Positions 1-64,000 of a stretch of DNA of 64,000 nucleotides are shown piece by piece. The notes beneath the pieces were generated by a model. It was not told the origin of the DNA, made no database searches, and saw only the letters and a program-made list of their open reading frames with translations. The stretch's first letter is position 1; each line of letters begins with the position of its first letter. A program made the position numbers and the translations under genes. Source of the stretch: Leptodontidium sp. MPI-SDFR-AT-0119 (taxonomy: Eukaryota; Ascomycota; Leotiomycetes; Helotiales; Leptodontidiaceae); the NCBI GenBank assembly GCA_020726505.1, contig JAHLEZ010000032.1, forward strand, positions 124,001-188,000. Reading direction: 5' to 3'.

Positions 1-540
1 ATCTACTGTGATCATGGGTAATATATGGAACCAGCTATGAGCAATATTTGGATGCCATTGTCATTAGAGACGGTTGTCACTTAGAAGAAGTGACAGCTTG
101 TTTTAGGTCTACTAGGGGTGGTGTGCGCCTCTTTTGGTTGGGTGTCGTTTATTTCTTTTTTAGCTGAAGGCTTTTTCCGCCGTCCCCGCCATCTTCTCTT
201 AATTCGAAAATGATCCGCATGTGTTCCCAGCACAGAACTCGACTTAATGGAGACGGCGCTTGGCTTTAAACAATATGAGCTATTCAAGGTGTTAACGGCA
301 GAGAATATTGTCTACAAACGGCCACAGCTAACTAATACGTCCCCCTTCCCTGTAGTATGTCAAACTTTAGTGAAGCGTCAGATTTTGCAGCTTTTTATCG
401 TATGTACTGTACAAGTAATTAGAATCCGAGACTCAACGCTTAGTGGGTCTTTAGCATCATTAGCCAACCGGCCCCCAGTATCCCGTATCCCAAGCTAAAC
501 GCCTGAGTCAGCAAATGGCAAGCAAATTAATGTCTAGCGT
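1..540. other. GC-balanced left flank, no gene recognised
   Basis: Base composition is near balanced and there is none of the stop-rich AT bias of the next 54 kb. Short open frames exist on both strands (for example about 81-287 minus and 247-498 plus), but neither resembles a known protein and neither has a convincing start context. It is probably unique flanking sequence just outside the RIPped block. Confidence 0.4.
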
Positions 541-1287
541 GGGCAAAATTAATCAAGCTAATCGATTAATAATCAGATTAATTGATTTGATTTGATTAGA
601 ATTAGAGTAATTAATCTAGATTAATTTAGATTAATTCGATTAATTCGATTAATGATTAACTTATAATAATATTAAATATATATATTTGTAATACTACTAA
701 GAAATAATGAACTGAATTATAAAAGTAGTTGATTTCTGATTAAAGAAAATTTATCTTTAAAAGAGAGAATCTTCGTTTATAAAAAAACTATTACTTTCTA
801 GTTGATTCTACTTGTAATAAATCATAACTAGTATATATAACTATTATAAGTTATAAAGGTATTAATTTATAATTAAATGTGATTGATTTATAATAAGTAG
901 AAATTTATCGAATTCTTTAGAAAAGATTTGGAATTAGCTAATAAATGAGGAATACTTGCTTATAAATACGTATTTTATAAATAAAACACTTTAATTTTTA
1001 TTCCCAAAATAGATTTTACTATTACTAATTTATATTAAAATCTTACTGATATATTACTTATTATAATTGACCTTATAATTAATAATTTCTTCAAAGGGTA
1101 TTTGGAATTATATAACAAATAAGAAACATTTACTTATAAATATGTATTCTATTAATAGAATACTACAAATTTTGATCTTAAAATAGAAATTACTATTAAT
1201 AGCTTATTTATAAACTTACCAGCTTCTTATTTATATATTATATATAAAATAAATAAATTTAAAATTAATCCTCGCTTAATCCAAATT
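541..1287. repeat. AT-rich degenerate repeats
   Basis: Positions 541-660 are low-complexity, built from GATTAATT/ATTAATCGATT-type words. From about 720 to 1,240 a loosely repeated unit of about 175 bp can be followed: a TTTGGAATTA word followed by a GCTTATAAATACGTATT-like word recurs near 929 and 1,103, and a weaker relative lies near 740. No protein-coding frame is visible. It is probably a decayed tandem repeat at the edge of the AT-rich block. Confidence 0.45.
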
Positions 1288-1573
1288 TGTTACGACCTAC
1301 GATGCGCCTCGTATTCTAACTGACACAGGCTCGTAGCATCGCTGGCTATGCGACGGCGCTAAGCCCGATAGGGAAGACTAAGTAGCGAGCCTGCGATATA
1401 TTAACGTGAATAGTACTCGACTACATTAGGCTTTATTAAGAGGGTCCTTTATATATATATACTCGAGCCCTCCCTTACGAAGAGCTCTCTTTTCTTCCTT
1501 GTCTTTTCTTCTCGATTCTGAGCGTAACTAGAGGCCCAAATATAAAACTAGAGTCTACTCGCCGTATTAACCT
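1288..1573 (+). repeat. Gypsy-E family LTR (solo or detached)
   Basis: Begins TGTTACGACC and aligns over nearly its whole length with the LTR at 54,768-55,067, sharing the TATATATATACTCGAGCC promoter-like stretch and the CTCGATTCTGAGCG stretch. Differences are mainly C/T and G/A. No Gypsy-E internal sequence follows it. The five bases before it (AAATT) do not match the five after the distant copy (GTTAT), so the two are not a simple LTR pair. The 3' end runs straight into an inverted fragment of the same LTR. Confidence 0.75.
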
Positions 1574-1660
1574 TATTACGGCTGGCCAGAGGTTAATACG
1601 GCGAGTTGACTTAAGCTTTGTATTTAGACTTAAGGCTACGCTCAGATTCTTTTACGTATA
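1574..1660 (-). repeat. Inverted fragment of the Gypsy-E LTR 3' end
   Basis: Reads on the minus strand as the last 85 bp or so of the Gypsy-E LTR, including ...CTCGCCGTATTAACC and GGCCAGCCGTAA. It abuts the forward LTR so that the CGCCGTATTAACC words form a palindrome around 1,560-1,605. This is a tail-to-tail LTR junction with no internal sequence between. Confidence 0.65.
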
Positions 1661-1672
1661 ATACTTTTCTCT

Positions 1673-3190
1673 TTAATCTATAAGTAAAATATTCTTATTA
1701 AAGTATAATATAAATTCGTTTAATAACTTTATTATATTTAAAGTTTCATAATTGTTATAAGTAATATAATTAGAGATAAAATTCCAATAATCATTAATAT
1801 TTAAGTCTTGTAGATTAGTATTAGGCGTATTAGACTCGATATAACAAGTGAAAGGGATAAGACTACTAAATAATCGATTGTCGTAAATAATATAAGCAAT
1901 AGTACTTGTAACTAATTTTAATTCGTAAGTTAATAATCTTTTATTATATAATCTTCTAATATTAAAACACGCACTAAGGTGTAATAAACACTCAGGGCAA
2001 TACTCGTCTTAATTAAGAGACTTAATACGAGGCTTATTAGTAATATAAATATCAGGGTCGTATTTACTTAAATATAAGTTAGATTTTTTATTAAATACTT
2101 CGATATCTTTAATAATATTATTATTCTTAATACAATCTCTTAAATTGTGGGTCTTATTAGCCTCTTTTTGTTGAAAACTACATAAGAGGCATAAGTCTTC
2201 GTATTCGTTTAACTTATAAGCTAGAGATATTACGCTTTTAATAAACTCTTTATATTTAGCTTTAGCTTCTAATATAATAGCTGACTCCAAGTCGATTTCA
2301 GAGCCGTAATCGCTTATATTATCTTAATTAATAAAGCTAGACGGACTTATATTTAAACTCTCGGTATTATATAATTCCGGATTAGAATTAGTTAATAAAG
2401 CCGGATTTAGTTGGTGGATATTAAAGGAGGAATTTAGAGGCTTGTAAATAGACGAGCTAGTTGTATTAAATAATTCTTCTCTACTTAATATATTCGTCAG
2501 AGGAGTATTATTAGACTTTAAATTAATAATGATATTTAAATCAAATTCAAGAAGGATTTTAAATCCTAATAAGGAGTCGTTTTTATTATAAATCGTCTTT
2601 TGCGTTATAAATTGAGCAAAAATTCGATATTATTAAGTACTCCCGAATTATACTTCGGGTATTAAGTTAATATATCTTCTGATATTAATTTATTCTTCGT
2701 TAGGAAATACAAACTTAATAGTCCCTGTAATATAATATACTCGTAATCGCATTTATTATTATAAATATCCCGATTAAGGCATATCTTAGACAGTAAAAAG
2801 CACTGGAAGCAAGCGAATCCATAAGGTATAAGCTTAGCTTTCTTAATAAATCGTTCTAATTTATAAAAGTTATTAATAAACTCTTTAGACGTAATATTAT
2901 TAGGGTAATATTTAATATTATTATTTGTAATATCGTCCCACGCAATCTTAGGGCTTATAAAACAATTAAAACAAAAGGTCTTATATAAATCAAACTTAGT
3001 TATAAGATTATTACTTGAGTCGAGCTTTATAGCCTCTTTATTATATAATAAGTCTTTGCTCTTGTTAATTATATTACTACTTTCTTTACATAAAGCATAT
3101 AGATTATACGTATTATCGCACTTTGTAATATATTTATTATTAAAATAATCTTCCAAGGTAATTCGATAACAGCGTTTATTATTTAAGAAG
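1673..3190 (-). pseudogene. RecQ-type telomere-linked helicase-like gene, C-terminal cysteine-rich part
   Basis: This is the 3' third of a helicase gene that continues at 10,054-11,548 and 13,172-13,816; Copia-A is inserted between. Joined across the target duplication, the frame runs from a C-R-x3-L-x4 stretch into paired-cysteine motifs (CFNCF at about 2,970, CFQCF at about 2,805, CLLC-x9-H-x3-C near 2,190, CPEC near 2,000). Such paired cysteines characterise the C-terminus of fungal telomere-linked RecQ proteins. Codon use is extremely AT-rich, yet long stretches are open (2,662-3,156 and about 2,300-2,600). In-frame TAA at about 2,009 and 2,325 sit where Gln would fit, and there is a frame change near 2,650. 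The frame closes with TAA at 1,673-1,675. Family assignment is by motif memory, so moderate certainty. Confidence 0.6.
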
Positions 3191-3408
3191 TGTCACGGTA
3201 CATGGTTAGCGGCACCTCTTACACGAGCCCACTGAACGGCCAGGTGTGCTTCCTGCACACCCACAACTAGCTAAACCTACCTACTTTATATATATATAAC
3301 TAGCTTTCCCCCTCTTAACGAGAGGGCGGAGTACTTCTCAATTAATCTTTTGCTCCCCACTACTTTACTAATTCTCACTTCTTTACTCTTTTAGTATTCT
3401 ACGTGATA
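3191..3408 (+). repeat. Copia-A 5' LTR
   Basis: 218 bp from TGTCACGG to CTACGTGATA. The terminal bases form an imperfect inverted repeat (TGTCACG / CGTGATA, the final CA mutated to TA). It contains a TTTATATATATATAAC TATA-like run at about 3,283-3,300. Pairs with 9,836-10,053. Confidence 0.92.
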
Positions 3409-3540
3409 GTTAAGAGCCATATAACTCTCAGAGCCCCGACAATTCATACTCGGTAGAATACTACTCTACATCTTCTTCTCTACTCTCTCTAACAATTACC
3501 GCACGTCTTCACTTACGCTCTATTTTCTAGGAAATCAACC

Positions 3541-6500
3541 ATGGCCGACTCTAGGAGCGACCGCATCAAGGACCGGAAGGGCTGGACTAAATTTAACACC
3601 GAATTTTAAGCTCAAGCGTATAACAGAGGCCTTTAGCCGCTCGTCGACCCTAATAGACCTAATGTTCCGTCTCCTGCAACAAATCCACCAGTTTTTAACA
3701 CAGAGACTGAGTTTCTTTAAAAGAAAAATACAGAACGATTAGACGGCACACCGGTAATACTCTTTTCCGTAGTCGAATCTAAATACAATAGAGCCTTTAA
3801 GGTCTTTATTGTCGAGAAAAGCGACTAGAGCAACGTGGTTACTAAATACAATCAACTCTACACTTAAGTTATTGACTATATTAACCCCTCACTCTTCGAG
3901 ATCATTTCCTTAACTTAAGTCAACGAGCGCACCTATACTATTCAGAAGATCGTACGGGAGCTTCGCCAGTACTACGCCCCCTCTAAGCCCACTAACCTGC
4001 GCGACATCGAATTGACTTATTCTCTCTTAATATAACAAGCTTACGACGGTCGTATTAATGTTATAACTTAGTGCCGAAACTAGTTCTTGTCTTACCACGA
4101 GTGCAAATCAGCCGGTTCTGAGCTCGTTTTAGGACCCCTTGCCACGGAAAGGTTCCTAAACGCCGTCGGAGCCAAATAGGACCTTGTTTTCGCTAAGAAC
4201 TGCAAAGACGAGCTCATTATAGAGGACTAAGTGCTCGGAAGCTGGACGGAAGTTAGGGAACCGAAACACTCCTTATTATATTATAGATTATAGTTTCAGC
4301 GAGTTATAAAAGACGTAAAGTCTACTAAAAAGCACGGCCTTTACCTCGGAAACGGCATTTTTGCAACCCTTGGCGGTAGACGAGATAGGGAGTACTATAA
4401 GTGCCCTTATATAATCGCTTTCTCGGATCTAAATTCTAAATACTATTAGAAACCGACTACTTATAACTGTCTCAAGGCCGCACTTTATAGTTAAACCACC
4501 AGAAAGCACCGAGTGACTCTTAATCAAGCCGAGCTTATTCGAAAAGAAGTAAACAAACCGGAGTAGAGTGCTCTACGTAAGACCGTTTTAGTTAAAGAGC
4601 CGAACAAGGCAAGAGCTAAGATCCCCAAAACTTTTAATAAACTTATTTTAAAGATCACATGCGTCACTATAGACCCTTCGGCTCTTTAGACCCTCGGCAT
4701 ATTCACGCTTAGCAACGGCCGACATCCGCTCTACTAGAGTACTCTTCTCGATAACTACAGTGTTATAGACGTAATTAATGACAAGTCTCTTTTAGTCTTA
4801 GGCTCTTTTATTCCGTCAAGTCACGAGGACGTAGTCGAAGCTGGCACATCTAGCCTACCCGTTGTTAGTAGAGGTCGTCGTCTTTTAAAGAACGCGCTTA
4901 CCACTCCGGGAGGTATAATCGATTTAGAGCTCACGAATGTGGCAGTTATTAAAGGTTTTTATATTTACATTATCTCAGAGGCAAGGCTCTTAAACGTAGG
5001 GCTGTAAATTAATAGTTTTGACGCAACTTTACGTCTTAGGGAGCCTACTAATAATAGTGTTATGTGCACTTTAGTTCGGAAGTATCAACTAGTTTTCTTT
5101 GAATATAAGAACACTTTAAACTACCTTATTCCATCTATTTTGTTAAGTAATGCTAGTACATTATTATATCTTATCTTTGCGCGCACACTAAGACCCTTTA
5201 GGAGATCGAGAAATTACCTCAAGCCACGCACAGATTCAGAAGAAGTATAACATACGAGAGTAAGGCACCTTAGCCCCAAGGCTCTTTATATACTAGTAAA
5301 GAATACTAAGAACGTCAAAATCGAGGGAACAAGTAGAGTTAAATGCGAGTACTACTCTATAACTCGAGCTGCAAATGTTAATTCTCGAAGGCCCTCAGAG
5401 AACGTATCTCCACGACCATTTTAGAGACTTGCGTGGGACCTTTTCGACTATGACCCCAATTACGACAGTTCTAATTAATTACTTGTTATTAAAGACGAGT
5501 ATAGTAGAAAAATCCTTATTTTCCCGACTCTAAACAAATCATTAATAGTGATATTAGAAATCTTATAATTTATCGACAATTAAATTAAACAAAAGTACGG
5601 CCTTTATATTTATATTTTAAAGCACGACAACGAGAAAATAGTAATCCCTCCTTATAATATATCGAGATACTAAAAGTGGACTTAATAGTAAGGTATCTAA
5701 ATCGAGTTGAGTCCGACTTATACTCACGAACCGAATAGTCTCTTAGAGTGTGCCGGAAAGGAAATTATCGAAAAGTCAATCACAATACGAGTAGCTGTAG
5801 GCCTCCCGGAAGCTCTTTAGCCAGAAGTTACTTAAGCGGCAGCGTTTTTATATAATATAAGCCCGCTAAAGAGTCGAGGCTAGAAATCGCCTAACGAGAC
5901 CCTTAATACTTAGTTTCGCGGTTATTTCCGCTTCTACGACTTAATTATAATTAAGAAATTAACTATAAACCTTCGACCGGACTAAAATAGGATATACACT
6001 TACGAATCGCGAGTTTACCTTCTAATTAAGGATCGGGAAATAAGAAACAATAAACGAGTATTTAAGGTGCTCCTTAGAGCTCACATTAGTTATCTTATTA
6101 GCTACGTTACCAGTAATATATACAAGATCTAAGTGCCAATTTTACACTAAGTTATTATCTCACGGAATATGACCTTCGACGAGAACGTCTTCTTTAATTC
6201 AGCCGAGCACGAGAAATAGGCCGGCTAGCTTATTTCTAAAGCCAAAGACGTAATAGAAGCTATTAAAGAAGACGAAATTCAAGACGTTAAATTAATCCTT
6301 AAGGAAATCGGACTATTTAATATAGACTTAACGGAAACTAGAGCTCTCAAAGAGCCGAGCGGTACTCCTGGCCTCCTAAACTCAGGGGTGATAAAGAAAG
6401 CAAATTTACCGTAGGCTTAAAGAGGTCTTAGACTTTAGTCTCTAAAGAGTACACTACCTCTAGTTTAGAGATCTAGTGTCTCTTAAATGCCTCTTACGAA

Positions 6501-8722
6501 TTTAACTACAGATGAACTACTTTATATAAGTATACCTCCGCCTAAAAAGAGCGCTAGTATGCCCGTAGCTATTATACTAAAGAATTATACTTATTTATAA
6601 GTAGTAATTCTAGTATATATTCCCCTTATTATAATAAAAGAAGCCCTTACTTAAGTAGTAGATAAAGCCCCCGCGTATATAAGTAAGCTAACGGTACTCG
6701 CCGTGGATAAAGCCTCTCTTATAAAATCAAGTGAGAATAAACCGGCTAAGCGAATCGAAATTAGAGAAGCCTCTCTAGTTAAAAAAAAGCGCTAGTCAAA
6801 ACTAAAGGGAGCTTAGCCCTAACGTAAGAGTAATCGAATAGCCGGAGCTTCGTTAAGAGTAAGTAAACCGCTGTGAAAAGGAGTATATAGTCAACGCAAG
6901 AGTAATCGAATCACTAGAGTTAATCTATTAATTCTTGTAACTATAAGCTCTATAAAAATAGTACAAAGCGCGGAAACGATCGATTTTACTTAGGCAATCC
7001 CTAAGTATTTTAACACCTCTTTTGTAAATCTTTATCTATTTGAAGATTAAGAGGGTGAAGAGCTTACTACGTTATATAATGTGATTTTTGTAGCAATTCT
7101 TCTTAAATTAAAAGAAGCGAAGAAGATTTCAATACTAGACTTTAGCTCAAGCACTTCAAAAATAAAGCTACCTTGAGTTCATCAGAAAGACGCTCTAAAA
7201 GAGCTAAGGTCCTAGAAAGATCTGGCAGATTATTAATTCGGAGAGTAGTTTAAGACCGACGTAAAGCTTAAAATCAAAAACCTAGAATCCAGAGACTATT
7301 AGAGAGTCGTGAAAGAAACCGAAGCTAAATCAATAAAGCTTATGCCGTTAATATGGGTTTTTACTTATAAAGAGGCTCCAGATAATTATATTTCTCGATA
7401 CCGATTAAGGCTAGTCGTACGAGGCGATCTCTAAGACAAGGCTATTATACTCTCAACGTACGCCGCAACCCTCACATCAAAGAGTTTCCGATTAGCCATG
7501 GCTCTAGCCGCGTATTTTGACTTAGAAATACGGCAATTCGACGTTATTAACGCATTTATTAATACGGTTCGGAGTAAAGATTCGCCACCGGTCTTATGCT
7601 AGCTACTAGACGGCTATCGCTCTTATAACTTATACGTTGAGGTTAATCGAGCACTATACGGCATAAGAGACTCTCCTTCTTTATAGTATAAGGAGTTCAC
7701 TAAGACTCTTATATAGCTCTATTTAATCGCAAGTAAAGAAAAACCTTATATGTTTTTTAATTAAAAGAAAAAGATATTTATATTATTCTTTATAAACGAC
7801 ATTCTAGTCCTTTACTATAAGAACGATCTCACTTTAGCCAAAGCTGTGATCACTAGAATTCATCAAGTATATAAGCTTCGCGAGATAAAGACAATAGACT
7901 AGTTCCTTAAAGTCAAGATTATTAAGAATCAAGCACAAGGAACAATCTCTCTTATTCACGACATATATATCAAGAAAATCGCTAATAAATTCAATCTAAC
8001 GACATTATTACTAAGGAGTACACTACTTCCAGGAGTCGAGCTCACTAAATATAAAGGCATAGCTCCTTTTGGTCGAATAAAGGAGTACTAAGAAAAGGTC
8101 GGATTAGTGCTTTACCCGGCAATTCTTATTAGACCCGATATTATATACGCAGCTTCGCGATTATCTCACTTCTTAACAAATCCAAGCGAAGAGCATATTA
8201 AGGCTGTAAATTGGACAATTAAATACCTTTGGAGCACTCGATACCTGGCTATTCAGTACTTAATAGAACAGCAAGAAATTCAGCTATTTATTGCCTTAGA
8301 TACTTCTTTTGCCGACAATGCCGAGACTCGACGATTATCCCAAGGCTTTACCGCTACTCTCTTCGGAGGTATTTTTGACTAGAAAGCTAGTTTACAAGCC
8401 ACAGTTACTACTTTAACTACTGAAGTAGAGTTACTAAGAGTTAAAAGAACTGCTAAGGCAATAATAGTACTTAAAAGGTTGTTTATAGAGATCCTTCTTG
8501 ACTTAAGAGAAGTCTAAAAAATCCACTGCGATAATAAGCAAACAATTCGACTAATTATAAGCGAAGGCGAGCGAATTACAACAAAGCTACGCCACGTTAA
8601 TATTTAAAATATGTAGCTTCGTCAGGAGTACTCTAAGGGTACTTTTGAGATCACTTATTTATTTACAACGGAGATGCTAGCCCTCAAAATCCGCCCTCTA
8701 CTACTATTAAGGCCATTTCCAG
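3541..8722 (+). pseudogene. Copia-A gag-pol polyprotein, RIP-inactivated
   Basis: The frame opens with ATG at 3,541 (MADSRSDRIK...) and meets its first stop about 20 codons later. Recognisable parts: a zinc-binding integrase head near 5,250-5,400; an integrase core with WDLFDYD at about 5,433 and KDEYSRK at about 5,490; an RT core with FDVINAFIN at about 7,535-7,565 and FINDI at about 7,790 where Copia has YVDD; and the downstream region at about 8,107-8,380, open for 91 codons, with FIALDTSFADNAETRRLSQGF as the RNase H start. The last recognisable piece is the RNase H DNKQTIRL motif near 8,530. Numerous TAA/TAG codons fall at likely Gln positions. Not functional. Confidence 0.88.
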
Positions 8723-8740
8723 GAATCCGAACCTCTTAAA

Positions 8741-8866
8741 GTAAATACAAGGGGTAACTTAGTTGTTTAGGGGTTCTTAAGCCCCGCCTCATATAAAACA
8801 ATATAACGTAACGTAAGAACGTAAATATAAGGGGTAACTTTATTATTTATGGGGTTCTTAAGCCCC
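8741..8866 (+). repeat. Direct repeat pair in the Copia-A 3' region
   Basis: Two copies of a unit of about 45 bp (8,741-8,785 and 8,821-8,866) sharing GTAAATAYAAGGGGTAACTT and GGGGTTCTTAAGCCCC, spaced 80 bp start to start. GGGGTTCTTAAGCCCC is itself a near-palindrome able to form a hairpin. The pair lies immediately after the end of the polyprotein, so it may be a transcription or RNA-processing signal, but this is inference. Confidence 0.6.
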
Positions 8867-8904
8867 AGAAGTACACTATTACTGCTCACAAGCGCCCGTC
8901 CTCC

Positions 8905-9630
8905 TTTAACTCTAGAGTTGTCTGGAGAGTAGCCTAATATTAGTTAAGAAACTTTTAAGGTTAGCGAGCTTAATAAAAGGGTTCCTGTGATTACTTACGT
9001 TTTAAGGCTCGTCGGCCTCAATCGCCTTAATGAGATAAGTAGCGAAGGGAGTTACCTTAGTAGAATAAGGGACACATTTGTGCCTAAAAGAGCACTGAAA
9101 GCACCGAGTATCACGCTCGGCAGTATTCTCCTGGTAAACGCTAGGTAACGAACTATCCTTGCCCTTCGTGCTACTAAGGGCCGAACGAGCGTAGTACTAG
9201 TAAGGCACCACGCGGCGCGCACCGGTAATAAGAACCGACTTCTTCTTCTTAGTCTCGGCGGCCTTACTAAAGGAGCTAGTAGAGCCAGTAAGGGAGGAGA
9301 GCGCAGTAGGGGCCGTAGAGGGCTCTCTTTAGCCTCTGGCGAAGGAGGAACTTAACTCTATAAAGGGAGTAAGTGAACTCTAACCCCGAGGGGAAGGAAT
9401 TCCTAGGGAAGAGGGAGGGGGGGGGATTTAACTTAAAACATCGTTTAGAGTGTACTCTTAAATGTCCGCGAGTATATTAGCTACGGCGAAGCGCTTAGAG
9501 GCGGCGGCAGGGGAGGAGGGGCCGGCGGGGACACGAGCTAGAATAGTACTAGCGTCGGAAAAGATTTGTTTATTATAGTTAGCCCTTATAAATTTAGTCT
9601 CACAATTAGCTAGCCAAATGCCGACTCTTC
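8905..9630 (-). pseudogene. Antisense reading frame in the Copia-A 3' region, cysteine-motif protein
   Basis: On the strand opposite to gag-pol, one frame stays in register for about 240 codons and is broken only by TAA/TAG codons, each replaceable by Gln. It encodes a Pro/Ser/Ala-rich N-terminal half (about 9,535-9,320), a run of four lysines (about 9,250) and a compact Cys motif, RCFQCSFRHKC at about 9,120-9,090, followed by a hydrophobic helix-like tail. The stretch is clearly more GC-rich than the rest of Copia-A. The function is unknown. Copia-B and Copia-C have antisense frames at the same relative place. Chance antisense opening cannot be excluded without a protein search. Confidence 0.55.
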
Positions 9631-9835
9631 AACTTCGATCACTACACTAAGGGAACACTACTTAACTTACGGAAGACATTATTATTATTATTATTATTAA
9701 GGTTAAAGTTAAAATTAACGTTAAAGTTATTATTATTAGAGGAAAATTTATAAACAAAAACAAACTCTTATACTACTAAATATTATTTTCCCGTCTTCTT
9801 TTAGCCTAGCGTAGTCGCTTTATAGCTAGGGGGTA

Positions 9836-10053
9836 TATCACAGTACATAGTTAGCGGCACCTCTTACGCGAGCTTACTAAACGGCTAAGTGTGCTTCCTA
9901 CACACTTACAACTAACTAAACCTACTTACTTTATATATATATAGCTAGCTTTCCCCCTCTTAACGAGAGGGCGGAGTACTTCTTAATCAATCTTTTACTC
10001 CCTACTACTTTACTAATTCTCACTTCTCTACTCTTTTAGTATTCTACGTGATA
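9836..10053 (+). repeat. Copia-A 3' LTR
   Basis: 218 bp, same length as the 5' LTR, from TATCACAG to CTACGTGATA, then the AGAAG target duplication. More C-to-T and G-to-A changes than the 5' copy. Confidence 0.92.
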
Positions 10054-11548
10054 AGAAGTCTAACAAGTAGTTATAATCGATCGCTTGAAAGGCCTCTAAC
10101 GATATAATATTATTATAAATACTCGTATCCTTCTTAGCTAAATAATTATTTGGATTTATTATAATAAAAGCGTCGCTGAGTTGATTATTACGACCGATTC
10201 GACCAATCATTTAATCTAGTGATACTAGGCTATTAATAAGCCCAAAATATATAAAGTATTTAATATTAATATTATGGATTCCGACACTTAAAGCGATTGT
10301 ACTTATTAAAGTATCTTCTTTATTCGTATTATAATTATTTAATATTATATCTTTATCCTCTTTATTACTATAATAACAAGAAACCTTTAAAATATTACTT
10401 AAGAACTCGCAGTTGTCTTTAGTATTAGTAAATATAATTATCTGATCTAAATTGAGATTTTAAATTAATATATAAGTCCTTGAGTGTATTTAACGCCGTT
10501 TCTTTCTCTTCGACTTTGATAATATTATAACTTATATTAGACCTCGTCGTCGGAGCCCTTATAATATAATTTTGACTAATATTAAATTTATCTTCTAATA
10601 ATAATAATAAATCCTTGGAAAGTAGCGGAAATAAAGACTAATAGAGTAATATATTTAATAATAGAACTAATATATTTAAGTTGGTATCGGAACTCTTCTT
10701 CTAAGATAAATAAGTGCGTCTCGTCGAGAAATATAAGAAAATCCTCTTTATTATTAATTAAGGTTAATAAATAAGCGTGGAATAAAGGATTAATTAAATC
10801 CTGAATATTTAATAAGATTAAATTACCAAAGACGGGCTGATACGGCTTATAAATTTGAGCATTTAAATTTAGGCTTTTAGCTCTTGTAAATAAGTCCTCT
10901 TGTAGGCTAACTCGAGGACTAATAATAAAGTGTTTTTTATAAGTATTAATAAAGCTAGGGAGAAAGAATAAGAGGCTTTTGCCGCTATTAGTCCAGCTAA
11001 TATAAGTAATATAAGGTGTTTGCGTTAATAAGATTTGATTAATAACTTGTTCTTGCTTGTCGGATTTATATTTCGCCGTGGAATGGTTTAATAACTCTCT
11101 TAATTTAATTAATATTATATCCGAGGTTAAATTGAGTTTATTTAAACTTAATAAGTCTTGATTTAATATAATTCGGTTTGATCTTTAATACTCAGATCTT
11201 TGAGAGTATTAATATGATTATTATCTTGATTATAAACTGTCTTATAAGTATTTAAAGTATTTAAATCCGACGTATTTAATTTCGGCTTTTTTAAAAAGAG
11301 ATTAGACGATATACTCGACTTTTGCCTCTGGTGTTTATTAGGATTAATACTCTTATAAGGGTTATAATTAGCGTCGATTAAATTAAAATATTGAAAGAAT
11401 TGGATAGTAAAATCCAAGGACTTTTGCTCGAGGCTTAGAGTACTATTATTATTAATAGTATTCGCGCGGCCGTATAATAAATTAGTCGTTCTCGTCGAGT
11501 GATTAGCTTGTAAATCCTCGATTAGATCTTCGGTATCGCTCTCTAACT
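10054..11548 (-). pseudogene. RecQ-type telomere-linked helicase-like gene, helicase core
   Basis: The middle part of the interrupted gene, with superfamily 2 helicase motifs in order on the minus strand: motif I SWTNSGKSLLFFLPS at about 11,015-10,970 (Walker A with Asn where Gly is usual), motif II FLDETH at about 10,730 (DETH for DExH), motif III ISATF near 10,645, the RecQ-like second domain, and motif VI (stop)MIGRIGR at about 10,212-10,190. The TAA before MIGRIGR sits where RecQ has the conserved Gln, so it is a CAA-to-TAA change in a key residue. Single-base frame changes appear near 11,160, 10,635 and 10,450. The gene would be an ATP-dependent DNA helicase of the kind found next to fungal telomeres; it is now a pseudogene. 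Confidence 0.7.
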
Positions 11549-11696
11549 TGTGACGTAACGGGCTTTCTAATTCCTATATACGTTCTTAGAATACAAAGTA
11601 AAGATTAAAGATCAAGAGATCAAGAGAAGTTAAATAAGGGCTTGCGGCCTGAGGCCTGTAAGGCACTAATCTATGGCGATGCGCTAGCTCGTCACA
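11549..11696 (-). repeat. Gag-only element 3' LTR
   Basis: 148 bp, TGTGACGTAAC...CTCGTCACA as read on the plus strand. Nearly identical to 13,024-13,171; the few differences (such as GTAACGG versus GCAACGG and CACTAAT versus CACCAAT) are transitions. Confidence 0.9.
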
Positions 11697-12752
11697 TTAC
11701 CCCCCCCCCCTCCGAAAAGAGCTCGTCCCGAGCGACTAAGTCTAAGTCTTAAAAATGCCTTTTTGCCACGCGTTAAGGTGCCTTGGATCGTTCGAATCGT
11801 ATTCGTAGTCGTAATCGTCGTTTAAAGTAGCAATTGTCACCTTCTTTCCGCTTGTACTAATAGATCGAGAGTTTATAAAAGGCCGGGCTGATTCGTGGCA
11901 ATCCTTTAATTAATGGTCGAAACTACCACAGCATAGGCAAGCACTTATGTCCTTGTACGATTAGCGTATTAGTTCGCTAGATAAGAAATGACCAGGTATG
12001 TCGATCGAATTTATGCCTATATTCGAGATATCTATTAGGTCACCGTATCAAGTAGTCGCTGGAGGGGCATTTGTAGTATGCGGTCAAGACGAAGGATTGT
12101 GAGTCGAGTTAAGAGGACCTAAAGTACTAGAACGAGAAGACAGCTTTTGTACAACTCGTAAGAACTAAGGGTATAACGAAGGCAGTTCTAACTGTTGCGC
12201 GAGACGATTCTTAATTATTGAGTTAAGACTAAATCAAAAGGCAGAGATCTTGCGGTCGTCGTCTTAATTATGTCCTTTTACTTCATATAATATACGTTCG
12301 AACTTGGCAATATAATTAGGTATAGACTCGGAGGCTTAGTTAATTCGATAGAGGCAGTCGATAGCTTCTTGAGTCTTATTTAGGTTATTGAGGGCTCGGG
12401 AAAGCTAGTCGAGGATCGATTAGTATGACTAGAATTGCTCTTACTCCGCAGTTACTAGTTGTGGCAACACTTACGACTAGACTTGGGATTCGAGACGGTC
12501 GTATACGTAATAGAACTGTGCCACGGAGTCGCTAAGGGCGCCGGAGAGGCCATCCACACGTAGTTTGGCTTTGATAGCTAGGAGCCATGTGTCGAAGTGA
12601 TATACTTTGCCGTCGAACTTCGCAAGGTCGAGGAGAATAGGCTTCGGACAAGAGGTTCGTGCTGTAGTCTGTAGAGCTTCGACTTGAATTTAAAGGTTGG
12701 CGACTTACTCAGTGAGCTGTTGAAGTTACTAGACGGGAGTAAGGGTCGTCAT
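11697..12752 (-). pseudogene. gag: gag of the non-autonomous element, with CCHC zinc knuckle
   Basis: Starts with ATG at 12,752-12,750 (MTTLTPVQ-like) and reads in one frame for about 340 codons to a TAA that abuts the LTR at 11,697. It has a capsid-like stretch (LLDLAKFDGKVYHFDTWL at about 12,640-12,585) and a zinc knuckle ACLCCGSFDH(stop)LKDC at about 11,945-11,900 that fits C-x2-C-x4-H-x4-C exactly. The C-terminal GTSSFRRGG-like tail resembles the last residues of Gypsy-1 Pol. Several TAG/TAA codons at Gln-compatible positions inactivate it. The Gypsy-1 Gag lacks a zinc knuckle, so the parent element is a different lineage. Confidence 0.75.
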
Positions 12753-12954
12753 GTTATATAGAATTGAAAATGTAGACAAAGGAGAGAAGAAAGGTTATAA
12801 GGTAAGCTCTATATAGCGGAGAGCTAGGGTATCGTCTCGATCGAGCGTTCGATAGACGAGCAGAGAATTGATAAGTGCGGTAAAGTATCAGAGGTCAGAC
12901 AAAATATTATTCGGACGGATCAGAGCAGACAGAATACAGAATAGACAAATCAGG

Positions 12955-12992
12955 CCGGACAGACAGACAGACAGATAGACAGACAGACTGAT
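12955..12992 (+). repeat. GACA/GATA microsatellite
   Basis: A run of GACA units with one GATA interruption, in the leader between the primer-binding site and gag of the gag-only element. Confidence 0.8.
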
Positions 12993-13012
12993 ACAGTGGT
13001 CGCAACCAGAGG

Positions 13013-13021
13013 ACTTTATAT
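13013..13021 (-). other. Predicted self-primer binding site of the gag-only element
   Basis: Two bases inside the 5' LTR the minus strand reads ATATAAAGT. Its complement differs at only one base from ACTTTGTAT inside the LTR (minus sense of 13,066-13,074). The mismatch is of RIP type (ATACAAAGT to ATATAAAGT). The position, two bases after the LTR, equals that of the Gypsy-1 site. Confidence 0.5.
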
Positions 13022-13023
13022 AA

Positions 13024-13171
13024 TGTGACGCAACGGGCTTTCTAATTCCTATATACGTTCTTAGAATACAAAGTAAAGATTAAAGATCAAGAGATTAAGA
13101 GAAGTTAAATAGGGGCTTGCGGCCTGAGGCCTGTAAGGCACCAATCTATGGCGATGCGCTAGCTCGTCACA
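13024..13171 (-). repeat. Gag-only element 5' LTR
   Basis: 148 bp with TGTGACG and CGTCACA ends. On the minus strand it contains a CCTATTTAACTT TATA-like word upstream of the proposed R-region self-primer. Followed by the target duplication TAACT. Confidence 0.9.
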
Positions 13172-13816
13172 TAACTCGTATTGTAATTTAATAAGATTCT
13201 TAATAATATAGATAATTAATTGCCGGTACGGATTCACCGTAAGCGAGCCCTGTAAATATTTTAAACTCTCCTTTGATAAGATATTAGATAATTTAGCTTC
13301 GTTGAATATTATATTATTAGTTTGGAATAAATAAGGATTTTTTACAACTTCTTTAGTATTTAAAAGCTCGATATTAATCCAATTATAAAAGGGAATATAT
13401 ATTAATAAATAGGCCTTTAATATATTACTTAATTGAGGGCATAAATAGCGTATATTGTGGCTTTCTAAGCGGGTTATATTAAGGCCCTTGTGATACGTCG
13501 TCTCGATTCGAATTAAATTCGATAGGTTATCGATTACGAGGCTGCGTTTATTTAACCTTATATTATTCTTATAAGTAATAGTTAATATCTCTGTACCTCT
13601 AATAGGAGAGCCGCTTGTTAAATATATAAGATATAATAATAAGTCTAAGAACTCTTGGCGGTCTTTTAAATAAAGATTTAAATGAGTTTTATTATAATTA
13701 TAATTTTGAAACTGGGTATTAAAAGATAACCCTAAATATTGAGCTAATTTAGACTGCGGATTTCGAGCTTTATTAATTAAAAACTCCTTATATAATAATA
13801 GATTTTGATTATTATT
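13172..13816 (-). pseudogene. RecQ-type telomere-linked helicase-like gene, N-terminal domain
   Basis: An open minus-strand frame of 215 codons with no stop, using almost only A/T third positions but retaining many CAA and CAC/CAT codons. It contains LTSGSPIRGTEILTITYKN at about 13,615-13,560, YHKGLNI at about 13,500 and IPFYNWI near 13,395. These match the consensus I remember for the domain upstream of RecQ helicases in fungal telomere-linked helicases (a Pro-x-RGTE motif, then YHKG, then a hydrophobic Pro-Phe stretch). The true N-terminus is missing because Copia-C begins at 13,817. There is essentially no start codon in frame, so simple gene callers miss it. Confidence 0.65.
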
Positions 13817-14572
13817 TGTCGGTGCAGTACCGGTTTACGTACCACGCCGTAAGTGTGAATATATTCTAAATGCGTGTATAGTAATAAAGTAATAAATATA
13901 TAGTTTAAAATTTATATATATTTTAAGAGAGTGCGAGGAGAACTAGACTATATACTACGAAACCCCACCGAATCTCCACCGAAACTAGTCCGGCTAAGCT
14001 CTAACTCCTAACTTTGACCCACACCCCCTTTTCCAGATCGAAGTATACTTATATAAGGACTTGTAGATTAATATAGGCAAAACTTCCTTTAAAAAAACTA
14101 TTTTTAATACACGTAAAAGTAAATAACGAGTAATATATAAGAAATAATAAATAAAATAATAAAGTATCTAACAGCGTTTAATTCCGGCCTAATAGTGTCT
14201 CGAAAGTGCCTTAAAAGGGGTCCGAATATAGCGAGGCGCAGTAGCGAGGTTAGGCGAGAACTAGTAATAATAAGAACCCTTAGTATTATATAACGTGATA
14301 GATATATATATGTCGCCTTTCCCTAAAGGTTTGGAATCTCCTTAGTAAATACATATATAATCGTTGTACGTATATTACTTTCTGATCTCCCTGAATTCGC
14401 TTAATATAGCTTAAAAATATTTCTAAGAAGATTATATTAAATTAAATAAATAAGCTAAAAGTAAATATACTCTTCGAAGATAGTTTAGTAAGGAAACAGT
14501 ATATTAACTAAAAAATAATACTTGTACTTATACTTATAAGAGCGCTCGACCTCGTATACTATAAATATTGTA
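13817..14572. other. Copia-C terminal region, no gene
   Basis: AT-rich with a GC-richer patch at about 13,930-14,040. No coherent frame. It probably contains the 3' LTR of Copia-C, but no second LTR copy was found in the window. Confidence 0.4.
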
Positions 14573-15224
14573 TTTAGTGCGTTCGTTTCCTCGCAAAGAA
14601 CTTATCTCACGAATGCGCCTTTAACAATCCTAAGAGTAAGAAATACGCATATTACGTAAAGAAGAAGTCCTAATGTAATTTAATAAGTATTCTTATTTCT
14701 TTTTCTTATTTTAAATCGTATTTAAATCCTCGTCGAAAGTACTTTAAATATATAGTTATTAATATATAATAGATTCCGTAGTTTATCGCCGAAAAATACT
14801 TTCGTTTAGTTATTGCCCTTGAAGCAAAAGATAAAGAAGTTATTATTATTATTATGGAATTAATTAATTTGGCATTATTAATCGCCGCTATTAGCATACT
14901 AAAGATTACTAAGGAGTTATTACTGGCGTTATTAAAGGAAACGTGCGCTATACGCTGGGAAATCGCTAGCTTAGTTAGCTCACAAGTAGTAAGTTAACCC
15001 CCTTATCCCTTTTTAATACTAAGGCTCTTAAATATTAACGCTTTATTATAAGAGACGGTGTTAGTCTTAAACCGGTTCCTTATTGTCGTCTCCTTTGCCG
15101 CCACTAAGTGTAATAAAGAGGACGGCGGTAAGGACGACGCTCCTACTAAGCGTCTTCGCCGAAGTCGCCGCTATAACGCGGAGGAAGAGGACGAGGAACC
15201 TTTTTTAAATATTTATAAGTAAGG
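14573..15224 (+). pseudogene. Antisense reading frame in the Copia-C 3' region, Cys/Lys-rich protein
   Basis: On the strand opposite to Copia-C one frame holds for about 215 codons, interrupted only by TAA/TAG. The first part is Cys/Tyr- and Lys-rich (SHECAFNNPKSKKYAYYVKKK at about 14,603-14,665), with Tyr codons where G-to-A change would have replaced Cys. The middle is a long helix-rich stretch with YFRLVIALEAKDKE at about 14,795-14,836. The end is strongly charged (KRLRRSRRYNAEEEDEE at about 15,150-15,200) and GC-rich. It lies between RNase H and the 3' end, as in Copia-A and Copia-B. The function is not recognised. A zinc-binding domain is inferred. Confidence 0.55.
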
Positions 15225-16692
15225 GATTTAGTCTTATTTCGGATTAGCTTCGTAGTAGGTTTTTCGTAGCGGCACTTTCTTTATATTATTATACAGGAGC
15301 AGCCTCTTATAGTAAAACTAGTAGTTTGTTTTTATTAAAGTGTTGTCGTAAGGCCGCTCGTTAGTACTTTAAATTAAAGGGTGTTTAAAACTAAATTGAG
15401 TATGTTTTTGACTTCGTAAATTAATTAAATATAAAAATAATCGTAAGTGATAAATTAATAAGTAAGAGTTATAAAGAAATATATAAAAAATTAACAAGTA
15501 TAAGAAACTCCTTTATTACTAGTCTGAATCGACTCTAGTTGATTATTAAACTCAACCCTTCATTTTAATAGTAAGGATATTAGTATTAATAAAATCCCGA
15601 AGAGCCTTATTCGAAGTACTCTTTGTTATAGCGTTAACAGGATTATTAGCGCCATTAATTCATCGAACCTTTGTTAGCTCTCTGCGCTCGTATAATTAAC
15701 GAATAGCTATAATATCGATTATTAGGCGCTTCTCTTTCGTCGTATTAAGCTTAATAATACACTTATAAAGGGATAAAGAATTCGTGTAAATAATAGTAGG
15801 AAGACGTGGGATACTAAGCTTATTAGTTATTATATTAATAGTCGTATTAAGGGAAATTAATATATCGATATTAGCTATTATAGTATATAACTCCGATGCG
15901 AGTATTATACGAGTTATTTTCTTATATTTTATTAAGCTAGTATATATAATATTATTAGTTAAGGTGAATTATGTATTCCCTATCGTTTTGGCACCGATTA
16001 CTAGTACGAAACCTATTTGTAAACTTAGGTTTTTATTATTAGTAAAAGAATCGTTTATAAAAACGTAGACCTTCGTAAATCGTAAGTTAATTAGTACGTA
16101 TTAAAGTCCTTTCTTTAAGTTGTTTATTTATTATTTAAGGCGTAAGTTCAAAGCCTTAACGTCGTCTTTTGTTAGATCTTAGTATTATATTACGACTAAG
16201 AGATTAAATGTCGCTTTCGATTAATATATAATAGTAAAGTAGGCCGCACGAGCTTATTACTTTTTATAAACCTTCTTATAGTTCTCCTTTCTTACGTTAA
16301 TTAACTTTAGCCTTACTTCTTAACCCTTTTATAATATATAAAGGCTGTCCCTGTTTATGAAGATAGTACACTTATTAAACGTAATAGTTTTAGTAAGGAG
16401 TAATACCCGTATTAGCTTCGTTATAAAACTGGCCTTAGTAATCTTATTCTACTCTCTTACTAAGAAGTCCTTATTTCTTAGAATTAAGGTATTGTTTATT
16501 TGTATTCCTACGACTTTAAAGTTATAGCTTTTCTTAGTATTAATTAGTAAGTATAAGTCGTATATTAATGTTTTTATTTGTAAGTTTTTTATATAATATT
16601 TATAGTACGTATTAAATCAATAGTTTCTGGACTTAAGTATATTATATAACAGTAGTACTACTATAAATACTATACTAGGAGGGAAATCCCTA

Positions 16693-16697
16693 GCGAT
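16693..16697. repeat. Target-site duplication of Gypsy-1 (left)
   Basis: GCGAT, repeated exactly at 24,052-24,056 on the other side of Gypsy-1. Confidence 0.95.
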
Positions 16698-16946
16698 TGT
16701 GACGCTTGCCCTAGAAAGACGGCAATCACGTGTAACTGACGCCTCACATATCAACACAAGAGACATATGACGATACCAAGCATCAACTTAGAATCTACAA
16801 CTACAGAGGAAAGAAGGTAAGGAAAGAATAAGTCTATATACAAGAGGTTGGTATGCCTAGCACCATGGTAATCTCGGTACGTCCCGATCGGGCAGTACTA
16901 AGTGGAGCCGGTGGAAATGAGGCTCTGGGCCGTACCAGTCGTCACA
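16698..16946 (-). repeat. Gypsy-1 3' LTR
   Basis: 249 bp, TGTGACGCTTG...CAGTCGTCACA on the plus strand. Identical by eye to 23,803-24,051. The Pol stop codon touches its inner edge. Confidence 0.96.
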
Positions 16947-18857
16947 CTACCCCCCCCTCCGGAAAAAGCTCGTCCTCGAGCGTTGGTCCATCTCCTTGTC
17001 GCCATCGAGGTCGTCGTAGTCGTCAACACCATCTTCCCATGCTTTGATCCATTCAGGTAGCTTAGCAGGGGGTCCTGCTTGCTCGGGGTGACTGAGGTGG
17101 AAATCCCTGACTTTGTGCGGAGCGTACTTGAGGTCAGAGGCGTCGTACCAGTCTAAGTCAACGTCTTGATTGAGCCAAGTGACACGGTAGGATAGAGTCT
17201 TGCCCTTCTTACGGCAAGCAAGCACTTCTTCCAGTTCCCACTCGTCGTCGCCTGTAATGTTGATCGGCGGGGGGGCGTCCTGTACTTGGCCTGGTAGGGG
17301 ATCGTTGGGGTCCCGGCGTAGTTTGCTGGCCGGAAAGACGTTGTGGACCTTCATACTCGCTGGCAGTTCCAGGCGGTACGAGTGTCCTACCTTCTCGAGT
17401 ACTCTAAATGGTCCATTAGTCGGCAAATCCAACTTCCTGGACGGACGGAGTGTCTTGAAGTAGCGCATGTCGAGCCAGACTAGGCTGTCTTTATCAAAGT
17501 CGACATCGCGGCGAGAGGCGTTGTAGGACCTGGCCATCTTGGCTTGGGCCACAGTGAGGTTCGACCGAGCTATGTCCCATGCTTTCTTATGGCGTTGAGC
17601 ATAGTCGATGGCTTGTTGAGTGTTTAACTTGTCAGCGGGGGTAGCTGAGTCTGGCAAGTCAATTTTCCAGTCCCAATCCGTGCGTGGTGCATATCCATGG
17701 ACTACCTCAAATGGAGAGAGTCCCCCTAGGGAATCGTGTGGGAGGGACATCTGGGCGTAGTCCATGATAGGGAGGTACTCTGACCAGTCGTCTTGGTAGT
17801 ACGCAACGAAAGGTCGGAGTCGTTTCTGCAGGTATTGGTTGTACACTTCGGTCTGGCCATCTGTCTGTGGGTGGTCAGCGGCGGACAGCTGTCTCTTAGT
17901 TCCGAGGATCTTGCCAAGGGCGGTCCAAAACCTGGATACAAACTGGGGACCTCTGTCAGAAGTGATAGTCAAGGGGGCTCCAAAGTAGCGATACACATGG
18001 TAAATGTACATAGTAGCTAGCTTCCGAGCATCTGTCGTCTTCTGGCAGGGGATACTGATAGCTTGTTTACTGAATCTATCAATGAAGACGAGGACGTTGT
18101 CAAATCCATGCTTGTCTTTGGTAAAGGAGCAGTAGTCCACTGTGATATGTTCCCATGGTCTGGACGGAACGGGGAGAGGATGGAGGAGTCCGGGCTTTTT
18201 ATCCCGGGGGACTTGAATTCGTCGGCAGGTATGACAGTTACGGCAGTATTGCTGGACTGTCGACGTGATTCCGTGCCACCAGTACTGAGAAGAGAGCATT
18301 TGGATCGTCTTCTTAGCACCGGGGTGCGCTGTGGTGACTCGATCATGGACCTCTCGTATGAGGAGGGTTCGGAGGTGATCGACATCGGGGACCAAGAGGC
18401 GGCCGTCGTGGAGCAAGAGGTCACCCACCAGGCTGAGTTTACCTGGAGAGTCTGATACAGCTTGTTTACGCAGAGCCTGTAGGGAAGGAGCAGTGCGATT
18501 AGCCTCTAGGATTTGCTGTACGACGGAGAATGTTGGTGTGAGGGCAGCGAGCTCAACGTCGGCCACTAGCGCGTCAGCGTCATCAGGCGGCCGCAACTCT
18601 ATAGACAGCAAGCGGGGGTCAACTTGGTCTTGGCGTAGGAGTTGTTGAAGGCGTTGAGTCTTCTTCGCAGAGTTCTGTTGATCCAATTCGTCTGGCTTAC
18701 GGGAAAGTGCGTCTGCCAGGGGATTATAGATTCCAGGGCGGTACGTGATCATGAAATTGTAGTCCGCCAGAAGCTCTGCCCATCGTGCTTGTCTAGCATT
18801 CAATTGCTTGGAGGTCATAAAGTATTCCAAGGCCTTGTGGTCTGTCACAACACGGAC
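16947..18857 (-). CDS. pol: Gypsy-1 pol, distal part: RNase H end, integrase, chromodomain
   Basis: Continues the upstream pol frame without shift after the TAA at 18,858-18,860. About 636 codons, ending with TAG against the LTR. It begins with the end of RNase H (VVTDHKALEYF), then the integrase zinc domain (VHD, TAHP, then CRNCHTC), then the catalytic triad: Asp in VDYC, Asp in TSDRG and Glu in GQTEVY. There are exactly 35 residues between the second Asp and the Glu. A GPF-type module (NGPFRVLEKVGHSYRLELP) follows, then a chromodomain (EWELEEVLACRKKG to WYDASDL, about residues 536-585 from V18,848), which targets integration to modified chromatin in related elements. No internal ATG is well placed, so expression would need readthrough of the stop. 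Confidence 0.93.
   Translation of the reverse strand, partial: VRVVTDHKALEYFMTSKQLNARQARWAELLADYNFMITYRPGIYNPLADALSRKPDELDQQNSAKKTQRLQQLLRQDQVDPRLLSIELRPPDDADALVADVELAALTPTFSVVQQILEANRTAPSLQALRKQAVSDSPGKLSLVGDLLLHDGRLLVPDVDHLRTLLIREVHDRVTTAHPGAKKTIQMLSSQYWWHGITSTVQQYCRNCHTCRRIQVPRDKKPGLLHPLPVPSRPWEHITVDYCSFTKDKHGFDNVLVFIDRFSKQAISIPCQKTTDARKLATMYIYHVYRYFGAPLTITSDRGPQFVSRFWTALGKILGTKRQLSAADHPQTDGQTEVYNQYLQKRLRPFVAYYQDDWSEYLPIMDYAQMSLPHDSLGGLSPFEVVHGYAPRTDWDWKIDLPDSATPADKLNTQQAIDYAQRHKKAWDIARSNLTVAQAKMARSYNASRRDVDFDKDSLVWLDMRYFKTLRPSRKLDLPTNGPFRVLEKVGHSYRLELPASMKVHNVFPASKLRRDPNDPLPGQVQDAPPPINITGDDEWELEEVLACRKKGKTLSYRVTWLNQDVDLDWYDASDLKYAPHKVRDFHLSHPEQAGPPAKLPEWIKAWEDGVDDYDDLDGDKEMDQRSRTSFFRRGG
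16950..16962 (-). other. Gypsy-1 polypurine tract
   Basis: Minus strand reads GGAGGGGGGGG followed by the stop codon TAG and then the LTR TGTGACG. It primes plus-strand DNA synthesis in this class. The tract is translated as the C-terminal Arg-Arg-Gly-Gly of Pol, so coding and priming functions overlap. Confidence 0.85.
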
Positions 18858-21800
18858 TTAGTGGGGGGCTCCTGCCAACTCAGCACGCCAGTGCCCAAAG
18901 GATCTGATGATAGCTAGCATCTCTTTGTCGTGTACTGCGTAGTTGAGCTCAGCAGGTAGCATAGTCTTTGAAAAGAAAGCAACGGGGAACCAGTCGTCGC
19001 CGTGCTGTTGGGAAAGGACTCCGGCCACAACACCATCACTAGCATCCGTCTCTAGGAGGCAGGGTAAATCCTGTCGGTAGTGTCTCAAGAGAGGTGCGGA
19101 CGTGAGAGTATGTTTGAGGAGGTCGAAGGCATCTTCGCACTCTGCGGTAAAGCGGAAGGGAACGTTGTTCTTGGTTAGTTGAACAAGAGGTTTCGCTATA
19201 ATACCGTAGTCGCGGATGAATCTCCGGTAGAAGTTGCAAAAACCAAGGAAGGACTGCACACCTTTGACAGAGCTAGGGTAAGTCCATTCACGAACGACAG
19301 AGACCTTCTCGGGATCAACTTCTAGGCCAGAAGTTGATATGATGAATCCTAGGTACTTGGTTTGTGTTACTCCAAACTCACACTTCTTCAGGTCGGCCTG
19401 CAGCCCAGCGTCGTTGAGACGTTGAAGCACCTTTTTGACGTGGAGCTGGTGTTGCAAGGGGTCCTCAGAGTATATGAGAATGTCGTCCAAGTACGCTGTA
19501 CAGAAATCATCAAGGTAATCGAAGAGAATATCGTTCATATAGCGCTGGTAGGTGGCAGGGCCATTAGTCAAGCCAAATGGAAGAACTTTGCACTTGTATG
19601 CGCCGTATCTCGTGCGGAAGGTAGTGTACTCCTCTGATGCTGGGTCCATTCGGATTCGGTGGAAAGCTTGACGAATGTCCAATTTAGTGAAGATGCGAGC
19701 GTTAGCTATGCGGGCTAGGGTCTCATCAATCAGAGGTAGGGGGTATCGGTCCTTCCGAGTGAGGGAATTCAGCACTCGGAAATCAATACATAACCGCAGG
19801 GAGCCATTCGGCTTCTTGACGAAGAGAATGGGGGCAGCGAATGGTGCCTGAGACGGCTCGATAAATCCTTTGTCCAAGTTATCCGTGATATATTCTTTGA
19901 CAGCCTCAAGTTCTTCAGTCGACATCTTGTACAATGGCGAATACTTGAGTGCTTTCTCACCCTCTCCTTCTAGCTCAATTTTGTGATCGTACGAGCGATG
20001 GGGGGGAAGAATATCACTTTCTGCCTTGGAGAATACGTGAGTCCAATCAGCGTATTCTAGGGGAATCATTGGTTCGGCGTCTAGCTCTTGAATGGAGAGT
20101 GCAAACTGCATAGCTGACTGGCGACGATGAGTGAGTTCGACAGTCAGAGCTGATATGGCAGCGGCTTTCTCTCGCTCTTGGCTTCTTTGATCGATCAGAG
20201 CACCGATCTCTTGTAGAGTCACTACGAATATCTCATCTTTAGACTTCCGTTTAATCGACATGTGGAACGCCGCTGCGCTGATCGAGAAGATCTCAACGAC
20301 CGGACGTCGACGAGCTTTCCCACGTCGCTTTGCAATCGGTAACTCATCTCGTGGTTGAGGAGAAGAAGTTGGGGAAGGAGGAGCTTTTGTAGTCGAGTCG
20401 TGTGCGAGAGAGAGCTGCATTTGCATCTTCCGAAGTGAATTGGCGTAGTCCTTGGTATGCGTCCTGCGCGTGGAAGGAGCGAATTGGGGGGAGTCAGTCT
20501 GGTCTCGGGGGTATAAAAGCTCGGCGGTTCCGCTCTCTGGCTCAGCAACTTCCACTCGGGCCAGTTTGGTTGGGATGTATGTGTTGTCTAGTCGTGGGGA
20601 CGGTTGTATATGTTGACTGGGCTGGTTATTCAACATACTTCCTAGCTGAGGTGGAGGACCGTTGGTAGCGGAGTGCGCTCGCTCTCTAGGCTTTGTTGCA
20701 TGTCGCACTTGTTGATGCGAGAGCTCTGCGATACACAGAGAATTGACAACAGAGGTAGGTTTGACGGCAGTGCTAGCATCGGGGATTAACTGGGGGCGAT
20801 ACTGTACACCTGAAAGGCGCGGATCTGAGCATTTCTGACTCTCGGAGATTGACATAGAATTCCTTGTTGGCGCAACTTCTTCAACTGAAGCAGCGGCGCG
20901 GCCACTTCCAGAAGTCGTTAGAAGTTCTGTAAAGGTACATCGGTGTCGGGATGCCGTTGAAGAAGGTAAGGAACGTGGGAGGGGTTTTATACCCAAACCA
21001 GGAAGGAAAGAAGGGGTGGGCAAAGCGCTATGAGGCAGGTGGCCAAGGGGGTGAATGCTCCCTATGGGCGTAGCTTGCTCAACTCCGGGGGAGTATAAAT
21101 ACCCAGTGGTATTCTCGTTCCTAGGCTCAGCAACCTTGGAGATGGCCCTTCGGATTCTTGATGGAGTTCTGTGCTTTGGTTCGGCATCTACAGATATTAA
21201 GCTAACACAAATTTCCAAACGATCATCGTCCGTCGGTCTAACTGTATTGTCGACTCTGGAACTTGCTGGGGGTTCTCTTGGCTGGTGACCTTGATTTTGC
21301 GACAGTGTAGTCGTCACTTCTCGGGGATCGACAGCAGGTATAGAGCTGACAGCAGTAGTCGTTTCCGAAGTTGTTGAAAGAGAGTTGGCGTGTAGGTCGG
21401 AATTTGGTTCGGCGCGCCGGCTAGAATTCGCCATGGAACCGTCTTGTAGCTTGTTACCATAGTTGCTGTGACACGAAGTCGTAGACTCCGAGCAAACAGC
21501 AGGTCTGAATATTCTACAAGTCCTTGTTTCTGCGGTTGCCGACTCTAGTAGAGTTTCCAAGGTATTTATACCTGGCGCGGAAGGTAGGGGCGAGTCAACT
21601 GTCGAAGTCGACTCCGCAAATGGGGTGTCATGGCGGCTCCAAAATTCACGCAACTTAGCGTCTCTACGCTCGGCGTCGCGCTGGTGGCGTTGGTGAATCT
21701 TGTGTACACGTAGGTCTCGGACCTCAATCAGTTTACTGTAGCTCACTGTTGGGGGGTAGTCCGACGGCCAGATGAGCCGTCGTTTGGCCGCATCTAAGAG

Positions 21801-22178
21801 CACTTCGTGATGCTCTAGCCATGATCTTCTAATAATCACTCCATGGTTTCCTAAGTGAGTGATCAGGAAGGGAGTGAATGACTGCAGACGCTTGTCGACT
21901 GTCAAATTCAACGTGGTGTAGTGGCTAATAGTCCGGCCAGCTCGACCATCAAATCCTTTGACAGGGACAGGTGAGGGCAGTGGGTGAATTGAAGGTTTCA
22001 AGAAGAAAGAGAGAGACTTTAAAAGAGAGTGATCAATGAAACAATAACCGTTGGCTCCGGAATCAAGAAGTGCGGGCAACTTGTACGTGAGTCCATTCTT
22101 GGAGAGAGCGATGCGGGTAGTGAGTGCTGGTCCGCCAAGAAGCTTCGTAAGGTCAAGATGTCGCATATCTCGTACCAT
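18858..22178 (-). CDS. pol: Gypsy-1 pol, proximal part: protease, reverse transcriptase, RNase H start
   Basis: 1,106 residues from ATG at 22,178. The aspartic protease active site ALLDSGANGYC is at residues 36-46. A long Ser/Pro-rich linker (about 180-640) follows, then RT with LRLCIDFRVLN, KLDIRQAFHRI, LPFGLTNGPATYQRYMN and the catalytic YLDD at about 896-899. RNase H starts with ETDASDG (Asp at about 1045) and DKEMLAI (Glu at about 1086). It ends at a TAA (18,858-18,860) whose downstream frame continues RNase H immediately, so this is a nonsense codon inside the domain, not a domain border. The frame is -1 relative to gag. The first ATG lies 20 bases past the gag stop, and the pol frame is open upstream of it, allowing either -1 frameshifting or reinitiation. 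Confidence 0.95.
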   Translation of the reverse strand: MVRDMRHLDLTKLLGGPALTTRIALSKNGLTYKLPALLDSGANGYCFIDHSLLKSLSFFLKPSIHPLPSPVPVKGFDGRAGRTISHYTTLNLTVDKRLQSFTPFLITHLGNHGVIIRRSWLEHHEVLLDAAKRRLIWPSDYPPTVSYSKLIEVRDLRVHKIHQRHQRDAERRDAKLREFWSRHDTPFAESTSTVDSPLPSAPGINTLETLLESATAETRTCRIFRPAVCSESTTSCHSNYGNKLQDGSMANSSRRAEPNSDLHANSLSTTSETTTAVSSIPAVDPREVTTTLSQNQGHQPREPPASSRVDNTVRPTDDDRLEICVSLISVDAEPKHRTPSRIRRAISKVAEPRNENTTGYLYSPGVEQATPIGSIHPLGHLPHSALPTPSFLPGLGIKPLPRSLPSSTASRHRCTFTELLTTSGSGRAAASVEEVAPTRNSMSISESQKCSDPRLSGVQYRPQLIPDASTAVKPTSVVNSLCIAELSHQQVRHATKPRERAHSATNGPPPQLGSMLNNQPSQHIQPSPRLDNTYIPTKLARVEVAEPESGTAELLYPRDQTDSPQFAPSTRRTHTKDYANSLRKMQMQLSLAHDSTTKAPPSPTSSPQPRDELPIAKRRGKARRRPVVEIFSISAAAFHMSIKRKSKDEIFVVTLQEIGALIDQRSQEREKAAAISALTVELTHRRQSAMQFALSIQELDAEPMIPLEYADWTHVFSKAESDILPPHRSYDHKIELEGEGEKALKYSPLYKMSTEELEAVKEYITDNLDKGFIEPSQAPFAAPILFVKKPNGSLRLCIDFRVLNSLTRKDRYPLPLIDETLARIANARIFTKLDIRQAFHRIRMDPASEEYTTFRTRYGAYKCKVLPFGLTNGPATYQRYMNDILFDYLDDFCTAYLDDILIYSEDPLQHQLHVKKVLQRLNDAGLQADLKKCEFGVTQTKYLGFIISTSGLEVDPEKVSVVREWTYPSSVKGVQSFLGFCNFYRRFIRDYGIIAKPLVQLTKNNVPFRFTAECEDAFDLLKHTLTSAPLLRHYRQDLPCLLETDASDGVVAGVLSQQHGDDWFPVAFFSKTMLPAELNYAVHDKEMLAIIRSFGHWRAELAGAPH

Positions 22179-22198
22179 GCCTAGGAAGGAGCCTTTTC

Positions 22199-23671
22199 CT
22201 AGGCTAGGTCCTTTGCTCGTGGGGTAGGTTCCTCCACTGGCAAGTTGTCGTCGTCTGTAGCTTGGCTGTCAGACATAGGACCACCGTCGTCGGCGCCTAC
22301 CTCTATCTCGTTGACACGGGAGGCATAACCACGACTAGGGGGCCGTTGGGCGAAATGCCGTGGGGCATTCGCTGGTGTTTGGGCACGAGGTGTGTCGGCT
22401 CGTGCAGAGATTTGTTGACCTGGGGGTTGGCTAATCTCTCGTCGCTGGGACGAAGAAGTCGTGGATACTTGGGGTGATTTTCCCGTAGTCCCTGAGGAGG
22501 TATTGACTTGGGAACGAGAGTGGGAATTTATACTTGTCGCTGAGGGGCTAGAGCGACTAGCGTATATGGTGCTCTCTACGATCTGTCCTTGGTCTTCAGC
22601 TTGAACTGCTTCCACGTACTCCTCCAGGGTTCTGGCTCTCCGATACTCATGGAACAGTTGCTTGCGTAGGCGGGATGGGAGCTTGTCCTGCAAGTCCATT
22701 TTGAGGATTGACTTGTCAGTTACGCCGCCTTGGCTAGCAAGAGTCCTAAACTGGTGGTAGAAGTCCCAAAAGGTTTGTCCTGCGGCCTTCATTTTCAACG
22801 CGGAGTAGAGGTTACGCGCTGTCTGTTGCTCATGGGGGTTAGTCAAGAATTTGACTACCTGGTCAACTAGGTCGAGCGCATCCGTGATGTTTCCGTCGTC
22901 GTTGAGCGTCGGGGACAAGAAGGAGGGTTCTAGAAACGTGCGAGCCGTTCCTTCTGTTTGTGCTAATAGCCAGTCCTTCCGGTGGTCGTCGTCGACGAAG
23001 TATTGGTCGTACCGGCGTAAGGCGTTCCGGACTTGGACTTCCCATAGACGTGGACTATAGTCGACGCCGTCCGAGAGCTTGTCGTGAAGGTTAGGGATCT
23101 TCTCGATCCGTGATGCCATAGACATCTGGGACATCCCAGAGAAAGAGGGGGAGCGGCGAGGGATGCGAGGAGGTCGGTAGCCATCGTCGCTATCGTCATC
23201 TGGTGGTCCACCAGGACCAGGAGCAGGGGTCTCCTCAACGGTAGGTTGAAGGGATTCACCGGACTGGAAGGTTACAGACTTGCTGGTAGACCTGTGGTTC
23301 CCAAAGTCGCTGAGGGGCCGCTGCGCATATAGGGCAGCCCTCAACAAACTTGTCTCCGCTCGGCTTTCAGCCAGTTGTTCCTCTAGAAGGCGGAATCGCC
23401 GTTCTAAGTCCGTCTCTGTAAGTGTGTCCCGAGGTGTGGTGTTGACAGCATGCGGAGGACCGCTTGGGGGTACGGAAGAAGAAGTGGACGACATGTTGAG
23501 CTTTATCGTAGAGGTAGCTTTTGGCTTGACTTGTCGAGTAGGGGGTAAGTCTCCGGTGAAGAGAGGTTGTCGACTTCGTCGGGTAGAGGCAGAAGTCGGA
23601 GAAGAAAAGGAGGGGAGTGCTGGCGGAGTAACTGTTGACTTCGCTGTTGATGGAGGTTTGGATGTTGCCAT
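22199..23671 (-). CDS. gag: Gypsy-1 gag
   Basis: 490 residues, ATG at 23,671, stop TAG at 22,201-22,199. Forms the virus-like particle shell. N-terminus (1-80) rich in Ser/Thr/Pro, a coiled-coil-like heptad stretch LERRFRLLEEQLAES at about 90-105, an acidic patch (PPDDDSDDGYRPPRIP), and a capsid-like helical region around 200-365 with FLTNPHEQQTARNLYSALK and QFRTLASQGG. The C-terminus is disordered and Gln/Ser-rich. No Cys-His zinc knuckle is present, which is unusual for Gypsy gag in general but known in the Tf1/sushi group. GC content and codon use differ sharply from the surrounding RIPped DNA. Confidence 0.93.
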   Translation of the reverse strand: MATSKPPSTAKSTVTPPALPSFSSPTSASTRRSRQPLFTGDLPPTRQVKPKATSTIKLNMSSTSSSVPPSGPPHAVNTTPRDTLTETDLERRFRLLEEQLAESRAETSLLRAALYAQRPLSDFGNHRSTSKSVTFQSGESLQPTVEETPAPGPGGPPDDDSDDGYRPPRIPRRSPSFSGMSQMSMASRIEKIPNLHDKLSDGVDYSPRLWEVQVRNALRRYDQYFVDDDHRKDWLLAQTEGTARTFLEPSFLSPTLNDDGNITDALDLVDQVVKFLTNPHEQQTARNLYSALKMKAAGQTFWDFYHQFRTLASQGGVTDKSILKMDLQDKLPSRLRKQLFHEYRRARTLEEYVEAVQAEDQGQIVESTIYASRSSPSATSINSHSRSQVNTSSGTTGKSPQVSTTSSSQRREISQPPGQQISARADTPRAQTPANAPRHFAQRPPSRGYASRVNEIEVGADDGGPMSDSQATDDDNLPVEEPTPRAKDLA

Positions 23672-23790
23672 TCGTCAAGCTACAAGGCTTGGTATAGGCC
23701 TTTCCTGTATTTGAGCTTCTGGGTCGTAACCACTCACAGGAGAATTAGGGGGCGAGGGATATTTACTGTCTTCCTAGACGTAGAGAAAAG

Positions 23791-23800
23791 AGTTGTAGAT
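23791..23800 (-). other. Gypsy-1 self-primer binding site
   Basis: Minus strand reads ATCTACAACT starting three bases inside the 5' LTR (after TT). It is the exact 10-nt complement of AGTTGTAGAT in the R region (23,898-23,907). It does not resemble the usual initiator-tRNA primer site. In Tf1 the transcript 5' end folds back on such a site and is cut by RNase H to make the primer. Confidence 0.75.
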
Positions 23801-23897
23801 AATGTGACGCTTGCCCTAGAAAGACGGCAATCACGTGTAACTGACGCCTCACATATCAACACAAGAGACATATGACGATACCAAGCATCAACTTAGA

Positions 23898-23907
23898 ATC
23901 TACAACT
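23898..23907 (-). other. Gypsy-1 R-region self-primer
   Basis: AGTTGTAGAT on the minus strand, about 38 bases downstream of the TATATA box, where a transcript 5' end is plausible. Exact complement of the site at 23,791-23,800. Confidence 0.65.
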
Positions 23908-23939
23908 ACAGAGGAAAGAAGGTAAGGAAAGAATAAGTC

Positions 23940-23945
23940 TATATA
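23940..23945 (-). promoter_or_regulatory. Gypsy-1 TATA box
   Basis: TATATA within CTTGTATATAGACTT on the minus strand of the 5' LTR. Conserved as CTTGTATATAAACTT in the RIPped Gypsy-2 LTR. Position fits transcription starting near the self-primer. Confidence 0.6.
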
Positions 23946-24051
23946 CAAGAGGTTGGTATGCCTAGCACCATGGTAATCTCGGTACGTCCCGATCGGGCAG
24001 TACTAAGTGGAGCCGGTGGAAATGAGGCTCTGGGCCGTACCAGTCGTCACA

Positions 24052-26050
24052 GCGATCTCTTTTAGTGGCTATATAAAAATGTCCCGGAGAAGCCTTGTCT
24101 TTGCCTAGACGTAGGCTTAAGTAATGTTCTTAATAGCTAGATAGGATTCGAATTAGTTTCGGAGGCGATTTAGGTACTTAATAGTAGCAGTCAAAAATTT
24201 AAGTAATCGTTAGTTAGATTATTAGATTGTCAGAGACTGAGTTAAAATCTTTCTTTTTCCTTTGTTATTAAAGTATTAAATTACTAGTCTTAACTTCTTA
24301 TATAAAACTAACGTCTCTTTGCCTTTGACCTCGTTTATTATTTTTAACTTAAAAATGCGGTGGTCTCTTACTTTAAGGTCGTTCTTATAAATAGGCACAA
24401 AAATACCCCTTTTAATAAGTACTTTGTATTTCGTTCTTTAGGATTATTAGAATAGTGGGCTAAGCGTTATAATCTTCCCTTTAACTTAAAGTTTAATAAA
24501 TAGCTCCCAGTCCCTCGTTTTCTTCTTAATTAAAAACACTTTAGTATCGTAATTGTTATTAATAGTTAGTAAATCTAAGAGGTGTTTCGTAAATAGAATT
24601 TGAATAGTGATTCGGGGTAGATTTAGTGTTATTTTAGTAGTATTTTTAATTAAGGATCTTAAATATTACTTATAAATATCTTTTAATAAGTTTTCTTTTT
24701 ATTATTTAATATTAAAAGTGTTTATTTTAAAGAGACGAATTATAGTTAATTAAAAGGTACGTATTTTCTTATTTCTTATATTAATCCTATATAATTTTCT
24801 CTTAATACCTAAGAAATCGTAAGATCTTGTCTATCTTTTACCTTTTCGATACACTAGAACTTAATTATTAAGGTAGAGACTGTAAATATAAGTAGTCCCG
24901 GGGCCGTTTCGCATGGCTAACGTATCATTGACTTTGCGCGTAATATAAATTTTCCGTATCTTTTTTATAGCTTTCTTAATCGTAGCTGCACGTTACTTAA
25001 CTAACGGATTTAGGGGGTCTAACTTTATTATTTTAAGGTATACGCCGAAAACAAGTAGTATAAGGATAAGCCTATTAGGTTTAGTTGTATCGTTTATTAC
25101 TTTTATTACTATTTATAGTTAATTTTTGTTACTTAACTTAAAGTACTCTTTTATAACGATTTCATAGGCACGGCGTAATAAGCGGTGGTATTACTTTACT
25201 TTACTAATTAAATAATGTGCCTTAATAAGTATTAACTTAAAAGTATTACCTATAAATCTAAGTGCACTTCGAAACTCCTTAGAATTGAAATTAGTGCCAT
25301 AGACGTATACGACAAAATCCGGAGGTTTAAGGTATATATTAATTTATACTAATTTAAATGCGTTAAAGGTAGCTTAAGCCGTAGCCGAATCGGGGGCCTT
25401 TTAGAGTAGTTTCGCCGCACTAAAGCCCGTTGCCTCATTTATTATGTGGAGGGTATATCGTTTTTTAAACATCGCGATATTAACGTATATTATATAATTA
25501 AAGTTGACGTCGTCTTGTAACTTAAAGCGGAACTTATATAAAGTATCTGCGTGTTTCTAATAATACTTATATATTTCCTTGACTCTTAATATAACGTTCG
25601 AATTATACTCATGGCTAATTTAGTTTAGTAAGTATTATAGGCGCCTTACCGAAGGGTGCCCGAAACGCTTATAAAGCCGATGTATTTTTGGCTTAGTTAG
25701 GTGGCATGTATTTATTATTCTAGTCGAAGTGTCTAATAATTGACGATATTAATCCAAAAGTAACTATAAATACTTATACTTTCGTATAATTAAGTGCTTC
25801 TTATCGCCCTAAATTAGGACGTTACGTAAGTTGTTATACTACGTATTTAGCGTATTTAACTGTTATAAATAAATTAGAAATAGGATATTTGCGTTTACGA
25901 TTTAGAAGTCTATTTCTTTAGCCGGAGTATTAATCGTGGCTACTCCTAGGGACGGTCGCGAACCGGCACCGAATGTAATCCGGCTTTGGCCCGCCTAGTT
26001 AGTGTTAAACTTAATATTTTGAATTCGTTGTAATACCTGTAGCTAGTTAA
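24052..26050 (-). mobile_element. Copia-C, middle part (integrase and first part of RT)
   Basis: Begins with the second copy of GCGAT and ends with GTTAA, the Gypsy-2 target duplication. The minus strand reads a Ty1/Copia integrase from about 25,750 to 24,900 (KRFGHPSVRRL, DVNFNYIIYVNIAMF, INEATGFSAAKLL, VYGTNFNSKEFR, NDTLAMRNGPG) and then RT. The junction with Gypsy-1 falls right after the RT motif DIT(stop)AYV at about 24,125, so Gypsy-1 destroyed the RT active-site region. Heavily RIPped with many stops. Confidence 0.8.
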
Positions 26051-26297
26051 TGTGACGACTGTCGCTGTCCAGAGCCTCATTTCCACCGGCTCCACTTAGT
26101 ACTGCCTGATCAGGACGTACCGAGATTACCATAGTACTAGGCAAACCAACCTCTTGTATATAAACTTATTTTTTCTTTACCTTCTTTCCTCTATAGTTAT
26201 AGATTCTAAGTTAATACTTAGTATTGTTATATGTCTTATATTAATATATAAGGCGTCAGTTACACGTGATTACCGTCTTTCTAAGGCAAGCGTCACA
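26051..26297 (+). repeat. Gypsy-2 5' LTR
   Basis: 247 bp, TGTGACG...CGTCACA. The first 25 bases contain a block (TCGCTGT) that differs from the Gypsy-1 LTR by more than transitions, so this is a distinct subfamily. The adjoining primer site TTATCTATAACT still pairs with AGTTATAGAT in R, because RIP changed both partners compatibly. Confidence 0.93.
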
Positions 26298-26428
26298 TTA
26301 TCTATAACTCTTTTCTCTACGTCTAAGAAGACAGTAAATATCCCTTGCCCCCTAATTCTCCTGTGAGTAGTTACGACCTAGAAACTCAAATACAGGAAAG
26401 GCCTATACTAAGCTTTGTAACTTGACGA

Positions 26429-28015
26429 ATAGTAGTATTAAAACCCCTATTAATAGCGAAGTTAACATCTACTTCACCACTATTACCTTCATTCTCCTCC
26501 CTGACTTCTACCTTAATACGACGAAGTCGAAACCCTCTCTTTGCCGGACCTCTCCCTCTAACTCGCTAAGTCAAGCCGAAAGTCGTCCCTCCTTTAATAA
26601 AGCGATCCGCTATAAACGACGTTAATATATCGTCTGCCTCTTCTTCTATCCCCTTACTTAACTCTCCTGATACTAATAATCCTTTAGTTAATACTTCCAC
26701 TAATACGCTAAGGAGTAATATAGAGCCTGTAAGGACATATATAAGAGAAATACTATAAGAAAGCCGACTTCGCATTTTAGAAGAGTAACTCGCGGAGAGT
26801 CGTATAAAGAACTAATAATTAAAGCTATCTCTTTAACAACAGCGACAAACGACCGACGAGCCTTTATTACGCAGACCCGCCCTAAGATCTATAACTTTCC
26901 AAGAAGGGGACATACCCCTTTATCCCTCGATTAAGAAAACTCCTGCCCCCGAGCTAAACAAAGGCAAAGGTAAGGCATAAAGTACTCCTAACCTTAGTAG
27001 ACCACTAGACGACAATAGTAATAATAACTACTGACCTCCTCGCATCCTAAGTCGTCGTTCCCCCTCTTTCTCTAGGATATCCTAAATGTCTACAGCCTCA
27101 CGAATCGAGAAGATCCCTAACTTAAATAATAAGCTTTCGAACAGTATCAGCTATAGTCCACGTTTATAAGAAGTCTAAGTTTAGAATACTTTACACTAGT
27201 ACGACTAATACTTCGTCGACGACGACCACCAGAAGGACTAGTTATTAGTATAAACAGAAGGAATAACTCACACGTTCTTAGAACCCTCTTTCTTATCCCT
27301 GACGCTCGACGACGACGGAAACATCACAGATGCGCTTAACTTAATTAACTAAGTAGTTAAATTCTTAACTAACCCTTATAAGTAATAAATAACGCGTAAC
27401 CTTTATTCCGCGTTAAAGATAAAAACCGCAAAACAAACCTTTTAGGATTTTTACTAATAGTTTAGAATTTTTACTAACTAAGGCGGCGTAACTAATAACT
27501 TAATACTTAAAATAGACTTATAAAACAAGCTTCCGTCCCGCCTACGTAAGTAACTATTTTATAAGTATCGGAGGGCTAAGACTTTAGAAGAATATATAAG
27601 AGTAGTTTAAGCCGAAGACTAAGGACAGATTATAGAAAGCACTATCTACGTTAGTCGCTTTAGCCCCTTAGCGACAGGTATAAATTCCTATCCTTGATCC
27701 TAAGTTAATATCTCCTTAGGAACCACGGGAAAGTTACCCCAAGCTTCTACTACTTCTTCGTCCTAGCGACGAGAGACTAGCCAACCCCTAAGTCAATAAA
27801 TCTCTATATAAGCCGACACACTTCGTGCTTAAATACTAATAAATGCCTCACGGCATTTCGCCCAACGGCCCCTTAATCGTAGTTATGCCTCCCGTGTTAA
27901 CAAGATAGAAGTAGGCGCCGACTACGGCGGTCTTATATCTAATAGCCAAGCTACAGACGACAACGACAACTTACTAATAGAGGAACCTACCCCACAAGTA
28001 AAAGACTTAGCCTAG
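26429..28015 (+). pseudogene. gag: Gypsy-2 gag, RIP-inactivated
   Basis: Colinear with Gypsy-1 gag. The start codon is mutated from ATG to ATA (26,429-26,431) and stops occur from the first codons onward. Recognisable stretches include the acidic region near 26,990, the capsid-like region at 27,300-27,640 and the end (GAACCTACCCCACAAG) near 27,982-27,997. Confidence 0.85.
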
Positions 28016-28033
28016 GAAAAGGCTCCTTCTTAA

Positions 28034-28582
28034 GTATAATACGAGATATACGACATCTTAACTTTACGAAGCTTCTTAACGGACTAACACTCACTACCCG
28101 TATCGCTCTCTCTAAAAATAAACTCACGTACAAGATGCCCGCACTTCTTAATTCCGAAGCTAATAATTATTATTTTATTAATTACTCTCTTTTAAAGTCT
28201 CTTTCCTTTTTTTTAAAACCTTTAATTTACTTATTGCCTTTACTTGTCCCTGTTAAAGGATTTAATAATTAAACTGGCTAGACTATTAGCCACTATACTA
28301 CGTTAAATTTAATAGTCGACAAGCGTTTATAGTTATTTACTCCTTTCTTAATTACTTACTTAAGAAACTATAAAGTAATTATTAAAAGATTATAGCTAAA
28401 GTATTACAAAGCGCTCTTAGATACCGCCAAACGACGGCTCATCTAGCTATTAGACTACTCCCTAATAGTAAACTATAGCAAACTAATTAAGGTCTGAGAC
28501 TTACGTGTACACAAGATTCACTAACGCTACTAACGCGACGCCAAGTGTAGAGACGCTAAGTTACGTGAATTTTAAAGCCACC
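28034..28582 (+). pseudogene. pol: Gypsy-2 pol, 5' fragment with protease
   Basis: Matches Gypsy-1 pol residues 1 to about 175, including the protease region at about 28,140-28,165. It is cut at CCACC (28,578-28,582), the left target duplication of Copia-B. The rest resumes at 37,225. Confidence 0.85.
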
Positions 28583-28779
28583 TGTCGCGCACTAGCGCAG
28601 TTCTTTGGTCTGGTGCATGCTTGCGTAAGCACTCCAGGTATATAAACCCAGTCTCCAGCTCCTCTCTTCAGGAAGACAACGCTTAATTTAATAAAAATCT
28701 TTGAATACACTTTCTAGAACCTCACTTAATCGTAAAATCTTTTAAACCCCTGAGCTAATACTCGTTCTTCTATACGACA
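28583..28779 (+). repeat. Copia-B 5' LTR
   Basis: 197 bp, TGTCGCGC...TACGACA. Contains GGTATATAAACCC as a TATA-like element at about 28,637. Fewer mutations than the 3' copy. Confidence 0.92.
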
Positions 28780-28903
28780 ATTAAGAGCCACACTTGTCTC
28801 ATTTAAGTTACACGGCGTATTCGCAGAAGAACTTTCAGTTAATAAGTTCTACGATCATTTAACCTTTACTTTCAATTCCACAATTACACATTAATCATTC
28901 GAT

Positions 28904-31900
28904 ATGTCTTCCACAAGTATTAACGAACCTATTAAGCTCTTATTGTCTAAGATTTTATATAATAAACTAGAAGATTAGCTAGTATAATTTGTGTACTTCA
29001 CGCTTATAGTAAATATACTCGGACTTTAGCTATACGTCGACTTTAATAGAAAAGATATTACGTCTCTATTCGAAATCTTTAACACTACTCCTCTAACTAT
29101 TAAAGAGCTCGCGGAGGAAGCTAATACTAAAAACAATATAGACTACTAGCTCTCTATATATACTTATAGAGAACAACTCAAGACCTAGGCAATAAACAAT
29201 TAAGTAGCAATTCTAAGAAACGCCAGGAGAGCTCCTGAATCCTCGAGTACTATAGTAAGTAGTATAGTTACTGTTAGTCTAGGTTCTAAGGGCGGAGGCA
29301 ATTAAACGTTTACGCCTCTAACCCCTAACACAGGGGGGAACTCTAGAATGTTTGAACTGCTCTTAGCGTTACTAATAAGGCCTGACCCTATAACCCCTGA
29401 GTCACTTCGGGAGCAGGTGGAAGCTAAGGCTAAAGAGTACGTCCTTTAAAGTGTAATTTAGTAGTCCTAAGCTTTTAATTACCTTAAACTTTATAATTAG
29501 ATTGAGAGGAGTATAGCTAAGTAATTCTTTAGTATTACAGCAGCTCGAGTAGTACAAGAAAAGCGCATGAATATTTAAGTGATCCTTCGCTCCCTTAAGG
29601 AAGTACTCTATTAAACGGAAATGTCGATTCAAACTCAAACACGAAACGACTACCGGGAATCCCTTAAAACTAAAGGAAAAAGCAACCCTCGTGTATAAAT
29701 TATGTCTCACTAAGAGCTTATTCAGAAAGCTTAGCTATATAAAGTAATAGACGTAGAAGAAACGATTAATATAATTAACTTCTTAGTTACGGCAGGGAAC
29801 TTTAATTACTCGTAGATAAAGCGCTAAAGTAAGAAAATTTAAGAGTACGAGACCCTTAGTCTTCCCCCTCCTTATACTATTAATTAGCTAGCTCGATTCT
29901 TTTACGCTAATAAATCAAGTCCTTAGTACTAAACTCTTTTATTAAGCTATAAAACCCGAGGTCATAGATACTTCGCTATTTTTAGTGAACGATCGTCTAA
30001 TAATAGAGCGACGTTAGAAGGTAATAAGGACGCTCGTAAACCTTTAAAAGGGAAATCCCCTAAGAAGTCATGCCCTTACTAAAATAATCGGACCCACAAA
30101 TGGAGCCCTTTAAATTACACTCGACTTTAACTTATTATTTATAAGAAGGTTTATATAAAAGACCTCGATAGAAATATTAGACTAAATCCTCTAATAAATG
30201 ACGCCATAATAAAGTAAATCCGACAGCGCTTTGTTAGTAGTAAATAAAAGGGACTACGAGACTAGATTAAATCAGACAAACTAATACTTTAAGCCACTAA
30301 GGACGCTATTAAAAGCGCCGGTAATAAGGGCAAAAGTAAGTCTACGTTCCCTAGAAACATCTCAGACAAAGGGGCAAAGAGCGGCACGCAAGCACAAGTA
30401 GTAATCGTTCTAAGCCTTACAAAAGATTACTAACCTAGTGTCTACTCTATATAGGACTCAGCCTACCCCTTATCGTCGAGTACTCTTCTTAACAACTGTA
30501 ATGCAACTAATTTAGTTAACAATCGTTCGCTCTTAGAGCCAGGATTATTTGTTAAGTCTAAACCGGAGGACATTATAAAGTGTAAAAGCTCCTAACTTCT
30601 AATTATAAGACGCGGAATTCGCGTTATAAAGGGGTCTCTCAAGAACTCAGATAGTAAGTTGTTTAATTTAACTTTCTATGACGTTATTATTATAGAAGGA
30701 TTTTATATTAATATTATCTCCGAAGCTCGTCTTTATAATAGTAGGCTTTAGTACTATAAAATAGACTATACTTTATACTAAAAGGAGGAAAACGATCTTA
30801 TAGGGGACTACTTAATTATGCGACAGTTAGTTCGTAAGTAAAACCTTATATTCTTTAAATTTAATAAGCTTTCTAATTATTTATTGAACTCCCGTGAGAT
30901 CCCTTTTAGTATTATAAGTACTATAATGTTTTTAACACTTAAACAAAGCATTAGTAAACTCTATAGACTATCGCGAGAGTATAAGAGACTAAAAACAAAT
31001 ACGGAAATATATTGGCATCTACGCTCTAAATACTTAAGGCCAGATGCCTTAAGAAAGCTAACAAGCTTAACTAAGAATGTCAAGATCACTAAGGCAATAG
31101 GGAGAATTAAGTGTAAGTATTGCGCTCTAACTTACGTATCTCAAGTGATCTCTAAACACCTAATCGAGAGACGATTACTTAAACTATTTTAGAGAGTTAC
31201 TTGGGATCTCTTCGATTATCTAATTGGATTTAAGAACAACTCTTAGCTCCTTTTACTTAAAGATAAATATAATAGACTACTCGTGAGTTATACTCTCTAA
31301 AATAAGGAGTATAATACAGTCTTCGAATGTATTAAGAGCTTTAAACGCTGGGTTCGTAAGTAGTTCGGACTCTCGATATACAGACTGAAACACGACTAAA
31401 AAAAGGCAGTTATTATTATCCGCGGGTTCACGAAATATAAGAACTAAGCTAAGAAGCTTAGAATTGAACTCGAGCTTTCACTCACTTTAACTTATAAGCT
31501 AAATAGCGGCGCTGAAAGGGCTGGCTAAGAAGTAATTAATAGGGGAATTAAAATAAGGCTCTCAGTAAATCTCCCCGCGGAACTAGCCATTAAATGTGCA
31601 CTAAGAGGCATTTACTTATATAATAGGAGCCTTAAGCGCGTGAATAATTAGTAATTACTATTAAAAACACTAAATCGGTGGTTTTGTAATTACTTTTAAT
31701 AGTATAATCCGGCGCTCGTTACGAAGCTTACTATAAATCTCAGACTAAATTAGAATAGGATTTACGTCTTTAAGTATAGAGTATATTTATTAATAATAAA
31801 ACGAGCGAAAGGGCAAAAGAAAAGAGCGTTTAAAGTAAATACGCGTGCGTATATTAAATACTTAATAAGTTTCCATACTTTTAATATTTACTAGATTTAA

Positions 31901-34730
31901 GTGCCACGTCTCGACCGAATTATTGTCACGCGTAACGTACGCTTTAATAAAGACTTGTTTTATAAGTCAAGTCAAGAAGAAGTAATAATTACAGTTAAAG
32001 AAGCTTAATTAATTTGTGATTTTATCGAAAAAGATAAATTAGTCGTAAACTAGGCCGGAATCCTAGAGAATATTATAAGTAATAAGACTATTGAGGAAGC
32101 GACAGCTATAATTAAAAGTACTCTAATATTACTTTCTGAGCCTATTAAGGGACTGACTACTACTCCAGAAAGTCAAAACTCGGGGGTGAAGGATACTAGA
32201 GAACTAAGTATTATAATAGGACTTCTAACTCCTAAAGCCACTCTTATATTAAATGATGCGCCGGTTAAAGTACTAGTAGAGGGCAAGGAGTAGAGGTCGA
32301 GTGCGTACGACCTAGGGCTTACGCCAGGCATAGAATAAGACTCAGAGGGATCGCGTCTAAGTGAGAATATACAACTCATAGATCGAGCGTCAAACGTACT
32401 ATAAGACTAAGTTAAAGGTCCGTCTCGAGCTTCTAGACTCGAGATTTAAATACTGTCATTTACTCTAAAAGCGGATTACTTACGAGTGGAGTCACTACTA
32501 CTAAAAGAAGTATTAGAGGAACTAACTGAAAACTCTAATTAAGTAACTCAAGAAGTTATAAATAAAAGTCTAAAGTAATTAACTCCTTAAGCGCAAGCTC
32601 TTAGAACCTCGGATTCGTTATCGAAAGCAGTGACGCGCTCTCGGACTAAAGTGTTAGGAGCTTAATTAAACGTACGAGGACAGACGAGAGTAATAACACA
32701 CTCTTAAATAAAGGTTAAGGCTATTACGACTCAATTTAAAACTTCAAGTGCTCGAGAAAAGCTAATAAGGAGCACAAGAAAAAGAGGGAGACTACGTAAA
32801 GGAAGTAAAAGTAATAAAGTATTTATAACGCTTACTACTATCTTCAAAGAAACGCGCTCCTAAAAGGGCAACTCTAATCTCGGGGGTGACTTAAACCTTA
32901 GGAGTATAGACTTTAACGAGTATACCTTAATTAAGTATAATAATCTTTAATCCGAAATTAACTAGCTTCTTTATAGGCTTGTGCCTAATTAATATATATC
33001 TTAAGAAGAACAAGACAATTTTAGGGAATTAACTAAGACAATATATTTAGTAATCGCGGCAGTAATATAAGTAAATCGCCCGCTACTAAAAGGGAAGCTC
33101 TTACTTCTTAAAGTTAAAGTCCAAGATCTTCTACTAAAGCTAAAGAGGTGGAGTGATCTTAAGAACTACTTAATAAAAAGGTAGTTTCTAAAAGACTATA
33201 AGTTAGAAATAAGGAATATAAATAAATATAAATACTAACACTTACAGAAGTACGATTCGAGCACTATAGACACACTTGTCCCGCTTATGTAAGTCTTCAA
33301 ATATAAGCCTAATAAAGACGGATATATCTTAAGATATTACTCTTAAATAGTAGTTTAGGGTAATCTCTAAAGTAAAGTAACGATTATATTAATATACGCT
33401 AGTATACTCTCTATAAAGTCTTTTAGAATCGCTATAGCGCTCGTAGTCTATTTTGATTTAGAAGTCAAGTACTTCGACGTGATTAATACTTTTATTAATG
33501 CCTTAAGAGATATAAACGGTGAAATAGTATATTACTAATTTCTACTTAGTTTTTAATAGCTTAGCTAAGTATTATAAGTTAATCGCGCACTTTATAGAAT
33601 GCGTGATTCCCCTTACCTTTAGTATAAGTATATAAGTAAGACTCTAACTAATCTGGGGCTCTCTCTTTACTCAGAGGAGCCTTACATGTTTATAGATCTT
33701 AAACACAAAATCTTAGTCCTCTTTTACGTAGACAATATTTAAGTACTTTATTACCAAGATAATCAGAAGCTTAGACAAGATCTTATTAAGCGTCTAAACT
33801 AAGTATATAATATACATAATCTTGGAGACATTAAGTAATTCTTAGGGATTAAAGTATTACGTGATCGAAAGTACAAAACGATCTCCTTAGTCTACAACTA
33901 GTACCTTAAGAAGATCACTCGCAAATTTAAGTAAGTAGATAGCAATTGTCTAACGACACTACTACCACAAATCGATCTTGTCAAGTACACAGGACAAGCT
34001 TTTAAGAAACACATCAAAGTATACTAGGAGAGAGTAGGCTCCGTCTTATACGCAATAATTATTACAAGACCGGATATTATATATACAATTGCCCTACTCT
34101 TACAATTCGTAACAAACCTTAGGCCTAAACACTTCACTGTAATACATTAGCTCATTCGCTACTTGTTTAGTACGCGCTTCCTAGGTATTATTTATAGTAG
34201 GTATTATAGTAAAGTAATTATTATTACCTCCGACGCCTCTTTCGCTAATAATATTAAGACACGATAATTATCCCAGGGTTACGTGATCTTTCTATTTAAC
34301 GGGCTAGTAATTTAGAAAGTATCAAGATAAGTAATAATCACTACTTCAATAACTAAAGCAGAACTACTTACACTAAAATATATAAGTAAAGAAACTATAG
34401 CTCTTTAGCGCTTCTTCAAAAATCTGGCTCTTAATCTAAGTGAGACGTAGGAGATTCTATATAATAATCAATAAACTATTAGACTCGTTGTAAATAATAC
34501 TAAAAGGATCGTGACAAAGTTATATTATATTAATATTTATAATATATAATTAAAGTAAGAGTATACTCGCGGATCCTTTAAAGTAACATATCTTCTAACT
34601 ACTAATATGCCTACTAATAGTCTCACGAAGAATTTGTCTCACTAGAAGTTCGAGCTTTTCAGAGCTCTCTTAAACTTTAGTAATCACAGATCTCAAGTTA
34701 AGGAGCTTTAAATATATTTATTAAAAGTAT
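28904..34730 (+). pseudogene. Copia-B gag-pol polyprotein, RIP-inactivated
   Basis: ATG at 28,904 (MSSTSINEPIKLLLSK). The GAG-pre-integrase region at 30,884-31,190 is unusually open (102 codons) with WHLRSKYLRPDALRKL and CKYCALTYVSQ. Integrase continues with WDLFDYLIGFKN (31,203) and AERAG near 31,520. RT has LEVKYFDVINTFINAL at about 33,460-33,506 and LFYVDNI at about 33,720, in the position of the YVDD active site. RNase H shows TSITKAELLTL at about 34,346-34,377 and the NQ-TIRLV motif near 34,465. Stops are frequent elsewhere. The frame becomes unrecognisable after about 34,730. Confidence 0.85.
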
Positions 34731-34952
34731 ATTAAGGAATTCTATATTATTTTCATTTATAAAAACTTTTTTATTTAATAAATTAAGTATCTTTATAACT
34801 AAAACACTAGAAATCCACCTAATTCTACTCAAATCCTACAGTAGATCTGACTAAACTTAGCTAAAGATCTTATAAATTTATAAAAAAAAAAAAACTTAAC
34901 TGAAACTCTACGTAAAAACAAAAAGATCCCTGCAAGCCTAGTCAAATCTTAC

Positions 34953-36259
34953 TCAAACCTGAAGTTCTTTAGACTGAAGTATACTAGTTATGTTTTCAAA
35001 TATATTCGTTATATTTATAGACTTTCTGTGCTTTCCTGTAACTCTATTAACTCTAGTTCTAGTCTTATTATCCGAGTTATTTTTCTTACTATACTTAAGA
35101 GGAGGACGGCGCGAAGAAGAGGGAACGATCTTATTAGTCTCCTCTTCGGAGCTCAAAGACTTACTTAAATACTCGAGGAGGGTCTTGACAATAATACGAT
35201 ACTTCTTAATAGACTTAAAATAATTAACTTAATAATCGCTAATAATTTATTAGAAAATCACATACCTTTTAATCGTTAGTATTAATAGCGCGGACTAATC
35301 TCTTACTGTACTTTAGAAGATTGTTAGTAGCAGGAGAGTATATATGTCCACTAGTGTAAGTAAAGTAGCGATTACTAGCCGAAGTAGTATTTATATAATA
35401 GTAGCCTCGATCTCCTTTACTAAAGGCAGTAACTTAGATATATAGTAAATAAAGATTAGTAAATTCGCGGCTTATAGTATTATTAGTGTATATTCTAATA
35501 CTCGATCAACGAAAGTGAGATTTAAACAAATAAAAAGGAATATATATTATAAGTTCTTCTCACTAACGAAGATCCCTTAGAACTCTTGCGAGACTAGTGA
35601 GGAGAAGTAAAAACACTAACGCGTTTACGAAGTTAGAGATTAAGAACTTTATTTAATACTCTTTTAAGAGTCTTTAGAGTATTAATAAAAACTTAAACAA
35701 CTATCTTAAATAACGTACGAGTAACGCGAACAAAAAGTAAAGATTTTAATAAGAAGAGGCGAATAGAAGTACGACGAAAGCGGCGAGGAATAAGTAAGAT
35801 GTTATCGTTAGAGTTAAATATATCCGCAGAATAAAGGGGATCGCTTAAGAAGACAATAAAACAAGAGAGTGTAAAAGAAATAAAGGAGGCACCGCCGGCA
35901 AACTTATTTTTATTATTATCGATCTCGCCGAAGACATCCTTAAGCTTATTATTATCGTCTTCTTAAATAGGAGATAGTGAGGCGGATACTTCTATAATAA
36001 TCATTTATTACCTAAAGAGTTAGTTCAATACTCGAAAGTGAGGGGGTAAGAGATAAAAGTATAGAAATAAATAATCAAAGATAAGGAAATAAATACTTGT
36101 AACTTAGAATCTTTAGCGACGTTATTCTTATATAACTTCACGCTCTATATTAGAGCTACCTTCCTCGCGGGCAATCTAACGATTTATTCGATTAGTGAGA
36201 GCCCTAGAACGTTCTTATAAACTCTTAGTAGTCTTAAAAGGAGTAGATTTATTAAGCAT
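34953..36259 (-). pseudogene. Antisense reading frame in the Copia-B 3' region
   Basis: From an ATG at 36,259-36,257 (MLNKSTPFKTTKSL) the minus strand holds one frame for about 190 codons, broken only by TAA/TAG. The start is Arg-rich (ERSRALTNRINR), then a hydrophobic stretch, then EDDNNKLKDVFGEIDNNKNK at about 35,960-35,900 and RRFRRTSIRLFLLKS near 35,790. A second open stretch at 34,953-35,156 (SSEEETNKIVPSSSRRP) may be its continuation in another frame. I do not recognise the protein and see no clear Cys motif, unlike Copia-A and Copia-C. The shared position and orientation make it of interest. Confidence 0.45.
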
Positions 36260-37027
36260 CTTAGAATACTCGATAATGAATTTAATAATATGAAAGAAGA
36301 AGAAAGGAATAAAAGGGCAAATGTAAAGGTATATATTAGCGTTAGTAATATTAAAAAAGGGTTATTATTAGTAGAAAAGGAGGGCAGTATTTATAGTTAT
36401 AGGCGGAAGGCTCACGATTACTAATCGCGCGCACGGTTTACTAATTAATACTACTTACCGGGTAAGTAGAAACCTCTGCACTAACCCGACGTAACTCAGC
36501 TAATTAAAGTATTAAGCGCCACTTCCTAACCTAATATAATCACTAACGACGTCTAATTAACTAATTAACACCTTAATTGCACTTGTCTCACTTTAGACCA
36601 GGCTATCTATCTTATAGTAAGATCTCAGCCTTATAATCTATAGATCGTACTCTCTTTCTAGAGACTTTATCTTACATTTTTATATCTATAATTTAGAATA
36701 AACATATAAATACTCTTGTGTTTATAATACGCCTTATTTACGTACTCTTATTTAATATTTAAGATCTTAACGCGGCGACCCGTGTTATTATTTACTTTTT
36801 AAGGGGTACGCGTTCATTAGTAAACGAGCTCCCAATTACGCGCTTAACTACGTATTATACTTTCTTTTGTCACAACTCACTTAACGACTATATAATAGTC
36901 TTAATTAGTCTTTCCTAGAGCCTTATTTGTTTACCTAGAGTACGTATAAGGCATCTCCTAATCTCCTTAGTACGCCTCTTTAATACTAAGCTTAACGTCC
37001 TTATAACTACAGCTTATTATAGGGGTA

Positions 37028-37224
37028 TGTCGCGCACTAGCGCAGTTCTTTAGTCTAGTATATACTTGCGTAAGCACTCCAGGTATATAAACCCAGTCTC
37101 TAGCTCCTCTCTTTAGGAGGACAACGCTTAATTCAATAAAAATCTTTAAACACACTTTCTAGAACCTCACCTAATCGTAGAATCTTTCAAACCCCTGAGC
37201 TAATACTCGTTCTTCTACACGACA
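37028..37224 (+). repeat. Copia-B 3' LTR
   Basis: 197 bp, same ends as the 5' copy, then CCACC. Differences from the 5' LTR are transitions. Confidence 0.92.
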
Positions 37225-40200
37225 CCACCATAATACCTAATTTACGGAGTCGACTTCGATAGTCGACTCGCACTTACCTCCCGCGCTAAGTATAAATACC
37301 TTAGACTTAACTTCTTTCTTAAGTTAATTATAGTTAATAAAGTTCACTAGAAAGTTTATAAGAAGAAGTCAAGTAATTACCCCTTTTTTAAATCTTAAGT
37401 TACGCTCTGATTTTATAGCTAATTTTAGCCGGCGCGCTAAGTCAAATTTCGACGTATACGTTAATTACTTCCTTACTTTCTTAATAACCTTGGAACTTAT
37501 TACTGTTAATCCCTCGACTATTGCTAAGTTTAGAAAACTAGCGATTATATTAATAAAAAATTAAACCCAGTATCCCGCGCAACATAGTCGAATTATGTCG
37601 AATACTAAAGATATTAATTTTATAAATATACAGTTATTAAGCTTACACTTATAGTTAATCTTTAACCACAGAACTATTATAAGTTATAGAAAGAAAGATT
37701 AAGGAAATCCGCTATAGTCGTGCCAGAAGTGTAAAGTCGAGAATTTATACTCCCCCGGAATCGAGCCCACGGCGCTAGTAGAGGAAATTCACCCCCCTGT
37801 CTCTTTAACACTTAATACTTCGTTTACTTTTTTTTTCCTTCTTATTTTAAGTATAAAACCCCTTACGTATTCTTTACTTTCTTTTCTTATTATACCTTCT
37901 AATAAATACTTTATTTTGAAATATATAATAGCCTCTAAAAGTGGCCGCGTCGCTATATTAATTAGAGAGGTTACGCTAATAATAAATTCTATATTAATCT
38001 CTAAGAGTTAAAAATACTCAAATCTATGCCTTTTAAGAGTATAGTATCGCCCCTAACTAATCCCTAATACTAGTACTACTATTAAACTTACCTCTATTAT
38101 TAATACTTTATATACCACAGAGCTCTCGCATTAACAAGTGCGACATATAACAAAGCCTAAAGAGCGCGCGCACTTCGCTACTAACGGTCCTCCACTTTAG
38201 CTAGGAAGTATATTAAATAACTAGCCTAGTTAATATATATAATAGTCCTTACGACTAGACAACATATATATCTTAACTAAACTAGCCCGAATAAAAGTTA
38301 CTAAGCCAGAAAGCGGAACCGCCGAGCTTTTATACCCCCGAGACTAGACTGACTCCCCCTAATTCGCTCCTTCCACGCGTAGAACACATATTAAAGACTA
38401 CGCTAATTCACTTCAAAAGATACAAACGCAATTCTCTTTTATACACGACTCGATTATAAAAGCTCCTCCTTCCCTAACTTCTTCTCCTTAACCACGAGAT
38501 AAGTTATTAATTACAAAGCGACGTAAGAAAGCTCGTCGACGCCTAATCATTAAGATCTTCTTAATTAACACTATAATATTTTATATATTAATAAAACGAA
38601 AGTCTAAAGATAAGATATTCGTAATAACCTTTTAAGAGATTAATACTTTAATTAATTAAAGAAGCTAAAAGCGAGAAAAAGCCGCTGTTATAGCAGCCTT
38701 AACTATCGAACTCACTTACCGCCGCCAATCAGCCATACAGTTTGTACTTTCTATTTAAGAGCTAGATATTAAACTACTAATTCCCCTAAAATATACTAAT
38801 TAGACTCACGTATTCTCTAAGGCAGAAAGTAATATTCTCCCCCCCTATCGCTTGTACAATTACAAAATTAAACTAAAAGAAGAAGGTAAGAAAGTACTCA
38901 AGTATTCGCTATTATATAAGATATTAACTAAAGAACTTAAGGCTATTAAAGAATATATTATAGATAACTTAAACAAAGGATTTATTAAGCCGTCTCAAGT
39001 ACTATTCGCTGCCCCCATCCTCTTTGTTAAGAAGCCGAATAACTCCCTACGGTTATATATTAACTTTCGAGTACTAAATTCCCTTACTCGAAAGAACTAA
39101 TACCCTTTACCTTTAATTAATGAGACCCTAGCTCGTATAGCTAATACTTACATCTTTATTAAATTAGATATTTGTCAAGCCTTTCACTAAATCCGAATGA
39201 ACCTAGTATTAAAGGAGTACATTACCTTTCGCACGAGATACAGCGCATATAAGTACAAAGTTCTTCTATTTGGCTTGACTAATAGCCCTGCCACTTACTA
39301 ACGCTACATAAACGATATTCTCTTTGATTACTTTAATGATTTCTATATAGCGTACTTAAACGACATTCTCATATACTCTAAGGACCCCTTACAATACTAA
39401 CTCTACGTTAAAAAGGTACTTTAACGTCTCAACGACGCTAGACTACAAGCCGACCTAAAGAAGTGTAAGTTTAGAGTAATATAAACTAAGCACTTAAGAT
39501 TTATTATATTAACTTCTGGCCTAAAAGTTAATCCCAAGAAAGTCTCTGTCGTTCGTAAATAGACTTACTTTAACTCTATTAAAGGTGTGTAGTCTTTTCT
39601 TAGTTTTTATAACTTTTACTAAAGATTTATCCGCGACTACGGTATTATAACAAAACCCCTTATTTAATTAACTAAGAATAACGTTTCTTTCCACTTTACC
39701 GCAGAGTACAAAGATGCCTTCGACCTCCTTAAATATACTCTCACGTCTACACTTCTCTTAAGACACTACTAACAAGATTTACCTTGCCTTCTAGAGACGG
39801 ATGTTAATAATAGTGTTATAACTAGAGTCCTTTCTTAATAATACGGCGACGACTAGTTCCCTATTACTTTCTTTTTAAAGACTATATTACTTATTAAGCT
39901 CAATTATATAGTACACGACAAAAAGATACTAGCCATTATTAGATCCTTTGGGCACTAGCGTACTAAGTTAATAAGAGCCCCTTACTAAGTCTATATTATG
40001 ACAAACCACAAGGCCTTAAAATACTTTATAACCTCTAAGTAATTAAATATTAAGCAAGCACGATAGATAGAGCTCCTAGTAAACTATAATTTCATAATCA
40101 CATACCGCCCTAGAATCTATAACCCCCTAATAAACACACTTTCCCGCAAGCTAAATAAGTTAGATTAATAAACTTTGCGAAGAAGACTCAACGCCTTTAA

Positions 40201-41898
40201 TAACTCCTACGCTAAGACTAAGTTAACCTTAGCTTACTATCTACAAAGTTGCGGCCGCCTAACGACGCCGACGCGCTAGTAGTTAACGTTAAGCTCACTA
40301 CCCTTACACTAACATTCTCTATCGTACAATAAATCCTAAAGGCTAACCGCACTACTTCTTCCTTACAAGCTCTACGTAAACAAGTTATATTAAACTCTCT
40401 AAGTAAACTTAACCTAGAAGGTGACCTCTTGCTCAACGACGGCCGTCTCTTAGTCCCTAATGTTAATTACCTCTGAACCCTCCTTATATAAGAGGTCTAT
40501 GATCGAGTTACTATAGCGTACCCTAGTGCTAAAAAGACGATCTAAATGCTCTCTTCTTAGTACTAATAACATAAAATCACGTTTATAGTTTAGTAGTACT
40601 ACTGTAATTATTATATATATTAACGAATTTAAGTTCCCTAAGATAAAAAGCCCGGATTCCTTTATCCTCTCCTTGTTCTGTCTAGATTATAAGAACATAT
40701 TACCGTAGACTACTACTCCTTTACTAAAGACAAGCATAGATTCGACAACGTCCTCGTCTTTATTAATAGATTTAGTAAATAAGTTATTAGTATCCTTTAC
40801 TAAAAGACGATAAATACTCAGAAGCTAGCTATTATATATATATACTATATATATTGTTACTTTAGCGCTCCCTTAACTATTACTTCTAATAAAGGCCCTT
40901 AGTTTATCTCTAAGTTTTGGACCGCCCTTAATAAGATCCTCGGAACTAAGAGATAGTTATCCACTATTAACCACCTACAAACAAACGGCCAGACTAAAGT
41001 ATATAACTAATACCTACAGAAACGACTCCGACCTTTTATTACGTATTACTAAGACGACTAGTCAAAGTACCTCCCTATTATAAACTACGCCTAGATGTCC
41101 CTCCCATACGATTCCTTAGGGGGACTCTCTTTATTTAAGGTAATTTATAGATATATACTACGCACAAATTAAGACTAAAAAATCGACTTGCTAAACTTAG
41201 TTACCCCCGCTAATAAGTTAAACACTCAATAAGCTATTAATTATACTTAACGCCATAAGAAAGTATAAGATATAACTCGGTCGAACTTCACTATAGCCTA
41301 AGCTAAGATAGTTAGGTCCTACAACGCCTCTCGCCGCGATGTCGACTTTAATAAAGACAGCCTAGTTTAGCTCGACATACGTTACTTTAAGACACTCCGT
41401 TTATCTAAGAAGTTAGATATACTAATTAATAGACTATTTAAAGTACTCGAGAAGGTAAGACACTCGTACCGCCTAGAATTACTAGCGAGTATAAAGGTCT
41501 ATAACGTCTTTCCGGCTAGTAAGCTACGCCGAGACCCTAACGACCCCCTACTAGGCTAAGTATAAGATGCCCCCCCGCTAATTAACATTATAAGTAACGA
41601 CGAGTAAGAACTAGAAAAAGTACTTACTTATTATAAAAAGGGCAAGACTCTGTCTTACTGTGTCACTTGGCTTAATTAAGACGTTAACTTAGACTAGTAC
41701 GATACCTTTAACCTTAAGTACGCTCCGCACAAAGTCAGGGATTTCCACCTTAATCACCCTAAGTAAGTAAGACCCCCTACTAAGCTACCTAAATAGATTA
41801 AAGTATAAGAAGATAATATTAACGACTACAACGACCTCAATAATAACAAGGAGATAAACTAACGCTTAAGGACAAGCTTTTTCTAGAGGGGAGAGTAG
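37225..41898 (+). pseudogene. pol: Gypsy-2 pol, main part (RT, RNase H, integrase, chromodomain)
   Basis: Continues Gypsy-2 pol after Copia-B and aligns with Gypsy-1 pol to its end. The RT N-terminal region 38,852-39,100 is open for 82 codons (NYKIKLKEEGKKVLKYSLLYK, FVKKPNNSLRLYINFRVLN); the YLDD region near 39,355 has become YLNDI. RNase H lies near 39,790-40,030, with TAA at the same place as the Gypsy-1 stop (about 39,987). The integrase HHCC/DDE region lies at about 40,490-41,010 and the chromodomain near 41,600-41,720. The polypurine tract is reduced to AGAGGGGAGAGTAG. Stops throughout. Confidence 0.88.
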
Positions 41899-42145
41899 TA
41901 TGACGACTGTCGCTGTCCAGAGCCTCATTTCCACCGGCTCCACTTAGTACTGCCTAATCGGGACGTACCGAGATTACTATAGTACTAGGTAAATTAACCT
42001 CTTATATATAAACTTATTCTTTCCTTACCTTCTTTCCTTTATAGTTGTAGATTCTAAGTTGATACTTAGTATCGTCATATGTCCTGTGTTGATATATAAG
42101 GCGTCAGTTACACGTGATTGCCGTCTTTCTAGGGCAAGCGTCACA
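41899..42145 (+). repeat. Gypsy-2 3' LTR
   Basis: 247 bp. The first bases are TATGACG, from TGTGACG by a G-to-A change, and the end is CGTCACA. Followed by GTTAA. Confidence 0.93.
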
Positions 42146-43600
42146 GTTAATTTCTTCCGTGTTTTTATTAAATGCCCCTATATTAATTAATAGTTCTTAA
42201 AAGAATTTGTTTATTTATTACGTTATATAAGCCTCGCTTAGAGCGGGTCTCTTAACTTTGCTTTCTAAGATGTAAGTAGCCTTCTTCTTTTTAAGTTATC
42301 TAATAACTTCTTGTATATTATATTATACCTTACTTATTATAAATATAGTCGTGAAGTTTGCGGTATTATTACTATTATCGTTATCGGAACTTTCTAAAGA
42401 GTCGTTAATATCTATTAAAGTATTTAAATCTACATCTTAGTAGTTTTCTAAATAGTATTTAGATATAATTTAGTTCTAATCCAAATTAGAGTCGATCTTC
42501 TTAATATAAGTTAAGTAGCTCCTAAAAGTCTTATCTATAGCTCTTACTCCTTCAGTCTTACGCGCCGCGAAGTATCTTGCTTTAGACGTTACTTACTCTT
42601 CGTTTAAGTAGCAACTACTATAGCAATTTATTTTCTTATAAATAATATAGCCTGTGTAGCTTAATATAAGTTAGAATTTGTTTTCGCGTTTGTTTCTACT
42701 TGAAAATTTCATCCTATAGTTAAAGTAATAAGCCGTCTTATTTATAATATAAGATTAATAGCGATTTATATATAATCCAAAGTATTTACTTACCCTCGAT
42801 CCCGAGTTATAAGTTACCTTAACGCCGACGGCGGAGCGAAGATTATTTATTAACGTAAGGAAAGTAAGGGGTGCCTAAAATAAGGCTATCTTAAAGAGGG
42901 GGTTTCTTACTATTCCTTACACGAGTTTATTACAGAATATCTTGTCGTTTCGTATATTATTATTCTTTAAGCTAAGCTAAATACTTTGTAGTTCTTTAGC
43001 GAAGTTCTTTAATTAAGTTAATATTAGTTTTTTCGTTTAGTAAGGCTTCTTTTAAAATAACGAGAAAGTTAGACTAAACCACCGGCTAAGGAACTTATTA
43101 GCTTTTTCTTTTATCTTAAAGTGTTCGTAAGTCGTTTTAATAAGTTTATTAAATGAGTACCCCTTATTCTGGAGGTACTGGTAGTAATACGAACTAGCTT
43201 CGTCTCGTAATATCGACGGAAAGGCTTGGTTTTAGACCTTAGTTTTAACTAATACTTTCTAACATAAGTTAGCGAAGATATAGAGCTTTTTATCTAAGTA
43301 ATCCTTATCTCCGCTGTATTGGAGCTTCTTGGTGTATATCTTAGTAAGGTTTATTAACGATTTTGCCTAGTCTAGGGTTAATAGACTTATAATATATTAT
43401 AATAGTCGAATTAGTTTCGTATGTGGTCTGGTAGTCCTAAGAACCTTAAATAGTAGTAATGACTCGTCCCGTAAGTATATTACTAGCGTTAGTATAAGAT
43501 TTAGTAACGCGTGGTTATTTAATCTCTACGGGTAGAAATTAGTTAAGAGATCCCTTTTAAAAGTAAATAAGAACTTCTTCTTTAGGACTATAAGTAAGGG
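42146..43600 (-). pseudogene. Copia-C gag region
   Basis: Minus strand reads a Ty1/Copia gag in one frame from about 43,390 to 42,450: LTKIYTKKLQYSGDKDYLDKK, SILRDEASSYYYQYL, NNDIRNDK-like and LINNLRSAVGV, then a Cys/Tyr-rich stretch INCYSSCYLNEE near 42,640 that fits a decayed zinc knuckle. It is the upstream continuation of the integrase at 24,052-26,050, separated by Gypsy-2. The 5' LTR and start of Copia-C could not be placed; the boundary with Gypsy-D lies somewhere in 43,400-43,920. Confidence 0.7.
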
Positions 43601-43920
43601 GGTTATATTATATAAATCCTCGACCTCATCTCCTTTAATAAAAGAGATTTTAAGTGATTCTAATAGCTAAATCGTCTTCGTAAGCTTTACTTTTAACCCT
43701 TTCGAAGGAGTGTCTTTCTCTACGGAATAAATAATCACTTCTAGTTAGTGTTATAAAGACATTAGGGATTAATTTTATTAAAGTATTATTAAAAATAGCA
43801 GTAATAGGCGAGAGACTAATTCCCGGATGTGATTTAGTATTAATTCGGGGTAGTTCCGAATTTATATCTCTATTTAATCCTTTAGTCACAAATTTTCCTT
43901 AACTTATATTACCTTTACTA
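43601..43920 (-). other. Unresolved junction between Copia-C and Gypsy-D
   Basis: Contains a minus-strand open frame of 79 codons (43,650-43,889) that resembles neither neighbour. The region may hold the 5' end of Copia-C or a deletion scar. Confidence 0.35.
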
Positions 43921-46900
43921 AAATATAAAAGGCAGTTATATCTCGGCTAGACTTATAGAGAGTTTATTGATTATAGCCGGAGTATAAGTTAACGAGGCTA
44001 ACGACGTGGCAACCGGCGAATTCTTTAGAGAACTTATTTACTAAAAGTAGAAGATTGGCATCCCTTCGTGTGACGGTATTTAGTATAATAACTGAGTTAA
44101 TAAGTCTATATTTTCTAGATTCCTTCTTTTTTACTAAAAACTAAGTATTTTAGTATAAGCCTTTAGAAAGCTCAAGAACACCCTTATTAAGACACTCTTG
44201 CACTATCTTTGTGACTTCCGGGACTAAAGCTCGTGGTAACGGAAAGTTAGGGGCTTACTAAGCTTTATACTCAATAGTCTTAATAATAACTAAGGGAGAG
44301 ACATCTTCGTGGAATTTACTACATTTGGGCCAGTCGAACGCTATAGCTCCTTCTCTATTAATTATTATTTTATTAAAGAGAGCTCTCTCTTTAGGTTATA
44401 ACAGTTTCTTAACGTTAAGTTTAGTTAATCTCTCTAGCGTAAGTCGGGAGTTACAGGGTATATTAGTAAAACGTGATAGTAATAAATCTTAATATTTCCT
44501 TAACTATTCTTGCTTAGTCCCTTTATCTTTTAATTTCTTATACTAATCATCTCTCCTTCCTAGGGGGTCGCCTATAAGGTCGGCTTCGTCAACTAGCTGG
44601 ACTTTCTTAGCTTTCGATTTGTATATAATGTTGATTTAAGCAGTAGTGTTTTAAGTATTCTAAAAGGGGTTCTTAATTAGGAGATCGTTATAGTTCTTTG
44701 TCTATTCGAAGGTAAGCGTGGCTTTAGTTAAAGAACTAGCTCTAAAAGCTCTAAGAAAGAATAGTTCCGTAGTTAACTTCTTCTCTAGGAATATGTTTAA
44801 GATTGCCTCTTACTAAAAATCATTAAGTACTAGTTTTAGGACGTAAAACTCTCTTTTTAAGTACTTAATAAGAATAGTATCGCCTTTATTATTATTACTT
44901 AATACCGCTTTGTCCCCACGTTTATAAAGCTTGCCCTTAAGCTTTAGTAATTAAGGGTTATATTGTGAGGGGTTAATCGAGTATTCTAAGGCACTAATAG
45001 CAGCGCTTGATATATAGTTAGTTACTCTTTTCCCGAGAAGTCTTCTTCTTTGTAGCTATCTTTAGAGTCCGTTTATTCTAAAAAGATTATACTTATCCCG
45101 TTTTCTTCCCGAAGAGCTTCAGCGTCCTTAGCATCCTCTGTAGTATCGTTAGTTTTAACTGTAATAACGTCTCTTAATCGCTGATCCTAAAATTAAGCTA
45201 GTATAATGCCTCTATCATAGTCTCTAAGATAGCGGAATAATACTCTAACTTTGCGGAAGAATAAAAAGCCTAAAATAACCTTTATATTAGGGGCGTCTAT
45301 AATATAGAATCTATTATTAATAACGTAGTTGCCTATAGTAACCGTAATATTGTTAGTAAAACTAATAAATCAGGACTTAACTCCAGTGATTATTTTTAAG
45401 GCTATAGTCTAACTTTTAGTAATAAGGAGCTCTAAGAAAGTAACTACTTTAAGTGTTATATAACTAACTTTAGCTCTTATGTTAAGGGTAACTCTAACAT
45501 TAGTGACTTTAGTTCGGCTAGGCATAGTAATAATAACCTTTAGTATTAGCGAAAAGTATAAGTTTCTTATATTAGCTGTTGTCCTTAATAAGGCTACTTT
45601 AGTATATAGTAGTTTTTGAGCGCGAGTGCATTTCGTCGGAAGGTTCCCAAAGATATACTTACTAAGTAATATTATAGTTCTAAGTAATACTATAAAGATT
45701 AGACTAAAGACCGGGATAGCGCTAACTATAAGCTATAATATTAAGTTGTTAATAAAAGCTTCTTATTGTGCGAATAATTAAAGTCGCTAGTGTCTTTGTT
45801 ATGTTCTTAACTTTGCTGGTAGTAGATTTCTTAAGATAAAGTTATAAGTTATAATGCGCTCTTCTTAATACTTATACTTTAACTTAAGGCCTTCCCGTTT
45901 AATTTCCTTAAGTCGTCGTCTATAGTTCGTAGTCACGGAAATATTAGTAGTATAGAGGTTCGGAAGAGTATATAGAGTGCCGTAAAGTAGTTTTTAATAC
46001 ATAATAATATCTTCCCTAGTTGTTAACTCTGGTTTTTCGAACTCTAAGGTACTAATATTAGCGATTGATTCCTTTTATATACGTCAGTTAATTATTTTAG
46101 TGAAGAGACGAGATATTTTAGGTAGGTCTATAAAGACTATGATTTCTCTTAGCGTGAGGTTTCCGGGAAGCTTCTTTTATATAAGTAATTTGTCTAAGAT
46201 GTTATTAAGCCTATAATTATTTTGAGTTAACACCTCTTACACGCGAGGACTTCGGGATGATATTATACGGGATATAAGTCTAAGGATAGCCAATAGTATT
46301 ACTAGTGCCTTAGACTTCGAAGCTCTCTTTCTTGTTATACCACTAGTAAGTGATGTTTTAGAAGATGTTTTTAATGTCGTAGTAAATGTCGTTTTCGTGC
46401 TTAGGTCAAAGACTTTAGACTTATTATAGGCTAGAATCTATTATAGTGTTATTTTAGTCTCTGTTAGGCTGTCGACGTCTATAGTATTAGCGAACTTAAT
46501 TAGTTCTTTAATATCGCGGGGTGCCTTTAGTTTACTATAAGTAAATTGAGACTTAATCTTTTCTTAGAGCTTATCCGAAGTCTTATACGGCTCTTGTCTA
46601 AGTGCTCCCTTTCGCTGCTTGGTCTCGACCGGAGCTACTATAGCTTCAGAATTAGTACTATTAGTGCCATACGCTAGTAAATTTTAGATTTATACTAATT
46701 AGTATTTAGTGTAGTCTTATTAACTAATGATATCCGAGTTAAGGTCCCCCGTAAGTTCTTTAATAAGCTTAATACAACTTATAATAAGAACGGTCGGAGA
46801 TTGTGTCCCCTTATCTCCCTTCTCCTTAATAAGCGCAACTTCTTTTCTTATTTTAAGAAGCTCTTTAATTACTTTGGCTCGACGCTCAGGGTTAAGGTCG

Positions 46901-48541
46901 TATAAGGTGTTTAAGACTTACGTCAAAATATAATGTCTTTTAGACCTTCTGTCTGAGGGAAACTAAACGGGGTATAACTTCTTTCCCTCCTGCCATAGGC
47001 TAATGCAAATGTAGTTAGTGTCGTCGGCTTTATAAATAATACTAAGACCAATTCATTTCTTATAGTTATAGTATTAATTTATATAACTATAATACTCCTG
47101 GGGTCTTATGCCTAGTTAGTATTAATTTATATACTAGCGGCAACTATAATTATCCCTGGCACGCTTATTATACCCCAAGGAACTCGAATTTGTTACACCG
47201 TAGTTAACGGCAGCTTACTCTTAGGCCTCTTTAAAGAATATAAACATGTTAACCTTAGTAGTAAAGTTGGCATTAGAGGCTCTTTAAACTACTACTCTGA
47301 GAATCCTTATATGTTTTAATCCTTTAGTAATAAAGTCTAAATCTCTTATATTAACCTTACTTGGGTTCTTAGTAACTTTCTTTAAGGTAAAGAGGAAATT
47401 AAATATAAACAACTCCTTGTCTTATTGCTTTAGTACTTTAGAAATCTCGTCCCGTGCGGAGTTGTCCTTATAGTTAGTAAAGTCAGACTAGTGCCGGGGT
47501 GCTAGTCTATTACTACGAGGCGGAATAATATAAGTCGTTAATTAAGGTATAAAGCGCTTAGCGAATAGGTTAATACTATTAGTATTGCCCTATACTCGGT
47601 CGGTAATGCCTTGCTCTTTAGTAATAGCACTTAGCTCCCTCTCGGAGTTAAAGTGGGCCTCTATAGTAAAGTAGACCTTTCTAAATAGGTTTATATTATT
47701 AATGTTCAGGGTTTTATTATTCTTAGAAGTAGCTTATATAACTTTAATTCGTAGATTCTAAGGAAGAGAAAAGATAAATCTTACAAAGGCTTACTTGTTA
47801 GTAAAGTTGCCACGGTTAATATAGTTAATAGCAACCTCTTTAAATGCCCAGAAGAAGTCGCGGCACTATTCGGGAGTAGGCTCGCCGTCCCTTACAAGAG
47901 TCTTAAAGTTATACTTAAGTCGGTCAAGGTAACTATTAGTATATAGGCGGCGCTCCGTATTATCGCGTTAATACTCTTAAATTACAGTATCCTTGAAGTT
48001 AGTATAGCTCCCCTCTTTAAAGCCTGAAAGCTTCCGAATAGTCTATATATAAGCTTGAGTAATGTACTTAGTAACTTATTCTTTTTTAACTTGATCACTA
48101 GTGACTATATAAGCTGTAAAGTATCGATCGAGAATCCAGAAGTAGTTGTTAACATCGATTCTATTAAAGATAAGGGCATTTAAGGTTCCGGCGATAAGTA
48201 TAAACTGACTAAGATAGATTTTTAAGTTCTTTAAGTCGTCTATAGTAAAGGTAGGGCCGGAGTATTAGTATGGCCTTATAAGATTAACAGAATTAGAGCC
48301 ACTAGTCCCTTGCTTTTCTTTCTTTCCCTTATTCCTCTTTTAAGAAGTCTCCGAGGTTTAAGAAGTAGTATCCTTAAAGAGTATAAAGGTGTTAATACTT
48401 AACTTAACAGTAATTCCAGGTCTAAACGGAGGAGTTACTCCTATCAAAATAAAGCCAGGGGGTATTATAATATTACCGAACCTACTTATCCCAGGGTTAC
48501 TGTAGCCGTAGTCGATGTTTCCGTTGTTCGACATCGTGCGT
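43900..48541 (-). pseudogene. Gypsy-D, gag-protease-RT portion of a third Gypsy lineage
   Basis: ATG at about 48,533 (MSNNGNIDYGYSNPGI) starts a gag with INALIFNRIDVNNYFWILDRYF-like capsid wording near 48,120. A retropepsin-like region (NIRAKVSYITLKVV, then GNYVINNRFYIIDAPNIKVILGFLFF) lies at about 45,490-45,260. RT N-terminal motifs are at 44,400-43,930: KGVLELSKGLY, FLVKKKESRKYRLIN, RDANLLLLVNKFSKEFAG and DITAF. RT breaks off right after that point, so the palm active site, RNase H and integrase are missing. AT-rich with many stops. Not related closely to Gypsy-1. Confidence 0.7.
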
Positions 48542-49590
48542 TGTCGTAAGAAGGTCGTAGTGAGGTAAGTTAATAGTGTCGTCGATTAGAAATACAGGAA
48601 AGTAACTAAGAATACGGTGTATCGATCGCCAAAGAAATATAAAGGAAACCCCCTCCCTTAAAACAGAAAGTATATAAGCTCTCGCTTACTCTAAAGCGAG
48701 ATAAATATTAATAACTCTTAGTAAAGGTTCAGGGCCGTGCTCTTTAGTTAGCCCCTAGCGAACGTTAATAACTACTAAACTAAAACAAACACGCCTTAAA
48801 GCTTAGGGCTTGTACACGGAAATTACAAAAACAACAAAAGTAAATATAATAGGAAAACAAAGTAAAGAGATCAACACTCGGCGTAAGCTACCTAGGCTTT
48901 AAACTAGCCTAGAAGTTCTATGTCTCGCCGAACACTCCGAAATACAGGCTCGCTAGTACTCCGCTTAAGCCTCTAATATATTAATTCTAGTTCCGTTATA
49001 AAGTCTCGACTTTTCTTAGCGTTCAAAGAATACTAATTACGTCTAAAAACACTAGAACCTTCGCTGAAAATAAAAACTAATACGAAGTGGCCAGGTACTG
49101 TGTCTCGGAACAATAGAATCAAAACAATAGCCTAAGGGAGACAGATTTTCCAGTACTATAAGTGCTCCCACTTTGTAGCTTTCCCTAGTTCCTTAATAGT
49201 CTTTGTTCTCCCTAAGTCAAAAGTCCGCATTTTCTATATTCGTCGTTTTGCCTTAAAGGCTAAGAGATAACTAACTAAATAGCTCCCTCAGTTCAGACAA
49301 TTATTGTTTTTCTTGACTCTCCTTATATAAGTTAACACACAGGGGCCTCACTATTATACTTACTTAGTTCCCCCTCTAGTAATAACTCACTCCCTGCGTC
49401 GGTCACTAAAAATATATAAAAGGGACGAACCCTAATCCACATAACAAGAGGGTAGTATATAGCGAGCCACTAGAGGAGATTCTAGGCTCTGTAAATAATA
49501 GATTAATTAAATCTAAAGATATCACATATTTAAAGAGTACGAATCGACAAAGGAGGGGAGGGAAAAGAGTTCTAATAAATAAAATATATT
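48542..49590. other. Upstream region of Gypsy-D, no gene
   Basis: Probably the leader and 5' LTR of Gypsy-D (minus), since gag starts at its lower edge. A CACTAAAAATATATAAAAGGG TATA-like run lies at about 49,404-49,424. No matching second LTR was found, so the ends are unknown. No coherent protein frame. Confidence 0.4.
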
Positions 49591-49603
49591 TAGTGTTACG
49601 TTC

Positions 49604-52600
49604 TTGACGTTCTGTAGTCAAGTGTTAGCTCCTTATATGTGCGAAGGACCAGCGCAGTCATGTGACAAAAGAAATCAGGGGCTGTCCCCACCACAATATA
49701 TAGACCCGGACTATACCGGAACCTTTAATACAATAGCCGATATATTAAAGGCGTTAGACCAGCGATTCTTTGACCCCAACCAAGTCCAGGCTATTAAGAG
49801 ACTGTATAACTAGCTTACTATAAGTAATATAATATATAACGACTTCCGAGTCAAATTCACGTTATACACTATTACAGGCAAAATCGCTCGCGCTTACTAG
49901 TTCGAGGATGTGTGTGAAAAGGTATCCCCGACTCTTAAACGTATAATTTATATTAAAAAGTATAAGATAGATAGTAATTATATTACTCTTAACGAGTTCC
50001 TGGCCGTTACAGACTAAGAGAGCTGTAATATTACTTTAAAGGAGGCCGCCTTAACTTATAAAGCTTAGTCTAACGTAACCTTTAATACTAACGACTCGCG
50101 CGACATCTTAAAGAAGGAAAACTAGCGTGCTACCTCCCTTACGCCGGCTATTATAGTAGAAAAACCCCCGACCCCGAGTCTAAGACTACTAATAAATACC
50201 TACTAATATATACCCTCTCCCTCGCCTATCTTACGCCGACTTAAGTCCCCTGTACCTCCACTTGCACTTAAGGACGTTTCTTCCGACACCTGCCTTTATT
50301 ATAGTAAGACTAGCTATTAAGCTAGCGACTGTCTTAAGCGCCGTAAAGACTAGGCCCTTAATAAGTCGATTTCCTAGTTAGTCGTTAGTAAAGAACTAAA
50401 GACTAACGAGTTCTTAAAAAACTCTTAAGCCGTGGCAAAGACTTACACCTTAATATAAGCTATAATTTATAAAAAGGACTTAGTATTTGATTTCCGTACT
50501 CTTATTAAAGGACAATAATTCTTAATTAGTATTAAACTAAAAAAGAATATATTCTTTATTAGAATACTTATATATATTAATAGCGGAGTTAATATTTTTA
50601 ATATAATTAAACCTCTTTTATATACTAACTCGTTAAGTAATTTGATATTTCTTTTATATCCCTTTCTTAATTAATCGTCTTAACTAGTTATAATAATAAG
50701 AAAAGAAAGCTATTAATATAGCTGTTTTACTTACTTTAATAATTAATCACTAGTAAATTAACTTCCCCTTTTTAATAATTAACTTAAGAAACACTAACGT
50801 CTTAATTAGTTAGAAGTTCTTAGAGTATTACGACTTAAAGTAGTCGTATATTAAGAACCGCAATCGGCTAAAGTAACTACTAGATATACTAGTTTAGCCG
50901 TACTTTAACTAGCGAGTCTTTATTAATATTAACTATTTTAACAAGCTAGTCGTCAAGTCTTATTAACTTAATACAAAACAAAAGGATGCCCTTATAACGT
51001 AGATAATTATTATTAGAGGTAAGCTAAGATTGCGGCACTTAATAACTCCTTTAAGTTAAAGGTCTCTATACGACTTACTACTAGCGTCTCGCCAACTCGA
51101 CCCTCGAGCTTTATTAGAAAGGTCAAGGAGCGCTTACGTATTATAAAGGATTAATTAAACCCTCTAATATCCTGTGATCTAGGATTACTATTTAAAAACA
51201 AGAGAGCCCGTAAAACCTCCCTAGTAAATTACTAATTAAAGGCGCTTATTATAGGGATCTTCCTTATATTAATAATAGCGATATCTATTACGTACCTTTA
51301 ACTTAAGAAAGCTAAGAAGAATAAAGTAAAGACCTTCGTGGCGTCAGTATATGAAATTAATTAAGAATTAACTCGTCGCTAGCGAGAGGCCTTAGACTAA
51401 TTAAGTATTAAGCTCGTATTAATAAATAAAAACTTAACCCCAGAGGAAGCCTTAAAGGCTAAATACACGTAAGATAACGAACTAGTAAGTAAGAAGCTCC
51501 TTATAAAGTATTAAGAGTATACTCTTCTCTTCTCCTAATAGGCCTCCGACAAGCTACTAGTATATCGCTAAGGCGTAAACTATTAAATTAAGCTTACTAG
51601 AGAGAATAACTTATCCTTTAAACTTCTTTAGCGTATAATTAAAGAATAACTATTAAAGATTAAGTAGTACATTATTAATAACTTATATAGAGGTTTTATT
51701 AAACCCTCTAATATACTATATATAGCCCTTATTCTTTTCACTAAGAAAGCTAATAATAGTCTCCGGCTATACGTCGACTACCGGAAGCTAAATACCTTAT
51801 TAAAGAAGGATTTATACTTAATCTCTTTAATTAATAAGATAATAGCACGTATTTATAAGGCAAAGGTCTTTATAAAGCTTAATATTTAATAAGCTTTTTA
51901 TTATATTCGTATATCCCCTGAGAGCGAAGACTATATAACTTTTCGTATTTAATATAATACGTACAAGTATAAGGTCCTTCCCTTTAGCCTTATAAATGGC
52001 CTAGTAACCTTTTAGCGATTTATTAATAATATCCTTATAAAGTACCTCGACGACTTTTACGCGGCTTATATAAATAATATCTTTATATATTCGTCTACTC
52101 TAGAGGAGTATAAAGTCTATATTAAGAAAGTTATAGTAATACTATAGGCACACAAACTCTAAGCCGACATTAAGAAGTCTAAGTTTTACGTACAAAAGAC
52201 GAGGTTCTTAGGATTTATTATTAGCGTTAATAACGTAGAGGTAAACTTAAAGAAGATTAATATAATTAAGGACTAATAATACGCTAATAATATATAGAGT
52301 ATATAAAGTTACTTTAGTTTTTATAACTTTTACCGCCAATTTATTAAGGATTATAATCGTATTACACGACCCCTCACAATACTTATTAAAAAAGACGTTT
52401 TCTTTAAATTTAATAACGCCTATAAAAACGCTTAGGAAACTCTTCGAGAAGCCCTTTAATCTACGCCGGTTCTTCGCTATTACGACCTTACTAAATAAAC
52501 ACGGCTAAAGACTGACTCTTTTAATAAAGTCGTCGCTAAGATTTTATTTTAATTATAAAAAAACGGCACCTTTTACCCCGTAAGATACTTCTTTAAGACT

Positions 52601-54764
52601 ATAACGGACCCTAAGCTTAATTACTTAATCTATAATAAAGAGATACTAGCGATTTTCTAGTTATTTAAGTAGTATCACCTAGCTCTTAAGTACTTAAAAA
52701 AATGTCCTTATTTATATAAACTACTGAGCCCTAGAGTACTTTATAACTATTAAGGACTTTACGACTAAGTAGGCTTAATAGGCTGAGTTCTTTACAAATT
52801 TCTTTTTCACGATTATATACCGTACTAAGACAACTAATACGTTAGCCGATACCTTATCTTAACGGGATTAAGACCTCACAGTTACAGAGGCACGTAAGCG
52901 GGCTATTTGCAATTAATAATTAATTCTAACTAATAAAATCGACTCGCGAGTCGCCAACGACCTCTAGCTCTCCGCCGTTAATCTCATAAACGCCTATATT
53001 AAAGTCGTAAAGACAATACCCTTAGCACCTGTAAAGGCCATAATCCCGGACTACGACGCTGAGCCACGTGACGAGCTAGAACTAGAACTTGAGCTTAATA
53101 TAAGAGTATTAGTCGACTTAGAAATCCTTACGCTAAAAGAGTTAAACCTTAACTTTATAGTAACTTATAATATCGCGGGATATGATATTATTAATTAAGT
53201 GCTCTTAATTAATAAGTCTTCGCCTTTACTAGAGCCTCTCTAATAAAAAGCCAGGGAATAATTATTAGATTATAAGTTAATAAACGACAAGCTGCTTTTT
53301 TAAGGACGTCTAAAAGTGCCCTTAGAACCACTAGAGCTTTACACGACACTTATTTATTATATATATTCCTAACCTTTAGTAGTATACGCGGGGATTAGAA
53401 AAATAAAAGTATTACTAAGTCGTAAATATTATTAGAACGGCCTTACTACGGATATAACTTAATACGTAGTAAACTATAGTTACTCTTAATAAAAAGCCCG
53501 TAGGGATAAGACCCCTAGTTTCTTATACCCCCTATTAATACCTACTTGGCCGTATTAACACCTTACAATAAACTTCACGAAGTTACTACTTAATAAGTAC
53601 AGCTATAACTTCGCTATAGTTATTATTAACCGCTTGTCTAAAAAACCGGTCTTGATACTTTATAACAATATAATTATAACTAAAGGCATAGCTATTCTCT
53701 TCCTCGTTTATTAAACTTAATACTTTAGTATATTAAACTTTATTATTTTAGACTAAAGACCTCAGTTCGTTTCCTTCTTTTAGAAAAAGTATTATTATAT
53801 CCTCAGGACTAAAGTAAAGTTAACGACAACGTATAACTTAAACATCGACGACTAAATAAAGGTAATAAATTAATATATTAAATAACGGCTTTGTCCCTTT
53901 TACTACTATTATTAAGATAACTAGAGCGATCTCTTACTAATTATAAACATCGCCTAATTAACGTTATTACACGAGTTCTTAAGCCGCCTGTCTCCTTTCT
54001 AATTACTTAATAACGTTAAGCTAAAGATTTCTTAGGACTTAGTTAACTTAAAGCCGCCGATTATAATAATAAAGAAACTTAACCGCGAGGAGGCTTTATA
54101 AGTAGCTTTATAAATAAAAAAGGTTATAGAAGTCGTATAATTGTCCTTAAAGGACTAATAAGAGAAAATAGAACGATTAACGAACCGTAAGTAATGCGCT
54201 ATTAATTAAGACGTTAGCGACTTAGTATTAGTCGACACTTAAAACTAAAACGTTAATTAACCTTTAAGGAAGTTATTTAATAAGTAATACGGCCTTATTA
54301 AGGTAATCGCTAAGGAAGGAGAGAGTTAAAGAGTTAAGCTCTTAAAGGACTAATTAATTTATTTTGTCTTTTACTTGTACTTACTTTGTAAGTACGTCGA
54401 CAACCCCTTACTAAGACAAGCTAAAGCTACGCCAGCACTTATTTAGCTGTTACTTAAGTAAGATAAGTAGGAAATTAAAGGCATCTTTAGCTTTAAGGTC
54501 ATGGGGAATAAGCTATTCTACCGTATTAAGTGGCTAGGCGCCAACGAAGACTTAAAGTAATACTTATACTTAGACGTTATAATAGCTCTATATATAATTA
54601 AGAGGTTCTATCTAAAGTATCTTAATACTAAAGGCCCGCCAAGAGCTCTCCTAAAGTAGCTAAAGGCTTACAACACTAGTATCGACGACTATAACGACCT
54701 AGAAGACGATATAATTATAACTATAATTACGCGAACGCAGTTTTTTAGGAGGGGGGGGGGGGGG
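49604..54764 (+). pseudogene. Gypsy-E gag-pol, 5'-truncated and RIP-inactivated
   Basis: The open stretch 49,640-49,813 (SPPQYIDPDYTGTFNTIADI, DQRFFDPNQVQAIKRLYN) is an internal gag segment, so the gag N-terminus and 5' LTR are lost. A knuckle-like CLYYSKTSY(stop)ASDCLKR is at about 50,290-50,345, where C and H became Y. RT runs from about 51,690: FIKPSNILYIALILFTKKANNSLRLYVDYRKLN, then KYLDDFYAAYINNI near 52,040-52,080. RNase H is near 52,430-52,900 and the integrase core at about 53,550-54,000. A chromodomain-like end is at about 54,480-54,620. The frame runs into a poly-G polypurine tract. The first 130 bases are less mutated than the rest. Confidence 0.82.
54747..54764 (+). other. Gypsy-E polypurine tract
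   Basis: AGGA followed by an unbroken run of G, then TAA and the LTR start. Same layout as Gypsy-1 and the gag-only element, where a stop codon separates the G-run from the LTR. Confidence 0.8.
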
Positions 54765-54767
54765 TAA

Positions 54768-55067
54768 TATTACGACTTACGATACGCCTCGTATTTTAAC
54801 TGACACGGGCTCGTAGCATCGCTAATTATACGACGGCGCTAAGCTTAATAAGAAAGACTAAGTGGCGAGCCTGCGACATATTAACGTGAATAATACTCGA
54901 CTACGCTAGGCCCTATTAAGAGGGTCCTTTATATATATACTCGAGCCTTCCCTTATAAAGAGCTCTCCTTTCCTCCTTGTCTTTTCTTCTCGATTCTGAG
55001 CGTAGCTAAAGGCCCTAATACAAAGCTAAAGTCAACTCGCCGTATTAACCTCCTGCCAGCCGTAACA
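54768..55067 (+). repeat. Gypsy-E 3' LTR
   Basis: 300 bp from TATTACGACT (TGTTACG before mutation) to CCAGCCGTAACA, giving 7-bp inverted ends. Matches 1,288-1,573 in the same orientation. Contains CCTTTATATATATACTCGAG as a promoter-like element at about 54,925. Confidence 0.88.
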
Positions 55068-55289
55068 GTTATTAGAAGTAATAAAATCCATTTTTTTATA
55101 AATTTCAATAAGGTTATAAGTAAATGTTAAGAAGTAAGAGAGTTGTAATTAGAGTTGATTTAAAAGTCGAGCTTGAAAAGTAATGTGTTGTGATTTAGAA
55201 AAGAAAGAAGATACAGGAATTTTACGAGTTTATATAATAAATATTTTATTAACTTTTTTTTAAAATAAAAAAAAATAAGTAAGTAATTG

Positions 55290-55790
55290 TGTTATTAATT
55301 AATTTTAAATATGACTCATATAGTGGCTTATAAAGTTTATTTTCAAGTAATTCATTAATTAAGTTTTTAATTAATTTAAAATATGACTTATAAAGTCTAT
55401 TACTACTTAATCTACTAATTAAATTTATAATATGACTTATTAAGTGACTTATAACGTTTATTTTTACTTGGTGTTTAATTAAATTTAAGATATAACTCAT
55501 AAAGTGACTTACAAAATTAATTTCTACATAAGGTATTAATTAAATTTAAAATGTGACTCATAAAGTGACTCATAAAGTTTATTTCTACGTAAGGTATTAA
55601 TTAAATTTAAACTGTGACTTAAAGAGTAACTTTTAAAGTTTGTTTTCATAGAATTAATTTAAAAAATGACTTATAAAGTAACATATAAAGTTTATTTTTA
55701 AGGAATTAATTTAAACGTTAAATGAATAATCTTTAAAGGGACTCACAAAGTTACTTATTAATTAATTAAAAAATAACTTATAACATAACT
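55290..55790. repeat. Degenerate tandem repeat, about 60-75 bp period
   Basis: A core TGACTYATAAAGT with a following AAGTTTATTTYTAC and AATTAAATTTAAAAT recurs about eight times with drifting spacing. Open frames here (55,249-55,500 minus) are by-products of the repeat. Function unknown. Confidence 0.65.
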
Positions 55791-56210
55791 ACTTAAAACT
55801 TTAATTAAGTAATCCTTAAGATATAACATTTAAATAAATATATTTAAGTTTAATCATAAACTAATTTAGCTTAGCTCTTATTAATAAACTTATTAATAAC
55901 TAATTAAACTTTTAAATGATATTACTCCTAGTTAACTTTTATTAATTTAAATTAAATTCTATTACTACGTAATAAACTTTTAAATTTACTTTATACTTAC
56001 TAGATTTTAAAGCTAAAAATATTTTACTTATATAATACGCTTTTAAATCTCTTCTTTTAATTTACAATTTAAAGTACTTTCTAAGTTACAAAATCAAATA
56101 CTAATAATTACAACGACTTAATAATCTTTTTTCTCAAAGCTTAAATTAAATTCTAAGTAAGTTAAAATCTTGTATTAATTAATTAATTAACTAATAAACA
56201 GTTAAAATAG
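55791..56210. other. AT-rich, nothing recognised
   Basis: Extremely AT-rich with TTAATTAA words and no coherent frame. Confidence 0.4.
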
Positions 56211-56590
56211 CCTTTACACTCGATACTACCTCCGAGGCTCATATTAAAAAGTATTTAAACCCGAGGTTTATTATTTCGATTAAAAGCCTCGCTTGTAAAA
56301 TCAACGGCTTTAAGGCTAAGGGCGCTAACCTTAAAACTAAAATTTTTAAACAATATTTCGGCTACTTAATTCGCTTATAAAGCAAGGAAATATACCTCGA
56401 TATTAAGAAGGAAATTAAAGACTTTATTATAAAGGAAAATCTTAATAATTTCCTAATTATTATCGAATATAAGATCGGTTCGGCGATCGAGAGCGTTATT
56501 ACAGCCGGAATAAATAAATAAAAAACGCAAGAGAGAATATATATACGGATCGGCCGTATAAGCCGGAAATACTTCAAGTATTTACAAAGG
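56211..56590 (+). pseudogene. Unidentified decayed reading frame
   Basis: One plus-strand frame runs for about 125 codons with only two TAA codons, both Gln-compatible: RFIISIKSLACKINGFKAKG at about 56,260-56,320, then EIKDFIIKENLNNFLIIIEYKIGSAIESVITAG to about 56,510, then IRIGRISRKYF. It looks like a real protein relic, basic and helix-rich. I cannot assign a family. A site-specific recombinase or element-encoded protein is possible but unsupported. Confidence 0.35.
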
Positions 56591-58870
56591 TAATAACTAA
56601 AGAAAAGGTATAAATTACCGTCCTTAAGTAAGTTAATCCTTTGTCTTTTTAAATATAAGTATTTTTAATTAATTAATTTAAATAATAGGCTTTAAAAAGC
56701 GAAAGAGAAGCTTTAGCTATAGCCCTAAAAAGGCTAGTCCTTTAAGTAAGCTTAACTTTTATTATAAGATTTAATTTAATTTAACTAATATTTTTATTAG
56801 AGCCAGAGCTGACAGCTAACTTAGCTTTATATATTAAAGGGCTAATTTACGATATTAATTTCCAACGTAAGTTATTTAAATAAAAGTTAATACTTAATTA
56901 TAAACTAATTTAAATTAACGTTAAAGAGTTAAGTAAATAAATAAATTACTTAATTTAAGAATCAAATTCGAAATTCCCAGGTAATTATAAGCTTTTTTAA
57001 TTTAATAAGAATAATAATTGCTAATTTAAAACCCTAGAGCCGAGAGCCGCTTAGTATCACTAGCTTCGACGACGTCGAACTTATATAGCCGAAGACGATT
57101 TTGAGATTTCTTAAAAGTAATACCTTATATTTTTAGATTTTTAATTTTAAGCGTTAGTATTAATGTTATATAAGAAGTATATTACAAAAAGCTTAAATTA
57201 TTAATTTATAATAAATATAAAAAAGTACGCTAAAGTTTAAAATTAAAAAACTTAAATAAAAAGTATAAAATTTAACTCAAGTAAATTCTCTTAATTCTTT
57301 TATTCTAAGATAACTAATAAATTAAAGACGCTAAAATTAAGGTTTACTAGCGTAAATTATACTCGTTATAATAAAGAAATAACTAGCGTAGTTAGTTAAT
57401 ATTTACGACGGATTTTATAAGGCGACGTGGAGCCGCGCCCTGATTCCACCTCCTGTTGCGCCCTAATTCCACCTAGGGCTAGACTCACTTCGGCTTTATA
57501 ACTTTTTTAAGCGAGATATACGTTTAAAAGCCCTAATTTAGCTCATTCTAACGTATAAAAAATTATCTAAATCGGGTAATGTTTAAGAATTACTAAATCT
57601 AGGTTAGCGTTAGATTTAAATTCTACTTTATCTTTAGTATTAATTTAAGTTAGCTAAATCGCGTATAATTATAAAAAGAAAAGTACCCTTCGAATTCTAA
57701 TTTAATTCTTTATAAAATAGGCTTTTTAAAAATACGCTAGCCTAGCGTTAATTTTCCCCGATTTTCTCGTAGGATGCCAAGGCTCGGCACGCCCTGATTC
57801 TACCCCCCGGCCCGCATTCCTGCACCTTTTTTTAAACGCGTGCATCAGAAGCCCTAATTTATATAAACTTATAAGGATTCCCGCGTTTAAGAGCCCTTAT
57901 TACGGCGAGTAAAAGAAAAAAGAATTTCCCGATTCGGATTAGTAGCACTCGCGGAATCGCCGATCCGCGCCCTGATTCCGCCGCGTGCCCCTTTAGGCCT
58001 GCCTTTCTTTTGTAGGTTCTCTTATTTGTGTTTATCTCGATAATACTTTTAAATCTTTTATAATTAATACGTAATATAACGACATAGCCTGCTTCAATCG
58101 TCTTATAATTGACATTATATACTATTATCTCTTGACTCTCGTAACACAGGAATAGGGGGGCGATAAGTAAGGGGGAAACTTATTAAATTCAACTCTAACT
58201 TATACTAAATTAAACTATTAATTTTCTAGACCTCGTGAATGATTCGACCGCGGTCTTCCTTTAGTATATTATAAGTGTCTTTATCTTTTAAATAAGTATT
58301 AATATTACTAAGTAATACGGCGTACCGGCATTTTAGATTAGAATACACTACTAATCGTTACTTTAAGACATATACAAATAGATTTATAATAACTAAATTA
58401 ACGTGACTCTTATATTTAAATTTTAATACTTTTACTGTTTATTTTACTGCCTTACACGTCTTTTTGTTCGACACGTTCTATTACAATACTCGTAACTTAT
58501 ATATGTTTGTGGAAATAAATAAACTCTCTTTTCGCTTTTATATTATTTTATGATTTTTATATTAATTTTTATACTTAGGGCGGGATTTTACTTACTTAGT
58601 TTATATATTTATTTTCCCTTATCAAAAATCTATCCGTTAGATAATAGTCTTAATAAATAACCCCACAGTAGGCTTTAAGTTAATATTTTGACGGGGTTAG
58701 TGTCGTATATGCCGGGGCTAACTTATACTCGAATTTAAGCTACATCCGAGCTTATTTAGACGTAACCTTAATAAATTAACTTAGCTAAATTAACTTGGCC
58801 CTCTCGGCAAATCCACGCTAATGGGTTGTATAGGGAAATAAACTAACTACACTGAAGTTAGTTTTCTAAT
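56591..58870. other. AT-rich relics with a recurring CGCCCTGATTCCACC motif
   Basis: No intact gene. GC-richer islands at 57,420-57,480, 57,770-57,850 and 57,960-58,010 each carry a CGCCCTGATTCCACC-like word (57,436; 57,461; about 57,800; about 57,970), some with CGACGTGG or CCGCG neighbours. The rest is RIPped sequence. The shift to balanced composition happens near 58,870. Confidence 0.4.
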
Positions 58871-59281
58871 AGTGGTTAGGCCTTTCGTCAGGTTCTAGCA
58901 GACTTCTTCAGGCCGAAGTGGGATAATGGCCATGTGAAGTCCAGCGCTCCAGTCACAATAGCGACGATAGTTTATATGAGACACTGTGTATCCTTGGGCT
59001 GTCCTTTCTGCACAATTCTCATGGCGAGTGCTGACGAAACGTTCTTGCCTCACAAGACTTTGTACAGTACCACAGCCCATCCTGCAGAGAGCTGTGATAG
59101 AACCTGAACAATCCCTTCAGCTTTGTATCGGGATGAACGACTTTTCCCGTTGCTTCTTCTATCGCGTGCCACCCGTGTGGAGTATGTATGATTCACTATA
59201 TCCGTACAAGAATAACTTTCACCGCTAGATAGAATAGGACTTCCCTTGATTGCAAAAATAGGTGAGCCGTGGGATCAAGTG

Positions 59282-60592
59282 ATGCTTATGCGAGCTTGGC
59301 TGGCGAACTGTGCTTCCAAGCATTCCAATTGCCGGCAAGTCACGGTTCAAAAGCTTCCCAAACGTCTTCTTGACCTGAAAACGTTTGAAAATTCAGATGA
59401 CATCAGGTTGGTGGAGTTGAAAAGCATTTCGACAAAACGAAAATACGTGACTTTAAGTCATTGCTGGGGTTCACGTGCAAAACAGCCAATCTGCACGACC
59501 AAAGCGACATTAACAGATAGAATACAACGAGTTAGATTTGAGAATCTGCCGTTGACATTCGAAGATGCTGTGAACATCTGTCGGAGCCTGGATCAACAGT
59601 ACCTGTGGATAGACTCACTATGCATTATCCAGGACGATAAGTACGATTGGTCGGAGCAAGCAGCTGTAATGGGCTCGATCTATGGTGCTTCTTACGTCAC
59701 TTTGGCCGCGGTCAGCTCTACGAATAGTACTCAAGGTTGTCGCATGGGACCCAGGGAGCCCTCCAAGCCAAAGCTGTCAAGATACCAGGATTTCGATTTT
59801 GGTTCTCGACGTGTCCAAATTTTCGAACACTCTCCTGCGTACTGGCATTCTGAGTATGGTGACAATCCATATAAGCATGATGGGTACGGAGAAAACCCGT
59901 TGCGAACAAGAGCCTGGACACTACAAGAGAGAGAGCTCTCTTTGAGAACAATTAGCTTCGCTCAAGGACAACTGCTTTGGCAGTGCCGGACTATGAAAGG
60001 TTCGTCACAGCTGCCGTGGCACGAGATGATTCGATCGGGTGACGATTTTCGACCTCTACCACTCAGGCTTAAACATGATGAAGATTGCAGTCCAGAAGGT
60101 TCAGCCGCTAAGCGCGACCACTGGTATAGCCTAGTAGAGGACTACTCTTCCAGATACCTGACTAAAGAAATCGATAAACTGCCCGCCTTGGTTGGCCTCG
60201 CCTCGAAATTCTATGATGAGCACAGTCCCGGAAATTATTTTGGTGGCATATGGCCAGAGCACTTACCGTCAGCACTTCTTTGGAGAACACTCTCACCCTA
60301 TAGTCGCGACCGAAACAGAGTATCAAATTCGCTGGCCGCGTTCCAGCCTCGCCGTCCACAAGTCTACAGAGCGCCGAGCTGGTCATGGGCATTCATCGAC
60401 GGTGAGGTGAGTTACGAGAGCCAAAGAGTCAACGACTCAAAAGATGCTTTGCAGGGTTTCTTTGACTCTGGGTACGCAGATTTTGAAGTCACAGGCTCAT
60501 ATTACCAGCCGTCTGATGCCTCGTTCGACTACGAGGCCGCATTGCTGAAGTTGATATCAGTATACAGCCAAATGGCGAGGACTGTACCATGA
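59282..60592 (+). CDS. HET-domain protein (heterokaryon incompatibility family)
   Basis: 436 residues from ATG at 59,282 (MLMRAWLANCASKHSNCRQ); the frame is open a little further upstream (59,216) but without another ATG, so a 5' exon or lost N-terminus is possible. HET signatures are all present: WLxxC-x3-H-x2-C at the start, KYVTLSHCWGS (residues about 55-64), NLPLTFEDAVNICRSL and YLWIDSLCIIQDD (about 105-135), MGSIYGASYVTLAAVSS, and LRTRAWTLQERELS with GQLLWQCR (about 225-255). APSWSWAFIDG marks the later conserved part. HET proteins act in non-self recognition and programmed cell death in filamentous ascomycetes. The frame ends early at 60,590-60,592; the rest of the C-terminus continues in another frame (next entry). 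Confidence 0.9.
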   Translation: MLMRAWLANCASKHSNCRQVTVQKLPKRLLDLKTFENSDDIRLVELKSISTKRKYVTLSHCWGSRAKQPICTTKATLTDRIQRVRFENLPLTFEDAVNICRSLDQQYLWIDSLCIIQDDKYDWSEQAAVMGSIYGASYVTLAAVSSTNSTQGCRMGPREPSKPKLSRYQDFDFGSRRVQIFEHSPAYWHSEYGDNPYKHDGYGENPLRTRAWTLQERELSLRTISFAQGQLLWQCRTMKGSSQLPWHEMIRSGDDFRPLPLRLKHDEDCSPEGSAAKRDHWYSLVEDYSSRYLTKEIDKLPALVGLASKFYDEHSPGNYFGGIWPEHLPSALLWRTLSPYSRDRNRVSNSLAAFQPRRPQVYRAPSWSWAFIDGEVSYESQRVNDSKDALQGFFDSGYADFEVTGSYYQPSDASFDYEAALLKLISVYSQMARTVP

Positions 60593-60918
60593 GTCCTCTC
60601 CGTCGTATCGGAGTGGATGGCATCACAGCTGGTGTACTCTGTCCAGATATTACCAATGATCTCCAGTTTGTACGGTCCGTCTTCGTCTTAAGCGTCAGAT
60701 CTGAACCTTATCATTCTTCCGTCCGAAATTTACCATTTCTCCCCAGGGCACTATCTTCTTATTCTGAACCAGCAGACTGGAGTAATATTGAGCTGAGAAT
60801 GGGACTTGCCCTGCTACCAGCGAGGTCAGGGGGGTTCTACCGCCGTGTCGGCCTAGTGCGCTGGATTCAGAAAGACATTTTCGACGGCATACAGCCCGTT
60901 CAGCTAAGAATCGTCTGA
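60541..60918 (+). pseudogene. Displaced C-terminus of the HET-domain gene
   Basis: In the next frame the sequence reads EVDISIQPNGEDCTMSPLRR and on to MGLALLPARSGGFYRRVGLV, ending at a stop at 60,916-60,918. This is the expected tail of HET proteins (a grooved beta-rich region ending with a GxFxRVG-type motif). The change of register is at about 60,541-60,548 and equals loss of one base or gain of two. No plausible intron of normal fungal length spans it, so a frameshift is more likely than splicing. A sequencing error or a small unusual intron cannot be excluded. Confidence 0.65.
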
Positions 60919-61328
60919 AAGTTGGGGCTAACAGTGCTAGGACGACATATTTCCTTGAAGTAAGGGTTAGGAATGATCTGGGTTACCAGTACAAGACAGC
61001 TCAATCGATATTCACCTATTAGTAATGGAATATACCTATCACATATGATCACGCGTTCTGGCTTTTTACTTATCCTAGTCCCTCTGAAAGCTGCTCTCCT
61101 CTGTTCAGACTGAATATGCCTCTTTTACAGCACCAAAGTTGAGCCTCCAAAGCATTCAATCTCATACCATATGTGATATTTAAATTGCTCGAGAAAAATT
61201 TGAACTTAACTTACGACCTAAAGGATTCCGAAAGAATTATTACTAAAACAGTAAAAAATACGGGTAATATATGGGTACGATAACTGGCTGTCTGACCCAA
61301 ACCTTGAACCCACTGGTACATTGCTTTA
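60919..61328. other. Intergenic, nothing recognised
   Basis: Balanced to slightly AT-rich sequence without a coherent frame. Confidence 0.4.
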
Positions 61329-61850
61329 CTACTGGCTTCTAAAGCTTTTGCCTTTAATGCTGTGTATCATACAGTTGCGGCGGCATGCCGTTGGGTGACA
61401 GAATAGCCTTAGACTCAGGATTAATTTTCCGTTTCGCTGGTTCCGTTTGAGTCTCCGGACTTGAAGAGCCCCGCAGATCCCCGCAGATCCCCGCGCCCGC
61501 CTCGCTGGGCCAAGCTCAACAAGCAGACCATCTTTCTTTTCATCGTAAACTTCTACCCAGATTGCCCGTCGCCGGGCAAGCTGGCCTTTGATGACATCCA
61601 ATGGACCTGGATATAATGTATTGACAAGTGGTAAATGGCTATGAGAAGCAGTGTCACAGAGCGCGAAATAATTAACTCCGCCCCAACCTCAAGTATTATC
61701 CATGATATCTATCGAGTCCCCTTCAGCGAACGGAATCCCGGTCCAAGAAGGTTCAGAAATATTCATATGCTGGCACAGGGGCTCGACAACTTTAGCATGG
61801 CCGCCCTTGGCTGCACGATGAAGCCGCACGATGAAGCGGCTGGTGCAAAG
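61329..61850 (-). pseudogene. Ankyrin-repeat protein fragment
   Basis: Minus strand reads LHRAAKGGHAKVVEPLCQHM from about 61,823, a clear ankyrin helix pair. It continues in frame through EGDSIDIMDNT, an in-frame TGA at about 61,692, and VNYFALCDTASHSHLPLVNT to LDVIKGQLARRRAIWVEVYD, ending near 61,329. A 12-bp tandem duplication (GCTTCATCGTGC twice on the minus strand, 61,811-61,834) distorts the frame just before the ankyrin motif. It is probably part of the same decayed locus as 62,600-63,430 or a second copy. Confidence 0.5.
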
Positions 61851-61862
61851 TTTTCATTTTGA

Positions 61863-62590
61863 CATGCGGTGCGAAAGGTTATCGTCAGGCAGTCAAACCC
61901 TCGCCTGGAAAGAGCCTCCAAAGCTTGGGGTCATGAAATCACCTACCCGTACGATTTGCGAGTCGCTCCGTGATCAGCGGCAGGGGCACAGAACCTGCTG
62001 TAGAAGCCTTTTAGCCCTCGTGTACAGTACCCCCCGCCCCTGGCTCTAATGTTGTTTGGTGGGCCCCCTTCTCTCAGCTGCTTTTGGGGTGGCAGATATA
62101 CTTCCCCTCACGGTTGCTCGATTAACATACCAAACCTTTTTATATAAATTTCTGCCTTAGAATTAAAACAGCATAACTTTCTGCCAACTCGAATTTAAAA
62201 GATTTGCAGACCATGTCCACCGAATAACATTGGAGCCGGGGGGGATACTGTAAGCCGTGTCCTGTCCTGCCACAGGGATGGGCAGGGTGGCGAGGGACGT
62301 GCCACAGCGCGGAGAGGAATCACGCACCTACTCTCACATCCATTGCTCCTCTTTGGTAGACATAATCCGCGCCAATAAGTACAACTTGTGACATCAAAAA
62401 AATATATCTACCTTTAATGCAATGAAGATGTGGAGGTTAAATCACGTTGGAAGATCTGCCTCACTTCTGCGTAGGATGTGGCGAATAAACCCAAGAAAAT
62501 TCAGCTGGCGGCAACTAGTGACACCCAGCCTCTTCAGCCATTAATACAGGAGATTCGTCAGTCAGGAGAGCTTGTCATGCACAGAGATTA
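61863..62590. other. Intergenic, possible polypurine-plus-LTR relic
   Basis: No gene. At about 62,230 the sequence GAGCCGGGGGGGATAC is followed by TGTAAGCCGTGTCC, which has the look of a polypurine tract joined to an LTR start. No matching LTR end or second copy was seen. Confidence 0.3.
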
Positions 62591-62599
62591 CTCTGGAAC

Positions 62600-63430
62600 T
62601 ATACACCTTCTCGTGCAAGATTAGCAGATACTCATTTCGTAGTCCGGACAACTAAAAGAGAAGACATTTCGCAAATACTGTGTGACAGGACGCACATTCC
62701 ACTTCACCTTTCCTCCTTTGCCAGGTTAGCGCTACGTGCTTGCAACTTACGAACCTGCCTTTTGCGACTGAGTCCGTCGCTTGGTTTGCGCATTCGGATT
62801 TCGCTCTCAAGTCAAGCCAGGCTCTCCGAAGCGCATCTTGTTTTAGTGTGAGAGGAGGATCCCCCACCTTTTGCTAGTCTTTTTCTTGTTCTCGAAGCGC
62901 TTTAGCTCTCTCATCCCACTTTTCTCTTGATTTCTCTTCGGCTTGCTTCTGATCTTCAACAGAGCGACGTCTGGCTTCTATCTCTTGTTGCATTTGTAGT
63001 CTTTGGTTGGCAGATTCTGCGCTCGTAGTTGCTATTCTCTGTCATTTCGGCCTGAACGGCTGCTTCGGTTTACTTGTCGAGATAGGCTGCCCATAGTCGT
63101 TGCAGCGAAGTCGGTTTGCACCTTGGCTGGCGGCCTTGGAAGCTGGCTTCGTAGACCGCGATTCTCGACCCCTTCTTAAACAGACATTCGCCCTTGATCT
63201 GCATTGCCATGCTAACAGGTGTCCGTCCCTTCCGATTAGGAGAATGCATATCGGCACCACTGAAGAGTAATTACTGCACAGCTCTAAGACTGCGGTGGCG
63301 GTCTGGCCCAAAAGGCAGGGCGGTCCTGCCTCTGCAAGGGCTTCTATGGATTGGAGGGGTTTCAGTAAGTCGACACCGACACCACCGCTTCAAAGGCGGC
63401 TTTCCAATTCGGGCCTAGCTATTTTCACAT
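62600..63430 (-). pseudogene. Ankyrin - coiled coil - zinc finger protein, decayed
   Basis: Read on the minus strand: two ankyrin-type repeats (RTALPFG at about 63,310, then LLFSGADMHSPNRKGRTPVS at about 63,270-63,210), a charged coiled coil (QRLQMQQEIEARRRSVEDQK at about 63,000-62,940, then REKWDERAKALREQ), and a zinc-finger-like end: CKH-x4-W, CASCH at about 62,690, then, after a +1 shift at about 62,653, FSCPDYEMSIC(stop)SC. Lesions are TAA at 63,271-63,273 and 63,070-63,072, TAG at 62,874-62,876, frame changes near 63,030 and 62,653, and TAA near 62,620. Most stops fit Gln codons changed by C-to-T, as in RIP, though the local base composition is balanced. Confidence 0.6.
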
Positions 63431-63847
63431 AGCGTCTTTCGACCTCTTCAGCCTCAGAGAAATCATCGACGGCTGATGTACTCTCTAATCACGATTGCAC
63501 AAACATCAGGATTAAAGCCTGAGAGTGACAGACAGTACGTTAAATGATTCATATAAATTTGTTTATCTGCTAACTAAGGGTTCAGAGCTCCTAGGTTCTT
63601 GAAGCCCCAGCCTCGTCAGGGCTGTAAAGAATCACCGCTATCGCCCGCGCAGTTCCTCGTCAACACATACCAAACGCGAAACTGCACACCCTCGTATCCT
63701 CCACTGATTTGTTTTTGGAAATTCAATTGCTTCAGTGGCCGAAAAGAACAATGGATTCATTCGACATCCTATCTGGGATTGGTATGTGACTTGTCCAAAC
63801 AACTAAACTGTGCTGCTGAGTACCAGGCTGATGACATGCACTAAGAT
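63431..63847. other. Intergenic
   Basis: A short plus-strand open frame at 63,599-63,844 has no recognisable motif. It is taken as upstream sequence of the gene starting at 63,848. Confidence 0.35.
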
Positions 63848-64000
63848 ATGAACAATCCGTTAAATCTTTCATTATACTCTCAGCTTGCTCGATTCATGGG
63901 TGATCTCTCCAAAGGAGAGCTTCAATTCCATGATCACAACGGTTCGACGCAAAGGGTTCTCCATACTATAGCAGACAGCCTTGGTCTTGTATACGAATTC
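63848..64000 (+). CDS. 5' end of an unidentified protein-coding gene, cut by the window edge
   Basis: ATG at 63,848 opens a frame that stays open to the last base (51 codons: MNNPLNLSLYSQLARFMGDL...). The later part, STQRVLHTIADSLGLVYEF, has the look of an R3H-like R-x-x-x-H-x-x-A-x-x-x-GL pattern (a single-stranded nucleic-acid-binding fold), but this rests on a short motif. Base composition is normal, with no RIP signs. Confidence 0.5.
   Translation, partial: MNNPLNLSLYSQLARFMGDLSKGELQFHDHNGSTQRVLHTIADSLGLVYEF

What the first reader, a model, noticed from the sequence alone, without database searches (positions are those of the whole stretch)
8905..36259. Three different Copia elements each carry an antisense reading frame between RNase H and the 3' LTR
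Copia-A (minus, 9,630-8,905), Copia-C (plus, 14,573-15,224) and Copia-B (minus, 36,259-34,953) all contain, at the same relative place, a frame on the strand opposite to gag-pol. In A and C it stays in register for more than 200 codons, broken only by TAA/TAG codons that fit mutated Gln. In A and C the product has a compact Cys/Tyr motif with basic residues (RCFQCSFRHKC; KKYAYYVKKK with Tyr at likely former Cys). The frames overlap locally GC-rich islands in otherwise RIPped elements. Antisense genes downstream of pol are known in some plant LTR elements, but I know of no described fungal Copia family with such a gene. It could be a silencing-control or chromatin protein, or an acquired host gene.
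Basis: partly seen in the sequence, partly recalled or inferred. Interest (0 to 1): 0.75.

Follow-up and report, generated by a model that had tools for sequence, protein, structure and literature searches.

The report
Antisense six-cysteine genes in fungal Copia
Several families of Copia-type jumping genes in this fungal genome carry a small extra gene on the opposite strand, intact in young copies and in one family clearly split by introns, whose protein has a zinc-finger-like set of cysteines and probably helps the element regulate itself.

Summary
The core observation holds and is stronger than stated. The window's Copia-A, -B and -C are RIP-mutated relics. Each has an antisense exon between pol and the 3' LTR with one cysteine layout, C-x2-C-x11..18-C-x9..10-C-x2-C plus a sixth position. 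The five columns hold only Cys or Tyr across copies. The layout occurs in 1 of 6 frames per family and in 0 of 12 pol control frames.

Two intact Copia families in the same genome carry such a gene. Copia-D: 16 copies with one geometry; the copy fetched whole has identical LTRs, a target-site duplication and an open antisense frame that Pfam calls DUF3716 (E 2.7e-14). Copia-E: a predicted three-exon antisense gene; 38 of 38 matches with a listed reverse transcriptase nearby lie opposite and downstream of it; pN/pS 0.41 in nine open copies.

Antisense genes were known in plant elements and one fungal Gypsy family (Boty, brtn); ten searches of one open-access library found none for fungal Copia. 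Function is inferred.

The parts
3193..3408 (+). Copia-A 5' LTR
   Evidence: 216-nt direct repeat, 91%
9838..10053 (+). Copia-A 3' LTR
7093..8661 (+). Copia-A pol, 3' part (RT, RNase H), decayed
   Evidence: read-through; Copia-E pol tail matches 7972-8661 at 58%; RVT_2 row at C26:131324-132004
8999..9379 (-). Copia-A antisense exon with the six-Cys motif; 5' boundary unresolved
   Evidence: 157-codon run without a stop fixed in all 28 copies; Cys/Tyr columns; relative P0047
8955..8998 (-). Copia-A antisense intron, 44 nt
   Evidence: same length in 28 of 28 copies; GTAAGT in 27 of 28; AG in 15, AA in 11, other in 2; P0047 continues across it
8886..8954 (-). Copia-A last antisense exon, ending in TGA
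   Evidence: matches the tail of P0047 in a new frame
9431..9628 (-). possible upstream exon of the Copia-A antisense gene, uncertain
   Evidence: 66 codons without a fixed stop
14540..14682 (+). Copia-C antisense exon with the six-Cys motif
   Evidence: Cys columns at 14569, 14578, 14614, 14644, 14653, 14674; donor at 14683 is GTAAGT in 16 of 29 and ATAAGT in 11 of 29 copies
15555..16433 (-). Copia-C pol, 3' part, on the opposite strand
   Evidence: 39% to Copia-D pol, E 8e-70
28583..28779 (+). Copia-B 5' LTR
37028..37224 (+). Copia-B 3' LTR
33908..34618 (+). Copia-B pol tail
   Evidence: 47% to Copia-E pol tail
35267..35505 (-). Copia-B antisense exon with the Cys layout (Tyr in the window copy); 5' boundary unresolved
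   Evidence: columns 269, 272, 286, 297, 300 Cys/Tyr only in 11 copies; donor GTATGT or GTATAT after it

Best explanation
These Copia elements carry an accessory gene on the strand opposite to gag-pol, between the end of pol and the 3' LTR. It is probably transcribed from its own promoter near the 3' LTR, is spliced, and encodes a small protein (about 150 aa in D and E) with a six-Cys motif, in Copia-D a DUF3716 domain. Introns on the antisense strand are not spliced out of the sense genomic RNA, so they survive retrotransposition. Shown here: position, orientation, intact frames, conserved splice signals, purifying selection, homologues in other fungi. Inferred: zinc binding, nuclear location, and a role as a trans-acting, nucleic-acid-binding regulator of the element's own expression or silencing (about even odds for that last step).
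For: Intact Copia-D: LTRs 275 of 275 nt identical, TSD GATAT, gag-pol 1711 aa on minus and DUF3716 frame on plus, 1694-2164 of L069; PF12511 E 2.7e-14, RVT_2 4.2e-8; the same geometry in 16 of 16 copies, at dissimilar flanks. 46 protein relatives in a database search. Copia-E: LTRs 98.5% identical, pol stop outside the antisense gene; predicted exons with GTACGT..CAG and GTAAGT..GCTAAC..TAG introns; 58 matches, 38 with an RT row within 3 kb, 38 of 38 opposite and downstream, gap 1283-1472; pN/pS 0.41, pN below pS in 36 of 36 pairs; by transversions 0.36, 32 of 36. Copia-A. Layout test A, B, C.
Against: No RNA data, so transcription, splicing and protein are unproven. Copia-A, B, C and E products match no Pfam family, and profile comparisons to the D-type family were negative, so common descent of the five genes is not shown. 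The Copia-C query found no database relative; A found one. No transversion signal in B or C. Three of 16 young D copies share one Cys-to-Tyr change at the sixth Cys, so an intact motif is not strictly needed in each copy. One of 6 Copia-A rows with an RT nearby does not have it in the expected place. Four of five slices downstream of other open RTs lacked the motif, so the gene is not universal, though the slices may miss it. The nine E copies for pN/pS were chosen for being open.
Confidence: 0.82

Rival explanations
1. The antisense frames are by-products of base composition or of mirrored codon structure, with no gene.
For: Stop rates alone do not separate the frames in the RIPped relics; the mirror sense frame shares the wobble signal.
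Against: A curated Pfam domain over threshold in intact copies, 46 relatives, 0 stops in nine divergent E copies against 28 in the mirror frame (copies chosen for openness), splice signals, layout test.
Confidence: 0.02
2. The antisense unit works as an RNA (for example by pairing with the genomic RNA), and the protein is secondary.
For: Antisense transcripts of retrotransposons are discussed as regulators in PMC7264820 (passages).
Against: Amino-acid constraint: pN/pS 0.41 and conserved Cys columns; an RNA alone would not need them.
Confidence: 0.07
3. The protein is a structural or packaging factor (nucleocapsid-like or RNA chaperone) rather than a regulator.
For: Cys-rich small protein with a basic N-terminal part in E.
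Against: It is placed antisense, outside gag-pol, with its own introns, so its dosage is not tied to particle assembly (inference).
Confidence: 0.12
4. A host DUF3716 gene was captured and is carried passively, without benefit to the element.
For: The genome has non-Copia DUF3716 genes (for example L022, PF12511 E 9.9e-13).
Against: Selection across diverged E copies, the same layout in five families and two pol clades, and a distinct conserved TE-type N-terminus in D relatives.
Confidence: 0.1

Closest known systems
Boty-like Gypsy elements of Botrytis cinerea and Sclerotinia with antisense gene brtn (Zhao et al. 2011, Virology 417:248; not read, known to me from passages of PMC7264820, PMC8365987, PMC4227169)
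   Same: Fungal LTR element with an additional antisense gene between pol and the 3' LTR
   Different: Gypsy (BcGypsy1; gag-pol with chromodomain per PMC4227169), not Copia; its sequence was not compared with ours
Plant Retand-lineage Gypsy elements with antisense TRP28 genes (PMC11963269, passages) and maize Grande gene23 (cited there and in PMC7264820)
   Same: Antisense gene between pol and 3' LTR, present across a lineage, suspected nuclear DNA-binding regulator; Grande gene23 has its own promoter
   Different: Plant Gypsy; TRP28 (PF04195) did not come up in the Pfam scans of our proteins
Pfam PF12511, DUF3716
   Same: Copia-D product is a member (53.3 bits, cut-off 22)
   Different: The family has no known function in Pfam's name; A, B, C and E products are not recognised as members
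Fungal Zn(II)2Cys6 binuclear cluster proteins (recalled)
   Same: Six cysteines in a C-x2-C ... C ... C-x2-C ... C order
   Different: Longer loops; no such Pfam family in the scans; the Copia-D model had no PDB match

Membership tests
Ty1/Copia LTR retrotransposon | RVT_2 reverse transcriptase with integrase upstream of it | tested here: met
   Copia-D: RVT_2 4.2e-8 over cut-off; gag_pre-integrs and rve before it, both below cut-off. Copia-E: RVT_2 rows
Ty1/Copia LTR retrotransposon | LTRs ending TG..CA with target-site duplication | tested here: met
   Copia-D TGTTGG..CCAACA, GATAT; Copia-E TGTCG..CGACA, GAAAA read from the flanks printed
PF12511 DUF3716 | Score over the curated cut-off | tested here: met
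   Copia-D only: 53.3 bits against 22
PF12511 DUF3716 | Same, for Copia-E (intact), A and C (RIPped copies) | tested here: not met
No Pfam hit at E<=10 for E, A, C; for RIPped copies the scan is weak.
Antisense accessory gene of LTR elements (Boty brtn, Retand, Grande kind) | Gene antisense to gag-pol between pol and 3' LTR | tested here: met
Boty brtn | Sequence homology to BRTN | not tested
   brtn sequence not at hand
Retand TRP28 (PF04195) | TRP28 domain | tested here: not met
   not among Pfam hits for D (E<=1) or E (E<=10)
Zn(II)2Cys6 cluster | Pfam match or fold match | tested here: not met
   no such Pfam hit; Foldseek PDB 0 matches for D; E model too poor, pLDDT 49.7

The most novel reading that the evidence does not exclude
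Fungal Copia elements of at least two pol clades share an old class of antisense-encoded, intron-containing six-Cys proteins, DUF3716 included, that act in trans as regulators or anti-silencing factors against host defences; DUF3716, a domain without known function, would then be in part a retrotransposon accessory domain.
Probability: 0.25. Interest if true: 0.85.

Novelty: new variant of a known kind. Interest (0 to 1): 0.62.

Why it matters
Retrotransposons are usually taken to need only gag and pol. A conserved antisense gene in several Copia families, intact in young copies and under amino-acid constraint, argues that these elements make another protein. It gives a Pfam domain of unknown function a genomic home and a testable role, and it brings to fungal Copia a layout so far discussed mainly for plant Gypsy elements. 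The intact families make experiments possible in an ordinary laboratory fungus that carries such elements.

Tried and rejected
Stop-codon counts as proof of the antisense frame: rejected, other frames are as open. hhalign of A, B, C frames against the D-type family: negative. E profile against the other families: A copies weak, best about 0.005, some of the low scores fall on other frames. Pfam scans of A, C and E: nothing; NCBIfam: nothing. Database search with the C copies: nothing. PDB by sequence and by fold for D: nothing. Search for relatives' genomic context in viral and prokaryote contigs: pattern matches but no relative, so whether the 46 relatives sit in Copia elements is unknown. 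A second upstream intron in Copia-A was considered and left open. One search had used a chosen part (41) of the RT rows; it was redone with 150 RT rows typed from the list, which counts 154 matches, same result for E.

Full report
What the window holds. Copia-A has LTRs at 3193-3408 and 9838-10053, Copia-B at 28583-28779 and 37028-37224. Copia-C runs on the minus strand and ends at about 13,817; an intact Gypsy element splits it.

The relics alone are ambiguous. I compared 28 Copia-A copies (of 41 rows), 30 Copia-C copies (40 rows; 29 of the 30 in the extended alignment) and 11 Copia-B copies, the window's included (41 rows). Stop rates do not single out the antisense frame.

The Cys columns settle the frames. 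In A, six columns are Cys or Tyr only, as expected if RIP turned TGY into TAY. The same search rule finds the layout in one frame of A, one of B and one of C, each antisense, and in none of 12 pol frames. B was spotted when a profile of natural A copies matched one B frame at 9.5 bits, E 3.7e-4 for a search of six frames. Its columns 269, 272, 286, 297 and 300 are Cys/Tyr only; the sixth position is Tyr in the window copy.

RIP-proof evidence in A. Transversions shared by at least two copies fall 1, 12, 1 over the three positions (p 1.8e-4), and pol controls behave alike. Subfamily indels in the exon are 21 nt (4 copies), 18 nt (1) and 3 nt (1); there are also a few 1-nt gaps in single copies or pairs. 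C and B have too few such sites and show no signal.

Splicing in A. A Cadophora sp. M221 protein, P0047, is the only database match to the A copies (E 6.6e-28, with only the 7993 best candidates scored). It follows our exon to ADEPQ and then continues in another frame. Between lies a 44-nt stretch, the same length in 28 of 28 copies, starting GTAAGT in 27 and ending AG in 15 and AA in 11. P0047 lacks the first C-x2-C segment. C has a donor GTAAGT in 16 of 29 copies and ATAAGT in 11 right after its Cys exon.

Intact family D. A search of the genome with PF12511, chosen because I recalled its Cys pattern, gave 35 matches. Sixteen are one Copia family: 13 identical and 3 with one change. In 16 of 16 the pol lies on the other strand with the same spacing. 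L069, one copy fetched whole, has 275-nt identical LTRs, TSD GATAT, a 1711-aa gag-pol and the 156-aa antisense frame. Over the compared stretch the 16 copies differ at one site, Cys to Tyr at the sixth Cys in three copies. Forty-six relatives were found, E 1e-98 to 2e-19, with sources naming Botrytis cinerea, Trichoderma harzianum and Fusarium austroafricanum. Fifteen columns are invariant, among them Y48, N50, Q55, C65, C79, C90, C93, W95. The AlphaFold2 model has mean pLDDT 78.8 and no PDB match by Foldseek.

Intact family E. Of five 2.3-2.5 kb slices downstream of open RT frames (L100-L104), one, L101, holds the motif, on the strand opposite to pol. The element has LTRs 98.5% identical over 200 nt and its pol stops at 435,998 on contig C12, outside the antisense gene. 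The predicted gene has exon 1 from an ATG (about L101:1673-1753), a 105-nt intron, exon 2 at 1859-2155, a 51-nt intron and exon 3 to about 2287, 152 aa in all (length counted by me). The donor of the second intron is GTAAGT in 8 of 9 copies. Exon 2 has 58 matches in the genome (a few rows are pieces of one locus). With 150 typed RT rows, 38 of 58 have an RT within 3 kb and 38 of 38 are opposite and downstream. For B the figures are 9 of 41 and 9 of 9; for A 6 of 41, of which 5 fit. In nine open copies pN/pS is 0.41; by transversions alone 0.36 against 0.39 to 3.78 in other frames, the one similar frame being the mirror frame with 28 stops.

Relations. E pol is 58% identical to A and 47% to B over the tail and did not match D; C pol matches D pol. 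So the gene occurs in two pol groups. The products of A/E, C and D do not match each other by profile beyond weak scores, so whether they are one family or repeated captures is open.

How it may work. By position and analogy it is an accessory gene read from the other strand. Its six-Cys motif suggests a zinc-bound nucleic-acid-binding protein acting on the element's own DNA or RNA, or on the host's silencing of it. This step is inference. The three D copies with the Cys change suggest supply in trans or dispensability.

What is known. PMC11963269 (passages) reports antisense TRP28 genes in plant Retand elements. PMC7264820 (passages) reviews plant cases and cites Boty of Botrytis and Sclerotinia. 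PMC8365987 (passages) places brtn in BcGypsy1; PMC4227169 and PMC5987419 (passages) mention it. The original Zhao et al. 2011 was not read. Ten searches of the held open-access library listed no paper on an antisense gene in fungal Copia and none with the word DUF3716; subscription papers and preprints are outside it.

Noticed in passing
16691-24051: Intact-looking Gypsy element on the minus strand with LTRs identical over 249 nt, inserted in the Copia-C relic; frames of 491, 1136 and 636 aa with RVT_1 and RNase H.
   Followed up: partly
26048-28582 and 37225-42145: A decayed relative of that Gypsy element, split by the insertion of Copia-B.
   Followed up: no
10588-13834: A DEAD-box helicase fragment (PF00270, 3.4e-8) beside a 257-aa frame without Pfam match and a 152-nt direct repeat (11549-11700, 13024-13175); perhaps another mobile element.
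   Followed up: partly
59216-60592: Open HET-domain gene (PF06985, 8e-31) at the edge of the repeat-rich stretch.
   Followed up: no
L036:1-1623: A DUF3716 match lies about 900 nt downstream of a Gypsy-like RT fragment on the same strand; L028, L031 and L034 have a similar DUF3716 sequence.
   Followed up: partly
L022, L023, L027, L030: Larger DUF3716 frames (207-439 aa) without a Copia pol nearby in 3-kb slices, so the domain also occurs outside these elements.
   Followed up: partly
L024, L025, L026: The only variable site among 16 young Copia-D copies over the compared stretch is a G to A change at the sixth Cys of the antisense protein.
   Followed up: partly
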